DNA from: Proteromonas lacertae
Taxonomy: Eukaryota; Sar; Bigyra; Opalinata; Proteromonadidae
Length of the DNA stretch: 64,000 nucleotides
Direction: 5' to 3'
NCBI GenBank assembly: GCA_002245135.1
Contig: NGBS01000004.1
Span: 266,762-330,761 of the forward strand
Of the stretch, positions 1 to 64,000 are shown in pieces (the first letter of the stretch is position 1; each line of letters starts with the position of its first letter). Made by a program: the position numbers and the translations under genes. Under the pieces are notes generated by a model. That model was not told the DNA's origin and searched no databases. It saw only the letters and a program-made list of their open reading frames with translations.

Positions 1-93
1 ATGATTCTTTAGACATTGAGTAAATTGAAAGAGAAGAATCTCAAAAGTCAAGCCAAGCTAAACAGTTTTTTTCTTTAAACTTCATTTATTCAA

Positions 94-2157
94 ATGTCAA
101 GTGAAAAACCTAAGAAAGATGAAGAGTATTGACATCTACATTGTTATATTGTATAGGAAAAAAGCAAAAGATATAATGAGGCCACTATTCAAAAAAGAAA
201 CAACAGTATTTATTGAATTTGATATGTGCATAGATATATGTTACAGGTAGATATTTATGTCCAGGTGATTTTTTCCTAACACCAAGGAAGATTCCTGTTG
301 ATATATCTTTTTTTTAATATCAACTTGCTGGTTAAAATAGTTTCTTTAATAATATTCAATTGAAGAAAGATGTAGAAGTAAATTGTGTATCATGTGGTCA
401 AGATTTCATATTAATCATGTCTACAGATGGTAGAATCTATGGATGTGGTGATAATCAATACGGTCAACTTGGACTAGGTCATAATATTAGAGTCAGAGAT
501 TGTGCACAAATAACTACTCAAGATAACAAATTATTTAGTCAAGTATCAGCAGGATCTTATCATAGTGCGTTATTGAGTAATCAAGGTGATTTATACATGA
601 TGGGATGTGGTACATATGGTAGACTAGGCTTAGGAGACAATGAACATAGAAATATACCAACAAAACTAGAAATCAATATAAAAGGATATGATCCAAAAAA
701 AATTGTCGTTCAACAAGTATCTTGTGGAGATCAACATACAATAATCTGTTTAAAAGAAACAGGAATGCAATCATTCAATAGTAATGAAGAAAGTGATGCA
801 GTAATGCAAGCAGGTGATGTTTTAGTGTGGGGTAATGGAAGACAAGGTAGATTAGGATTAGGAAATGAAGAAGATGTATATACACCCACATTATTAAAAT
901 ATTTCTCCAAACATACAATCGGTAATAGAGAAATAGAGAAAACCTCTATTATTCATTTAGTTAGTGCTGGTTTTAGTCATAGCGCATGTGTTGATACTCA
1001 AGGAAGAGTTTATACTTGGGGTGATGGTGGTGATGGTAGATTAGGTCATGGAAATGAGAATAGTAAATGGGAACCAACACTTGTACATGGTTTAGGTAGT
1101 AGTATAGTGACTAGTATATCCTGTGGAATGAGACATACACTGTGTGTTGATAATATTGGTACTTGTTATAGTTGGGGAAGAGGTCAGTATGGTAGATTGG
1201 GAATTGGGAATAGTAAAGATTATTCTATACCACAGATTGTGCCTGGTTTTAATAATAAATCATTGACTGTTTCTGCTGGATATAAAGTATTTATATATTT
1301 CTATTATAATTGTTATTTTATATAGCATTCCATGTTATTAAGTACAGATGGTCAGATGTATGTATTTGGTGATGGTACAAAAGGCAGATTAGGTTTAGGT
1401 GATCAAATAACACAATTAAGACCTGTTATATTGCCAAATATATTAGATGGTGAAGTAAAAGGTAATATTACTGCTTATTGTGCTGGATATGATGTTTCTG
1501 TAGTGGCTGTTATGTTTAGAATACCAATTGATATTAAATCATTAAGTATTTTATAATTATTGTTTTATTGTTTTATTTATAGCTAAAGAAGAAGATAAGA
1601 AAACTCCAGAAGAAGAAGAATTAGATGCGATTCTATTACAAGAAAGTCCACGAAGTAAATCAACTTCACCAGCATTACTAGAAAATATAAAAGCAACAGA
1701 ACAATCCCCAAAAGAAGAAGAAGTAGTAGTAGTAGAAAAAGAGAATCCAAATATAGTCATTCATTTATCCAAACTTAGTAAATATAAAGAAGAACAAGAA
1801 TCTCCAAATAAAGATAATGAAAATGATAATCAAGGTTTTAGTATATTATCACCAAGAGATCAAGAAGGAGGAGGTGACAAAGTTGATTATGCAAATTTAC
1901 CTTGGGTATGTGAGAAATGTGGTTGGACTAATGATTTCTTATTAAGTACTTGTAGTCAATGTTTAGAAAAGAATCCAAGACCAATTTATAGAGATGATGA
2001 TTTAGAAAATGTATATTATTATATATGATGTATTATTATTATTATATAGTGGCCTTGTAAAGAAAAACCTTATTATTTAACATTAAGAGCCTATAATCCG
2101 TCATTCCCGCCAGTTCCAGAGCCAAAGAAAGTTCCTCCACTTGTTAAATTGTATTAA
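94..2157 (+). CDS. RCC1-repeat protein with RanBP2-type zinc finger
   Basis: Spliced gene. Seen: several RCC1/ATS1 blade motifs (YGRLGLGD, GRQGRLGLG, GDGRLGHG, GQYGRLGIG) between about 360 and 1556, predicting a seven-blade propeller that binds proteins or small GTPases. An acidic, charged linker follows and then a RanBP2-type finger near 1905-1965 with exact W-x-C-x2-C-x3-N-x6-C-x2-C spacing, typically a ubiquitin- or RNA-binding module. Introns seen: 1287-1325, about 1548-1582 and about 2011-2049, all GTAT...TAG. An ATG at 94 and two short upstream introns give a plausible start (MSSEKPKKDEE...), but the exon around 305-350 does not stay open, so the 5' model is unresolved. The stop is TAA at 2155. 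Family known; exact partner unknown. Confidence 0.8.
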
Positions 2158-2187
2158 TTATATAATTGGGTTATTAATTCAAATAGA

Positions 2188-3187
2188 ATGAAAGGACCAA
2201 AGAAACTAACACCAGAAGAAGAAACTAGACGATATATCTGGATGAATAATGTAATATATGATCAAAACAAATGGATGGAAACTCATAGAACAGATGATAC
2301 AGCTTTCCAAACAACATTACCATTAGATGAAAGATTTAGACAACGACCACCTGATTGTAATGTCGCTTATTACAATCCCAAACAAAAAACAATAGAAAAA
2401 ACAATAGAAGAATTTGGTAAATACAGAACACCAACTGATCATATATCACCAAGGTTTAAAGAAACTCCAAACAACAATCCAGGTCCAGGTAGTTATCCTG
2501 GTATTAGGCCAAAAATGTCAGCATATTACTTACACAATTGGCAAATCTCAAGCTCCATTTAGAGCGCCATTAGTGAAGAATAATGATCCATCTCCTGTTA
2601 CTTACCATCCTGAAATTGCTGATAAAATATATAAACCAATATTACCAACATTTTCAGTTCCAAAAGAAGGAATTGAAGAAAAGCCAAAAGCTGAACCAAC
2701 ACCTGGTCCTGGTCATTATTCACCTATTGTATCTCCTAGAAATCCAGTTTATCCATCTTTACATCCCAAGAGGAGATACAGCTTTAGATCAAGCTGTAAA
2801 ATCAAGGAAATGGGTTCCAGGTCCAAATTCATATAAAGTATTTATTTCTTTAATTTTATTATTTTAATATAGATATCTGATTATTCTAAAAGAACAGCAC
2901 CTTCTTATTCAATTGGTCATGAAACTGATAATTTAGACTCCTTCTTTATTGATTATGATAATACCTTTTCTACACCTGGACCAAGCTCTTATGATAATCC
3001 TTCAGATTTTGGTAAAGTCAATGCTGGTATATCGTTTGATAAATCTCCTAAACTACCAGATCCACTACTGAATGGTGTTCCTCCTATTACATATTATCAT
3101 CCACAGCCAGAAATTATAGAACCTCAACCTCCCAAGTTTTCATTTGGTAAAGGTCATGGTAGAATGAGATGGGAACATGTTATATAA
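2188..3187 (+). CDS. SHIPPO (STPGPG)-repeat flagellar protein, ODF3/CIMIP-like
   Basis: Proline-rich protein with repeated P-G-P-x-x-Y motifs: NPGPGSYPG, TPGPGHYSP, VPGPNSY and STPGPSSYD. This is the SHIPPO repeat of outer-dense-fibre and sperm-tail-associated proteins that line ciliary microtubules; it supports a flagellated organism. The start is the ATG at 2188, 31 bases after the RCC1 gene. The reading frame shifts near 2510-2545 and again near 2770-2780, and both shifts are bridged by obvious protein similarity, so they are either sequencing indels or real lesions. A GTAT...TAG intron lies at about 2838-2872. The protein ends in TAA at 3185-3187. About 320 residues when joined. Confidence 0.7.
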
Positions 3188-3355
3188 TAAATAGTTTTAA
3201 AATTCATTTTCATTATTTATTTAATCTCTTATTTTTAATATACGTATGTTGATATTTATGAAATAATTGTAAGAAAATAACAATAATTAACTCCCAATTT
3301 TCATACACAAAAAAGAATATAGATAACCGTATTAGTCCCGTTTATTATTTTCAAT

Positions 3356-3986
3356 TTAATTTGATGGAATTTCAATTTCACCTGAGTTAATTTTAGCTGT
3401 AATATCTCTTGGATGAGAACCATCAACTGTAATACCAACTGAATATGCAGTTCCTAAGACTTCTTTAACGGTTCCTGATAATTCTTTAGCCATTGATCTA
3501 TCACGGAGTGTTCTTGCAATTGTAATAATTTGATCTAAAGTTAAGTTTCCACTGTGTGTGACTATTTATTGAATAATTTATTAAAAAATACATTTAGCAC
3601 CTTTGTTTGCTTTTCTATCATGTGGTGGTTCTTTAAGTTCTTTAATTAAAAGGGATGAAGCACTTGGTACAACTTCTACTGTAGCTACACGGTTTACAAC
3701 TGTTAATCTGACCATAACTTTTAATCCTTTCCATTCCATTGTGGCTTTTTGGATATCTTCACCGATTTTCTTTGGTGACTAAAAATAATAATAAAAAAAT
3801 AGATATACTAAACCTAGTGGACCAACTTTTGGAGCAAGTGCAGAAGCAGCACCTACTTCTCCACCTACAGCCTTCATCATGACTATAAAATGTTACAATA
3901 TATTCAATATGTTAATTTAATAGTATATAATAACAGGATATATTCATACTAACTTTTGCTTCAGCAGGAGCAGCGGGAGGGGCCAT
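3356..3986 (-). CDS. RPL12: Cytosolic 60S ribosomal protein uL11 (RPL12)
   Basis: Four-exon gene. Seen in the joined reading: [58 protein letters not shown] and [12 protein letters not shown], which match eukaryotic uL11 over its full length (about 165 residues). uL11 forms the base of the ribosomal stalk on 28S rRNA and helps recruit the GTPase factors. The start ATG at 3984-3986 gives [12 protein letters not shown], where plant and animal proteins start with MPPK; introns begin GTATGA, GTATAT and GTATTT, and end TAG. The conserved phases fix the intron borders and show that TAA is a real stop codon in this genome. Confident call. Confidence 0.95.
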
Positions 3987-4083
3987 TATTTATATAATGA
4001 GGTTATCTAAAATAGGGTAATGTGTATCTAATTCCGGCCACAAGCTAAAGTTTGAGAAGTGAAACGAAGAGTTTCTTATAATT

Positions 4084-4855
4084 ATGTTTAGAAACAATTA
4101 CTTCCACTATTTACGTTCATTTTCTTCTCAATCATTTTTGGAGAATAAAGAGAAGACATACTACGAAATTCTTGGAATAGATAGATATGCTACCCAATCT
4201 CAAGTTGTAGATGCATACAATAGAAAATGTATATTTAAATGTATTTTATATCTTATTAGTAAAAGAGATCCATGATAAACCAGGTGAAGGAGATGTATTT
4301 TATTATTGTTATATATTGTTTATGAGCTAGAAGTTTTTAGTACAACAAATTAATGATGCATGTGAAGTCTTAACAAATCATACCAAAAGACTTCGATACA
4401 ATCAGCAACATCCTGTTAAAGATCCAACTGTTTTATCAACAAATCCAATATTTGAAGGAGATAATAGAACAGAACATAAACAAAACAATGAAGGAAAAAC
4501 AAAAACATTCCATACAACTGTTCCACATATTGAAATCATTCAAGGATCAAGAGATGTTGATTATACGTATATATGTGATATTAGTTGTAATAAATAGAGA
4601 GAAAAGAATAAAGAGTAAGAATGAATTAAATGTCACAAGATATTCACCAGGTCATAGAAACTATATACCACCAAGAAAATTACCTGTTCCATCACATACA
4701 AATATCATTTTTATAAATATACAGTGATTTATATAGTTTTTTTAATGATTATAAGTCATATCTTAGGTATTATTGCAGTGCCAGTTGTAGTAGCAGGTAT
4801 TTGGATATTTAATGTAATTTTAACTAAGAAAGAAATGAAGAAATATAAAGAATAA
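4084..4855 (+). CDS. Divergent J-domain (DnaJ-like) membrane protein
   Basis: First exon codes for an arginine/serine-rich leader, then TYYEILGIDRYATQSQ, the start of a J domain; the next exons give LKEIHDKPGEGDKF and INDACEVLTNHTKRLRYNQ, the rest of the helix pattern. The invariant HPD tripeptide that stimulates Hsp70 is not intact: IHDKP sits at that place, so this is probably a J-like protein without normal Hsp70 activation. The last exon has a hydrophobic segment (VVVAGIWIFNVIL) followed by a lysine-rich tail, as in tail-anchored or inner-membrane mitochondrial J proteins. Introns GTAT...TAG at about 4230-4258, 4296-4331 and 4569-4599; the border near 4726-4767 does not resolve in phase. 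Leader suggests mitochondria (inference). Confidence 0.6.
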
Positions 4856-5006
4856 ATTAGTTTTCTTTTTTCACAGATTATTTATTCATAAATGCTTGTT
4901 TTCTTAAAAAATATATTTATTTGTTTTTAAAACAATAAAAAAGAGTATTAAAACAGTTAAAACAATATATATAATTTACCATGTTAAATTAGTTATAATT
5001 TCCACC

Positions 5007-6203
5007 TTATACAATTAGTTGAAGCCTTGATATTAATGATCCAGTTCTATTCTTAGATTCAGTATAACTATTCATAAAATAACCTTCATCACATGTTAAA
5101 TCACCTTTCACATTAAAAATAAAATCTTCTTCCTCTTTCTCTACTTCTTGAACTTTAGCTTTTATTTGTTTTGTTTTTTCATCTTCTACTTCATCATTAT
5201 CATCATCTTCATCTTCTATTTTAACAGCATTTTCAGTACTTTGAATTATTCCTCTATCAACTGATAATATTGATTCTTCATTTTTATTCTCATTCATTAT
5301 TATTAATTCATCCAATTTCTTATGAAGATTATCAATTATTTCTTTTGTAGATTCTTCTATATTTTTAATCTGATTTTCATATTTTGATTTTAATTCATTT
5401 AATTCTAATAATTTCTTCACTTTATATTCTTCAATCTCCTTCTTTGATTGCATTCTTATTTCATCTATTTCATCTACTCTATCTTCTATTTCTTTTAATA
5501 ATCTTTCATTTTCTTCACTCAATTTACTCTTTTCATTGTTTACATCTTCAATATAGGTTTGATAATTACTTAATATTGATTTATATTGCTTTATTTTTGT
5601 CTCATATTTATTTTTCATCACATTAAATTCATTTTGAAACACTTCTATTTTCTTAACATATTCTACTAATTTGGATTTTAATGTTGATAATGTTGATAGT
5701 GTTTGGAAATAATGGAATTGTATATTGGAATTCTTATTATATAATAACATTAGATTATTGGTTAATTCAGTCAGACGATCACTATACTGTTGTGAAATAT
5801 TATTAACAGTTTGATCTGAGGTATCTAGAGATAATTTATCTATTAGAGTTTGATATTCATTTACTACTGATTTTATATCACATGATGATGATTTTAATGA
5901 TTGTTCTATCTGAAATGATAATTGTACAGTTGAATTTGTTGATTCTGATGGAGGTGGTGGTTCATTTTGCAATGTTTCATCAAATTCTTGTGTTATCTCG
6001 GTAATTATATCATTTGATGATATTGATGGTGTGATTGCAGTGAGTTTCACTTCATTAACCTTGTGTTCCTTACAAAAATCAGATTCATTTTCAAGTACAT
6101 TTTCAATCTCTTTTAAATAATTTTGAAGTGTGTTGTCGATTTGTATTTCACTTGTTTCTTGTTTTGGACTATAAACCATAAAAAAATAAGTATACTCTTC
6201 CAT
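5007..6203 (-). CDS. Coiled-coil protein, unrecognised
   Basis: Protein of about 390 residues rich in K, E, N and L. Residues about 150-320 show long heptad-like runs (for example KNKYETKIKQYKSIL, ENERLLKEIEDRVDE), predicting a coiled coil; an acidic patch near residue 330 (EDEDDDNDEVEDE) follows. The first coding stretch can be read through or spliced: a 27-base GTAT...TAG segment lies just after MEE and its removal keeps the frame, so the real N terminus may be MEDPKQETSE. No catalytic motif seen. The genome has flagellar genes, so a cytoskeletal role is possible, but that is inference. Confidence 0.7.
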   Translation of the reverse strand: MEEYTYFFMVYSPKQETSEIQIDNTLQNYLKEIENVLENESDFCKEHKVNEVKLTAITPSISSNDIITEITQEFDETLQNEPPPPSESTNSTVQLSFQIEQSLKSSSCDIKSVVNEYQTLIDKLSLDTSDQTVNNISQQYSDRLTELTNNLMLLYNKNSNIQFHYFQTLSTLSTLKSKLVEYVKKIEVFQNEFNVMKNKYETKIKQYKSILSNYQTYIEDVNNEKSKLSEENERLLKEIEDRVDEIDEIRMQSKKEIEEYKVKKLLELNELKSKYENQIKNIEESTKEIIDNLHKKLDELIIMNENKNEESILSVDRGIIQSTENAVKIEDEDDDNDEVEDEKTKQIKAKVQEVEKEEEDFIFNVKGDLTCDEGYFMNSYTESKNRTGSLISRLQLIV

Positions 6204-6413
6204 AATAATCTATTATATGTTTTTAACAAAAATGATATATAGATTAAATTGATTTATCTACTTAAGCAAGAGAAAATGAGAAATATAATGATTAGTTTGA
6301 AAAGGATTCAAGCTTAACAGTTTGATTTGTTTTAAATTCTATTTTGAATAAATCCATTTTTAAACACAACAACAACATTATTATATATATAATTACATCT
6401 TAATTACTTTTTT

Positions 6414-7156
6414 TCTTTAACATCTTCTTTATTCAATATTTCAATATTAAAATTTTTATTTGTATATCTAAATTACATAAATACAATAAAAATACATGCA
6501 AAGATCAGAAGCAATTTCCATAGCATTTCTAGCAATTTGTTCTGCATTCATATCAGTATGTCTACATAAAGCCAAAGCAGCAGCTAAAATTATATCAATA
6601 ATTAATAAATACAATAAGCATATTCACCTCCAGAACCTATTGCACAAACTGGTCCACTTGTGTCTAAAACTGTCCCATCGCCACTGATTGTATATGTGTT
6701 GTTTAAATCACTAACTAACACTGATGCTTCAAGCTTAGCATATTGCATTGATGATCTCCATCCTTTTACCAATTCAATACATGCACGTTGCAATTGTCCT
6801 GAATGTTTATCAAGTGATTTTTCTAGTTGTTCGATTAATATCAACGCATCAGCAACACCACCAGCATATCCTGCTAATATATTACCGTGGATTCTTCTTA
6901 TCTTTTGAGCGGTTCCTTTTGCTACTACACTACCCATTGTAACTTGACCATCACCTATTAATGCAACTTGATCTTTTGTTCTTACAGATAGTATTGTAGT
7001 TGCATGAAACATACCATCTTAAATAACATTAAGGAAGAATAGTCTTTGAAATATATAAAAAGATATATTTCCAGGAATAGTCCAACCTAATGGATGCGTT
7101 ATAATAGATCTACATATTATTGGTTTTATATTTCTTGTAATTCGAGAAAAAAACAT
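6414..7156 (-). CDS. hslV: HslV (ClpQ) peptidase, probably mitochondrial
   Basis: Proteasome-beta-like threonine peptidase of the HslVU ATP-dependent protease. Seen: HATTILSVR, where the first Thr is the expected catalytic N-terminal residue after leader removal, GDGQVTMGSVVAKGTAQKIRR, ILAGYAGGVADA, ELVKGWRS and GSGGEYAY. Joining small introns (about 6594-6620 and 6470-6500) gives a complete C-terminal helix (ALALCRHTDMNAEQIARNAMEIASDLC). Exon 1 codes for MFFSRITRNIKPIICRS, basic and Arg/Ser-rich with no acids, as in a mitochondrial presequence; a GTTGGA...AAG intron joins it in frame. HslU, its ATPase partner, is not in the window. Eukaryotic HslV is inherited from the mitochondrial endosymbiont and is kept in only some protist lineages. 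Confidence 0.9.
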
Positions 7157-7163
7157 ATTTTTA

Positions 7164-7959
7164 ATGATGAAGTTTGAAGAACGTTTGATTCATTTTTGCA
7201 TTAACCAACTATTTTTCATACACCATAGAATGAAGTATTTTTATTTTTCTATTTTTCATAGCTTAGGAAAAGATTCAGCTAAATTTATATATTTTCATGG
7301 GGATAATTCCCAATTTAACGACTATTGTAATATATTTGATGGATTAATAAGCAATCCTAAAGATAAATTTCAATACCAAGTATCAATTCAATATTTAAAA
7401 AGGAAGACTAATGTTCAAACTGAAAGTTATTTTCCTCTAAATCCAAATCTCTCATTTATTACAGCAAATGTATATTTATTGTATGATTGATTTTTATTCA
7501 TAGGATTTATATTTTATAAAAAGTTCAATTGATCCTAAATATGTTTATATAGGTAATAATGGCACAATCGGAAAAGTATCAGAAATATTTTTGATTTTTG
7601 TTTAGTATTCTGTAGAAATGTTTGATATATTATTGAACAATTTTAATTTGTATGAAGGTAAAAAGAATTACAGTGTGAATGGGTTTAGTTATAATTTGAC
7701 TGATTATATAATATCTATTGGTCAACTGAAGGCTAACAGTGGTACAATCTATGGCTTGATACTTGATATAAATTATTTCCCAATTAGTGAAGAAGAAATA
7801 GTAGAAAACTTCATTTTAGAGATAAAGAACAGATTTGCTCCACAGTTTCAGAATGGTTTTCTTTTATCTTATTTAGAGAATTTAGAAGGAAGACAAACAC
7901 TATATGGACAAGAATATCTATTATCAGTTAGAAATCTACTTAATTCACATGTTTCATAA
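7164..7959 (+). CDS. Hypothetical spliced protein
   Basis: Divergent from HslV; only 7 bases separate the two start codons, so the two probably share a promoter region. Joined exons give about 230 residues: SLGKDSAKFIYFHGDNSQF, then LISNPKDKFQYQVSI, YIGNNGTIGKYSVEMFDILL and a C-terminal part to TAA at 7957-7959. Introns: a 27-base in-frame GTAT...TAG at 7235-7261 (removal or retention both leave the frame open), about 7469-7502, and about 7581-7610. No family recognised and no membrane segment or signal peptide evident. The last intron border is clear because both sides stay in phase. Confidence 0.6.
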
Positions 7960-8125
7960 TATTTTTTTTTATTATTTGAATATTTTGTTTAGCTTATTCA
8001 TTTTAATCATTATTTCTCTTTGGTTGTAAATACCATATTTTTAGATTTTTTCTGTCCTTTATCTTACTATTGACAAGGACATGTTCTTTTTGTCCAATAC
8101 AAACAATATTTAATAATAAAAATAT

Positions 8126-8629
8126 TTATAATATTATATTCTTATATTTATTGTTTTGAACATTTACAAAGCTTAAATAGAATTGTATTTCATCAAATGT
8201 AAAACATATTGTTGGTTTAATTTTCATTACTTCTTTATGAAGATCTTTTTTATTTCTACCTTTAGTCATTTCTTCAAATTCTTTTGGATATTTGGATGTA
8301 TCTCGGTTAGCTTTTAATTTTATACTCACTTGGTTATTTGGGCTTATATAAAATAATTCATAAGGAGAACTATTATCAATCGATGTTGAGGATTTGAAAA
8401 ACATTCTATATAGATTTTGAAGAATCATTATCATCTCAGGTGCTAATGTATGATTATTTCCAACTGTAATTTCAAAACCATATGGACTTAATAATAAATC
8501 AATATCGGGGAAACTAGGATTATAACTCAAATCGATTATTTTAAATATTGTATTTCTTTCATTAGTATTAAATTCACCTATTTCTCTTTGTAAATCACTA
8601 TCATCTGAAACTTTAACTATTTCCTTTTT
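8126..8629 (-). CDS. Unknown ORF downstream of P-loop gene (copy A)
   Basis: Open frame of about 167 codons bounded upstream by a TAG just before 8629; no ATG stands at its start, the first one being well inside, so it may be a 3' exon or a fragment of the P-loop gene ended by a frame change. Readable segments: ISPNNQVSIKLKANRD, EEMTKGRNKKDLHKE and TICFTFDEIQFYLSFV. No family recognised. The second copy at 41205-41708 has the same predicted protein over the 134 compared residues, which argues for recent duplication or for selection on the coding sequence. Confidence 0.4.
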   Translation of the reverse strand, partial: KKEIVKVSDDSDLQREIGEFNTNERNTIFKIIDLSYNPSFPDIDLLLSPYGFEITVGNNHTLAPEMIMILQNLYRMFFKSSTSIDNSSPYELFYISPNNQVSIKLKANRDTSKYPKEFEEMTKGRNKKDLHKEVMKIKPTICFTFDEIQFYLSFVNVQNNKYKNIIL

Positions 8630-8648
8630 CTACTTCGCATTCTTTAAT

Positions 8649-9582
8649 TTAATTAATCAAATTCTCATAAAAAGTATCACAATTCTTCATTAAAAACGAT
8701 ATAATTCTTTTATATAATATTCCAGCTAAACTTCCTACTGGATTTTCTTTTAATAGTTTAATCATTCTTTCACAACTTTCTTTATCATTTATCTTATAAA
8801 GTTTATCACATGCCATCTTTTTGATTTCTTCAGATATGAAGATGAAAATGGTATTATTAAATCCAATCGTGTAATATTTATATGTATCATAAATCAATAC
8901 ATTATCATATTCACCTTTTGAAAATGGAGATTTATCTATTCCTTTTATTATTTCTCCTATAATCACCTCATTCTTTTTGTTATTAATTGTATTTTCGAAT
9001 TCTCTTACAATCTTCTTTTTTTCATCATTATAATATCCAATTACACCTTTATATAATGAATAATTTTCTCTATATTCATATACTTCCCCATCATTTGTGA
9101 AAAGTCCATATGTTAATCTTTTACTATATGTAAATCCTTTATAGTCTTTATTATTATATGCCCAAGGTTTAAGTAATTCAACTTTCTCTACTTCTTCTTT
9201 TGTAAATTGAGGAATATACATCAACAATGCACATCTTTTACTTTGAAAGGTTTTGTACTCTTCTTTAGATGGATTAGCTAATAATATTATCATTTTTGCA
9301 TCTGCATAATCATCTTCACCAATTACTTTTCCATCAGATATTACAATTTGAATATTATTTCTTTTATCATAATAAGGATTATCTTTTTCTCCTTTACTTA
9401 TATTATTTATACTAACACTATCACCAAATTTCGAATGAATGATTTGCATAATAATGTCAGCTAAGATTGTCTTTCCTATTTTGCTATGGACCAAATACTA
9501 AATAGTGTTTTTGATTATCATAATTAAAATTAAAACTTTTGGGAAAAACAATATTCAACAACTTATAATAATAATCTCTCAT
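8649..9582 (-). pseudogene. P-loop NTPase-like protein (copy A, frameshifted)
   Basis: Copy of the gene at 41728-42696. A GG at about 9487, where copy B has one G, breaks the frame just before the Walker A motif (GHSKIGKT in copy B), so the ATG at 9582 (MRDYYYKLLNIVF) is separated from the rest. This may be a real lesion or a sequencing indel. The remaining frame is open to 8649 and includes ILLANPSKEEYKTFQSKRC and KVELLKPWAYNNKD. The P-loop implies nucleotide binding; no G4 or G5 motif of known small GTPases is visible. Confidence 0.7.
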
Positions 9583-9719
9583 CAAATATATTATATTATA
9601 CTGTATACACCCCTTGTCGAAATTTTGTCCTTCTATTTTTTTATTTTCTCGTTTATTTAATTGTTTTTTTTGTTTTCTTTTCTTATAACCCATAAATATA
9701 AAACATAAAATAATAGAAA

Positions 9720-10660
9720 ATATTAATTACCGTGGTATCCGATAATGACAACTTTCATCTTCAAGGTGAACGTAAAGTTTTGGCCTACGACATCTAAGGG
9801 TTGTTGTTATCTCCTCCTTTACCTTCATTGACTTCAAAGGCACTTCAGGTGCACACTCAGGTATTGGAATATCAACCTACGGCACTCTTCACAGCTCTTG
9901 TAATATCCTCCATCCCGTTTCAGGAACTCCTTCCTTGAGTGCATCTTATTCTTGTATAGATTCACGAGTCTCATCCTATATAGTTGTCGATACTTATTAC
10001 GTTCTTCACGGCATTGACTACAGATCTTATAGAAGTGCTTACAGTCTCGTTTAATTTCTCTCTGGCGTCTTTTACTGCAATAACAACAAATAAACATGAT
10101 GTCTTAAAACTGCGAAGAAATTCAAAACTAGCCTGATCCATCCGGAGTTCACATTTGGTAACTTGTTAACAACTGGTAACAAGTTAACAATTGTAAACTC
10201 CTGGTTTCCAGTCGGTTTCCACGATTCTATATCGTAGCAAGGAGAATCAAGAGCGTGATCAGATTCATCACATCGAGGTAACCAACACTTGTAGATAGTT
10301 TCCAGGAGTCCTCGTAGGGAAGAAGACTCTGTAGGAACCATAAGTAAATAGGACTATGCACAATCAGAATTTTAGACACTTGGAAGCTAATCAGAAACTA
10401 TATTTCAAAGTTTACTTATTTACCCAATTTGAAAAAACATGATTCAATTTCTATAATTCTTTAGTTATTATAGTATATGTAAATGCTTTTTGGATACTCC
10501 TTCATCCCACTTCAGATACTCCTTCCTTGGATGGATCTTGAATCACCTAGTATATTATACTCCTTCAGTTACTCTAGATCGTACTGTCAGAAGAATCTTA
10601 TAAGAGATTATCATGTAGGGAAGAAGACCCAGCAGGAGATCTTCATCAATGGAATGTAGG
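9720..10660. other. GC-richer foreign segment with internal degenerate duplication
   Basis: Base composition is clearly richer in G and C than the surroundings. Two short stretches recur about 600 and 300 bases apart: 9906-9945 resembles 10497-10537, and 10314-10336 resembles 10615-10637, so the segment contains a decayed duplication. A minus ORF at 9834-10097 (88 codons) has several Cys pairs (CCYC, CSQC, CEEC) like a small zinc-binding protein, but a second frame (10072-10341) also stays open, so coding is doubtful. Nothing else recognised. Confidence 0.45.
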
Positions 10661-10665
10661 ATCAA

Positions 10666-11740
10666 TCATTCTTTTTTATAATCTGAATTCTTTTTTATAA
10701 ATATACAATTATTCTTTATTTTACATTTTTCATTTCTTATAAATGATATACGGCTAACCATACTTCGTGTTGATAACAAAAGGTAATTACATTTAGATAA
10801 TAATTCAATTTCAATTAACACACTACTTGCATACATGTTATATTTTTTTAAAATATAATCCCTTGAGTGTTTTAAATTTCTAGGATAATGTAAATGTTTT
10901 TTAAACTCTAATGTATAGTTACTATATTTATTACTTATCTTATATGATATTTTTGATGAATCTGTGCAAACTAGCCATTTAATATTAAAACTATCATGTG
11001 ATTTGTTTAACGCCAACCTAATAAATTGATTTATAGAATTAGTACCTCCAAACCAAGGTGCTATTTCGCCTAATTCTGCGCTTATACCTGTTCTAATATG
11101 CATTCCTATAATATATTTAGATGTATATTTCTTCATATAATTTTCTACAGTATTTAATATTTTATTACTGGGAATGTATATGTTATACATGAAAATATTG
11201 AATAATATGTCATCATTATATTTGTATTTGACATTATTATGAAATATTCTGTTTAAATATTGTCTTTCTTTGTTATTATAATATATTGAAACGGTATAAT
11301 GAAGTTCAATTATTATGTTTTGATCTTTTGATTTTTTCATCATTTCATATTGTATATGTGGTTCAAATTGATTAGAATAGCTGAGTATATAATAATTAAG
11401 CATATTACTATAATTAAAATATTTAAATGCATTATTAATATTACACAATGAAAAATAATCTTTCATATATTTCCATAATCCAACTAATATTATAAATATA
11501 TGTATATATACATTCCAATTTTCTATTTGTTACTAATGACAATAAAAGTACTTGAAAAAGATCTAATAAATGATTAGCAATTCCACATTTGGAATGAGGC
11601 AAATAATGAATATATTTGGAGTATAGTTCTCTTTCCTTAATTATATTGTTACACACAGAATTATTATATTTATACTCATATTTATTATTTATGAATGATA
11701 AAAAAATAAACATAATAAAAATCACAATATATAATATCAT
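10666..11740 (-). CDS. Fucosyltransferase-like GT-B glycosyltransferase (frameshifted)
   Basis: A type II membrane enzyme: MILYIVIFIMFIFLSFI is a signal anchor, then a lumenal catalytic domain. SKCGIANHLLDLFQVLLLSL resembles the GxGNRL-type donor-binding segment and IGMHIRTG the H-x-R-x-G motif of alpha-2/6-fucosyltransferase and xyloglucan-fucosyltransferase families; LLSTRSMVSRISF near the C terminus is the third expected block. The sequence is split by one frame change near 11450-11500, so it is two overlapping frames (11441-11740 and 10666-11466). Intronless. Paralogues in this window are at 11784-12909, 19397-20363 and 37358-38324. Donor and acceptor sugars are not inferable. Confidence 0.6.
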
Positions 11741-11783
11741 TAATTATCAATCTTATTACTAAATAATAGGTGAATGAAATCAT

Positions 11784-12909
11784 ATGAGATATTTATTCAT
11801 AATAGAAATTGATATTCTCCGTATAATATTTATTACAATTCTCACTTTATTTATTATTCAATTTACTTATATTTTACCAAAACAGCTCAATATAATATCA
11901 AAGATATTGCCACATGGACTAGCTAATAGAATTAATTGCATTTCATCTTCATTATTAATCTCTTTTTTATCAAGAAGATATCTGTTGGGTATTAATAAAT
12001 ATTATAATGTGTATAGTTCAACACTTCTATTTACTACAATCCGTAGTAGTAATAAATTCGACATATTCAATTATTTCAGATGATAAGGATTATTTATCTA
12101 ATAATTTTACTAAACACGAAAAGATCTGCATTAATCCTTGTGATTTATATAAACAGATTATATTTTCTAAAGATAGAAATTTAGTCTTTTTTAGTGTTGT
12201 TGATATTATACCATCACTAGTTAAATGTAAAATATATTTTCGATTCTTCTTAATAAATGGATTTATAAGCAAATCTAATAAAAATGATATAATATATCAA
12301 ATACTAGAAATAAATAATATACTATTTTCAAAGTATATCTACTTTAGAAAGAAGTACAGAAGTAGATATATATTATTTTATAAAAACTTAAGAAATTACA
12401 ATTACAGTATAGGAATACATTATAGAATGAAAGATAGATGCTTTAAAAATGAATGTAATATAACTAAAAATATTAAGAAAAGAATTAAAAGTGAATTAAA
12501 TAGTTCATACACAAATTCAAGTGTAATTTTTATTAGCACTATAAATAATTATATCGCAAACGAACTATTAAATGGATATAAATATATTCAATATTTGCCA
12601 AACATTAAAGCTTTTCATATATCAATGTTAAACAGAAATATGGGAGAGGATGAAAAATCAAAACTAATAGGAGATATTTTATTAATTGCTTCTGCAAAAT
12701 ACTTAATACTCACTAAGGGTAGCACCTTCTCTTTACTTATTTTATCAATAGGAGGGTTAGATTCAAGAGGAAATAGGAAAAAATATTTAATAATCGATAG
12801 CGATGGAAATAGAATTAATGACTCACATATAGATATAATTGATACACAAATGAAAAGTCATAAATGCATTAAAGCAATTTATTATTATGTTTCAAAGAAA
12901 TATACTTAA
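11784..12909 (+). CDS. Fucosyltransferase-like GT-B glycosyltransferase (frameshifted)
   Basis: Divergent neighbour of the previous gene, 43 bases apart start to start. Anchor IIFITILTLFIIQFTYIL, then HGLANRINCISSSLLISF (compare GLGNRL) and NYSIGIHYRMKDRC (H-x-R motif), then LILTKGSTFSLLILS. A frame change lies around 12010-12085, where one frame (ending 12083) gives way to the other (starting by 12007). About 370 residues if joined. Intronless and AT-rich like the other island genes. Paralogy with the next-door gene suggests an old local inverted duplication. Confidence 0.55.
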
Positions 12910-12941
12910 ATTGATGTAGCATTTTACTAGTTTATAATGTA

Positions 12942-14069
12942 ATGTTTTTGTCATTTATATTAAAAATATATACCATATTTCTATTTTATTATTTTTTTAT
13001 CATAGTAAATACATCACTATATAAAATAGAATATAATTGTATTACTACAAAGAAAATATATGCAATATATAATATATCAAAAAAGATATTAAACAATAGC
13101 GTTCATATTTCATCTAAAAAGAAATATATATCATTTCTATTCAACACAAATATAGAAACATTTTATTTAAAAAATATTGACAGCGATAAATACAATTTGT
13201 TATTAGTTGAGAATGCTTATATAACAGACAGAGTTATAATTCACAATTGCAAAATTCTAATGTTTTCTGGACAATGTAATTGTAGTAATTGGTATAAAAG
13301 TAATATCATTTTTAAAGAATTAATTTCATCTGTTAAATATGGTTTTGCAATAATTAATTGGCATAGTGATGGTGTGTTTCATGGTACAATAGAAGGTTTA
13401 ACAAGAATTGTTCCTTATATTGATTATTTGACTCATAATCAAGTAATATTTATAATTATTTCCTATCCAAGATACAAACAAAATACAGCAGCAAAAATAT
13501 TAGAGTTATTAGGTTTCTCTAGAAGAAGAATTCTATATGGTAAATATAATGTTCAGAATTTATATATTCCAACACCATATTATTGTGTAGAAACATCTAC
13601 ACCATTAATTGTTGAATTTAATAATATTTTGAGGAGAAAAATTATGAACAAAAAATGTTATATTTATAAAAGAAAGTATATTTTAGTACTTCAAAGATCC
13701 AAGAATAGAGTATTTCAAAATTTTAAGAATATAATAAAGGAATTAAAAAAACAATTTAAATACAATATTGTAGTTTATCATGATTCTAACAAAAATTTAG
13801 ATCAAATTTATTGCTGGTTTACATATGCATCAGTTATAATTGGTTATCATGGTTCAGGTTTAACTAATATATATTTTTCTAAACCAAATGCTATTATAAT
13901 TGAAATATCACCTATAAATCCTATTTATGCTTTTGCTAAATTAGGAAGCCAACTTGGTTTTTCATATTATATTTATAAGTTGTCATATAAAGAATTATAT
14001 TTAAAGAATATAAATCTAAATATATCAACTTTAATTGAAGCGATTAAAAATAATTACATAATTATTTAA
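12942..14069 (+). CDS. GT61-family glycosyltransferase, complete
   Basis: 375 residues from ATG 12942, 32 bases after the preceding gene. N-terminal anchor YTIFLFYYFFIIV; then NWHSDGVFHGTIEGLTR, matching the W-H-W/H-F motif of the DUF563/GT61 family, and the conserved GYHGSGLTNIYFSKPNAI (usually HGAGLTN.xF.xP.), which binds the nucleotide sugar. GT61 enzymes add xylose, GlcNAc or arabinose in the secretory pathway of plants, animals and fungi; specificity here is unknown. Intact and intronless. Paralogues at 18066-19250 and 38471-39654. Confidence 0.85.
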   Translation: MFLSFILKIYTIFLFYYFFIIVNTSLYKIEYNCITTKKIYAIYNISKKILNNSVHISSKKKYISFLFNTNIETFYLKNIDSDKYNLLLVENAYITDRVIIHNCKILMFSGQCNCSNWYKSNIIFKELISSVKYGFAIINWHSDGVFHGTIEGLTRIVPYIDYLTHNQVIFIIISYPRYKQNTAAKILELLGFSRRRILYGKYNVQNLYIPTPYYCVETSTPLIVEFNNILRRKIMNKKCYIYKRKYILVLQRSKNRVFQNFKNIIKELKKQFKYNIVVYHDSNKNLDQIYCWFTYASVIIGYHGSGLTNIYFSKPNAIIIEISPINPIYAFAKLGSQLGFSYYIYKLSYKELYLKNINLNISTLIEAIKNNYIII

Positions 14070-14100
14070 TTCATTCAAAATGTTTTACAATAATACTTAA

Positions 14101-14913
14101 TCAATTATATATAGCTGTACAAAACGGTTTCCAAGAATAACATTTAACATTGTTTATGACTTTTCTTTTTTTTGCCATTATAATTGAATGACTATATATA
14201 TTTACATCATCTAATAATAATAAAGAATTTGAGTGAGAAAGGCTTTTCATATTAATAATATCATTATATATTACTTTTTGTTTATGACATCCGTCAATGT
14301 GAATAATATCGCATTTATCAAATGAAGGATATAATTCTTTAAATAATGGTACATTTATTTGACTATCACCCCACATCATATTCATATTAAAATATTTTGA
14401 TACTAATCTATATGCATCTTTTGAATAAGCATGGCCATAATCAAATCCTGAATATGTTACATTATGTCTTACTGCTGTTATTAGAGTAATAGCACCCACA
14501 CCCAATTGAAATCCTATTTCACAAATAATCTTTATTCTCTTTTTTCTATTATAATCAACTATTAATTGATGATATTTTTCCATTTGATAGAAAAACATCC
14601 CTATATCCCCGTCTTTATTACTTAGATTACCAATAATTTTTGTCATTCTTATTGATTTTGCATACATTCTAATTCCATCAATTATATAAAATAAAGGCAC
14701 TGATTTATTTCTATAATATATAGATATGCAATGCAATTGTTTGTCTATATTTGGAATTTTATTATATGATTCATATATTACTTCCAAATAGTATTTATTA
14801 TTATAACTCACTAAATATTCGTTGTAATAATTGATATATGTTTTATTATATAAAGAATTTGAGAATATGCTAATCAGCATACAACTCACTACAAAAAATA
14901 AAAAGAAATTCAT
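14101..14913 (-). CDS. Membrane-anchored class I SAM methyltransferase (Methyltransf_24-like)
   Basis: N-terminal anchor FFLFFVVSCMLISIF, then a catalytic domain with ICEIGFQLGVGAITL (SAM-binding glycine region), FDYGHAY, CDIIHIDGCHKQKV and LLLLDDV, the pattern of Methyltransf_24/CmcI-like enzymes in polysaccharide and secondary-metabolite clusters. The start is ATG at 14911-14913; the in-frame codon before it is TTG. Converges on the GT61 gene with 31 bases between the stops. Lies inside a run of sugar-transfer genes, so methylation of a glycan is the likely job (inference). Confidence 0.7.
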   Translation of the reverse strand: MNFFLFFVVSCMLISIFSNSLYNKTYINYYNEYLVSYNNKYYLEVIYESYNKIPNIDKQLHCISIYYRNKSVPLFYIIDGIRMYAKSIRMTKIIGNLSNKDGDIGMFFYQMEKYHQLIVDYNRKKRIKIICEIGFQLGVGAITLITAVRHNVTYSGFDYGHAYSKDAYRLVSKYFNMNMMWGDSQINVPLFKELYPSFDKCDIIHIDGCHKQKVIYNDIINMKSLSHSNSLLLLDDVNIYSHSIIMAKKRKVINNVKCYSWKPFCTAIYN

Positions 14914-14994
14914 CAAATGAAAATAATAATTTTAATAAATATTATAGTTTTCTAAATAATTATGATAAACAATTTCTTTTTACTCTTATATTTC

Positions 14995-15825
14995 TTAATA
15001 TCTAAAATAATTGATGAAAGAATGCTTCTTCATTATGAATGTTTTATTGTTATCATAATGAATGGATATATTATTTCTTCCTCTATATATACATAATTCT
15101 TTTATACCATAAATATATGATATAATTGTAAATGCACTTTGATCATATCTATGGTTTTTAAGACTTGACCCATTAGGTGAAATACAGTTTAAAGAAAATG
15201 AACATTTTTTCCATGCTTCTAACACTTTTATAGATACTTGTGATGGAAACATAAATGCGACTGTTGCAGCAGAGCATGATGGTAATTTTAGTATACTGTT
15301 GTTTATCTTAAAATAATCAGACATTCCTTTATGTGTATAAGGTTGTAATGAATGAAATCCTTTTTCAGACCATACGTGATATTTCTTTATATGAACTAGT
15401 ATCCCATCTAACGATCCTAAAATGTTGCATCCGCTATCTAGCCAAATTAAAGGCAACTTATATATATAATAAGTTTCATATATAATTACTGCTTTCCAAG
15501 CATATTTACCATAATCAATATTTACATTGAAATAAGATGGATATTTATTATAGTTAAAATTTTTAAAAATTATATTTTTGTGATAGTTAGAATAGTTTAA
15601 TAATATGTTATATATATATTTAGAAAGACCAATATTCCATACTATTAAATAACAATGTTTCACATACCTATTATATGAAATAATAAAATTTAATAGAGAT
15701 AATTCATGATTCGATGAAGCAGCAGTTGTAACAACACAGTAATTTACTTTTCCGTGGATAAATAAAGATGTAACTATAAAAGATATTATTGTTGAATAGA
15801 AGAGTAAATACAGAAGTATAAGCAA
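14995..15825 (-). CDS. DUF1647-like glycosyltransferase, tandem paralogue 1
   Basis: Signal anchor LYLLFYSTIISFIVTSLF, then a lumenal domain with VVTTAASSNHELSLL, LIVWNIGLS, GKYAWKAVIIYETYYIYKLP, PLIWLDSGC and KNHRYDQSAF. The AWKP-x-I and WLDxG motifs resemble the DUF1647/nucleotide-diphospho-sugar transferase fold. About 40-45 percent similar by eye to the next gene (15875-16720), a tandem duplicate on the same strand. No ATG precedes the anchor; the open frame begins just after TAA with TTG at 15825. So the annotated start is TTG, or the 5' base is missing. Confidence 0.55.
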   Translation of the reverse strand: MLILLYLLFYSTIISFIVTSLFIHGKVNYCVVTTAASSNHELSLLNFIISYNRYVKHCYLIVWNIGLSKYIYNILLNYSNYHKNIIFKNFNYNKYPSYFNVNIDYGKYAWKAVIIYETYYIYKLPLIWLDSGCNILGSLDGILVHIKKYHVWSEKGFHSLQPYTHKGMSDYFKINNSILKLPSCSAATVAFMFPSQVSIKVLEAWKKCSFSLNCISPNGSSLKNHRYDQSAFTIISYIYGIKELCIYRGRNNISIHYDNNKTFIMKKHSFINYFRY

Positions 15826-15874
15826 TTAAAATATTATTATTTATAAATATTAAACAGTGTTTATACAAACCTTA

Positions 15875-16720
15875 TTACTTATGTTTATTTAGTAATTCAT
15901 TGAATTTATTAAATTTTGAATTATTATAATATTTAAAATAACTATCAAAGTGAGTAGAAAAGCTTTTATTCCTACTTATACTATTTCCAAAATGATTTTG
16001 GTATAACAATATTGATAATACACTTTGATCTTGTCTATGATTTTTTCTACTAGATCCTATTGGAGCTATGCAATTCTTTATTAAAGCACATGCTTTCCAT
16101 AAAAACAGAATAGTAATTATTTTATTTGAAAAATAGTACAATCCAACAACCCCTGCTGCACACATAGTTTTATTATATATATTTTCTTCTACATTTAGTA
16201 AATAGAAGAGACTGTTATATGTGTATCTTTTAATTGTAGTGCCAGAGCTAATTGTGTAGATATATTTTTTATGTATTTCTTTATATTCATAATCTAATTT
16301 ACTTTTAATAAAACATCCACTATCTAGCCATAATAAGGTTTTTTTATATATGATATAAGTGTCATATATAATAAACGGCTTCCATGAATAATAACCTGAG
16401 TTTATGCTGATATTAAAGTGACTAGGATATAAAGAATAATTAAAGTGATGAATTAGTATAATTATTTCTTTTCTTCTCACATAACTTTGTAATTTATACA
16501 ATTTCTTAATATTACAATCTGATAATCCTAAGTTCCATAAAATTAGGCATATTTGATTTTCAACAACTAAAATTCTGTAAACAAATAGTAAAAGTAAATG
16601 AAAATGATTATTTGATGAGCCAGTTACTAACAGCTTGTATTTTAATGGACATAAGGGATAATTTATGTTAATAAAATAGTAAATAGTTATAAAAGAAACT
16701 ATCAATAATACAATTATCAT
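15875..16720 (-). CDS. DUF1647-like glycosyltransferase, tandem paralogue 2
   Basis: Starts at ATG 16720; MIIVLLIVSFITIYYF anchors it. Conserved with its neighbour: LLVTGSSNNHFHLLL, LILWNLGLSD, YYSWKPFIIYDTYIIYKK, LLWLDSGC, CAAGVVGL and KNHRQDQSVL. Intact, intronless, about 280 residues. The two genes are head-to-tail, 49 bases apart, which fits a recent tandem duplication or a co-transcribed pair. Family assignment rests on motif memory, so substrate is unknown. Confidence 0.6.
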   Translation of the reverse strand: MIIVLLIVSFITIYYFININYPLCPLKYKLLVTGSSNNHFHLLLLFVYRILVVENQICLILWNLGLSDCNIKKLYKLQSYVRRKEIIILIHHFNYSLYPSHFNISINSGYYSWKPFIIYDTYIIYKKTLLWLDSGCFIKSKLDYEYKEIHKKYIYTISSGTTIKRYTYNSLFYLLNVEENIYNKTMCAAGVVGLYYFSNKIITILFLWKACALIKNCIAPIGSSRKNHRQDQSVLSILLYQNHFGNSISRNKSFSTHFDSYFKYYNNSKFNKFNELLNKHK

Positions 16721-16879
16721 ATACAATAGTTACTAATATAAGCAGGCATTAATGATGTAGAAAATGTTAATTATATCATACTATTTAGTGTAAAGATCAT
16801 TTTAAAAATAAATCTAAATAATATGTAAAATGATGAATTTTACATGTAAATTCATAATACTTCATCTCTAGTTGTATAG

Positions 16880-17460
16880 CGTCAACACTCTGCTCTCTTT
16901 TTCCAGAAATCGTAGATATACTCAATTGGGTTTAATGATTTCATAGAAGCAAAAACTGTAATACTATTATTACCATATTTAATCTAATTATGCAACATAC
17001 CAAGTTCTCATATTGAAGAAATAATTGTAATTTCGTTTGAATTACTTCTCATATGAACTATAGGAGTCTAGCCTACATACGCAGGTCTAAATCCACTATC
17101 TTGGAATTTAATTAACTTTCGAACAACAGATAGTCTTTGTTAAACAGGTTAGGTATATTATCTTTATTACAACCTCTAATTACATAACTTTTTAATGCTA
17201 TGTTAGGAAATCCATCATCCATCATCCTTTTTGTTAAATGTCGATGGATAGTTGAAGTGCTTTTGTTATTTTCTCGAATTTTATTGATTAATATCTAAGA
17301 TTCTGATTAATAGATATTAATATCACCTCCTTTGTTTAGAATTCTTAACAAGTTTTTTACTCTAGTGATGTTTATATTGGTCATACTGGAGTAGTAATCT
17401 GTTTTGGTATACTTTTTTCTCAGATTGTTCTTTAGCTTCATTAGCTTTAAGTTTAGATTT
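16880..17460 (-). pseudogene. Tc1/mariner-IS630 transposase remnant
   Basis: Read on the minus strand: a helix-turn-helix-like start (NITRVKNLLRILN, STIHRHLTKR), then PAYVG-TPIVHMRSNS and ITVFASMKS, ending SLNPIEYIYDFWKKRAEC, the hallmark end of the DDE superfamily 3/IS630-Tc1 transposase. Multiple in-frame TAA, TAG and TGA codons show it is dead. The right end of this remnant is cut by the left arm of the inverted repeat at 17494. Related to the fragment at 40651-41031. Confidence 0.65.
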
Positions 17461-17493
17461 TTTGGAAGATATAACTTCTAATAGTTCAATATT

Positions 17494-18049
17494 ATTTGGA
17501 TCAGAATTGGGAGCGATAAGAAATGGAGGTATTATAGCAAAAGACCATGATGTAGATATAATTATTCCTGTATGGCTTAATTATAAAATATTTAGATGTG
17601 ATCAATATTTTGAATTTTATCCTCATAAATGTTATATATATTCAAATAGAGACACTTTAATTTGTAACAAAACAAAACATGATTTTATGATTATATTAAG
17701 AGATTATATTGAAAAGAGACTAAATATGACTATAAATTATAGATGTATAGATTGGGGTAAGTATGGATACACAAGTTGTTGGACAATGAATTATAGAAAC
17801 TGTTTTCTTGATTTATGGATTCTAATTGGTACTGAATATTTTTATCAAAATATAAATATATGTCATTGCTATTTTTCTAATGTATTGACTTTCTGTAGTG
17901 AATATGCAAGAGAAAATGTTTTAAAAATGTATGGAAAAAAATGGAAAATTCCTATAAAGAAAGGTTCTGGTGCTACAGCATGTAATATTGTTTTAACACC
18001 TAACTTCAATAACTCAATTAAAAGATATATTATTAATAATTTAAAATAA
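17494..18049 (+). pseudogene. LicD-family protein, 5'-truncated by the repeat break
   Basis: Starts at the repeat border inside the gene: only FGSELGAIRNGGIIAKDHDVDIIIP onward remains, and the upstream ORF codons (17462-17493) come from unrelated sequence. The DHDVD and GAIRNGG motifs match the LicD nucleotidyl/phospho-transfer family. The full gene is at 39671-40417. No start codon or promoter of its own, so not expected to work. Confidence 0.85.
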
Positions 18050-18065
18050 TTATCCCTTATGAAAT

Positions 18066-19250
18066 TTAGAATATAATTTTGCTTAAAATTACATTCAATT
18101 CATTAATGCCAACTGTGATTTTTTCATCTGTTGTATTTACAAATAAACCAAAATATGATAGACCTAGTTTACTTGCTAATGATGTATAACACAAATTCTT
18201 CACAAGAAACTCAACAATTGTGGCTTTTTTTGAAAGTATTATGTTTGATAAACCAGCTCCATGAGGTGCAACTATCAGTTTAGCATATTTAAAATAGTTC
18301 AATGTATTATTAAAAGTTGTATTTGGATAATAAATTACAATTTTAAATTTGCTATATCTTTCTTTTAACAAGTTGTAAACTTTACAAAAGTTTGTAATAT
18401 CTCTTTTACCAAATCTTTTTATTAAAACGATTTCATAAATTAATTTAGAATTGATTTTTTTCCTTAAAAAATATCTTAAAAAATATAAATGAATTATAGG
18501 TGGAGTAGATCCACAACTACCTTTCTCTAATATTATTAATCTTTTCACATGAATATTTCCATAAATAATCCTAGAATCATCAAATCCTATAAATTTTAAA
18601 TACAATACATTTGCAGATTTGGAAGTGTGTATTTTTATTGATTCATCTCTCAATAATTCTGTAATGTAAAAACCTAATTTAGTTAAACATTCAACAATTG
18701 AATGAAAAACAGCATTTCCCCAATGATGTGTTATTGATACAACCTTATCGTATTGGTTGTAGTATGTATTACTATGATAAAGAATGGGTATAAAATCACA
18801 TTTACATCCTCCTTTTGTAGTTATATTATAATAAAATGAATGAATACTCCCTTCATTTGTTATTATTACATCTGTAAAGCCGTAAATTTTAAGTTGTTGT
18901 ATTATGTGAAGATGAGTATAATTAGTAATGATAATTGGAGATCTGTCAATTAATGACATATAAAATGAATCAGAGTACTTTTTTATTCTAATGTTTATCT
19001 TAGTGGAAATAAATATACGCGAATATGTAAAATTGTAAGTATCTAAGTCCACGCAACTGAGTGATATGTTTGAATTAGCATTATGTTTAAGATCAATTAA
19101 TTTACTTAAATTATTAAAGGCATTAAATAGAAAATAAGATTCATTTTTATTATATTCATATCTGCTGTAGTATATATAATAATAAGTATATATTAAACAT
19201 AGATATAATAATGAATATTTAAATTTAATAAATGAAAATTTTCTCAACAA
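18066..19250 (-). CDS. GT61-family glycosyltransferase (left arm copy)
   Basis: 394 residues with signal anchor near YLCLIYTYYYIYY; TKGGCKCDF, HHWGNAVFHSIVECLTKL and APHGAGLSNIILSKKATIVEFL are the GT61 blocks. Intact in this copy, whereas the right copy (38471-39654) carries a one-base shorter A-run that truncates it. No ATG precedes the anchor: the frame is open to TTG codons after a TAA about 27 bases upstream. Ends 17 bases from the convergent LicD end. Confidence 0.8.
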   Translation of the reverse strand: MLRKFSFIKFKYSLLYLCLIYTYYYIYYSRYEYNKNESYFLFNAFNNLSKLIDLKHNANSNISLSCVDLDTYNFTYSRIFISTKINIRIKKYSDSFYMSLIDRSPIIITNYTHLHIIQQLKIYGFTDVIITNEGSIHSFYYNITTKGGCKCDFIPILYHSNTYYNQYDKVVSITHHWGNAVFHSIVECLTKLGFYITELLRDESIKIHTSKSANVLYLKFIGFDDSRIIYGNIHVKRLIILEKGSCGSTPPIIHLYFLRYFLRKKINSKLIYEIVLIKRFGKRDITNFCKVYNLLKERYSKFKIVIYYPNTTFNNTLNYFKYAKLIVAPHGAGLSNIILSKKATIVEFLVKNLCYTSLASKLGLSYFGLFVNTTDEKITVGINELNVILSKIIF

Positions 19251-19396
19251 AAATATAAATAAAGTAAAAGTGTGTTATATCAATATTATAGGAAGGTGAT
19301 AAACTTGTAGAGTGATGATAATTCTACAACTTAATATATCAATTAACAAATTTTGACATATACAATTTCCCATCTTCATGTTTAATTTTCACTTTA

Positions 19397-20363
19397 TTAT
19401 TTGTACAATTCTAAATGCAATTTACATTTCCCAAAGTATTTATATCTTCTTCTATTATTAAATCCTAATTTGTTTGAAAATAAGCTAATTAAACTGAAAG
19501 AACTACATCTAGTAAGAATTAAAGTATTTGATTTACTTAATATATAATAATCTATTATAGCTTCGATTGCACATTTATTATTATTATGTAATAAACCATA
19601 TCCTGAATTACATGAAGTAAAATTTGAAAAATATGAATTAGGTAATTCATTTCTGAATAATTCTTTTAATTTTAATGAGTCGGAACTGACATAAATACTT
19701 TCATTAGAAGTAATATTCTTTAGATAATATATAATATCTCTTGAATCTTCATATTTCAAATAGTGTAATAAATATTCTTTTCCGTCAGCTTTTCCTGTTC
19801 TTAAATGAATTCCAATACTATAACCATTTTTAATTATAGCATTTGCTTTTAATTTTATCGAATTACTAATTTGAAGAAAGTGAAAAGATATTTTGTATGC
19901 TAGTTCATTTACCATAATTATCTTATTTATATTAAAGCTAATAGCATGATTATTTAATAAATAATTCAATGATTTATTATCATATATTACATTCATTATT
20001 CCATAAAAATGACCATTAAAGGAAATATTGTATATGCTTATATTTGTTTGAATAATTAAAGGAAATATAAAATACCACCACAAACTATTCCAATTATTAA
20101 TGTTTAAAGAGTAGGAGAAACTTATACAATAAGCTAGCGAGCTAATCAATCCAAGTAACTTATTACCTAAACCACATGATTTGCAGGGATTATATTCTGC
20201 ATAATCTCTATACCTTCTAATATTGTTTGTATATATATATTTAGTGTATATATTATTTATATTTTTTCTATTCTCTAAAATATGATAATAATCTGAATAG
20301 ACTGTTAAAAGAGTAAGAAAGTATATACATAAAATAGTGAAAATAATGATTAGTAAACTAATA
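19397..20363 (-). CDS. Fucosyltransferase-like GT-B glycosyltransferase (left arm copy)
   Basis: Frame open from a stop near 20364; a leading hydrophobic stretch (ISLLIIIFTILCIYFLTLL) anchors it, followed by AEYNPCKSCGLGNKLLGLISSL (GLGNxL) and NGYSIGIHLRTGKADGKEY (H-x-R motif), then LILTRCSSFSLISLFS. About 320 residues. No ATG appears between the upstream stop and the anchor, so the start is unclear. Same family as the genes at 10666 and 11784. Identical copy at 37358-38324. Confidence 0.65.
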
Positions 20364-20419
20364 ATCTAGTTTAATTATTTATCATATAAATTCAATCTAA
20401 TATTACTTCCAAAATTAGC

Positions 20420-20814
20420 TTAAACATCTTATGATTGATTAGAATTCTAAATTTATATAGTATATATATGGGACATTGGCTCAATGTCACAGATTTCCAA
20501 CGAGTGTTCTAGAGGTTCATCCCTTTCTAGATCAAGAGTTGACTTTACGGGATCTTCATTGATGTAATCGAAATGGATCAACTCCATAATAATCAACAGA
20601 TTTATGCCGTTGAGAGAAATATATCAGCTGAGATGAATAAAAATGGAAAAATAGAAGTTATTATATTCTAGTAATTTTAAAACCTTAATTTCATTGTGAA
20701 TTATTGCTATTGAAGTATAATATAAAGAATAAAGAAACAGTGTTAGATAAGTAGCTGATTAACCAACAACTTATAACATTGACCTATCACTATACTTTCT
20801 ATATTATAGTGATA
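20420..20814. repeat. Dispersed repeat with hairpin end (left arm copy)
   Basis: Reverse copy of 36907-37300. Contains a 30-nt perfect-looking hairpin at 20785-20814, a small GC-richer ORF (MELIHFDYINEDPV...) and the phrase ATTTATGCCGTTG, which also occurs near 54549. Truncates the gene fragment next to it. Confidence 0.5.
20785..20814. repeat. Perfect hairpin, 10-12 bp stem
   Basis: Sequence TATCACTATA ... TATAGTGATA folds on itself, right at the border between the truncated gene and the dispersed repeat. Also at 36907-36936 in the right arm. Could be the end of a mobile element. Confidence 0.55.
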
Positions 20815-22489
20815 TTAAAAATTAAATCCTTTTGGCCAAAAAATATCAACGCTATTTATAATGCTTTGTAAAAATGGGAAATCAGTTACAGCGCTTGGTA
20901 GAAACAAACATACAGTTACATTGTTTCTTACAAATTTGCTTTTAGTATACATATAACTGTAACTCTTTTTATTAATGATATATGATACAAAAATTAAACA
21001 ACATATTAAAGTGATTGAATTAGTTAACATAGTATGAGAACCTAATTCTTTTTTAGTATAACTGCTATAATTACCTATTCCGTATTCCAATATATACTCA
21101 CTAATATTGTTTATATGAGTATTAAAAATATGATTTTTTCCATTGTTCTTCTATATCCTCTATTTTTAACACTTATGTTATTCAATCTTACACATCCTCC
21201 TGCTTTTACTTTGATTGTTAAACAACCTTTTAAGTGTAAATTGTTAATAAAAACATTACCTGTTATTACCAGTTTTGAATTATTTTCAATTACTAAAACT
21301 CCAGTAAAATGATTAACAATATTTTTTGTTAGGAGAATATAATCCTGAAATCTCAGATGTTTCTTTAACTGGATTAAAGCATAACCATCTTGGCATATTC
21401 ACACTCATATTTTTAGATTCATTATCAGTAAGAAGTATATAATCTTGTAATACTGTTTCAATTCTAAATGATTTGAATTCTTTTGAAAGAATATATTCAG
21501 GCAGGTTTTTTTATTTAGAGTTTTATAGTATTTATTTAACTCAAAGCAAATAATATTTGTAACAGCTGGATATAGAGTTTCTGATTTACTGAATTGATTT
21601 ATATTTTTTCCTAACAATTTTGGCAAAAGAGAATAATCTATAGCTCTAACATTATAGTATCTACCATTTTCTTCACACGAACACATTATTGATGCTTTTT
21701 CACCTTTGTATCTTTCAACAGTTAAATAATTTACTTCTAATCTGTTAAATATTGTACTTCCTATTAAAATTGGAATTGCTTCGAAAGCCAATGAATTAGT
21801 ATCTTGAAAATTATCATATATTGAATTCCTTTCAATTTCCAATTGTCTAATACTCCTTTCTAGACAATAAAGACATATATATACTGAGAATAACAAATTA
21901 TGAATATCACCATGACCATGTGGTTTAGTAATGATTTTATGATTTTTATATAGCAAATTACAATTTTCATCATCAAACGATGTTCAATTACGTATATTTG
22001 ATTTTTAGATAATCCAAAATATTCATTCTCTCCAAGAAAGTGCTTTATTCTTATATTTGTAGATTTCGAAGTCATTATGCATACATACATCATTTGTTTT
22101 GTCATATTTTGATAAGAAATAATATAACGAAAGTATAAATTTAAGTATGATAATTCACTAATCTGGTCAACATTTAAGCTTATCTATTAAATTTAACAGT
22201 AAATATCAAATAAATATACTTTAATAGAATCACAATTTAGTCTTTCACCTAATCCTCCTGCAACAAGCACAAAAGCACATTTTTGTATATTTGTTATGCC
22301 AATTTCTTCATATATTTTGAAATAATTATCCAAGTAATTAACCTCTATACTCTGCGGATATGATATATTATTGATTGCTAAAGAAAATATATCATTTTTA
22401 TATTTATAGATTATTCTTTTAGATCTTCTTATATATTCAATAATACCTTCGTCTAATATACTATTTAAATGAACAATATAAAGACACAA
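20815..22489 (-). pseudogene. UDP-sugar pyrophosphorylase (USP-like), broken, fused at 3' end
   Basis: Assembled by eye from several frames: AFVLVAGGLGERLN, IMTS..T..R., TKPHGHGDIHNLL, FQDTNSLAFEAIP, NRLEVNYLTVERYKG, VRAIDYSLLPKLL, ETLYPAVTNI and NMSVNMPRWLCFNPVKET; these match plant-type USP (EC 2.7.7.64), which makes UDP-glucose, -galactose and -glucuronate from sugar-1-phosphates. Breaks at about 21510, 21600, 21900 and 22160 stop a single frame. The final 92 residues run straight into a new anchor (ITLICCLIFVSYI) and end SVDIFWPKGFNF, apparently the start of another glycosyltransferase cut off at the dispersed repeat. Donor-sugar supply fits the island. Confidence 0.7.
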
Positions 22490-22748
22490 AGATTTTAAAT
22501 CTATATAGATTGATTATATACTATTGTTTCTTCTTGCTTCATTTATAATTCTTGTTTGTGCACATAATTAATAGAAAATGAATTTTATATAAGATATGAT
22601 ATAAAAATTCTATTAAATGTTTAAATTGATTATGTTATACCACTTACATTTGCGTATCACTATAATTTTTATTTTACTGAAGATAATATTTTAAATAGTT
22701 ATTTTATGATCATTAATTTGGGAATTACTTCTTGGATATTTATTTTTG

Positions 22749-22979
22749 CTAATGTATAAACGATATACATAAGCAATTAAAATAGTTCATTAAATATTTC
22801 TCTATTCCAGGTACTTTTACACTTATTCCAACTCTTTTTACATGCTTGGTTTGTAATAATAATAGCAAGAATTGATTCATTCTTCTATATTTGAATCTTA
22901 GGGAAAATAACAGATATAATCTTTGTATTATACTCTTTGTAATAACAAATATATGAATCAATATTCTTATAAAACACAT
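22749..22979 (-). CDS. Small ORF, unknown (left arm)
   Basis: 76 codons starting ATG; the N-terminal half is hydrophobic and basic (IRILIHIFVITKSIIQRL). Lies between the USP remnant and a GT92 gene. Could be a short remnant of a neighbouring gene rather than a real one. Duplicated at 34742-34972. Confidence 0.25.
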   Translation of the reverse strand: MCFIRILIHIFVITKSIIQRLYLLFSLRFKYRRMNQFLLLLLQTKHVKRVGISVKVPGIEKYLMNYFNCLCISFIH

Positions 22980-23009
22980 CTTCTACAATATTTTATGTAG
23001 AAACTAATC

Positions 23010-24041
23010 ATGAAGATATGTTATTCAAAAGCTATATTTGGATTTTTTATATTATTTTTTCTTTCGAGTGATTTTTATAACGCTAAAATATGTAGTTATG
23101 TTGATTATATAGACATAAAAAGAGTAAGCGATGGAGTATTTATTTTTTCTTCTTTTATTGATACGGTAAAAAAGAAGGTAATATTCATCCTTTTTATAAC
23201 AAATAGAAGTATTGCATCATCATCATATACTTCCACTTTGTTATTGGATAGAAATAAATTTTCATATCCAATTATTCAACATTATGTCAACAAATACTAT
23301 TATAATGTTATTTTTGGTTATAAAGACTATTATAGTGTTAAAAATGTAGAAATATTAGACAGATCAACAATTTTGAAAGGTAATAATGTAAAATTCAAAT
23401 ATAAAAACGTTTTATGTTTAACAACCTTTATTAATTACACAAAAGCTAATGAATTATATACATTCATAAACCACTATATCAGCCTTGGAATAAATTTATT
23501 TGTTGTTTATAAAACTAGTTGTGGTGAAGAAATTGATAAAATACTAAATGAATATAAATTAAAAGGATTAGTAACAATTATATTAGATAAATATTCTAAC
23601 AATTCAACAACATTTAAATATGGTAATTATCTCCATGTATGGAAACATAATGATTGTTTTATTAGATATAAATATAATGCTAAACATATTGTATTTGTTG
23701 ATCAAGATGAGATACTTAAAATAAATAGTATGATTTTTTCACCATACTATGATATATATTATTTTCATTCTATATTGTTAATAACCAATAATCACAGTTT
23801 ATTATACTCTCGTTGTCCTTCATCACCTTGGAAATATATCATATATAATACAACATGTGTATACTATGTGGATATTCATACTGTTATATTGAAAAAGAAT
23901 TGCAAATCAAAAGTAATTAACTATAGTAAGAATTATATTCTTCATAGAAGAACTAAATTTCCATGGTACTATAAAAAATGTAAATTCGACATATTACAAA
24001 ATAAAGATAATAATTTTACTTATCTTCCATTGTTTGATTGA
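23010..24041 (+). CDS. GT92-family glycosyltransferase (left arm)
   Basis: Signal anchor KAIFGFFILFFLSS, then a DUF23/GT92 domain: FINHYISLGINLFVVYKT, ILNEYKLKGLVTIILDKY, and VFVDQDEIL, the DxD-type metal-binding segment. GT92 enzymes are mostly beta-galactosyltransferases on N- or O-glycans and pectins (known family); substrate here unknown. Its 3' end overlaps that of the next, convergent gene by 22 bases (24020-24041). The copy at 33681-34703 differs by one T at the 5' end, changing the predicted N terminus. Confidence 0.8.
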   Translation: MKICYSKAIFGFFILFFLSSDFYNAKICSYVDYIDIKRVSDGVFIFSSFIDTVKKKVIFILFITNRSIASSSYTSTLLLDRNKFSYPIIQHYVNKYYYNVIFGYKDYYSVKNVEILDRSTILKGNNVKFKYKNVLCLTTFINYTKANELYTFINHYISLGINLFVVYKTSCGEEIDKILNEYKLKGLVTIILDKYSNNSTTFKYGNYLHVWKHNDCFIRYKYNAKHIVFVDQDEILKINSMIFSPYYDIYYFHSILLITNNHSLLYSRCPSSPWKYIIYNTTCVYYVDIHTVILKKNCKSKVINYSKNYILHRRTKFPWYYKKCKFDILQNKDNNFTYLPLFD

Positions 24042-25222
24042 CAAGCTTTAAATAGTATATCTTTAATTTTTTTAGATCTATCATGTATAACAAGTTCTCT
24101 ATTATCAGATGAACATATACTCCAGTTTCCCATTAGTCCACTAATTATGTAGGGATATATTCTTCTTGTATGTCTAATAAATCCAATATTTGAATCAATT
24201 TTTATTTCTGTATAGTTATACAGTTTTCCTGTAATCCAATGAATTGAAACGGAAGTAATTTTTGATAAATTTCTAATTAATAGTTTAGGCCATCTCCATG
24301 TATAGTCACAACAATTATGGTATTCAAATATGTTACAATCTTTTATATTATGCACTAATCTATCATAATAAGGAACATAGAATCGCTTAAATATTTTTTC
24401 TTGAAATATATATGTATCATATACTTTTCTTTGTTGTTGATCTATTTTATCAATCATTTTTGCAATACTATTATCATAATTAGGCCAAAGTATTTCATCT
24501 AAATCAGTCATAACAATACTTTTCGTTTCGTAGTAACTTCTATAGAAACAATCATTTAATTTTAATCTTTGTGCATATGTTTTATATTTTCCATATTTTA
24601 TATCAAAATGATTATCTAAATTTACAACATCTAGTAGCCCTTTGTTCAAATAAAATTTCAACACTTTATTCACTTTTTCAGAGCATGAAGTATTATACAC
24701 AATAAAATGATCAGCTCCAAAATAAAGATAAGATTCAATCATTTGTAATAGCATGTTAAATGCAATAAAGTTAATCATTTTACCTATACAAACAGTTAAT
24801 TTATTTCTTTTTAATTCATATTTCGTTTTTATTTTTGAGATATAAATAATAGATTTATTTAATATCATTTTTAATGGTAAAATATTTGTATATAGCAATA
24901 AATTCATAACAGTATTATCTTCTGCTATCTTAGTGATTATTTCCATATTACATTTTTTAACATTATTAGTATATATAATCGTGCACGTTATATTATGTAT
25001 ATTTTTGCTATTATTGTAAATATAGAATAGCATTCTAATTGCTTTATAGCGAATATCATAGTAATGCGATATATAGAAAATATTTTTTACTACTTCAATA
25101 GGCTTTATATTAATTATTTTCCCTTTTTTATAATAATATTTATTTGATAATAAATTGTATAGTAATATAATGATTGTATATAAAAATAATATATTAGCAT
25201 ATAATATAATAATCAGTTTCAA
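24020..25222 (-). CDS. GT92-family glycosyltransferase (left arm)
   Basis: 400 codons, anchor LIIILYANILFLYTIIILL. GT92 features: MIESYLYFGADHFIVYNTS, LKFYLNKGLLDVVNL, NDCFYRSYYETKSIVMTDLDEILWP (DLDE metal motif). The start is only 5 bases after the stop of the upstream FkbM gene (TAA then TTTTA then TTG), with no ATG before the anchor. Head-to-tail with FkbM and tail-to-tail with the other GT92. Confidence 0.8.
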   Translation of the reverse strand: MKLIIILYANILFLYTIIILLYNLLSNKYYYKKGKIINIKPIEVVKNIFYISHYYDIRYKAIRMLFYIYNNSKNIHNITCTIIYTNNVKKCNMEIITKIAEDNTVMNLLLYTNILPLKMILNKSIIYISKIKTKYELKRNKLTVCIGKMINFIAFNMLLQMIESYLYFGADHFIVYNTSCSEKVNKVLKFYLNKGLLDVVNLDNHFDIKYGKYKTYAQRLKLNDCFYRSYYETKSIVMTDLDEILWPNYDNSIAKMIDKIDQQQRKVYDTYIFQEKIFKRFYVPYYDRLVHNIKDCNIFEYHNCCDYTWRWPKLLIRNLSKITSVSIHWITGKLYNYTEIKIDSNIGFIRHTRRIYPYIISGLMGNWSICSSDNRELVIHDRSKKIKDILFKACQSNNGR

Positions 25223-25227
25223 TAAAA

Positions 25228-26067
25228 TTACAAACCGATATAATTATAGTATAATTTCTTTTTTATTTCTTTAAATAAATCACCTCTGAAATAGTACAAC
25301 ATATCAATTTTGAAATGATAAATTTTCATTAATTCATTGCTTATATTGTATTCTTCAAAATAAGGAATCATAAAATTTTCCATATAATTCTTAAATTCAT
25401 TGAATATTTCATTTGATTTATATATTCCTACAGGATTATTTATATAAGGATGAAATTCTGAAAAAACAATATCAAAAAATCTTAAAATATTTTTCTTAAT
25501 TAATTCAGGAATCATTATATATTCTTCACCTTCAATGTCAAATTTTAGAATATTAAAATGATTTGGTTTTATATTTTCATTAATATATGATAATATGTCT
25601 ATTGATTTTATTTTTAGAATTTTAGAATTTTTGTATGACACATTATAATATAATGTACTACCTAATGATCCTGAAGTTATCTTAAAATTTTGATACTCTG
25701 TTCTATTTGACACAGCAACAGGACAATTAATGTAAAAATTGCATTTAAATGTTACTGTTTTTAAAAAGTTTACATTTTGCAATATGTATTTGCACAGCAT
25801 AGGATTAGCTTCAAATGAATGAACATTAACTTTTGATGTTGGAAAGTGATGAAATTTTGGATAAGGAACATGATATGAATTATTGAGATTTTTGTATCCA
25901 AAGAGCCATAATATAGAATCACCATTATTTGAACCTAAATCATAATATGTTATTTCCCTATATTCTTTATATAAAGAAATATTATTACTAATTGACAAAT
26001 AATAATACATCAAAATGATTAATAAATTAGCTATAACTAATAGATAGAATATGAATATTTTATTCAT
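25228..26067 (-). CDS. FkbM-family methyltransferase (left arm)
   Basis: Starts at ATG 26067; anchor FIFYLLVIANLLIILMYYY. FkbM/Methyltransf_21 features: YYDLGSNNGDSILWLFG (SAM loop), HSFEANPMLCKYILQN, SLGSTL, KFDIEGEEYIMIPEL. FkbM proteins O-methylate sugars and polyketides (known). Identical predicted protein in the right arm (31655-32494). Intact; 279 residues. Confidence 0.85.
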   Translation of the reverse strand: MNKIFIFYLLVIANLLIILMYYYLSISNNISLYKEYREITYYDLGSNNGDSILWLFGYKNLNNSYHVPYPKFHHFPTSKVNVHSFEANPMLCKYILQNVNFLKTVTFKCNFYINCPVAVSNRTEYQNFKITSGSLGSTLYYNVSYKNSKILKIKSIDILSYINENIKPNHFNILKFDIEGEEYIMIPELIKKNILRFFDIVFSEFHPYINNPVGIYKSNEIFNEFKNYMENFMIPYFEEYNISNELMKIYHFKIDMLYYFRGDLFKEIKKKLYYNYIGL

Positions 26068-26201
26068 AATTCAAATTATCTTAGCTATTATGCAAAGCAA
26101 TATTCAGGTAATTATAGATAGAAATTAATATACAACTTATTATATATAATGATTTGTGGTGGTTTTTATCTTTTTTATAACAATTAATAAGTTAGTTAAT
26201 A

Positions 26202-26757
26202 TTAATATAGAATAATGTTACATAAACCCAATCTTGTGGAGTTTGTACCTATATGTCTAAATATCACTCCTTTATGAGTATCATTTTCTCTATATACAAA
26301 TGCCATGTATAGCTTATATTTCAAAAAGAATAATCCTGCTTTATACTCTGAGTAATACATTTTAAGCATCTTTAAAACTTTACTTTTATATAATGTTGGG
26401 CCATTTAAAAAGTTTCTATTTTGATATGGATGATTTAATATTATTATATTTACCTTATTGCTTTTAAATGAAATGGAAGTTTTATATGGATTACTTATAA
26501 CCATTTTTCTTAATACTATTCCATATACTTCATAAAAATTAGATAATACATATATAGAGTTTTTAAAGAAATTATATTGTTGATGAATATTATCCTGAAT
26601 TAACCAATCTTCCTCTAAAATGAATATATATTGCAAATATATATATGAAAATAAAATGGTAAATGAATATGGATAGTTTTTAGGATTTAAGTAGAAGGAG
26701 TTTAATATATTATAATTTACTCTAACGCTGTACCTTTCTACAGTACCTTGATCTATT
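26202..26757 (-). pseudogene. GT-A glycosyltransferase, 5'-truncated by the repeat break
   Basis: Only the part from about LIDQGTVERYSV onward remains; the frame enters from non-homologous DNA at 26757. Reading frame open to the stop at 26202. The complete copy is at 30762-31520. Confidence 0.85.
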
Positions 26758-26978
26758 TAAATCCTTTATCCCGATGTCTACTATTGTTATAAGCTTTTAA
26801 AATAATATAAAAATAAAAAGTGTTTCAAGTACAGCAACCTAAATACGACTATACGATATTAGGCCAACGTAACTATTTTGGAAAACAAAGTGTTGATTAG
26901 TAATATTGAAGGGTCAGAGGTTACGTTTATGATATTAGAATTGAAAAAAGTCTTCTTAACGCTCAACGGCGCATAACA

Positions 26979-27315
26979 AATATAAATAATTTGAATATTT
27001 GCGCCATTTGTTTTCTAGAAATTTTTGAAGTAAACTAAATGCATATTTAGCTAATATAGACTAAAATTCATTAGCTGAAATGATTATAACAACTTAATGT
27101 TGATCATAAGACATTTACAATGAAAAAAGAAAATAGAATCAAGCCTAACTCAAGCCTATTTTTACATTTCTTTTTTTATGTAGAAAGATTTAATAATTAT
27201 TATATTCTAATAATTTCAGCTAATGTATTTTAGTCTATATTAGCTAAATGTGCATTTAGTTTGCTTCAAAAATTTCTAGAAAACAAACGGCGCAAATATT
27301 CAAATTATTTATATT
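26979..27315. mobile_element. MITE-like foldback element with 108-bp terminal inverted repeats
   Basis: Left end AATATAAATAATTTGAATATTTG (26979-27086) pairs with the reverse complement of 27208-27315, with few mismatches; the middle (about 120 bp) is unpaired and AT-rich. No ORF. This is the structure of a non-autonomous foldback or MITE. It lies in the IR spacer, just inside the left arm. Its copies and target-site duplication were not found by eye. Confidence 0.85.
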
Positions 27316-27416
27316 AACAAAAAAGTATACTGCAGAGGTAGGTCATTTAATTAATTTATTTATTGTATGAATTACAATCTAAATTGAAAATAGGAAATAT
27401 ATATTTTGGATTTGTT

Positions 27417-28256
27417 ATGTTAAAAAATATTATATTATTAATAATTATTATTATAATATTCATAAATGCAACTCTTACTTTAAAGAGATCAAATTTCATT
27501 CATATTCATAATTATGGATCATTTTATAGAAATCTATGGAAATGTCCTATTCAAAACATTGATAATATCACTTATACTTTTTATTCTCAATGCAAATAAG
27601 ATAAAATCTATTTTGATTTATATTTTGCCAAGCCACAAATCCAAACTAATGGAATATTTGTCGAAATAGGTGCTTTAGATGGAAGTTATAGTAATACTCT
27701 ATTCTATGAAAAAGAATTAGGGTGGAGAGGAATATTAATTGAAGGATTGCCATCTAACTGTAGAAAATTATTGAGTATAAAGAGGAGAAGATCTGAAATA
27801 TTCTGCACAGCTATTTGTCCATATTTTCCTAAAACAGTAGAGTTTTTTGATGTGTGGGGAATGGGTGGATTAAAAGAAAATAACCCTTTTTGGAATTAAA
27901 ATAACAGAAAAATGAAAAAGACAGTTAATGTGACATGTACAAACATAAAGGAAATATTTTATAGTACTGGTGTTACTCATATAGATTTTTTCTCACTTGA
28001 TGTTGAAGGAGCAGAATATATGGTGCTAGACACATTTGATTTTAATATAAGAGTTCATTATTGGGTTATTAAATTTAATAGTAAAAATAAACTCAAAGAT
28101 GAATATGTAATTAAATTACTTTTAAAAAACGGTTATAGAAAATGTAAACTACCTAAAATGTATATAAGAAATGAATGTTTCTATGATCCATACTATGATA
28201 AAAAAGTAAAGAAATATAAGAATAAAGAAAAATATTATTATAATGACTATATTTAA
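27417..28256 (+). pseudogene. FkbM-type methyltransferase with two in-frame TAA stops
   Basis: One continuous frame from ATG 27417 (anchor NIILLIIIIIIFINATL) through FVEIGALDGSYSNTLFYEKE, GWRGILIEGLPSNC and VTHIDFFSLDVEGAEYMVLDT, the eukaryotic FkbM pattern. Two in-frame TAA codons at 27597-27599 and 27897-27899 interrupt it. No frameshift is needed. Recently inactivated or read through; the standard code elsewhere favours inactivation. Different subtype from the 25228 gene. Confidence 0.75.
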
Positions 28257-28259
28257 GAT

Positions 28260-30740
28260 AATACTATAAGTTATATTACAAGTTAATACCTCATGTTAAT
28301 TAATGATTGTTTTTATTAATTTTACAATATAAATTACCATGATTTTCATCTAATGAGTTAAAGGACTTAAGTTATTTGCATGACTAAACATCATATCCCT
28401 CAGGGATGGTCTAATTCTTAACTAATTCTTACTATTGCTAAGAATTGCTTAAGTAGAGTTAATACCATATTCTTGATGTCAATGATGTAAGACATGTTGT
28501 TGCTAAGTAAATACTAGGAGATGATACAAGGCAATTTCTTAAAGGCAATTGTAAGAAGATGATAGCGTAAGTTCAATGCTATATGTATCGATCAGGAGTC
28601 AACTAAGAAATGTCTCGCACTTACCAAGGAGATGGAGGAGTACTTCAAAGAGATTACTGATTAGGAAGCTTCCATGATTAACAACCAAGAGGAAATAATG
28701 AAGGCTGTGAAGATAAAGTCCATCGTTGATTATCTATTGAAGTCCTTGACCTTACAAGTACAATTCAAGGAGTCAGAGGATCGCAGCAAGACTCCATTCC
28801 CAATACTACCTTACAACTACGAGGCATTCTTAACTAAACGCAACCAAGGAAAAGCACTCAGCAAGAGGATGAAACTCAAGATGGAAGCAACTTTTAATGA
28901 CAACTTACCAAGAGAAGACAACTCCCTTGATAATAAACCCTCAGAAAAAGCAACAACCCAACAAGACAACTTATCAGAAGCAGAAGATGACTTTAACGAG
29001 GTCTTCTAACAAACAGTACTCCAGGACATAGAAGCATGGATGAACTTACACCTTAAGTAATGTTTTCGCTTGGCTATGTTGGAACGATTGCTTAAAACAC
29101 TTCATAAGACTGACGGATGACAACAGGATTTGAAGTAATGATGGGAAGAGGTCCTTAGAAGTCTCTTGTTCTATGAAACCATCGGAGGATGATCTATCGG
29201 AGGAAGTGTAGCAAGGTGATCATCGTCAGGTAAAGAACTAGAGGAAGTGTAGGGAGATTGATTGCAGATCATTACAACCCAAAGAAGACAAGACCGAGAA
29301 TAACGAAGAAGGAGATCTCCAAGTCAAAGATCAAGGAACTTTAACTACTTCAACACCATTGCCAGAGTCACAATCAAGTGAGTTATCCATGGAAGTCAAG
29401 ACTGAAGAAGATAAACAACCAGAGTTAGAAAGAGACTGAAGTAGTCATCACTTACACGATGAACAAGACCTAGATGCTGAGCTTATTGAAGACATGACTG
29501 ATGAAGAGATTACTAGCTTAAGAAAACACCTTGAGGAACTTATCCAGGTAGAGAAAGAGTCTAAAGATGAAGACAAGGATGATAACAACGAGATCCAGGA
29601 AGTAAAAGACTCTGAGTAAAGTACTCATAAGGAGGTACCTATAAGGAGGTAATCATAAGGAGGAACTAGCAGGAAGGTACTTACAATATCTCTTTTCCCA
29701 GGAGTAATCATGAACAAGTTCAAGAGATGCAACTTAGCTGATAGACGAAGAGTACTTACAATGACCTTCATGAAGCTTACTTACAATCACTAGCAAGAGA
29801 ACGTCAAGGAGCTATCTCCCGAAGAAGGAATCGAAGGATTGATGAACTCCGAAGAATGCTCAGAGACAACAACACAGAACATCCGATGATGGGTAAGGTG
29901 CAGAACTCCAAGGAGCTTACAATGTAGCTATTGACTATCTTACTGCCTTGGAGAACAATGAGTTAATGAGTCAAAGGATGGCAAGATCGTTGATCCCCAA
30001 AAAGACCAAGAGCAAGAACAAGAAAGTTGCTTACAAGACAGACTCCATCGTAGATGCTATATCAACTCCTGGCTTCCTTGTAGTTCCTACAATCATGAAG
30101 AGCATTAAAGCTTACCGTGAAGTAAGTGACTCCTCCTAGGATCTCAACCCTTTAACAGTGATGATGATGATGAAACAAGGAGTCAGAGGAAGCTCCGATG
30201 ATGGTGATGAGAATACAATGGCCTTTCTAAGTCAACTACTTACTGCTGATGATGATGATGAATCAAAGAAACCTACCTCCGAGGATATCAAGAAGTTAAT
30301 AGACTCACTAAAGATTGAATACTCCAATGCAGTCTTCAATGAACTAGCCGACTCCATCCATCCTACTCCTATTACCGGGAATAAGTAAGTGAATGATAAC
30401 AAGTATGAATATGGAGAAGAGAAGTTAGAAGATGAAGCTCCCGAGGATGACTCAGGTAATGAAAATGACTCCTTAGACAACTACTTAGACGATGATAAAG
30501 AATTCGACAAGGAACTTAACAGTGCCATGAAGAAGAAAGCCCTTAAAGCGAAAACATAAGCATGTCTATCCTCAATAATTCATTTCCCTTAAGTATAGTC
30601 TGGTTATGAATAAGAGACTCAACAAGAAGTAAAAGGCAAAGCTCAAGGAGCTGATAATCAAGAGATTGAAGCAAGGTAAAGTAACTCCAGAGTAATATTC
30701 ATATAACATTTATGAATATTCATGAAGAAGAAATTCCCCT
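28260..30740. other. GC-richer foreign segment, degenerate gag-like coding in three frames
   Basis: Higher GC than the rest of the window. Acidic, lysine- and glutamate-rich, disordered peptides are found on the + strand in three frames (28674-29009; about 29275-29620 in pieces; 29948-30388). Readable patches: MDDE-type acidic runs, IVDYLLKSLTL, ITSLRKHLEELIQVEK and DSIVDAISTPGFL. Many frame breaks, so the original frame is lost. ATAAGGAGGTA repeats at 29627-29660. It may be an eroded mobile element; unrecognised. Sits in the spacer of the inverted repeat. Confidence 0.45.
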
Positions 30741-30761
30741 AACAAATTTATTTAGTTTGAA

Positions 30762-31520
30762 TTGAATTATATAAATATTATAATATTCTATAGTTTTGTT
30801 TCTACTATAACTTTTATCATATTTAAAAATACTAATGACAAGAAACAGTCTATTCAAATTATGGTAATATCATGTAACAGATTTCTTTATTTAAATGAAA
30901 CATTACAATCCATCAATTTGCACATAATAAAATATGATAAAGATATATTCTATACATTTGTCTTAATAGATCAAGGTACTGTAGAAAGGTACAGCGTTAG
31001 AGTAAATTATAATATATTAAACTCCTTCTACTTAAATCCTAAAAACTATCCATATTCATTTACCATTTTATTTTCATATATATATTTGCAATATATATTC
31101 ATTTTAGAGGAAGATTGGTTAATTCAGGATAATATTCATCAACAATATAATTTCTTTAAAAACTCTATATATGTATTATCTAATTTTTATGAAGTATATG
31201 GAATAGTATTAAGAAAAATGGTTATAAGTAATCCATATAAAACTTCCATTTCATTTAAAAGCAATAAGGTAAATATAATAATATTAAATCATCCATATCA
31301 AAATAGAAACTTTTTAAATGGCCCAACATTATATAAAAGTAAAGTTTTAAAGATGCTTAAAATGTATTACTCAGAGTATAAAGCAGGATTATTCTTTTTG
31401 AAATATAAGCTATACATGGCATTTGTATATAGAGAAAATGATACTCATAAAGGAGTGATATTTAGACATATAGGTACAAACTCCACAAGATTGGGTTTAT
31501 GTAACATTATTCTATATTAA
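30762..31520 (+). CDS. GT-A (GT2-like) glycosyltransferase, complete
   Basis: Anchor IIIFYSFVSTITFIIF, then SIQIMVISCNRFLYLNETLQ (start of a nucleotide-sugar domain) and YIFILEEDWLIQDNI, where EEDW takes the place of the DxD motif. 252 codons. No ATG: the in-frame opening codon after TAG is TTG (30762). It crosses the inner border of the right arm at 30965, so the gene is original here and truncated in the left arm. Confidence 0.65.
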   Translation: MNYINIIIFYSFVSTITFIIFKNTNDKKQSIQIMVISCNRFLYLNETLQSINLHIIKYDKDIFYTFVLIDQGTVERYSVRVNYNILNSFYLNPKNYPYSFTILFSYIYLQYIFILEEDWLIQDNIHQQYNFFKNSIYVLSNFYEVYGIVLRKMVISNPYKTSISFKSNKVNIIILNHPYQNRNFLNGPTLYKSKVLKMLKMYYSEYKAGLFFLKYKLYMAFVYRENDTHKGVIFRHIGTNSTRLGLCNIILY

Positions 31521-31654
31521 TATTAACTAACTTATTAATTGTTATAAAAAAGATAAAAACCACCACAAATCATTATATATAATAAGTTGTATATTAATTT
31601 CTATCTATAATTACCTGAATATTGCTTTGCATAATAGCTAAGATAATTTGAATT

Positions 31655-32494
31655 ATGAATAAAATATTCATATTCTATCTATTAGTTATAGCTAATTTAT
31701 TAATCATTTTGATGTATTATTATTTGTCAATTAGTAATAATATTTCTTTATATAAAGAATATAGGGAAATAACATATTATGATTTAGGTTCAAATAATGG
31801 TGATTCTATATTATGGCTCTTTGGATACAAAAATCTCAATAATTCATATCATGTTCCTTATCCAAAATTTCATCACTTTCCAACATCAAAAGTTAATGTT
31901 CATTCATTTGAAGCTAATCCTATGCTGTGCAAATACATATTGCAAAATGTAAACTTTTTAAAAACAGTAACATTTAAATGCAATTTTTACATTAATTGTC
32001 CTGTTGCTGTGTCAAATAGAACAGAGTATCAAAATTTTAAGATAACTTCAGGATCATTAGGTAGTACATTATATTATAATGTGTCATACAAAAATTCTAA
32101 AATTCTAAAAATAAAATCAATAGACATATTATCATATATTAATGAAAATATAAAACCAAATCATTTTAATATTCTAAAATTTGACATTGAAGGTGAAGAA
32201 TATATAATGATTCCTGAATTAATTAAGAAAAATATTTTAAGATTTTTTGATATTGTTTTTTCAGAATTTCATCCTTATATAAATAATCCTGTAGGAATAT
32301 ATAAATCAAATGAAATATTCAATGAATTTAAGAATTATATGGAAAATTTTATGATTCCTTATTTTGAAGAATACAATATAAGCAATGAATTAATGAAAAT
32401 TTATCATTTCAAAATTGATATGTTGTACTATTTCAGAGGTGATTTATTTAAAGAAATAAAAAAGAAATTATACTATAATTATATCGGTTTGTAA
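31655..32494 (+). CDS. FkbM-family methyltransferase (right arm)
   Basis: Same predicted 279-residue protein as 25228-26067: ATG start, N-terminal anchor, YYDLGSNNGDSILWLFG and KFDIEGEEYIM. Followed 5 bases later by the GT92 frame, an unusually tight spacing for a eukaryote; the two may be expressed from one transcript. Confidence 0.85.
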   Translation: MNKIFIFYLLVIANLLIILMYYYLSISNNISLYKEYREITYYDLGSNNGDSILWLFGYKNLNNSYHVPYPKFHHFPTSKVNVHSFEANPMLCKYILQNVNFLKTVTFKCNFYINCPVAVSNRTEYQNFKITSGSLGSTLYYNVSYKNSKILKIKSIDILSYINENIKPNHFNILKFDIEGEEYIMIPELIKKNILRFFDIVFSEFHPYINNPVGIYKSNEIFNEFKNYMENFMIPYFEEYNISNELMKIYHFKIDMLYYFRGDLFKEIKKKLYYNYIGL

Positions 32495-32499
32495 TTTTA

Positions 32500-33702
32500 T
32501 TGAAACTGATTATTATATTATATGCTAATATATTATTTTTATATACAATCATTATATTACTATACAATTTATTATCAAATAAATATTATTATAAAAAAGG
32601 GAAAATAATTAATATAAAGCCTATTGAAGTAGTAAAAAATATTTTCTATATATCGCATTACTATGATATTCGCTATAAAGCAATTAGAATGCTATTCTAT
32701 ATTTACAATAATAGCAAAAATATACATAATATAACGTGCACGATTATATATACTAATAATGTTAAAAAATGTAATATGGAAATAATCACTAAGATAGCAG
32801 AAGATAATACTGTTATGAATTTATTGCTATATACAAATATTTTACCATTAAAAATGATATTAAATAAATCTATTATTTATATCTCAAAAATAAAAACGAA
32901 ATATGAATTAAAAAGAAATAAATTAACTGTTTGTATAGGTAAAATGATTAACTTTATTGCATTTAACATGCTATTACAAATGATTGAATCTTATCTTTAT
33001 TTTGGAGCTGATCATTTTATTGTGTATAATACTTCATGCTCTGAAAAAGTGAATAAAGTGTTGAAATTTTATTTGAACAAAGGGCTACTAGATGTTGTAA
33101 ATTTAGATAATCATTTTGATATAAAATATGGAAAATATAAAACATATGCACAAAGATTAAAATTAAATGATTGTTTCTATAGAAGTTACTACGAAACGAA
33201 AAGTATTGTTATGACTGATTTAGATGAAATACTTTGGCCTAATTATGATAATAGTATTGCAAAAATGATTGATAAAATAGATCAACAACAAAGAAAAGTA
33301 TATGATACATATATATTTCAAGAAAAAATATTTAAGCGATTCTATGTTCCTTATTATGATAGATTAGTGCATAATATAAAAGATTGTAACATATTTGAAT
33401 ACCATAATTGTTGTGACTATACATGGAGATGGCCTAAACTATTAATTAGAAATTTATCAAAAATTACTTCCGTTTCAATTCATTGGATTACAGGAAAACT
33501 GTATAACTATACAGAAATAAAAATTGATTCAAATATTGGATTTATTAGACATACAAGAAGAATATATCCCTACATAATTAGTGGACTAATGGGAAACTGG
33601 AGTATATGTTCATCTGATAATAGAGAACTTGTTATACATGATAGATCTAAAAAAATTAAAGATATACTATTTAAAGCTTGTCAATCAAACAATGGAAGAT
33701 AA
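32500..33702 (+). CDS. GT92-family glycosyltransferase (right arm)
   Basis: Predicted protein identical to 24020-25222 (400 codons, DLDE motif). Start codon TTG after the FkbM TAA; no ATG in the anchor region. Convergent overlap of 22 bases with the next gene. Confidence 0.8.
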   Translation: MKLIIILYANILFLYTIIILLYNLLSNKYYYKKGKIINIKPIEVVKNIFYISHYYDIRYKAIRMLFYIYNNSKNIHNITCTIIYTNNVKKCNMEIITKIAEDNTVMNLLLYTNILPLKMILNKSIIYISKIKTKYELKRNKLTVCIGKMINFIAFNMLLQMIESYLYFGADHFIVYNTSCSEKVNKVLKFYLNKGLLDVVNLDNHFDIKYGKYKTYAQRLKLNDCFYRSYYETKSIVMTDLDEILWPNYDNSIAKMIDKIDQQQRKVYDTYIFQEKIFKRFYVPYYDRLVHNIKDCNIFEYHNCCDYTWRWPKLLIRNLSKITSVSIHWITGKLYNYTEIKIDSNIGFIRHTRRIYPYIISGLMGNWSICSSDNRELVIHDRSKKIKDILFKACQSNNGR

Positions 33703-34703
33703 GTAAAATTATTATCTTTATTTTGTAATATGTCGAATTTACATTTTTTATAGTACCATGGAAATTTAGTTCTTCTATGAAGAATATAATTCTTACTATA
33801 GTTAATTACTTTTGATTTGCAATTCTTTTTCAATATAACAGTATGAATATCCACATAGTATACACATGTTGTATTATATATGATATATTTCCAAGGTGAT
33901 GAAGGACAACGAGAGTATAATAAACTGTGATTATTGGTTATTAACAATATAGAATGAAAATAATATATATCATAGTATGGTGAAAAAATCATACTATTTA
34001 TTTTAAGTATCTCATCTTGATCAACAAATACAATATGTTTAGCATTATATTTATATCTAATAAAACAATCATTATGTTTCCATACATGGAGATAATTACC
34101 ATATTTAAATGTTGTTGAATTGTTAGAATATTTATCTAATATAATTGTTACTAATCCTTTTAATTTATATTCATTTAGTATTTTATCAATTTCTTCACCA
34201 CAACTAGTTTTATAAACAACAAATAAATTTATTCCAAGGCTGATATAGTGGTTTATGAATGTATATAATTCATTAGCTTTTGTGTAATTAATAAAGGTTG
34301 TTAAACATAAAACGTTTTTATATTTGAATTTTACATTATTACCTTTCAAAATTGTTGATCTGTCTAATATTTCTACATTTTTAACACTATAATAGTCTTT
34401 ATAACCAAAAATAACATTATAATAGTATTTGTTGACATAATGTTGAATAATTGGATATGAAAATTTATTTCTATCCAATAACAAAGTGGAAGTATATGAT
34501 GATGATGCAATACTTCTATTTGTTATAAAAAGGATGAATATTACCTTCTTTTTTACCGTATCAATAAAAGAAGAAAAAATAAATACTCCATCGCTTACTC
34601 TTTTTATGTCTATATAATCAACATAACTACATATTTTAGCGTTATAAAAATCACTCGAAAGAAAAATAATATAAAAAATCCAAATATAGCTTTTGAATAA
34701 CAT
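33681..34703 (-). CDS. GT92-family glycosyltransferase (right arm)
   Basis: Same catalytic region as 23010-24041, VFVDQDEIL included. Only the N terminus differs (MLFKSYIWIFYIIFLSS): the T-run in the anchor codons has five rather than six bases, so one of the two arms has a frame error or real length variant. Confidence 0.8.
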   Translation of the reverse strand: MLFKSYIWIFYIIFLSSDFYNAKICSYVDYIDIKRVSDGVFIFSSFIDTVKKKVIFILFITNRSIASSSYTSTLLLDRNKFSYPIIQHYVNKYYYNVIFGYKDYYSVKNVEILDRSTILKGNNVKFKYKNVLCLTTFINYTKANELYTFINHYISLGINLFVVYKTSCGEEIDKILNEYKLKGLVTIILDKYSNNSTTFKYGNYLHVWKHNDCFIRYKYNAKHIVFVDQDEILKINSMIFSPYYDIYYFHSILLITNNHSLLYSRCPSSPWKYIIYNTTCVYYVDIHTVILKKNCKSKVINYSKNYILHRRTKFPWYYKKCKFDILQNKDNNFTYLPLFD

Positions 34704-34741
34704 ATCTTCATGATTAGTTTCTACATAAAATATTGTAGAAG

Positions 34742-34972
34742 ATGTGTTTTATAAGAATATTGATTCATATATTTGTTATTACAAAGAGTATAATACAAAG
34801 ATTATATCTGTTATTTTCCCTAAGATTCAAATATAGAAGAATGAATCAATTCTTGCTATTATTATTACAAACCAAGCATGTAAAAAGAGTTGGAATAAGT
34901 GTAAAAGTACCTGGAATAGAGAAATATTTAATGAACTATTTTAATTGCTTATGTATATCGTTTATACATTAG
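34742..34972 (+). CDS. Small ORF, unknown (right arm)
   Basis: Duplicate of 22749-22979; 76 codons, hydrophobic start. Not recognised and possibly not a gene. Confidence 0.25.
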   Translation: MCFIRILIHIFVITKSIIQRLYLLFSLRFKYRRMNQFLLLLLQTKHVKRVGISVKVPGIEKYLMNYFNCLCISFIH

Positions 34973-35231
34973 CAAAAATAAATATCCAAGAAGTAATTCC
35001 CAAATTAATGATCATAAAATAACTATTTAAAATATTATCTTCAGTAAAATAAAAATTATAGTGATACGCAAATGTAAGTGGTATAACATAATCAATTTAA
35101 ACATTTAATAGAATTTTTATATCATATCTTATATAAAATTCATTTTCTATTAATTATGTGCACAAACAAGAATTATAAATGAAGCAAGAAGAAACAATAG
35201 TATATAATCAATCTATATAGATTTAAAATCT

Positions 35232-36906
35232 TTGTGTCTTTATATTGTTCATTTAAATAGTATATTAGACGAAGGTATTATTGAATATATAAGAAGATCT
35301 AAAAGAATAATCTATAAATATAAAAATGATATATTTTCTTTAGCAATCAATAATATATCATATCCGCAGAGTATAGAGGTTAATTACTTGGATAATTATT
35401 TCAAAATATATGAAGAAATTGGCATAACAAATATACAAAAATGTGCTTTTGTGCTTGTTGCAGGAGGATTAGGTGAAAGACTAAATTGTGATTCTATTAA
35501 AGTATATTTATTTGATATTTACTGTTAAATTTAATAGATAAGCTTAAATGTTGACCAGATTAGTGAATTATCATACTTAAATTTATACTTTCGTTATATT
35601 ATTTCTTATCAAAATATGACAAAACAAATGATGTATGTATGCATAATGACTTCGAAATCTACAAATATAAGAATAAAGCACTTTCTTGGAGAGAATGAAT
35701 ATTTTGGATTATCTAAAAATCAAATATACGTAATTGAACATCGTTTGATGATGAAAATTGTAATTTGCTATATAAAAATCATAAAATCATTACTAAACCA
35801 CATGGTCATGGTGATATTCATAATTTGTTATTCTCAGTATATATATGTCTTTATTGTCTAGAAAGGAGTATTAGACAATTGGAAATTGAAAGGAATTCAA
35901 TATATGATAATTTTTCAAGATACTAATTCATTGGCTTTCGAAGCAATTCCAATTTTAATAGGAAGTACAATATTTAACAGATTAGAAGTAAATTATTTAA
36001 CTGTTGAAAGATACAAAGGTGAAAAAGCATCAATAATGTGTTCGTGTGAAGAAAATGGTAGATACTATAATGTTAGAGCTATAGATTATTCTCTTTTGCC
36101 AAAATTGTTAGGAAAAATATAAATCAATTCAGTAAATCAGAAACTCTATATCCAGCTGTTACAAATATTATTTGCTTTGAGTTAAATAAATACTATAAAA
36201 CTCTAAATAAAAAACCTGCCTGAATATATTCTTTCAAAAGAATTCAAATCATTTAGAATTGAAACAGTATTACAAGATTATATACTTCTTACTGATAATG
36301 AATCTAAAAATATGAGTGTGAATATGCCAAGATGGTTATGCTTTAATCCAGTTAAAGAAACATCTGAGATTTCAGGATTATATTCTCCTAACAAAAAATA
36401 TTGTTAATCATTTTACTGGAGTTTTAGTAATTGAAAATAATTCAAAACTGGTAATAACAGGTAATGTTTTTATTAACAATTTACACTTAAAAGGTTGTTT
36501 AACAATCAAAGTAAAAGCAGGAGGATGTGTAAGATTGAATAACATAAGTGTTAAAAATAGAGGATATAGAAGAACAATGGAAAAAAATCATATTTTTAAT
36601 ACTCATATAAACAATATTAGTGAGTATATATTGGAATACGGAATAGGTAATTATAGCAGTTATACTAAAAAAGAATTAGGTTCTCATACTATGTTAACTA
36701 ATTCAATCACTTTAATATGTTGTTTAATTTTTGTATCATATATCATTAATAAAAAGAGTTACAGTTATATGTATACTAAAAGCAAATTTGTAAGAAACAA
36801 TGTAACTGTATGTTTGTTTCTACCAAGCGCTGTAACTGATTTCCCATTTTTACAAAGCATTATAAATAGCGTTGATATTTTTTGGCCAAAAGGATTTAAT
36901 TTTTAA
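35232..36906 (+). pseudogene. UDP-sugar pyrophosphorylase (USP-like), broken (right arm)
   Basis: Same blocks as the left copy: AFVLVAGGLGERLN (35430-35480), TKPHGHGDIHNLL (35790-35830), FQDTNSLAFEAIP (35910-35950), VRAIDYSLLPKLL (36070-36110), then RWLCFNPVKET and LNNISVKNRGY. Homopolymer lengths differ from the left arm at three sites, and neither copy gives one open frame. The region that should lie between IKVYL and IMTS is too short, which argues for real loss, not only sequencing error. The 3' part is fused to a truncated anchor gene (ATG 36691). Confidence 0.7.
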
Positions 36907-36936
36907 TATCACTATAATATAGAAAGTATAGTGATA
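36907..36936. repeat. Perfect hairpin (right arm copy)
   Basis: Mirror of 20785-20814, directly after the stop of the truncated fusion; TATCACTATA pairs with TATAGTGATA. Confidence 0.55.
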
Positions 36937-37300
36937 GGTCAATGTTATAAGTTGTTGGTTAATCAGCTACTTATCTAACACTGTTTCTTTATTCTTTATA
37001 TTATACTTCAATAGCAATAATTCACAATGAAATTAAGGTTTTAAAATTACTAGAATATAATAACTTCTATTTTTCCATTTTTATTCATCTCAGCTGATAT
37101 ATTTCTCTCAACGGCATAAATCTGTTGATTATTATGGAGTTGATCCATTTCGATTACATCAATGAAGATCCCGTAAAGTCAACTCTTGATCTAGAAAGGG
37201 ATGAACCTCTAGAACACTCGTTGGAAATCTGTGACATTGAGCCAATGTCCCATATATATACTATATAAATTTAGAATTCTAATCAATCATAAGATGTTTA
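36907..37300. repeat. Dispersed repeat (right arm copy)
   Basis: Mirror of 20420-20814. Holds a GC-richer 44-codon ORF at 37134-37268 (MELIHFDYINEDPV...) of foreign look and the CAACGGCATAAAT phrase shared with 54549. Confidence 0.5.
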
Positions 37301-37357
37301 AGCTAATTTTGGAAGTAATATTAGATTGAATTTATATGATAAATAATTAAACTAGAT

Positions 37358-38324
37358 TATTAGTTTACTAATCATTATTTTCACTATTTTATGTATATAC
37401 TTTCTTACTCTTTTAACAGTCTATTCAGATTATTATCATATTTTAGAGAATAGAAAAAATATAAATAATATATACACTAAATATATATATACAAACAATA
37501 TTAGAAGGTATAGAGATTATGCAGAATATAATCCCTGCAAATCATGTGGTTTAGGTAATAAGTTACTTGGATTGATTAGCTCGCTAGCTTATTGTATAAG
37601 TTTCTCCTACTCTTTAAACATTAATAATTGGAATAGTTTGTGGTGGTATTTTATATTTCCTTTAATTATTCAAACAAATATAAGCATATACAATATTTCC
37701 TTTAATGGTCATTTTTATGGAATAATGAATGTAATATATGATAATAAATCATTGAATTATTTATTAAATAATCATGCTATTAGCTTTAATATAAATAAGA
37801 TAATTATGGTAAATGAACTAGCATACAAAATATCTTTTCACTTTCTTCAAATTAGTAATTCGATAAAATTAAAAGCAAATGCTATAATTAAAAATGGTTA
37901 TAGTATTGGAATTCATTTAAGAACAGGAAAAGCTGACGGAAAAGAATATTTATTACACTATTTGAAATATGAAGATTCAAGAGATATTATATATTATCTA
38001 AAGAATATTACTTCTAATGAAAGTATTTATGTCAGTTCCGACTCATTAAAATTAAAAGAATTATTCAGAAATGAATTACCTAATTCATATTTTTCAAATT
38101 TTACTTCATGTAATTCAGGATATGGTTTATTACATAATAATAATAAATGTGCAATCGAAGCTATAATAGATTATTATATATTAAGTAAATCAAATACTTT
38201 AATTCTTACTAGATGTAGTTCTTTCAGTTTAATTAGCTTATTTTCAAACAAATTAGGATTTAATAATAGAAGAAGATATAAATACTTTGGGAAATGTAAA
38301 TTGCATTTAGAATTGTACAAATAA
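37358..38324 (+). CDS. Fucosyltransferase-like GT-B glycosyltransferase (right arm)
   Basis: Copy of 19397-20363; anchor, GLGNKLLGL and IGIHLRTGK all present. The frame from a stop near 37357 has no ATG before the anchor, as in the left copy, so an indel or a non-ATG start must be considered for both. Confidence 0.65.
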
Positions 38325-38470
38325 TAAAGTGAAAATTAAACATGAAGATGGGAAATTGTATATGTCAAAATTTGTTAATTGATATATTAAGTTGTAGAAT
38401 TATCATCACTCTACAAGTTTATCACCTTCCTATAATATTGATATAACACACTTTTACTTTATTTATATTT

Positions 38471-39654
38471 TTGTTGAGAAAATTTTCATTTATTAAATTT
38501 AAATATTCATTATTATATCTATGTTTAATATATACTTATTATTATATATACTACAGCAGATATGAATATAATAAAAATGAATCTTATTTTCTATTTAATG
38601 CCTTTAATAATTTAAGTAAATTAATTGATCTTAAACATAATGCTAATTCAAACATATCACTCAGTTGCGTGGACTTAGATACTTACAATTTTACATATTC
38701 GCGTATATTTATTTCCACTAAGATAAACATTAGAATAAAAAAGTACTCTGATTCATTTTATATGTCATTAATTGACAGATCTCCAATTATCATTACTAAT
38801 TATACTCATCTTCACATAATACAACAACTTAAAATTTACGGCTTTACAGATGTAATAATAACAAATGAAGGGAGTATTCATTCATTTTATTATAATATAA
38901 CTACAAAAGGAGGATGTAAATGTGATTTTATACCCATTCTTTATCATAGTAATACATACTACAACCAATACGATAAGGTTGTATCAATAACACATCATTG
39001 GGGAAATGCTGTTTTTCATTCAATTGTTGAATGTTTAACTAAATTAGGTTTTTACATTACAGAATTATTGAGAGATGAATCAATAAAAATACACACTTCC
39101 AAATCTGCAAATGTATTGTATTTAAAATTTATAGGATTTGATGATTCTAGGATTATTTATGGAAATATTCATGTGAAAAGATTAATAATATTAGAGAAAG
39201 GTAGTTGTGGATCTACTCCACCTATAATTCATTTATATTTTTTAAGATATTTTTTAAGGAAAAAAATCAATTCTAAATTAATTTATGAAATCGTTTTAAT
39301 AAAAAGATTTGGTAAAAGAGATATTACAAACTTTTGTAAAGTTTACAACTTGTTAAAAGAAAGATATAGCAAATTTAAAATTGTAATTTATTATCCAAAT
39401 ACAACTTTTAATAATACATTGAACTATTTTAAATATGCTAAACTGATAGTTGCACCTCATGGAGCTGGTTTATCAAACATAATACTTTCAAAAAAGCCAC
39501 AATTGTTGAGTTTCTTGTGAAGAATTTGTGTTATACATCATTAGCAAGTAAACTAGGTCTATCATATTTTGGTTTATTTGTAAATACAACAGATGAAAAA
39601 ATCACAGTTGGCATTAATGAATTGAATGTAATTTTAAGCAAAATTATATTCTAA
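38471..39654 (+). pseudogene. GT61-family glycosyltransferase (right arm, frameshifted)
   Basis: As 18066-19250 until residue about 340; an A-run near 39492 is one base shorter than in the left arm, changing HGAGLSNIILSKKAT into SKKPQLLSFL and a stop at 39520. The lost C-terminal 45 residues are still readable in another frame up to 39654. Real lesion or homopolymer error. Confidence 0.75.
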
Positions 39655-39670
39655 ATTTCATAAGGGATAA

Positions 39671-40417
39671 TTATTTTAAATTATTAATAATATATCTTTT
39701 AATTGAGTTATTGAAGTTAGGTGTTAAAACAATATTACATGCTGTAGCACCAGAACCTTTCTTTATAGGAATTTTCCATTTTTTTCCATACATTTTTAAA
39801 ACATTTTCTCTTGCATATTCACTACAGAAAGTCAATACATTAGAAAAATAGCAATGACATATATTTATATTTTGATAAAAATATTCAGTACCAATTAGAA
39901 TCCATAAATCAAGAAAACAGTTTCTATAATTCATTGTCCAACAACTTGTGTATCCATACTTACCCCAATCTATACATCTATAATTTATAGTCATATTTAG
40001 TCTCTTTTCAATATAATCTCTTAATATAATCATAAAATCATGTTTTGTTTTGTTACAAATTAAAGTGTCTCTATTTGAATATATATAACATTTATGAGGA
40101 TAAAATTCAAAATATTGATCACATCTAAATATTTTATAATTAAGCCATACAGGAATAATTATATCTACATCATGGTCTTTTGCTATAATACCTCCATTTC
40201 TTATCGCTCCCAATTCTGATCCAAATCCTAAAAAATAAACAATTTTTAGCTTTTTTAAGAAAGATATATATTTGATTATTATTTTGGTTCTGTTATAATC
40301 AAATGATTTTCTATTTACTTTCACCCATTTACAGAATGGGATATTATTTGAGTATAATATCAATAAAACAATCATTAATAGTATAATGTTATAACATAAA
40401 TAGTTGGAAATATTCAT
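39671..40417 (-). CDS. LicD-family phospho-transferase, complete
   Basis: ATG at 40415-40417 gives MNISNYLCYNIILLMIVLLIL (type II anchor), then VYFLGFGSELGAIRNGGIIAKDHDVDIIIP, the LicD/fukutin-like motif with DHDVD, CIDWGKYGYTSCW and CRDxF-like LDLWILIGTE. LicD-type enzymes attach phosphocholine or phospho-sugar alcohols to glycans (known family: LicD, fukutin). About 248 residues. The ORF can be extended to 40486 but the extra codons lie in a transposon end. The start codon sits within the terminal repeat of that element. Confidence 0.8.
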   Translation of the reverse strand: MNISNYLCYNIILLMIVLLILYSNNIPFCKWVKVNRKSFDYNRTKIIIKYISFLKKLKIVYFLGFGSELGAIRNGGIIAKDHDVDIIIPVWLNYKIFRCDQYFEFYPHKCYIYSNRDTLICNKTKHDFMIILRDYIEKRLNMTINYRCIDWGKYGYTSCWTMNYRNCFLDLWILIGTEYFYQNINICHCYFSNVLTFCSEYARENVLKMYGKKWKIPIKKGSGATACNIVLTPNFNNSIKRYIINNLK

Positions 40418-41004
40418 AATACTTATACGTAACGACATTTGTTGCAAAATAGATATACCGCATTGCATAACAAAAAAATCATTCATGCCATTGCATATTA
40501 CTTATACTTTTTATCAAGCCATTTCATATTACATTTATATGATTGCAAAATAAATATACATATCTCAAGCCTTTTCAAGAATTCTTTTATAATAGTCAAA
40601 GGACTGCTATATATCTATTCTCTTCATAGCAATCCTTTGTATTTTGAAGTTTATATCTTCAATAGTGTTGTGTTAAAGCATTCAGCTGAACTGATAGTAG
40701 AAAATGCATTTGTAATACTTTCAAGTATTTGATTTCTGTTTTGGTATATGGATGTTTCAGCTCTTTTTTTCCATATGCCAAAGATATTTTCTATTGGATT
40801 AAGAGGAATGGAATATTTAGCATTGAATAAAAGTATATTGCCAGATCCTTCAATTAACATCTTAACCTGGTCTGAATGATGGATATTTACATTTAAAATT
40901 ATATATATGTAATATGAAATGGCTTGATAAAAAGTATAATTAATATGCAACTCTGTATATCTATCTATTTTGCAACAAATATCGTTACGTATAAGTATTA
41001 TGAA
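40413..41004. mobile_element. Tc1/IS630-like element with long terminal inverted repeats
   Basis: TIRs of 43 bp: 40413-40455 (TTCATAATACTTATACGTAA...) and 40962-41004, one mismatch, with TA flanks; a second block of inverted similarity (about 40491-40545 with about 40895-40945) extends the TIR. Internal transposase fragment only, so non-autonomous. Inserted exactly where LicD starts and only 36 bp from the direct repeat copy B. Confidence 0.85.
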
Positions 41005-41031
41005 ATATTGTATAAGTAAGCTGCAAAACAC
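40651..41031 (-). pseudogene. Tc1/IS630 transposase C-terminal fragment
   Basis: Ends ...PLNPIENIFGIWKKRAET then about 30 more residues: the DDE-3 C terminus (usual LNPIEN.W...K). No catalytic DDE Asp residues are visible upstream, and the ORF runs through the TIR at its start, so it is a decayed piece. Similar C terminus in the 16880-17460 remnant. Confidence 0.7.
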
Positions 41032-41039
41032 TGTATTAT

Positions 41040-42685
41040 AATATTTTGTTTAGCTTATGCATTTTAATCATTATTTCTATTTGGTTGTAAATACCATATT
41101 TATAAGAATTTTTACAAATGGGATTAATTATTGTCCTTTATCTTACTATTGACAAGGACATGTTCTTTTTGTCCAATACAAACAATATTTAATAATAAAA
41201 ATATTTATAATATTATATTCTTATATTTATTGTTTTGAACATTTACAAAGCTTAAATAGAATTGTATTTCATCAAATGTAAAACATATTGTTGGTTTAAT
41301 TTTCATTACTTCTTTATGAAGATCTTTTTTATTTCTACCTTTAGTCATTTCTTCAAATTCTTTTGGATATTTGGATGTATCTCGGTTAGCTTTTAATTTT
41401 ATACTCACTTGGTTATTTGGGCTTATATAAAATAATTCATAAGGAGAACTATTATCAATCGATGTTGAGGATTTGAAAAACATTCTATATAGATTTTGAA
41501 GAATCATTATCATCTCAGGTGCTAATGTATGATTATTTCCAACTGTAATTTCAAAACCATATGGACTTAATAATAAATCAATATCGGGGAAACTAGGATT
41601 ATAACTCAAATCGATTATTTTAAATATTGTATTTCTTTCATTAGTATTAAATTCACCTATATCTCTTTGTAAATCACTATCATCTGAAACTTTAACTATT
41701 TCCTTTTTCTACTTCGCATTCTTTAATTTAATTAATCAAATTCTCATAAAAAGTATCACAATTCTTCATTAAAAACGATATAATTCTTTTATATAATATT
41801 CCAGCTAAACTTCCTACTGGATTTTCTTTTAATAGTTTAATCATTCTTTCACAACTTTCTTTATCATTTATCTTATAAAGTTTATCACATGCCATCTTTT
41901 TGATTTCTTCAGATATGAAGATGAAAATGGTATTATTAAATCCAATCGTGTAATATTTATATGTATCATAAATCAATACATTATCATATTCACCTTTTGA
42001 AAATGGAGATTTATCTATTCCTTTTATTATTTCTCCTATAATCACCTCATTCTTTTTGTTATTAATTGTATTTTCGAATTCTCTTACAATCTTCTTTTTT
42101 TCATCATTATAATATCCAATTACACCTTTATATAATGAATAATTTTCTCTATATTCATATACTTCCCCATCATTTGTGAAAAGTCCATATGTTAATCTTT
42201 TACTATATGTAAATCCTTTATAGTCTTTATTATTATATGCCCAAGGTTTAAGTAATTCAACTTTCTCTACTTCTTCTTTTGTAAATTGAGGAATATACAT
42301 CAACAATGCACATCTTTTACTTTGAAAGGTTTTGTACTCTTCTTTAGATGGATTAGCTAATAATATTATCATTTTTGCATCTGCATAATCATCTTCACCA
42401 ATTACTTTTCCATCAGATATTACAATTTGAATATTATTTCTTTTATCATAATAAGGATTATCTTTTTCTCCTTTACTTATATTATTTATACTAACACTAT
42501 CACCAAATTTCGAATGAATGATTTGCATAATAATGTCAGCTAAGATTGTCTTTCCTATTTTGCTATGACCAAATACTAAATAGTGTCTTTGATTATCATA
42601 ATTAAAATTAAAACTTTTGGGAAAAACAATATTCAACAACTTATAATAATAATCTCTCATCAAATATATTGTATTATACTGTATA
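41040..42685. repeat. 1.6 kb direct repeat, copy B (right boundary of island)
   Basis: Partner of 7979-9607 with scattered base substitutions and an 18-20-base indel, so older than the inverted repeat. Its P-loop gene is intact, and it continues into a linker absent from copy A. Confidence 0.9.
41205..41708 (-). CDS. Unknown ORF downstream of P-loop gene (copy B)
   Basis: Same protein as at 8126-8629 over the compared part; frame bounded by TAG upstream, no initial ATG. Possibly a 3' exon. Confidence 0.4.
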   Translation of the reverse strand, partial: KKEIVKVSDDSDLQRDIGEFNTNERNTIFKIIDLSYNPSFPDIDLLLSPYGFEITVGNNHTLAPEMIMILQNLYRMFFKSSTSIDNSSPYELFYISPNNQVSIKLKANRDTSKYPKEFEEMTKGRNKKDLHKEVMKIKPTICFTFDEIQFYLSFVNVQNNKYKNIIL

Positions 42686-42696
42686 TATATATCCAT
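41728..42696 (-). CDS. P-loop NTPase-like protein (copy B, intact)
   Basis: Walker A GHSKIGKT near residue 47, then DDYADAKMIILLANPS and LLMYIPQFTKEEVEKVELLKPWAY. Continues upstream into a threonine-codon microsatellite (about 42690-42850) and, beyond, SPRY-like sequence (42819-43751) on the same strand, so the original gene may have been SPRY-linker-P-loop with indels in the repetitive linker. Walker B, G4 and G5 motifs not clear. Function unknown; nucleotide binding likely. Confidence 0.65.
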   Translation of the reverse strand: MDIYIQYNTIYLMRDYYYKLLNIVFPKSFNFNYDNQRHYLVFGHSKIGKTILADIIMQIIHSKFGDSVSINNISKGEKDNPYYDKRNNIQIVISDGKVIGEDDYADAKMIILLANPSKEEYKTFQSKRCALLMYIPQFTKEEVEKVELLKPWAYNNKDYKGFTYSKRLTYGLFTNDGEVYEYRENYSLYKGVIGYYNDEKKKIVREFENTINNKKNEVIIGEIIKGIDKSPFSKGEYDNVLIYDTYKYYTIGFNNTIFIFISEEIKKMACDKLYKINDKESCERMIKLLKENPVGSLAGILYKRIISFLMKNCDTFYENLIN

Positions 42697-42855
42697 TTGT
42701 TGAGATTCTTCTGGTAGTTGTAATTGTTGTAGGTGTAGTTGTTGTTGTAGGTGTAGTTTTAGTTGTAGTAGTTGTTGTGGTTGCAGTAGTAGTTGCAGTT
42801 GTTGTTGTAATTGTAGTTTTAGTTGTAGTAGTAGTTGTGGTTGTATGTTGATATT
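42686..42855 (-). repeat. ACA/ACT microsatellite coding for poly-threonine
   Basis: On the minus strand the DNA is a run of ACA, ACT and ACC codons, with a few AAA and ATT; other frames read as Asn/Tyr or Gln-like repeats. Repeat-length change explains why frames on both sides do not match. Confidence 0.8.
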
Positions 42856-43751
42856 TGTATGTCATCACCAATACTAACATATGGGAAAACTATTTTTTGG
42901 TTGATTTTACACACTTCTATTATTTCATTGCCTTGTTTAATGTACATTATCTTCCCATTCATATCGTATATTACTTCATGCACTTTTCCTTCCATACCAA
43001 ATATTCTTTTTGATTGTTCTATTATTATTCCTTTTTCATCTATCTTCTGAAATGAATGTTTTAACAACTTTATACATGGATATAATCTATTTGATGAATC
43101 TGGATTTTTATAATAACCAAAACTAATACCTTCACTACCAATACTCATTATCTGATAATAGAAATGGTAAATTCCACTTTCCTCTTTCATTTCTTCATTT
43201 ATCATTAAATACAATATACTTAATTTCATTCTCATAACTACCATTACAACTATCAGTTGGAGTATTACTATAACCTCTCTTCTTATATCTTTTTATCATA
43301 GGTAATGGAAGATTCCAACAACTTAAATATTTAACTGAACCATTTCTAGCACCAATATATGGGTAAACTGGTGTTGAACTGATTTTAAATACAGCTATTT
43401 CTGTTTTATTCCTGTTTTTGCAAACATGTTTGATATTCCACTTTCTATTTTCAATTTCTCTTTACTAAATAACTCCCCATGATCTCTATTCAACGTTATA
43501 TAACAATCATTCTCACTAATTGAATTATTTCTGTCACAATAACCAAACTTAATACAATCATTAAAACTCTCTATTTGGAATTTAAAATTATGAATTCTAT
43601 TCTCCATCCTCTCTGATATTATGCTATTATCTGTCGCAACTTCATTGAGCTTCAAATTTCTAAAATCTATATGAAATTTTGATGATTCTTTATCACCTTC
43701 TTCACACAAACTAAACAATGGGTAAATTGACTTTGGTGATATATTTAACAC
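42819..43751 (-). CDS. SPRY-like domain protein, probable N-terminal part of the P-loop gene
   Basis: Two in-frame pieces. 43395-43751: KFHIDFRNLKLNE, CIKFGYCDRNNS, ISENDCYITLNRD. 42819-43244: GISFGYYKNPDSSNRLYP, KVHEVIYDMNGKIMYIKQGNEI and KINQKIVFPYVSIGDDIQI, the SPRY-type sequence of a G-x-F-G-Y strand, a D-x-N-G-x-I turn and an F-P-Y-x-S-I end. Both pieces contain the FGY strand, so the domain may occur twice. Middle frame 43244-43395 needs a shift. No ATG at the upstream border. Tentative. Confidence 0.45.
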
Positions 43752-44150
43752 TTATATTTCTTTAAATAAGTTTTTAAATCATAATTGAATATATAGTTTA
43801 ATATACTTCATAACTATAGCATAATAATTGTAGGAATAATAAAATGGAGTAAATCAGCATATCATTCTTCACAATAGTGGATATTATAACCATTATACCA
43901 TATACATTACTCTGAACAACTCATTTAATAAAAATATCACATACATATTACAATCAAAGTATAAGATGAATATTTAAAGTGAATCACATTTACATATACA
44001 TACACTACTTTACATGTATATTAACTCTATAATTAAATTACATATTGAATGAGAATACTCTTTTATAGTTATATCTCTTATTTTCAATAACTTGTCTGTA
44101 TATTAACCATTAATACATATCTATATAGCATTTATCACATATTGAAACAC
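43752..44150. other. Gene-free AT-rich region
   Basis: Very AT-rich, no ORF of note and no recognisable repeat. Confidence 0.6.
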
Positions 44151-44171
44151 TCAAGCTTTTTAGCGGCTTGA
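44151..44171. repeat. 6-bp stem, 9-nt loop hairpin downstream of the first paralogue
   Basis: TCAAGC then a 9-base loop then GCTTGA, 105 bases after the stop of the 44276 gene. The same arrangement recurs at 45026-45046. Possible 3' RNA signal, or just part of the duplicated flank. Confidence 0.5.
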
Positions 44172-44275
44172 TTGTTTTTCTTTATTTTTTTCTTGCTATA
44201 CCAAATCAACAACAATTAAATGATAAACAATAATATATATATGATGATTTTTTTTAAATAATAATAAAATGATGT

Positions 44276-44614
44276 TTATATACCAGAACTCAAGCTATCT
44301 CTTGAAGAACCAAATAAATATTTACTTTGTAATGTTTCACTACGAGACAATGATGGTGTGATGTGAGTATTACTATCAGATTCAAATGAATCACTTAAAC
44401 TAACACTATCTCTACTACTTATAGTTTCTGATGATGTGAGATGTTGGTTATTATCTTCTGAGTCTGGACTGTAAATTGCGTAAAAAGACTCTTTATGAGA
44501 AGAAATATCATCGTCACTCAATGGAGAGTCTTCATTCCTGTGTATACATACGCTTCTTCTATCATCTTTAACACTTTTAATTGTTCTAGGACTGTTATCG
44601 TTTGAATAAGACAT
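44276..44614 (-). CDS. Serine-rich disordered protein, paralogue 1
   Basis: 112 codons from ATG 44614. Pattern DNSPRTIKSVKDDRRSVCI at the start and SLSRSETLQSKYLFGSS near the end, also found in the gene at 45162-45503. The middle is a Ser/Asp-rich low-complexity region with many possible kinase sites. No known domain. Tandem duplicates on the same strand, about 0.9 kb apart. Confidence 0.6.
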   Translation of the reverse strand: MSYSNDNSPRTIKSVKDDRRSVCIHRNEDSPLSDDDISSHKESFYAIYSPDSEDNNQHLTSSETISSRDSVSLSDSFESDSNTHITPSLSRSETLQSKYLFGSSRDSLSSGI

Positions 44615-45025
44615 GAGAAAAAACTAGTTAGGTTGAGTATTTGTTTTCTGTTTGACTATTTTACATTCATAACAAACGACATGAAACGGACAAGAATTCT
44701 TTAGAAACACATACTTCATACCACTTCCATTAAAAAAACATTTTAGTAAATCTTTAACTCTAGTTACTGTATTTACTCCTTTCCTGATAGTATGGAATAT
44801 AACTCATCAGCAAATGTCAGTTTATATCATTCATTTAAATTATCACTAAATTATTGTTTTTCACTTACAGTTTATCTCTCCTAAGATTAATTATCAGCAA
44901 GAAAAAGAATATCGATGTTTTTATTCCATTTCTAAAATTATGTAATCAAGTACAAAATGAATTCATCCATATGAATGAATAACAACATATCTGATATGAA
45001 TAAACAACATTTAAATTTTGAAAAC
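44615..45025. other. Gene-free AT-rich region between paralogues
   Basis: No ORF or clear repeat; likely holds the promoter of the 44276 gene. Confidence 0.5.
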
Positions 45026-45046
45026 TCAAGCTTTTATGTGGCTTGA
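45026..45046. repeat. 6-bp stem, 9-nt loop hairpin downstream of the second paralogue
   Basis: TCAAGC then 9 bases then GCTTGA, 116 bases after the stop of the 45162 gene; same stem as at 44151-44171 with a changed loop (TTTTATGTG versus TTTTTAGCG). Confidence 0.5.
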
Positions 45047-45161
45047 TTTATCTCTTCACGATTTCTCTTCACTTTAACAGTTTATAAACCCAACATACAA
45101 CAGGTTATATAATAATAAATGAATTAATAAGGTTTTAAAGTTTTTTTTACTCTTAGTCCGA

Positions 45162-45503
45162 TTAATCAGAATCATCAATCAAGGCGCCAAATAAAAAATC
45201 ACTTTGTTCTGTTTCGCTACGATGTAAAGATGGTCTGGGGTTTATATTTTCATCAGGTTCTTCGGAATTGTTACATAAATTGTCATTTCCTCTTTGGTTG
45301 TAGAAGGGATGTAATGGCTCTACGAGATTGTGGTGGTTATCAATAGTTGATGATTTTGAGTTGTAAATACCTTGATTTAAAGAATTATTTACTGAAATAG
45401 TGTTACTGACAGATGAATCTTCTTCGCAAGGAATATAAATACTTTTTCTGTCGTCTTTGAAGCTTTTTATGCTTCTTGGACTGTTATTATCTGGAAATGA
45501 CAT
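45162..45503 (-). CDS. Serine-rich disordered protein, paralogue 2
   Basis: ATG at 45503 (MSFPDNNSPRSIKS), chosen over the longer frame up to 45596 because it matches the paralogue's start. Shared motifs NSPRSIKSFKDDRKSIYI and SLHRSETEQSDFLFGA. About 113 residues, acidic tail, no domain. Confidence 0.6.
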   Translation of the reverse strand: MSFPDNNSPRSIKSFKDDRKSIYIPCEEDSSVSNTISVNNSLNQGIYNSKSSTIDNHHNLVEPLHPFYNQRGNDNLCNNSEEPDENINPRPSLHRSETEQSDFLFGALIDDSD

Positions 45504-45673
45504 GTTGAATGAGTTGTTTAATATTGATATTATAGACATTATACTTCTAACACATGTAATATGTAATACACTTAGAAAACTGTATTGTATTAACAAAACG
45601 AATAAATAAACGGATATATTTGAAACGAATACTATTTTGAATTTTTGAATTTTGCTTTTTTCTCAGCTATTAA

Positions 45674-46925
45674 ATGGATTTAATAAAACATTACTCTACT
45701 TTTGAGATATTAGATACAAAATTAACAGCAGATTGTGTTGAAACAATCGCTACTGATGAAATGAAAGGTATTTTACTCCTACGATGTATGTTAGATATAA
45801 TTGCAATTGGTACTTATCAATTAAATGAAGAGACAAGGGATAGAAATGGAGCAGTAACAATCAGAAAAGTATTGAGATAAATCTTTAACTGTTAGTATTG
45901 TGCTCAAACTAAAACTTCAGAAATGCTATGTACAACAGAAATGCCTGGAATATTGGATATGAAATGGTAATAATATATAGAAGATTTATATCACATTAGG
46001 AATTATGTGGAAGAGAATTATCTAATAGGTTGTGCTTGTACAGATGCTCAACTAAGGATATACAATTATAATACCGATTTACATGAACTTAATCAAACAC
46101 AAATCATAAAAATAGATGAGAATGATGAAATTATTTCATTATCAATAGATTGGGATATGCAAAATAAATCCCATCTATTAACCAGTCATTCAGATGGATA
46201 CATATCAATACATGATATAAATGGAGAAGAGATATCTAAAGTATAATATTTAATAATCAATATATATATGTATATTTATAGTGGAAAGGTCATAATCTAT
46301 ATGGAATGCCAACTGAAGTATGGATTGCTAATTATAACAAAATAAACTCCAATATAATATACAGTGGAGCAGATGATACATATATGAAAAGTATGAAATA
46401 TATATATAATACAATTAGTATGGGATGATAGAAGTTTAACTCAACCAATACAAATAATAAAAGAACATCAAGCTGGAGTTTGTTCAATGCAATCTCATCC
46501 ATCATTGTATTTTATAATAATTATTATAATTATTTAGAGAGAATATATTCACAACAGGTTCTTATGATGAATATGTAAGAATATGGGATACTAGAAATAT
46601 GAGTAAATCAATCACCAAAATAAAATTAAATGGTGGAATATGGAGAATAAAATGGCATCCTTATCAAGCAGTATATTATTAAGTAATTGTTATCTATTAC
46701 AATTAGGATTTGCTATTAATTGCAGGAATGAGAGGAGGAGGTTATATATTGAATTATGATGATAATAATAACTTTGAAATATTAAGACAGAATCTTGATC
46801 ATGAAAGTGAGAATTTAACATATGGAAGTGATTGGATAAACCCACAAAGAGAGAGTAAATCGTATGTTGTTGGAACTGCTTCATTTTATAATCATGAATA
46901 TAGAACTTGGGGTTTTGATTTATAA
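45674..46925 (+). CDS. DPH7: Diphthine methylesterase DPH7 (WD40 protein)
   Basis: Matches eukaryotic DPH7/RRT2: LDTKLTADCVE with GTYQL, ILDMKW, a WD block ending in SLDWD, YSGADDTYMK, GVCSMQSHPS, NIFTTGSYDEYVRIWDTRNMSK, GGIWRIKWHPY and LTYGSDW. DPH7 removes a methyl group from diphthine on elongation factor 2, the step before amidation in diphthamide synthesis (known). Spliced: introns about 45869-45895, 45967-46000, 46242-46281, 46392-46424, 46505-46541 and 46661-46706. The first exon's ORF ends early (45880) if unspliced. Ends TAA 46925. Confidence 0.9.
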
Positions 46926-46955
46926 GTAAAAAAAAATAAGTAAATATTTATGTTT

Positions 46956-47503
46956 CTAATTATTCTTATTATAATAATAAACCTTCACACCTCTACAATG
47001 TTCTACTTTAATTGGAGTTATATAAGGTAATGAAAATATATAAGTGACTATTTTTACACCTTTTTCATATAATGGTTGAATTATTGGTTGTATTTTCTTT
47101 AAACCTTCTGGAACTAGATATAGGAAAATTAATGTTGCATCTGTAATATTTGCATCTAGTGACGATTGATGATATACATTCTATTGATTATAAAACAAAA
47201 AAACACAATTATACTATCAATTCCTCCAATTTTTCATTTTTTATATTTTGAACAGCTCTATCATAGAATGTTTTATCATATTCATAACCTACACATTTAC
47301 AACCAACTGTTTTAGCTGCATAAATTAAAACTCTACCGTCTCCACATCCCAAATCATAAACAACATCATTTGGTTGTAAATCTGCTAATTTAAATACTAA
47401 TTCTATTGCCTATATATAAACCAAAGATAAATAATACTTCATCACAAGTAGGATTAAATGGAGCTAATTTTTCACCAACTTTTGTCTCATCTTTATCTGA
47501 CAT
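46956..47503 (-). CDS. FAM173-like protein lysine methyltransferase
   Basis: ATG at 47503: MSDKDETKVGEKLAPFNPT. Joined exons: ADLQPNDVVYDLGCGDGRVLIYAAKTVG (SAM-binding motif I), VGYEYDKTFYDRAV (motif II), TLIFLYLVPEGLKKIQPII and KIVTYIFSLPYITP. This matches the FAM173/ANTKMT group, which methylate lysine on ATP synthase c or the ADP/ATP carrier in mitochondria (known family). Introns GTATTATT...TAG (about 47395-47422) and GTATAATT...TAG. Ends TAG. Its 3' end is 31 bases from that of DPH7. Confidence 0.8.
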
Positions 47504-47607
47504 ACTGCTATTTATCCAATATATTGCATATATAAGAAAAAATAAAGATTTACCTAAAAAGAGTAAATTACATGTAATAGCCAACGTGTTTTTAAAAAAT
47601 TCTTTTT

Positions 47608-50600
47608 ATGGATGGTATTAATTTATTAGTTATTAAAAATGCTGGTATTCCTGTTACAGTAGGAACTTACTTGTATATTTATATCAATATCCATATTTAG
47701 ACGATCGGGAATGAGAAATGGTGCTCCTGTATTCTCTGGGTCTTATGGTTTGATGATATTTAAAGAAATAATTAATGGTGAAGCAGGATGGATTATAGGA
47801 GATATGACAACAGGTTATTATGCATGTCAGTCAGATGTTAATTTCCCTCCACAAATTGGATGGAAATGCATTCAAGCTGGTGTAGCACCGCCTCCAATAG
47901 TTGAATATATAGTATATTTAATCAAGATTTAAACAAATAGGATGATAAAGTACTTCTCAACTTACTTCCAACCACCAAAATAGCAACAGATTTACAAAGT
48001 TCTCATTACTGGATGGATCATCTATTTTCAGCATGTCGTGGTAATCGTCTAGGCTTAGTAAAAGAGATAATAGAACATGGTTGTCCAATAGATTTAACAG
48101 AAAGTGATTCAGGTGATACACCCTTATTAATAGCATGTGAAAAAGGATTTACACAATTATTAGAATATTGTTTACAACAGAAAGCAGCTATTGATCCACA
48201 TCCTGATTTTGGATATACTGGTTTTCAAGTATGAAATATAAATTATTAAATTTTTAATTATTTTCTTCTTATTCTTATATATATATATATATATATATAT
48301 AGTTGGCTGTAATGAATGGTCATTATGATTGCTGTTCAATATTACTAGAAAAAGCTCAACAAAGAGGAGAATTGAAGCTATTATTAAGTAATGCAGATTT
48401 AGAAGGAGATTTACCTATTCATTTATGTGCAGGAAGAGGACATTTAGATATATTACGATTATTATTACAATATGACGCTGTATTAACAGAACCAAATAAA
48501 GAAAAGAAGACTGTATTACATTTTGCAGCATCTCAAGGCAGAGTAGAAATGACACAATTCATATTACAAAACGTAAATTATGAGTTTATTAATCTTCAAG
48601 ATATGGATGGAAATACAGCTTTACATGTAGCAGCAATGAATGATAGAGATAGTATAGTGAGATTATTGATCGAATATAAAGCTGATCCAAATATTAGAAA
48701 TAATAATGGTGAAAAACCATATGATATAGCAGTAGCTCAAAGAAGTCAAGAAGCTATCAGAGCATTAGAACCATTTAATACTAAAAAGAGTATAAATAAA
48801 TAAATAATTAAATTGTATTTTATGTATATAGACTTTAGCTATAGAGATGGCACATATGAAAGAGGTTTATTCCGAGGTATGAAGATAGCTGTACCTGACA
48901 TAATTGAAGGTGAAGATGCTGATAGAACGAGAGATTGGGCATTCTTTCAATATGCACTTAGACCAAGAGCACCTGAGTTATTTGCAGTGGAAGATAAGAA
49001 TAGTCATCGATATGTTGTATATAGAACTATTACACCCGAAACAGATGAGTATATATTCATTAATATTAATATTTTGTCTATTTATTATTACATAGTCCAC
49101 CCTATTATTTGAATGAAGAAACAAATGAAACAACATATGATGATCCTAGAGCAATGCATGATGTATATATTACTTATATTATAATTTAGTGGTTTAAAGC
49201 TCCACCTCATTCCTATGATGAAGATGATAAGAAAGATTTAGAATTAGAAGCTCTAATCGCAGAGAATGACAGATTATTCAAGAAACTAATGGATTTGACT
49301 CGTAAATATGACAGAGAAACAAAGAATAAACGTGGTATTCATGAATTAGAATTGAATCAAAAGGATGAAACAATCGAACAATTTAAACAAGAGATTGATG
49401 ATTTAAGTAGTTTAGGTGGTGAAGATAGAGTAAAGAGATTATTAGCAGCCATAGAAAACTTACAAAAGATCGTAGATCAATTATTAGCAGAATATAATGA
49501 AAAGATGGCTAAATGGAATGAATTGAATAATAAATTCGATAATTTGATTGGTTTAGAAATGAACAGAGCTGTTATGGATAATTTAGATTGGAGAAAAGGA
49601 AACAGAAAGCACAAAAAGAGAGAAAATATCTTGGTCTTCTGCAGAGTCCGTCCATTATTACCATACGAAGTTGCTAAAGGTGAATCAATGTATACAACTG
49701 AATTTCCATTTGAAGATGTCATTGTAATGAATAAATCAGGTTATGCCTATACATTCAATTTCGATCAAGTCTTCCCACCTAATGATTCACAAGAAAGAGT
49801 ATTCCAAGAAGTTGAACCATTTATTACTAAAGCGTTAGATGGATTTAACTTATGTATATTTGCTTATGGCCAAACTGGTGCTGGTAAGACTCATACTATG
49901 ATGGGACCTGAAGAAGATCCTGGTTTGATGTTTAGAACATTAAATACACTATTCTATCTAATGCAAGTTAGAAAGAATGAATGTAGATATAACTGTTCAT
50001 TGAGTATAATTGAAGTTTATAATGAGATGGTTACTGATTTATTGAATGCTGATAAGAAGGCTGGTTATAACTTAGAATTACGTTTAGGTAAAGATGGTAA
50101 AGTTTATACTGATGGTTTGTTAAGATTAGATGTTAATTCATATTCTGAAGTTATTGATTATTTCGCTAAGGCTAGTGAAAATAGAGCAATTGGTAAACAT
50201 AATATGAATGAACACTCTTCCAGATCTCACTTGATTATTACAATTAACTTAGCTGGTATTAATTTAAAGACTGGTGAGTCAAAGTTTAGTCGTCTACATC
50301 TTATCGATCTTGCTGGTAGTGAGAGAGTGTATAAGACAGCAGCAGATGGTGCTAGATTGAATGAAGCAAAATCTATCAACAAGAGTGTATATTTATTGTT
50401 ATTTTTATATATTATTTGAATAGTTGAGTGCTTTAGGTGGTGTTATTAATGCATTCGCAATGAAGAGCAAGCATGTTCCATACAGAGATTCGAAATTGAC
50501 TTATTACTTGCAAGAATCATTGTCTGGTGATTCTAAATTACTAATGTTTGTTAATATATCCCCAGCTAAATGGAATTTATCAGAATCTATAGCTTCCTTA

Positions 50601-50642
50601 CAGTTTGCATCAAGATGTAGATCATTGAACGATGGTGCATAG
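47608..50642 (+). CDS. Kinesin-14 with ankyrin repeats and WW-like domain
   Basis: One spliced gene, eight exons, introns 47673-47700, 47912-47940, 48229-48302, 48790-48831, 49049-49095, 49163-49189 and 50387-50423, all phase-consistent. Order: an N-terminal module ending TTGYYACQSDVNFPPQIGWK; ankyrin repeats (DTPLLIACEKG, LPIHLCAGRGHLDILRLLL, TALHVAAMNDRD); WW-like PPYYLNEETNETTYDDP; coiled coil; motor with CRVRPLL, FAYGQTGAGKTHTMMG (P-loop), NEHSSRSH and LIDLAGSER. The motor is C-terminal, as in minus-end-directed kinesin-14. The last exon ends TAG at 50642. An ankyrin-WW-kinesin arrangement is unusual to me. Role: microtubule-based transport or spindle. Confidence 0.92.
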
Positions 50643-50908
50643 AAAATTATACATATTAATATTTTATTTTATCGATATATTATTTGTGTTAATAAATCAT
50701 GAAAACTATTTGTTGTTAAAAATCTCAAAATCAAGTTAATCTTTTTCAGCAACTGAAATATTAGAGTTTATATAAAAATTAGTGTGAAGTGTAAATGTGA
50801 TAAATGTAAAGTGAAAAATAACTGACTATAAATTCGAAATTTTTCGTTTAGAAAAACTTCTTTTTAATTCTTTGCTTCTAGTCGCTTAGCAGTTTTATAT
50901 TTACTATA

Positions 50909-51392
50909 ATGTCTACTGATTCAAATAGTCATACTGATAGTATCATAAAAGATAAACCAGAACAACCAACAAAGTGTTTATCACCAGATTGCAGTTTTTA
51001 CGGGTATACTATATTATAGCTATACTTTATTAGTAATCCAGCAACAGAAAATTATTGTTCTGCGTGTTATAAAAAAGTAATAAGTATATTTCTTGGATTT
51101 TACACTTCTAGGTACAAGGACACAAACAGGGCCAGTAACAGAACAACCGGCACAAGCAAGTGAATCACAACTAGATAGTTCACAACCACAACAAAAGAAT
51201 AAAAACAGATGTTATTTGTGTAATAAGAAAGTGGGGTTGCTCGGATTTAAATGTAAATGTGGTTATATATTCTGTGGAACACACAGATATGCTGATCAAC
51301 ACAGCTGTTCTTTCGACTATAAAAAACAAAATCACGATATTCTGGTGAAAGCAAACCCTGTTATTGAAGCTTCCAAAGTTGAATCAATTTAG
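50909..51392 (+). CDS. A20/AN1 zinc-finger protein (ZFAND5/6, SAP family)
   Basis: ATG 50909. Exon 1-2 encode the A20 finger CLSPDCSFYGNPATENYCSACYKK; the third exon begins after the GTATAT...CTAG intron (STRTQTGPV...), and the AN1 finger is NRCYLCNKKVGLLGFKCKCGYIFCGTHRYADQHSCSFDY. Gene ends TAG 51392. These proteins bind ubiquitin and act in stress responses. About 140 residues; all expected cysteines present. Confidence 0.9.
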
Positions 51393-51462
51393 TTTAGTTA
51401 GTAAATGAAATTTATATATAGTATGTAGGGATTAACATATTTAAGTCATAATTTAAATAAAA

Positions 51463-52016
51463 CTAATAACTAACGAGTCCAACACTAGCTGCTTTGTGCT
51501 TTTTTGCTTTCTTCTTCTCTCCCTCACCTTTTCGTTTCTTTGCTTTTACAACAATGTCTATATATTGAAAAAATAAAAAATACTTGTGGGTATTTGAACA
51601 TCGGATGATTCCTTTGTTGAAAGATCTTCCAACATGTTAGATCCCTTTTCTTCTGCTTCTAATACTTTCTCTTTTATTAATTAAGGATAATTTCAAGAAT
51701 GTATTTATTTTTTCAATAAAGATATTTTAAATTTCTGTAGTTCTTTATCTAGTTTTGCTTTTTCAATTTGTTGTTTTTCTTTATTTTTAGCTGCTTGTTC
51801 TCTCAAAAACCTCAAATCACTTTGGTCAAAAACTCCTTTTGATTCTATATTACCTGCAGCGATTTCATCTTCTCCAGCTATTTTATTTATTAAATCTTTG
51901 TCTTCCGAACCAGTCATTGTTGTAAATTCCACTCCTAAATATCAAAAAGCCAAGAGAATACCAGCCAGTTTAACTTCTTCAGGCATATATTCTCTATAAG
52001 TTCCACTACCACTCAT
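51463..52016 (-). CDS. Lysine-rich nuclear-type protein, unrecognised
   Basis: ATG 52016: MSGSGTYREYMPEEVKLAG, intron, GVEFTTMTGSEDKDL, then a charged helix with FDQSDLRFLREQAAKNKEKQ to TAA near 51705. A further exon-like piece (EEKGSNMLEDLSTKESSDVQIP then VVKAKKRKGEGEKKKAKKHK, TAG at 51463) follows on the same strand; joining is unresolved, and it may be a separate small gene. The basic C-terminal tail suggests nuclear location. Confidence 0.45.
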
Positions 52017-52105
52017 AATCTCTCAAAAAAGAAAAAAAAGATATTTGGCTTGATGTTTTAAATTATGTCCTTTCATAGTATAAAAGAAAAACATTCATAA
52101 ACTAA

Positions 52106-53420
52106 TTAAATTATTCTTCTACTTCTATTATAATGTATTTTAAGCAAATTTAAAAGATTTAGACGAACTTCATCAATTTGCTCAGCTGCTTCAGCTTCAT
52201 TTTTTTCAACGAATTTAATTTTGTAAGTAGGAGCATCATTAAAATTAAATACAGGGTAAGGAACTTTTAAATATTTGTCAAAAAAACATTTAATATAATA
52301 AAATATGTACAAACCACAATCATAATCATTTTGCTGTTTTGGCAATCTAAATGACATACCTGGGTAGTTTTTCCTTCTATAAATAGGAAAAAACTCTTTC
52401 AAAGTACTATATTCACTATTTTCTTGATAAAATACTTCTGTTAGAAAGTTTCTAATTGTTACAGTAATTGATGTTATATTCGTTGTTCCACTGTTTATAT
52501 AGAATATTCCACTATATGCTCCACGTGTTATTTTACTTTTACTGTTTTTATCTGTTTGCAGTTTCTTATAAGCTTCTATATATTCTATATAAATAAGAAT
52601 ATATATACTTTTTACTATGTTTTGTTGTGATGGATTTTCTAATATATATTTCTCCATTTCTTCTTCATTTTTCAAACAACTCAATGAAATATCTTGAGGC
52701 AAATCTTGTAGAAATGAAATATATCTTTGAGATACATAGAATGTATTGTATAATATAACTGCAGTCCAATGATGACTAAAATTAGAAATAATATTAATAT
52801 ATTTTAATACTTTTTACATATTGGAATAATAATAAATTCCTTCTTTAGCAGATCTTTCCATTTTGATATACTCCTACTATATGATTGTGGTTGATTAATA
52901 ACCTAATAAAATGAATTAATAGAAATACATTATCATAAAAATAAGAAGGTAGTAGTTCAACTCTATCTTTATCCCAATCTTCATATAATCTCACTAATAG
53001 AAACTCTACTATCTTATCATTCACAATATTCTCTTTATGCAGCATAACTAACTCTCTATCTGTAATATCTATTTTAATCTATAAATATATATGTAATAGA
53101 CATGCTTTATCAGCTGGATGTTCATACGATTCAATAACATTGGTAGATGTTACATCTATAATTCCTCTATAATACACTTTACCCCATTCAAAACTAATCA
53201 AGTATTCATAACCACCTTTAAATTTTCTATTCTTTTCTTTGATTATTCCCCAGCCATAATTTGTATGAACTATATCACCAACATCATATCTTATTTTTTT
53301 CGATCTTTTATCTCTATTTTCTATCTCGTCTTCATCACTATCTGCAATATCTACCACTTTCAATTTTCTTTTTTTGGGAACTGACTGTTTTTGCTTTGTC
53401 TCTGTTATAGTTACATACAT
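52106..53420 (-). CDS. Ulp1-type (C48) cysteine protease
   Basis: ATG 53420. N-terminal KKRK basic stretch, then YDVGDIVHTNYGWGIIKEKNRKFKGGYEYLIS (KOW/Tudor-like), then ENIVNDKIVEFLLVRLYEDW (Ulp1 start), HHWTAVILYNT (catalytic His) and FRLPKQQNDYDCGLYIFYYIKC with the DCG cysteine. One or more short introns divide it (near 53080 and 52790). SUMO-protease-like C48 domains are often captured by CACTA-type elements; adjacent transposase below supports that. A host SUMO protease is the alternative. Confidence 0.65.
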
Positions 53421-54340
53421 TTTATAATTGACTGTAACACTATAAGAATTCTAATCTATTTTGCAAATAGGACTTATATACTTGACCCAAGCTGGGCTCG
53501 TTGAATTTTGACTTTAACACCATTTTCTTTTCGTTTTTTAATTGTCTTTAAGTTTGAATAAAAAGCCAATACTCTACACATCTATTAATTACATGTTGAA
53601 GTTTGTATTTAGCTATAAATTAAAAATATCAAATTTTAATACTTTTTAGATAGACTTTTAATAGAAATTCCAACTCGACAGAACCAACAATATTTCTAAA
53701 TTAAGTAATATTTCATAACTAAATTCGCTTGCTATTAGTAAACTATCAAACACTGGGCAATCACTTTGTACCGAAGACTTATTAGAATTCTCGAATTATT
53801 CTTAAAGATAATATATAAATTGTAAATCTATGTGAGTAAAGCTAAGAAAATATCTCCTTGTATATAAATGACATTTCAAATTTAGAGGATCTATTCTAAT
53901 TAGTTGTTATATAGTTATATCTAATGTTTAATTGTATAATTATAAAATTTATATTGCGTTATATGCACTTTCAAAGTAATATAGTAGAAAAAGTGATTAG
54001 CAACCTATATTACATATAACTTCAGATTGAATATTTATTTATTTGATTCATGATAGAGAAATTAATACATATTCATTAGTATATGAAGAGAAAAATGAGA
54101 AAATAAAAAAAGTAAAAGAAGTAAAAATACATGTAATTGTCATCTTTTAATGTAATTTTATTATTTGTGTAAAATATTATCATTTTGATTGTAATTAGTT
54201 ATTTTAACTATTTTTGTATATAAACATGCATATATTTGCTAATTGTATAGAATAATATTCATAGTATCATGTGTATATACATTTAATGAAAAAGTAAATG
54301 ATTTATACATTGATGATTAAGAAACAATTATAAAGAAGAA
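53421..54340. other. AT-rich region without recognisable gene
   Basis: No sizeable ORF. The repeated AATTTTAAT-like stretches look like degraded non-coding element sequence. Confidence 0.5.
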
Positions 54341-54520
54341 ATGTGTGATGAAAATGATGAAATAATTACATTGTTAATATACGAAAGTGATATAAAGAAG
54401 TTCAAAGATGATAATTTAGGAATAAATAGATTAGATAATGTTGAGGAATAAGAAGAGGTATTAGAAAAAGACAAGAAGAGAAGAAGACAGTAAAGAGAAG
54501 TATTTTAATTGATTGAATTA
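54341..54520 (+). pseudogene. Small coding remnant, degenerate
   Basis: MCDENDEIITLLIYESDIKKF then NLGINRLDNVEE, followed by in-frame TAA codons and more acidic/basic codons. Possibly a fragment of an element protein; unrecognised. Confidence 0.3.
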
Positions 54521-54548
54521 TGCGATGTTGTTATAAGCCATTAGGAGA

Positions 54549-55035
54549 TTTATGCCGTTGGGAGATAAATGGGTTTTATAGAAAATAATATGACAGTAGA
54601 GGGCTAGGTAGTGAGTTATATTCAAATATAATCTTATTTTGGTATATAAGCTACATTTGCGATATATTTTATTTAAAGCTTCTGGAGACAAAAATTCATC
54701 ACCTGAGATGAATAAGATGTGAAAAAAAAGATGTTAAGGTAATTAAAAAAGGAAAAATAAAAATTGAGTTCAAACCTCTTTCAAGCCTATAATTTCAAAT
54801 TCAATATTAAGTATAAAGAAATTAAAGTTATCTAATTCTAATCATTTTTAGCCTTAATTTCGTTTTCTACTATTGCTACAGATGTTTAATATTAAGTATA
54901 AACAAGCAGTGATACATATATAACTGAGTAACCAGAACAATAAAATATAAGTGTATTTTTGTAATATTTATGGGATTTAGATTACGTTTATAACTTCAAC
55001 GCAATCTAAAATCCATTTATCTCCCAACGTTATAC
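54549..55035. repeat. Foldback repeat unit flanked by GTTGGGAGATAAATGG inverted repeats
   Basis: GTTGGGAGATAAATGG at about 54557-54573 pairs with CCATTTATCTCCCAAC at 55013-55028. A second hairpin (GATTTAGATTACGTT / AACGCAATCTAAAATC) is at about 54972-55013. Related to the repeat in both arms near 20598 and 37119. Confidence 0.55.
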
Positions 55036-55109
55036 AACAAATGTATTTGATTTCATCATATATTTAACAAACAAATATTATTAAACATTTAGAATATTAA
55101 TTGATTAAA

Positions 55110-57938
55110 CTACAAATCTTTATAGAATGTTATTTCACTAATAAAGATATAATATTCTACATCACTGAATTTGAATATATTATTAAATATAATAATATCA
55201 TTTATATCAACAATTTTATCCAATGTAGTAATGCTTATATATTTGTATATTGTTAATGTAATTTTTGTAACATTTATTTCATTATAATGGATTTGCGAAT
55301 TATTTATTGACTTTATAATACCAAAATGAATATTTTCTCCACTATGGAAGGATATAATTGAATAATAATGAATAGATGGAAATGTTTTAAAAAGGTCAGA
55401 TATTGATCTAGAATCATTAATAACTAGATTATATTTTCTATTGATCTTCATTTTTTCATTATAATTATAAACATATATTTGGTTAATTGATGATATTGTA
55501 TTTAAGATTGATGTTTTTTGATGATTATTACTTATAGAGATGTTTTTTATTTGTTTATAACTTCTTTCATAAACACTTGTACTCTGGTGAATAAGCGGGC
55601 CTATATTAGACAAATATTTAATTAAGTGAACCAAATCATGACAGGATGGAGTGAAGAATATATATAATTCCATAATATTTAAATTAGTTACTAAAATGTC
55701 TTCCATCTTATTTAAAGTGATATTACTGAATTGATAGTTTAATGCATTATTTACTATATCTATGATGTTGAATAATCCATCATAAATCATTATTTCACTC
55801 TCTTTTCTTAATTTTATTATCATTAGAGGTAGGATATATAAAAAGAAGTGGTTTTGTTCTATCATGTTATACTTTGTAAATTTATTTAGCTGAAGATTGT
55901 AAAATGATGAAGATTGAGTATAAACCATTTTAAATTGATTATTGTTGTATAAATTAATTATATTGTCTTTCATTTGATCATAAAACCTATTAAAACAGTT
56001 GTTTATTGTATGCATCGCATCAAAAGTTATTAAGTTAATGTCATAGTAAATTAATGATCGAAAACTGCTTTGTATATCTTCTTTGTGTTGCTTTTTATTG
56101 AAAGTTCTTAAAAATCTACTATATGAATAGTTATTAAATATATGGAATAGTCTTTTTTCTTTATATTGATAAAATTGAGGATATAAATTCTGATACTTCT
56201 TCTTATAAGCTCTCATTGAGTCTTTTATTTTTAATTTTTCTTCAACTACAACATTATTGATTATTTTATTAATAGTAATGATTTTGGTAGTTGCTGTGCA
56301 AGTTCTACAGAAACTATTACTACCTACGAAATTATGTAATTTCATTAGTTTTATTATTCCAATCATATCACCTACTATACTTACCAAATATATATTATAT
56401 TTGACACCTTCTACCTCTATACCTTTAATAAATATATTGTTTAATTCATCAACTACTAATTTTGTAATATCATTTATATTATCATCATTATCACTTATAT
56501 TTATTACTTGAAGTAATTTACTGTCATTATAATTATTTAATACTTTGTATGATAAAACATTTACACTTTTTTTAATAAAGCTAAAGTGATTTATTTCAAC
56601 ACCATCACTACTGATCTGTAACAAAATATGTCTGAAATTTTCTCTATTTACATCTAAATTATAAATGTTTTTGTAATTGTTACTACTATAAATGCTCTTA
56701 TATTTGCTTTTATTATTATTAATTGAATCATCAAATTTAATTATTTTCTTCTTCAACATTTTTCTAATCCCACTTTCAATTGTAATATAATTATTTTTGT
56801 CTGGTTTTTTTAATCCTACTACCTTTTCAACATAATCTCGTAAAGGCTTGAATGTTTCTTTTAAATGTAAATTCTTTATTGTTTCTATTGAGTTTAATTG
56901 TTTCAATAACTTATTTACTTTATCTTGAGATATAGAATTCTTCAGAAAGAAATAGTATAAGTATACCGATAATTTTTCTTTATCACTATCGCCATTTCTA
57001 CCTTCATATTCACTATCTCTATCATCATATAATACTGAATCATCTAATATTTCATCGTTATCATCATCATCATCACGAAAACCAACATATCCATCATCAT
57101 TACCATCTCTTCCATTTTCATCTACAGCTATTTCCTCTTCATCAGTCATTATTTCTAATTCAATTTCATCTCCATCATTACTATCTTCATCATATACATT
57201 ATTATTTCTATTAGAAATGTCATTCTTTGTTATATTATTAAGAATATTATAATCTTCATCATTAGTATTATCATCATTGTCAGAACTATCTGTTTCATCT
57301 TCATAACCATCTGCTGCAATATCATCATATTCGTTACTTATATTATTATTATCAACATCTATTCTTTTATTATTGTGTGTATCTTCTCTATTAATTACTT
57401 TTTCTCTTCTTTTTCTTTTTCCTCTATTCATTACACTATCAATATTTATTTCATCTAGTGAAATATAATGAACTTTATCTTCTACAGAGTATTGAATAAT
57501 GTACTTACCTTTTCTATATTCTTCATTAATTGTTTCTTTAATTTTCAAAAAATCTAATACAGCTGATTTATTGTTTCTACTTGATCTTGTAACATATCCT
57601 TTACTTTGTATTGTATAATTATATGACAATATTCTATCAATTATTACATTTGTTAAATAATAAGGAAAATCAATTCTAATTGATTTACCAACCAAATATT
57701 CCATATCTTCCACTGATTTTTTACTAGTATAATTTCTTTTGAATAAAAATGGATTGATAGAATCTAATACACAATAATTATTATTTATATAATCTATATC
57801 ATTAATACTACTTACCATTTTTTTATTATAATTGATTGTTTTTCCCTTTATTACATTAAAACTTTTATAGAATTGAGGATAATATAATTTCTCTATTATA
57901 ACCTCTTCATTTGCTTTCTTTATAATTTCTCTATCCAA
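55110..57938 (-). CDS. tnp2/DUF4218-like transposase (CACTA-type), 942 residues
   Basis: Long ORF with an acidic low-complexity region at residues about 195-330. Seen: GSNSFCRTCTATTK (Cys-rich), LITFDAMHTINNCFNRFYDQM (like D-x-MH in Tnp2), PSCHDLVHLIKYLSNIGPLIHQST then YERSYKQIKNISISNNHQ, the DUF4218 pattern (GP..F-ER..K...N.....). These are marks of CACTA/EnSpm transposases. First codon in the frame is TTG (57938); the frame extends to the TAA near 58010. A Ulp1-like protease lies 1.7 kb away on the same strand. Terminal inverted repeats were not found by eye. Confidence 0.75.
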   Translation of the reverse strand: MDREIIKKANEEVIIEKLYYPQFYKSFNVIKGKTINYNKKMVSSINDIDYINNNYCVLDSINPFLFKRNYTSKKSVEDMEYLVGKSIRIDFPYYLTNVIIDRILSYNYTIQSKGYVTRSSRNNKSAVLDFLKIKETINEEYRKGKYIIQYSVEDKVHYISLDEINIDSVMNRGKRKRREKVINREDTHNNKRIDVDNNNISNEYDDIAADGYEDETDSSDNDDNTNDEDYNILNNITKNDISNRNNNVYDEDSNDGDEIELEIMTDEEEIAVDENGRDGNDDGYVGFRDDDDDNDEILDDSVLYDDRDSEYEGRNGDSDKEKLSVYLYYFFLKNSISQDKVNKLLKQLNSIETIKNLHLKETFKPLRDYVEKVVGLKKPDKNNYITIESGIRKMLKKKIIKFDDSINNNKSKYKSIYSSNNYKNIYNLDVNRENFRHILLQISSDGVEINHFSFIKKSVNVLSYKVLNNYNDSKLLQVINISDNDDNINDITKLVVDELNNIFIKGIEVEGVKYNIYLVSIVGDMIGIIKLMKLHNFVGSNSFCRTCTATTKIITINKIINNVVVEEKLKIKDSMRAYKKKYQNLYPQFYQYKEKRLFHIFNNYSYSRFLRTFNKKQHKEDIQSSFRSLIYYDINLITFDAMHTINNCFNRFYDQMKDNIINLYNNNQFKMVYTQSSSFYNLQLNKFTKYNMIEQNHFFLYILPLMIIKLRKESEIMIYDGLFNIIDIVNNALNYQFSNITLNKMEDILVTNLNIMELYIFFTPSCHDLVHLIKYLSNIGPLIHQSTSVYERSYKQIKNISISNNHQKTSILNTISSINQIYVYNYNEKMKINRKYNLVINDSRSISDLFKTFPSIHYYSIISFHSGENIHFGIIKSINNSQIHYNEINVTKITLTIYKYISITTLDKIVDINDIIIFNNIFKFSDVEYYIFISEITFYKDL

Positions 57939-58426
57939 CTCTCCTATTACATCAAATACATATTTTACACACTTTCCAAAATCTCTGTATTTATTATTAA
58001 TTCTTTTATAACAATCAATTTAACTTATAAAACAATGGTATATTTCTTTCTACATTTGTAGTAATACTTTACTGAAAATATATAAAAGCAAGAAATAGAA
58101 AGTTATCAATAACTTTATCCATTATTACATCTTTTTCATTATTATAGAAAAGAAAATCTTCATTTTTATTATCTAAATTTTGTCTTAAGTAATATTGAGC
58201 CACTTTTGTAGATATGAATTGATTTTTATAAATTATAATAACATTAAATCTTAACAATGTAATGATGATGGATGGTTTTGTCTGTTTGAAAATATATATT
58301 TACTTTCTTATTATTGTATATATTAATTAATTCATCAATATTTGTGAATTCTTCATAAAAAACTACTTCATAATATTTTTGAGTATTTTCATTGAAATTA
58401 TAAATAGTATCATCAACTACCAACAC
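57939..58426 (-). pseudogene. Probable N-terminal part of the transposase, broken frames
   Basis: FGKCVKYVFDVIGELDRE runs into the transposase frame; upstream stretches YEVVFYEEFTNIDELINIYNNK and IDNFLFLAFIYF lie in other frames or exons (58069-58426). Low confidence in joining. Confidence 0.35.
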
Positions 58427-58519
58427 GTTGTAAGAATTACTATAATAAACATCATCATGTATTATATTAGGGTATAATTGACTAGAATGTCTAAAAATTT
58501 CATATTTATATATAAATAT

Positions 58520-58660
58520 TAATTCTCTTTTATTCTTTTTTATTCTTTTTTATTCTTTTTTATTTTTTCATTATAAAGTAATATAATATATATCTATATA
58601 ATAATAATAATAATAGTAATAGTAATAGCAATAGTAATAAGCCAAAGGGGGAAATAACCG
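58520..58660. repeat. TTTTATTC-type and ATA/GTA microsatellites
   Basis: Four near-identical TTTTTATTC units at about 58530-58565 and an ATA/GTA run at about 58597-58643. Simple repeats only. Confidence 0.75.
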
Positions 58661-59470
58661 TTATATTGCTACAGAGTATTCTTAAGTCATCCTGACAAAT
58701 AGTCAGTGGCTTAGGTATCTATTATTACATTTATAATGGATGATGAGTATTAGTCACCATTATCTGTTTCTATTATAAAAACCATACATCAAATGTATAG
58801 GAAGCTTTTATTTTACCTGTATATCAGTTTTATAATAACACTAATTCAAATAATCATTAGCTAATGATACTTTTGCATATAACATATTCGGTGTTATCTT
58901 AGTTGTTGTAATATCCAACCTAAATAAGAAACAAATCCAATTCGAACATTTACTACTGAATTAATAGTATAAACATGTGGAAGATTGTAATATTCTCTTA
59001 GGTTTATCATATTCTCTCTTCTCTTCACTTCCTATATTCACAATTTGCATAACAAGTCGAAAAATTACTCACTATACTCATTCTACTCACATGATAGTAA
59101 TTTGTTGTAACATTAGTATAAATACAATCACATATAAAATAATTCCTTGAATCTATTGAAATTTGATTTTTAGACAATAACTTATATAGCCAATAGATTA
59201 ATTTGCATATTTACTTTCTCTTAACCGCCTTTCACTTCACATTTTTACTTGGATATTTATTTTAAGCATCTTTGTGAATCAAACATCAAATTGACATGTA
59301 CACTATATATTATTATCTATTCACTATAATAAAATAATCTAAACTTATACATTCATTTAATTTCTCAAAACTTAAAAACTGAAACGAATATAATTTTTGA
59401 AATACACTTTAATTCTTTTTCTTCTGTTGTGTTATGAGTATTATAGTATATAATTTTATATAGAATATAA
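58661..59470. other. AT-rich region without recognisable gene
   Basis: No sizeable ORF or RNA gene recognised; probably non-coding. Confidence 0.5.
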
Positions 59471-59473
59471 CAA

Positions 59474-61020
59474 TGGCAGCACAAGTGTTGTTATTACAGA
59501 TAAGAAATATACAAAACAATACAAAGAGCAGGAATTGATTATAATTGTTGAAGGAAGTATAATATTATCATATATGTTAATTAGATAATAGTTCTAATAA
59601 TTAAAAATCAAAGATATTATAACTAAGGGAAGAATTAAGAAGCATTTGAAGAAAAAAATACAACTATCATCTTTGATTTAGTCTGTCTTACTAAAGCTCA
59701 TACTACATATACAAACTTTTACCTTGTTAATACATTTGGCACTTTTGATGTACAACATATTATTCGAGTTAAAGTAGTAGGAAATTCAACTATTTCTGTT
59801 AATTTAGCATATTGGTATTATAGCAATTATCATATATTTTATTATCTAAATTAGGTGTCAGACTAGGATAATTAGAATATAACCAAGTTTACCATCAACG
59901 ATTAATCCAACAAATACACAATAAGTATAATTGTTATTATAATATAAAATAGTAAAGTCTGATGATGAAGAAGCTAAGATGAATTAGTATATTTTTTATA
60001 ATTATTTTGTTAGGATGAATTATTAGGTATGTTTATTCAACAATTGGTGTGATTTCAGGTGTTGCCAAAACAGTAACTGTAGAAAAGACATAATATCGTA
60101 AGTTCAACAATTCATTCGATAGAACACGAAAATTAAGTATGATGATACGAATATTCTGATTTTATTTTATTTATTCATAGTAATTAAAAAACTTGGAAGC
60201 TTCTAAACCATCTCCAATTCAAGAGTATTTAGCTGATGTTATTCTTGGATTAATTGATTAGAAACAGTTCAATCATTGTATTTATTGAATCAAGTAATGA
60301 TAATCCTATATTTAAGAAGTATTTGATCTATTATTTACTCTATTAGTTTTACTCCATTATATGAAAATAACATTTGGATTTGTATATAGTGGTATTATTG
60401 AGTTAGTATATCCAGTATTATTTTTATTATTTTATAATAGGTAAATGAATATATTCTTATAAGTATATTAGTATATTATTCTATTTATATATTGTTAGTA
60501 GAGTATTGAATATAATTTCAATAATTCAAAGTATATTCTTATTTATATATTATCATTAGATGAATTGCATTAGAATTCCAGGTGAAGAACAGTAGAAACA
60601 TCCAGTTTATATATTATATTTTATAATTAGAAAAAGTATAACTATTTTAGTATATTATATTTTATTATAGCTGTTTAGCATTGTACTAATCGATGAAAGG
60701 CAGAGAATATCAGCAACTTGCATGTTAACTATACTGGTATGTTTTAATTTGTTATTATGTTATAGATATTATAGATGATTATATAAGTATTATAGTTATT
60801 TTTATATTTTAATAGTTTTTATTAGAATAGCAACAGAATTCCAGGGGAGAAGAATATTGATTCAGTAATTTATCTATAATATATGTTATACAGTGTATTT
60901 ATGGGTTTTAGCTATTCAGATTAACATAATAATACAGCATATAGTGCTGATATGAAAAATATTTTGATATCTTCTTAATTAGAAGCAATTAGTCAAAAAT
61001 AGCAATATGGCTCTATTTAA
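59474..61020 (+). pseudogene. Unrecognised split gene, many frame breaks
   Basis: Starts at ATG 59474. Readable patches in different frames: VVITDKKYTKQYKEQELIIIVEG, TTIIFDLVCLTKAHTTYTNFYL, NTFGTFDVQHIIRVKVVGN, SGVAKTVTVEKT, KNLEASKPSPIQEYLADVILGLID and a hydrophobic run VLLHYMKITFGFVYSGIIELVYP. GTAT...TAG intron shapes are visible. A duplicated RIPGE-type patch occurs near 60570 and 60835. The gene may be functional with sequence errors or dead; not identified. Confidence 0.35.
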
Positions 61021-61680
61021 CTACACACACATACATCAAAAATCACATAATCATGATTACATTCAATTACCTAGTCAAAATTAATATCGTCCTTTCTGGA
61101 ATACTCCTATACTATACATATCGTATATAGGTAGTGATTACGTATAAAATTTATTAACATATTTCAGTCCCTATTAGCCAAATACGTGGTATTTAAAATC
61201 AGTACAGTTCGAGATGTATTATAGTTTTTAAAGCTAATAAATGATATAAATCAAATAAAAATATATCAATGTTATTATTTATGTTTTGTTGTTATTCAAT
61301 TATAATGTAACATATCAAAAACAGACGAATGACATGAAAGAGGTAATTATGAAACTAAGTATACTATGATAAAGCTCAAAGCATGATACATCGTTGACAA
61401 ATTTTTACTATTTTATTCCTTATAGTTATTGAGAAAATATTTTAAAGTCACAAAAGCACTTAGAAATTCTTATCGTGTAGTTTGATAACATTGGCGCGAA
61501 ATTCATTTAATTGAAGTTGTGAGTGAGAATGAATGAATTTCTAATGAAGATCTACAACTAGTTGATAGACTAGGTGTTAATGAAGATCGAACAGTTGATG
61601 GTGTTAAGGTAAAAGAATTTGTTGTTTGGTGAGGAATGGAAGTATTGTACAAGAGATTTATCTAGGTATTCACAGTATAT
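61021..61680. other. Mostly non-coding upstream of Timeless
   Basis: Contains possible first exon codons (EDLQLVDRLGVNEDRTVDGVK near 61540-61610) but no clean start. Otherwise no gene. Confidence 0.4.
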
Positions 61681-61689
61681 ATAATTGAA

Positions 61690-64000
61690 ATAGATATTTA
61701 AGAAGAGATAAACCTGAGAATTTAAGTTATTCTCGAAAATTAGGGTTTATGAGAGTAGTAGAAACTAAATTAATCCCATTGTCAATGAGGTATATAATAT
61801 ATATTATAAAATGTTGATAGTAACGAAGGTGATTTAGAAATTCAGAGTCAAGTAGCTAAATATATTATCTAACATTACCACAGAAATAGAATTAGAGGCA
61901 CAATATAAAACAGAAGTGATAATATATCAGAGAAAGTACTTGTCATTTATCATTGAGAAGGTATTTATATCTATCTATATATGCTATTTATAGAAATACA
62001 TATCGATAATGATGATGATTATGGGTAATGGATTAACTCCAAATGAAAAGGGTGAATATGATTATGAAGATATTAAAACTATCGATCTTATACTTCATAT
62101 ATTTAGAAATTTATTACTTATTCCAAATGATCCAGATCCAAGTTCACTTCATCACTCTGTATATAGATATATATTAGTGTATGTTTATAGATTCATGAGA
62201 AATTAATAATAGAATTAAAGAAGGAATATGTAATAGATACAATCTGTTTAATTTGTGAAACTTTAGATATTTATAAACAGCCTACTTGGAATATATATTA
62301 TTGGAAATCTTCACATTTTTGTTGAATAATTATGACACAAAATTGATAAGTATTTTTAATAACTTACAGAAGAAAGAAGAATTATCTGAAAAGAAAAGAA
62401 TTCAAGAAGAAATGATGTTAAAAGAATTGAAGAAGTTCGACAAGATGAGAGATTGAGCAATGAAATGAAAGAAGTAAAGATCAGACTAATTAGAAATGAG
62501 AAGAAAAATAACAATAAGCAAGTATATATTTATGTATTAAATAATATAGAGTAATAAAGAACCAAGTCCATTATTGGCTTTATTGGCTAAAGAGAAACAA
62601 CAACAGTCTTTAATTATGAATAATTTATCTTCAAGACATAGCAGATTTGGTGGTTTATTACAGAAGAAAACTGATATGGGAAATCAATTGTTGAGTTTAC
62701 AATCAGTTGTTAATAGAAATGGAATAATAGTATATATAATTTATAGTTTTGATTTATTCATTCTTATTAGAATCAAAGCCAGTAACATCAGTAAAGTATA
62801 CAGCAAAAGTTGATGATGATAAAATGTATTTATCAAATGATTATTGTGAATGTGTTATTGAGATAACTGAACAGTTTTTGAATGATGCATTCTTTTCATT
62901 AATAACTCGTGTTGTGAATGATTTAAGGATAATAATATGTATTAATTGTTATAATAATTTGTAATATGTATAGTGATTTAATTGGAGATAATGATCATAA
63001 TAGATATATAATGTTATTGGATTATTAACTGAGTTTTATCATTGTTTGATATTACAGAAACAAGGTTATGAACATAGACAAAAAGAGAATAATAACGATA
63101 TAATCAATGAAAAGTGTAAGATACAATATACTCCAACAATCTTTGAAGAATTATTAAAAAAACCTATTGATTTTGATCGAGTGAAACATTTATTCAGTAA
63201 ACAGATTATATTATACCTCCAAAAGAGATTATTGTCATATTTAAATGATAAACAAAGACCAGTTGATGATATAGAAACAGTAATGAAGTTCTTCTATCAT
63301 TACATTAGATTGTTAGTAGTATAAACAATGGAGAATATGGAAAATTAACAACAAAGACAAACGGATTATTAAGATACATTTATTCACAAAATAGTGTGGA
63401 AAGTTCCAGAATTATTAAGAACTTCAACAATACAAACTCATCAGAAGATTTTATAAGCAATTTGATACTAATAAGTGACTTGTTATTAGATAAAGGAGAG
63501 AAGTATTATAATGAAGGAAATATAACAATTCAACATGTATCAATGAAGAAGAAGAAAGATGGAACAAAACAAAGAGTTATTCATGAAATTTTTTGATTAC
63601 ACTCAATTTGTGGAATTATATATTCACTATAAAGTGTTAATAAAGTATATATATATATAATATCATTATTGTTTTTATTTATATTAATAATATAGTTATC
63701 GTGATTTGTTGATGAAATATTCTACCAATTTATATGTGTTGAATATATGCATATCAAAATTCATTTATAGAATATCAACTTACAAAATATTTGAACAAAC
63801 AATGGATACTGTGTTTTTCCATATCTCCTACTTAACATTATTCAACTCAATCATTCAAGATAGATTATTCAATGATAATAAACAGAACAAATATATAATT
63901 GATGTTGTTAGGAATGTTGTTCATTCATTTTTCAAGTTTTCCAAAGATCATTATCCAATATATGCTGATTTGCTATTCTGGAAGAAATCTATTGTATTTT
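61690..64000 (+). CDS. TIMELESS: Timeless/Tof1 replication-fork protection protein, partial
   Basis: Exons recognised in order: RRDKPENLSYSRKLGFMRVVETKLIPL (N-terminal Timeless block), LSNITTEIELEAQYKTE, TIDLILHIFRNLLLIPNDPDP (matching the I-L-x-L-VRNIL-x-P-x-DP motif), MNNLSSRHSRFGG (RHSRFGG is diagnostic), DYCECVIEITEQFLNDAFF, then ESSRIIKN and a window-edge YADLLFWKKSIVF like FVELLFWK. Timeless with Tipin/Swi3 stabilises replication forks and checkpoint signalling (known). Small introns and several one-base frame breaks (for example near 61865) interrupt it. The start is uncertain and the 3' end is off the window. Confidence 0.7.

Follow-up and report, generated by a model that had tools for sequence, protein, structure and literature searches.

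The roughly 31 kb glyco-gene island found between two direct repeats (7973-9607 and 41034-42685, 98.2% identical) of the window, i.e., the whole stretch of 64,000 nucleotides analyzed here, probably belongs, along with many others, to the type II (Golgi-style) glycan-enzyme clusters of an AT-rich protist nuclear genome. The protist may be related to Blastocystis and opalinids, judging by one stramenopile-like marker gene, HslV, for which Blastocystis is the best named hit (59%, 155 bits), closely followed by bacteria (143 bits). This reading draws on the computed gene content, an inverted copy within the island, an allele lacking it, the genome-wide clustering of its families, the motif columns of GT61 and GT92, and dN/dS ratios of about 0.3-0.4. 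The island itself is AT-rich, with a GC content of 0.20-0.25 in most 2 kb windows (the region at 27-32 kb being the exception), and the repeats around it, already claimed by the first-pass annotation, were indeed found. In the left copy (1.63 kb) lies a gene for a P-loop (GHSKIGKT) protein that lacks its 5' part there (ORF 8652-9497) and is whole at the right copy (41731-42861, minus strand), the island being flanked, in other words, by partial gene duplicates in direct orientation.

Within the island, 17494-26757 (the left arm, truncated) is an inverted copy of 30965-40226 (the right arm and donor), the alignment spanning 9264 bp with no substitutions and six one-base homopolymer indels; the right arm holds the genes of the left and runs on, on either side, into whole LicD and GT-A-like genes. 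This 9.26 kb inverted duplication had been overlooked in the first-pass annotation.

Enzymes encoded by the island

To the left of the arms lie a NodZ-like fucosyltransferase gene (10669-11743, minus strand; PF05830, 29.7 bits, cut-off 28.3) in two overlapping frames separated by a candidate short intron or a frameshift (four candidate joins), and a fucosyltransferase-like gene (11778-12906, plus), also in two overlapping frames (eight candidate joins), which was assigned from motifs by eye, is without a Pfam match at 11959-12906, and has a relative on another contig (C485) at 67.9% DNA identity. They are followed by GT61 (a) (12915-14066, plus; PF04577, 62.3 bits), a Methyltransf_24 methyltransferase (14104-14931, minus; PF13578, 39.4 bits) and two DUF1647-like transferases, of which (a) (14998-15825, minus; PF07801, 24.2 bits) falls slightly under the cut-off of 25.7 and (b) (15878-16729, minus), 36% identical to (a), has no Pfam match of its own and a predicted structure too poor to use.

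The arms carry GT61 (b) (left copy 18069-19274, minus, 73.8 bits; right copy 38447-39517, plus, its frame shortened by a one-base homopolymer difference), an O-FucT-like fucosyltransferase (19400-20365, minus, 25.5 bits, under the cut-off of 31.5; 37356-38321, plus), GT92 (a) (23001-24038, plus, 59.1 bits; 33684-34748, minus), GT92 (b) (24023-25243, minus, 106.7 bits; 32479-33699, plus) and an FkbM methyltransferase (25231-26070, minus, 31.7 bits, with 37.5 bits for NCBIfam fkbM_fam at a cut-off of 37.7; 31652-32491, plus), the right-arm copies being placed by their ORFs and the arm alignment. The left-arm copy of a UDP-sugar pyrophosphorylase gene (21408-22513, minus, ends approximate) consists of three pieces without Pfam matches, two of which match UDP-sugar pyrophosphorylase PDB chains (2e-4 and 1e-9) and the middle one, weakly, UDP-GlcNAc pyrophosphorylase (0.033). 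A second-type FkbM gene (27420-28253, plus) has two in-frame TAA codons, the frame being open in its 92% relative on C346. It is followed by a GC-richer dispersed repeat (28560-30690), of which other contigs carry larger pieces at 85-92%. The whole GT-A-like gene (30756-31517, plus), recognized by eye, has no Pfam match, a predicted structure that is unusable (pLDDT 34.5) and a 40% relative on C865, while the whole LicD-family phosphotransferase gene (39674-40501, minus; 25.0 bits, cut-off 22.6) is matched over profile positions 2-36 of 227 only, the NCBIfam Mf1 match, which spans 47 residues, reaching 47.2 bits against a cut-off of 225.

Much of the gene list given by the first-pass annotation was thus recovered: two GT61, two GT92, the NodZ-like, Methyltransf_24 and LicD genes and both FkbM genes by Pfam, and the pyrophosphorylase by piecewise PDB matches, with DUF1647 (a) and the O-FucT-like gene scoring below their Pfam cut-offs and the third fucosyltransferase-like and GT-A genes backed by no search. 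Its broader proposal that donor supply, transfer and decoration are all covered agrees with the transfer and decoration enzymes present, whereas donor supply comes down to the one pyrophosphorylase; no sugar dehydratase or epimerase was named by Pfam among the 20 island ORFs scanned.

Both GT61 genes combine the Glyco_transf_61 domain with the HGxG-type motif, residues H191, E195, R287, R291, H338, G339 and G341 being invariant across 18 aligned sequences, and both GT92 genes combine the Glyco_transf_92 domain with a DxD, D247 and D249 being invariant across 11. The GT61 profile matches POMGNT2 and EOGT, and the GT92 profile matches galactan synthase (E 4e-5).

That almost all of the enzymes carry type II anchors, as had been proposed, agrees with the 19-residue stretch of mean hydropathy of at least 1.8 found inside the first 90 residues (stop-to-stop frame) in 11 of 13 enzyme ORFs, a set that comprises a 16-row hydropathy table minus three rows (an ORF without a name and two fragments from N-termini) and covers neither the pyrophosphorylase nor the second-type FkbM; below this value are the NodZ-like ORF (1.22, with a hydrophobic start in another frame) and GT61 (b) (1.21). 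The first in-frame ATG comes at residue 36-168 in 5 of the 13 (DUF1647 (a), GT61 (b), O-FucT-like, GT92 (b), where it is residue 71, and GT-A-like), and, given these missing near-start ATGs and the stops in the second-type FkbM, the island may in part be in decay or contain errors in its sequence. The description of the genes as “intronless” holds for them in part, but probably not for the pyrophosphorylase, whose pieces join in frame across two candidate introns (GTATAT...TAATAG, 36 nt, and GTATAT...TATTAG, 38 nt) resembling those of the host genes in the window (37-39 nt, counted by eye), and which, on sequence grounds, is best read as a spliced gene with two host-like GTAT...TAG introns. 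The O-FucT-like gene has one weak candidate 5' intron of 41 nt.

The allele lacking the island

One further contig (C765) has the same flanks and no island: its positions 1-8627 correspond to 426-9055 of the window and 8617-16410 to 42197-49967, at 98.7-98.8%, and the 1.6 kb repeat is there in a single chimeric copy, left-type at the informative sites of 7977-8582 and right-type at three sites of 9488-9593. A third contig (C751) represents the same haplotype as C765 (sites at which one sequence alone differs: window 10, C765 2, C751 0), and a search of the assembly, with 40 of its 228 candidates being scored, found no second copy of 9608-17493. Across the assembly contigs, the island is a presence/absence allele held by one haplotype only, and the chimeric repeat is as expected from recombination between the left and right copies.

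The reverse order of events, with the empty allele being ancestral and the island having been inserted along with a 1.6 kb target duplication, would be compatible with the rest of the preferred account, and is conceivable, if somewhat unlikely. It agrees with the divergence between the two repeats (10 mismatches per 1653 bp) being close to that between the haplotypes in the flanks (0.3-0.8% substitutions), but the right-copy-specific changes all lie to the left of the left-copy-specific ones, an order that a crossover product must show and that random interleaving, counted as 7 + 3 events, would yield once in 120. As for a mobile element with cargo, the only recombinase trace is a sub-cut-off DDE transposase-like fragment at the island's right edge (40654-41049, minus; PF13358, 23.4 bits, cut-off 28.6).

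Glyco-gene clusters and inverted pairs across the genome

Five of the island's families have 302 matches in the genome (GT92 112, FkbM 94, GT61 65, DUF1647 18 and LicD 13; alleles held on separate contigs are included in these counts), 191 of which have another within 10 kb, as opposed to a mean of 35 and a maximum of 58 under uniform random placement (300 trials). They form 170 groups, 72 of them holding two or more matches (alleles counted), 51 at least two of the five families and 15 at least three, and GT61 also occurs in twos and threes amid other genes, outside the multi-family islands (C802, C994 and C1030). AT3 acyltransferases, with 102 further matches, are clustered as well, 59 of them lying near a glyco match (kinesin places: 9/108), and a second palindromic island, on C865, holds a GT61, two GT92, an AT3 acyltransferase and a sub-cut-off O-FucT-like gene. 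Judging by these matches, the enzymes of the cluster are scattered host paralogues, and it does not stand alone as something foreign. Closest relatives that are scattered host paralogues with introns had been named by the first-pass annotation as speaking against its reading, which applies by half: the scattered GT61, GT92 and FkbM relatives do exist in the numbers above, but most have no stop in the match (14/177 GT61 and GT92 matches with a stop vs. 55/128 for kinesin; genome-wide hand counts, Fisher p 5e-13), and are therefore not “paralogues with introns”.

Such a pattern could also come from transposon-rich, recombining regions in which neutral duplication and shuffling leave islands without a joint function, an explanation that appears unlikely, albeit with several observations in its favor. 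Both breakpoints of the inverted copy adjoin repeats, and the outer one cuts a dispersed repeat (16855-17499, matched piecewise at 69-97% on seven other contigs) that is probably a transposon remnant, four fetched copies of which run beyond 17493, where the window turns into LicD sequence. A hairpin (MITE-like) repeat (26979-27350) has at least 25 other full-length places (93-95% for 24 of those listed, 90% for the remaining one) and lies within 10 kb of glyco genes for 12 of the 28 copies listed, the list being a lower bound (11/27 minus the window's own copy; kinesins 9/108). The two TAA codons of the second FkbM and the missing ATGs point the same way. What argues against this explanation is that dN/dS between paralogues is 0.29-0.44 in all eight pairs (ratios that are rough for seven of them, since their dS of 1.2-1.9 is near saturation), that the motif columns of GT61 and GT92 are invariant, and that the families are mixed within groups to the extent given above.

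Quite improbable is the possibility of the near-perfect inverted duplications being assembly or amplification artefacts (e.g., fold-back reads) absent from the cell. The lack of any substitution over 9264 bp, with homopolymer indels only, would suit an artefact when set against the haplotype differences, as would the near-perfect palindromes with a short spacer on two 22 kb contigs (C72 and C124), and microhomology at the junctions is usual for amplification chimeras as well. Seven inverted pairs were verified at the sequence level, and the near-identity of five of these could partly be an assembly effect. Nevertheless, the window has two separate junctions on one contig, each running on into other sequence, and older inverted pairs exist at 94.6% and 86.5%. 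Membership in inverted pairs also differs between glyco matches (32/302) and kinesin places (2/108; p 0.004), the contrast being weak when counted by contig (10/139 vs. 1/85; p 0.055). With identical thresholds applied to both orientations, near-equal-score pairs within 50 kb number 16 inverted (on 10 of 139 contigs) and two same-strand (on two contigs), and same-family pairs within this distance, score ignored, number 56 and 38, respectively, a mild inverted bias.

If the island is indeed one of many Golgi-style clusters, its enzyme families would have expanded by the dozen in the host genome, the clusters would change by inverted duplication (the new copy here being joined to repeat sequence at both ends), and whole islands would be lost or gained between direct repeats. 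The genes of an island would then be expressed together, and the Golgi would be where the enzymes act, with surface or secreted glycans as their targets, GT61, GT92 and fucosyl transfer presumably being followed by FkbM and Methyltransf_24 methylation and LicD phospho-transfer. Such activity, combined with the variation of the island, suggests that haplotypes or strains may differ in their surface glycan structure.

Origin and comparison with known systems

An operon-like block taken from bacteria is very improbable: LicD, FkbM and AT3 do have matches in 2, 3 and 10 of 14 control genomes, and GT61 has prokaryotic relatives, but the 80 listed of the latter's 260 match in part only, at 20-44% identity, and come from many different phyla, GT92 and DUF1647 have matches in none of the 14, and the island has candidate introns and genes on both strands. 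An endogenised giant-virus glyco-island, a kind of locus to which the first-pass annotation had likened the cluster, is more implausible still and went unsupported, as, despite a make-up like that of the Megavirinae glycosylation gene clusters (6-33 genes; PMC10117803), the GT92 profile found an encoded relative in 0 of 131 viral-contig pattern matches and the GT61 profile in 11 of 44 (all short and weak, 28-40% identity), Pfam named no viral gene in the 20 ORFs save a chance-level TT_ORF1 (14.9 bits, cut-off 27), the candidate introns are of host type, and paralogues abound throughout the host genome. Closest relatives of a viral kind were thus not seen with either profile, and no close viral or bacterial donor of the island enzymes was found, though single families, e.g., AT3, may be old transfers.

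The likeness in gene make-up to bacterial capsule loci and Megavirinae clusters, pointed out beforehand, does hold, extending to methylation, phospho-transfer and, in a sister island, acetylation. Bacterial capsule/O-antigen loci combine transferases with FkbM, LicD and O-acetyltransferase (here in sister islands), in blocks gained and lost by recombination. The island differs from these in that its 20 ORFs include no Pfam-named polymerase, flippase or export gene beside the transferases, both strands are used, and its families are eukaryotic (GT92, POMGNT2/EOGT-like GT61 and O-FucT-like). The Megavirinae clusters (PMC10117803) are similarly dense in glycosyltransferases and methyl-/acetyltransferases and vary in presence (M4 lacks the cluster), whereas the island is nuclear, mostly encodes N-terminal hydrophobic stretches, has at least one gene best read as having host-type introns, shows no named dehydratase or epimerase and no viral relatives of GT92, and is one of dozens of clusters per genome. 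Palindromic gene regions of mammalian sex chromosomes, kept alike by arm-to-arm conversion (PMC6790999), are also large gene-bearing inverted repeats with very high arm identity and structural variation; by comparison, the present loci are those of a protist, hold glycan enzymes and have repeats at their breakpoints, and it is arm identity, not conversion, that is known for them. The island may, in this respect, serve as a natural system for the origin of inverted duplications at repeats.

Protist surface-antigen arrays (e.g., VSG and VSP) likewise consist of large lineage-specific families in variable blocks, the difference being that the present genes encode enzymes that would alter the glycan and not the antigens themselves. 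Polysaccharide loci that are clustered and vary in blocks typify bacteria and some giant viruses, and it might tentatively be proposed, as a possibility well short of an expectation, that the approximately 70 multi-gene glyco-clusters seen here, some of them kept as inverted pairs of nearly identical copies and open to deletion between direct repeats, with enzyme sets differing per haplotype, strain or cell line, are a eukaryotic counterpart of capsule switching. Were this so, the coat would be diversified by recombination and not by protein-antigen mutation, and the clusters, their mirror duplicates and the one-haplotype island would make glycan diversity recombination-driven in a eukaryote.

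The island and its empty allele

The glyco-gene cluster (the "island", window 9608-41039) is real in the assembly and is bounded, as the first-pass annotation had it, by two direct repeats (7973-9607 and 41034-42685; 98.2% identity), both of which hold an ORF for a P-loop protein, 5'-cut in the left copy and whole in the right one. The P-loop gene is one of a family that occupies at least some 21 other places, with identities of 69-84%. The genes listed earlier for the cluster proved broadly right, since Pfam and PDB matches name most of them: among 20 ORFs Pfam recognized GT61 (twice), GT92 (twice), NodZ-like, Methyltransf_24, LicD and FkbM (twice) genes, with an O-FucT-like match under the cut-off and a DUF1647 match just under it, and the pyrophosphorylase is seen in pieces, two of which match solved UDP-sugar pyrophosphorylases and the middle one, weakly, UDP-GlcNAc pyrophosphorylase. 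ORFs 11959-12906 and 30756-31517, having no Pfam match, were named by eye. NCBIfam gave any match at E 0.01 for only 2 of 10 proteins and PHROGs for 3 of 10; PDB profile searches returned no significant match for 30756-31517 and 15878-16729 (whose structure models, at pLDDT 34.5 and 36.8, respectively, were unusable), and a PDB search with the O-FucT-like protein returned none.

The island is a presence/absence allele in this assembly. Contig C765, which came up when the right flank was searched at the DNA level, matches window 426-9055 and continues without interruption into 42197-49967, the 33 kb in between being absent from it; C751 is the same haplotype, and the flank haplotypes differ by 0.3-0.8% substitutions. 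No other full copy of the unique island part (9608-17493) was found in the assembly among the 40 of 228 candidates scored, which yielded only 67-77% paralogues and short dispersed-repeat pieces. The single repeat of C765 carries one substitution and a 72 bp deletion of its own; its informative sites from 7977 to 8582 are all left-type, and the three between 9488 and 9593 are right-type. This left-then-right pattern is that of a crossover between the repeats, and therefore of island loss, which is better supported than the insertion of the island into an empty ancestor. The spacer of another island, on contig C865, is itself a repeat, and the same allele test is uninformative there.

Mirror-image copies

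Within the island, 17494-26757 is an inverted copy of 30965-40226, with 0 substitutions in 9264 bp and six one-base differences, every one of them within A or T runs, which suggests leftover homopolymer errors in the assembly. The right arm is likely the source, because both LicD and the GT-A-like gene are complete there, whereas the left arm begins within the former and stops within the latter. The outer breakpoint splits a dispersed repeat that runs on in the four other copies compared, the inner one lies at the edge of a repeat also present on contig C881, and a few bases are common to donor and target at the inner breakpoint; microhomology-mediated template switching would leave such junctions. 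A fusion of two alleles was set aside, because the two arms resemble each other more closely than the haplotypes do.

A hairpin element at 26979-27350 has at least 25 other copies, and the bases near its ends resemble, by eye, those of a roughly 7 kb unit (C865:83583-90559), of which it may be the short partner. That unit, with its 104 bp terminal inverted repeats (83%) and HYDIN/ASH-domain exons, looks like a transposon carrying a flagellar-type gene; large pieces of it occur in at least 22 other places at 93-99%, many of them on glyco-gene contigs.

Such mirror-image arrangements recur. Near-equal-score pairs (same family, at most 50 kb apart, equal thresholds for both orientations) were inverted on 10 of the 139 match-bearing contigs and same-strand on 2, and at any score the same-family pairs within 50 kb numbered 56 inverted and 38 same-strand. 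Seven inverted pairs were compared at the sequence level: next to that of the window's own contig, C283 (0 substitutions in 9264 bp), C308 showed 0 substitutions in 2931, C72 1 in 4085, C124 5 in 6565 with 14 gaps, and C865 a single one over at least some 15.25 kb, split into two pieces (some 250 bp extra in one arm; the pair reaches the edge of the compared sequence), while C1030 and C994 stood at 94.6% and 86.5% identity. The diverged pairs speak for genuine inverted duplication, and the near-perfect ones are best regarded as candidate duplications in the assembly. Inverted pairs held 32/302 glyco-gene matches vs. 2/108 kinesin ones (p 0.004), and were seen on 10/139 vs. 1/85 contigs (p 0.055). 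A kinesin gene, too, is present as two near-equal inverted copies, separated by 37 kb (C990:2198 and C990:39390).

Introns and reading frames

The island had been described as intronless amid intron-bearing host genes, and this appears to be only partly right. GT61 and GT92 matches are mostly stop-free genome-wide: by hand count, 14 of their 177 contain a stop vs. 55 of the 128 kinesin ones. The pyrophosphorylase is best read with two candidate introns: its pieces join in frame over GTATAT...TAATAG (36 nt) and GTATAT...TATTAG (38 nt), which, out of two and four candidate joins for the gaps, are closest to the host introns of the window (37-39 nt, GTAT...TAG, by eye), and the joined peptide continues into FQDTN..F.AIP, a stretch that we take to belong to the UDP-sugar pyrophosphorylase family. 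The pseudogene reading was set aside on account of these in-frame, host-like joins, and the island thus appears not to be fully intronless. For the O-FucT gene a single candidate 5' intron of 41 nt is weak evidence, because shuffling the upstream sequence produces a candidate of some kind in 36% of cases and one close to the consensus in 8%. For the remaining two fucosyltransferase-like genes, four and eight joins would be possible. In Blastocystis, intron length has its mode at 30 nt (PMC5608401) or is given as about 32 nt (PMC3129679).

No ATG lies near the start in 5 of the 13 enzyme ORFs, which could be due to decay, to errors that shift the frame or to an exon further 5'. GT92b (24020-25243) and DUF1647a (14995-15825) show by eye a TTG at the expected start, be it a lost start, a sequence error or unusual initiation. 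An altered genetic code as the cause of the interrupted frames was rejected, as 18 of the 24 stop-delimited frames with 250 aa or more, most enzyme ORFs among these 18, end in TAA or TAG, as under the standard code.

The genome-wide set, its origin and its probable role

Across the assembly (50.2 Mb, 1181 contigs) there are 65 GT61, 112 GT92, 94 FkbM, 13 LicD, 18 DUF1647 and 102 AT3 acyltransferase matches; collapsing those of equal score and length leaves 56, 94, 86, 11 and 13 for the first five, the counts being lower because alleles are partly kept separate. Of the 302 matches to these five families, 191 lie no more than 10 kb from another, vs. a mean of 35 and a maximum of 58 in 300 trials of uniform random placement; when matches are linked at 15 kb they fall into 170 groups, of which 72 contain at least two matches and 51 at least two families. 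AT3 genes lie within 10 kb of a five-family match in 59 of 102 cases, vs. 9 of 108 kinesin places, and GT61 genes are also seen in pairs or triplets amid other genes. About 250 kb upstream of the window, C283:11578-16196 holds a further DUF1647-like gene and a copy of the window's GC-richer dispersed repeat (28560-30690); window 59421-61477 recurs at 98.5% identity in the opening 2 kb of contig C858, beside another GT61 locus there, be it a dispersed repeat or an exchange. The island is, then, one of a set of glyco-clusters spread over the genome, specific to one haplotype, duplicated in part as a mirror image, and more dynamic than had been described. A search of open-licence papers found no eukaryotic genome described in such terms, which does not prove absence.

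The best protein matches, in metagenome contigs, reach 58% for GT61 and 61% for GT92 (shorter ones up to 59% and 63%), and the organism-named GT61 matches are cyanobacterial only (25-27%). For HslV, four matches at 85-99% rank above the best organism-named one (Blastocystis, 59%, 155 bits), the next named being bacterial (143 bits). From this one gene, and given the Blastocystis intron lengths above, the host may tentatively be placed as an opalinid-like stramenopile. A recent bacterial donor has no support, the 260 GT61 relatives in prokaryote genomes being distant (the best 80 of the 260 span many phyla). A viral origin fares no better: in viral contigs GT61 had 11 matches, all of them short, and GT92 had none. 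A close viral or bacterial origin is not seen by these searches.

The most likely role of the island, judging by the encoded proteins, would be Golgi glycan assembly: motif columns of GT61 and GT92 are invariant among the aligned sequences, all 8 paralogue pairs have a dN/dS of 0.29-0.44 (dS near saturation in 7), an N-terminal hydrophobic stretch is found in 11 of the 13 enzyme ORFs, and the profile relatives in the PDB point the same way. The glycans may be located at the surface. Those PDB relatives, POMGNT2 and EOGT for GT61 and galactan synthase for GT92, are glycan builders of the secretory pathway.
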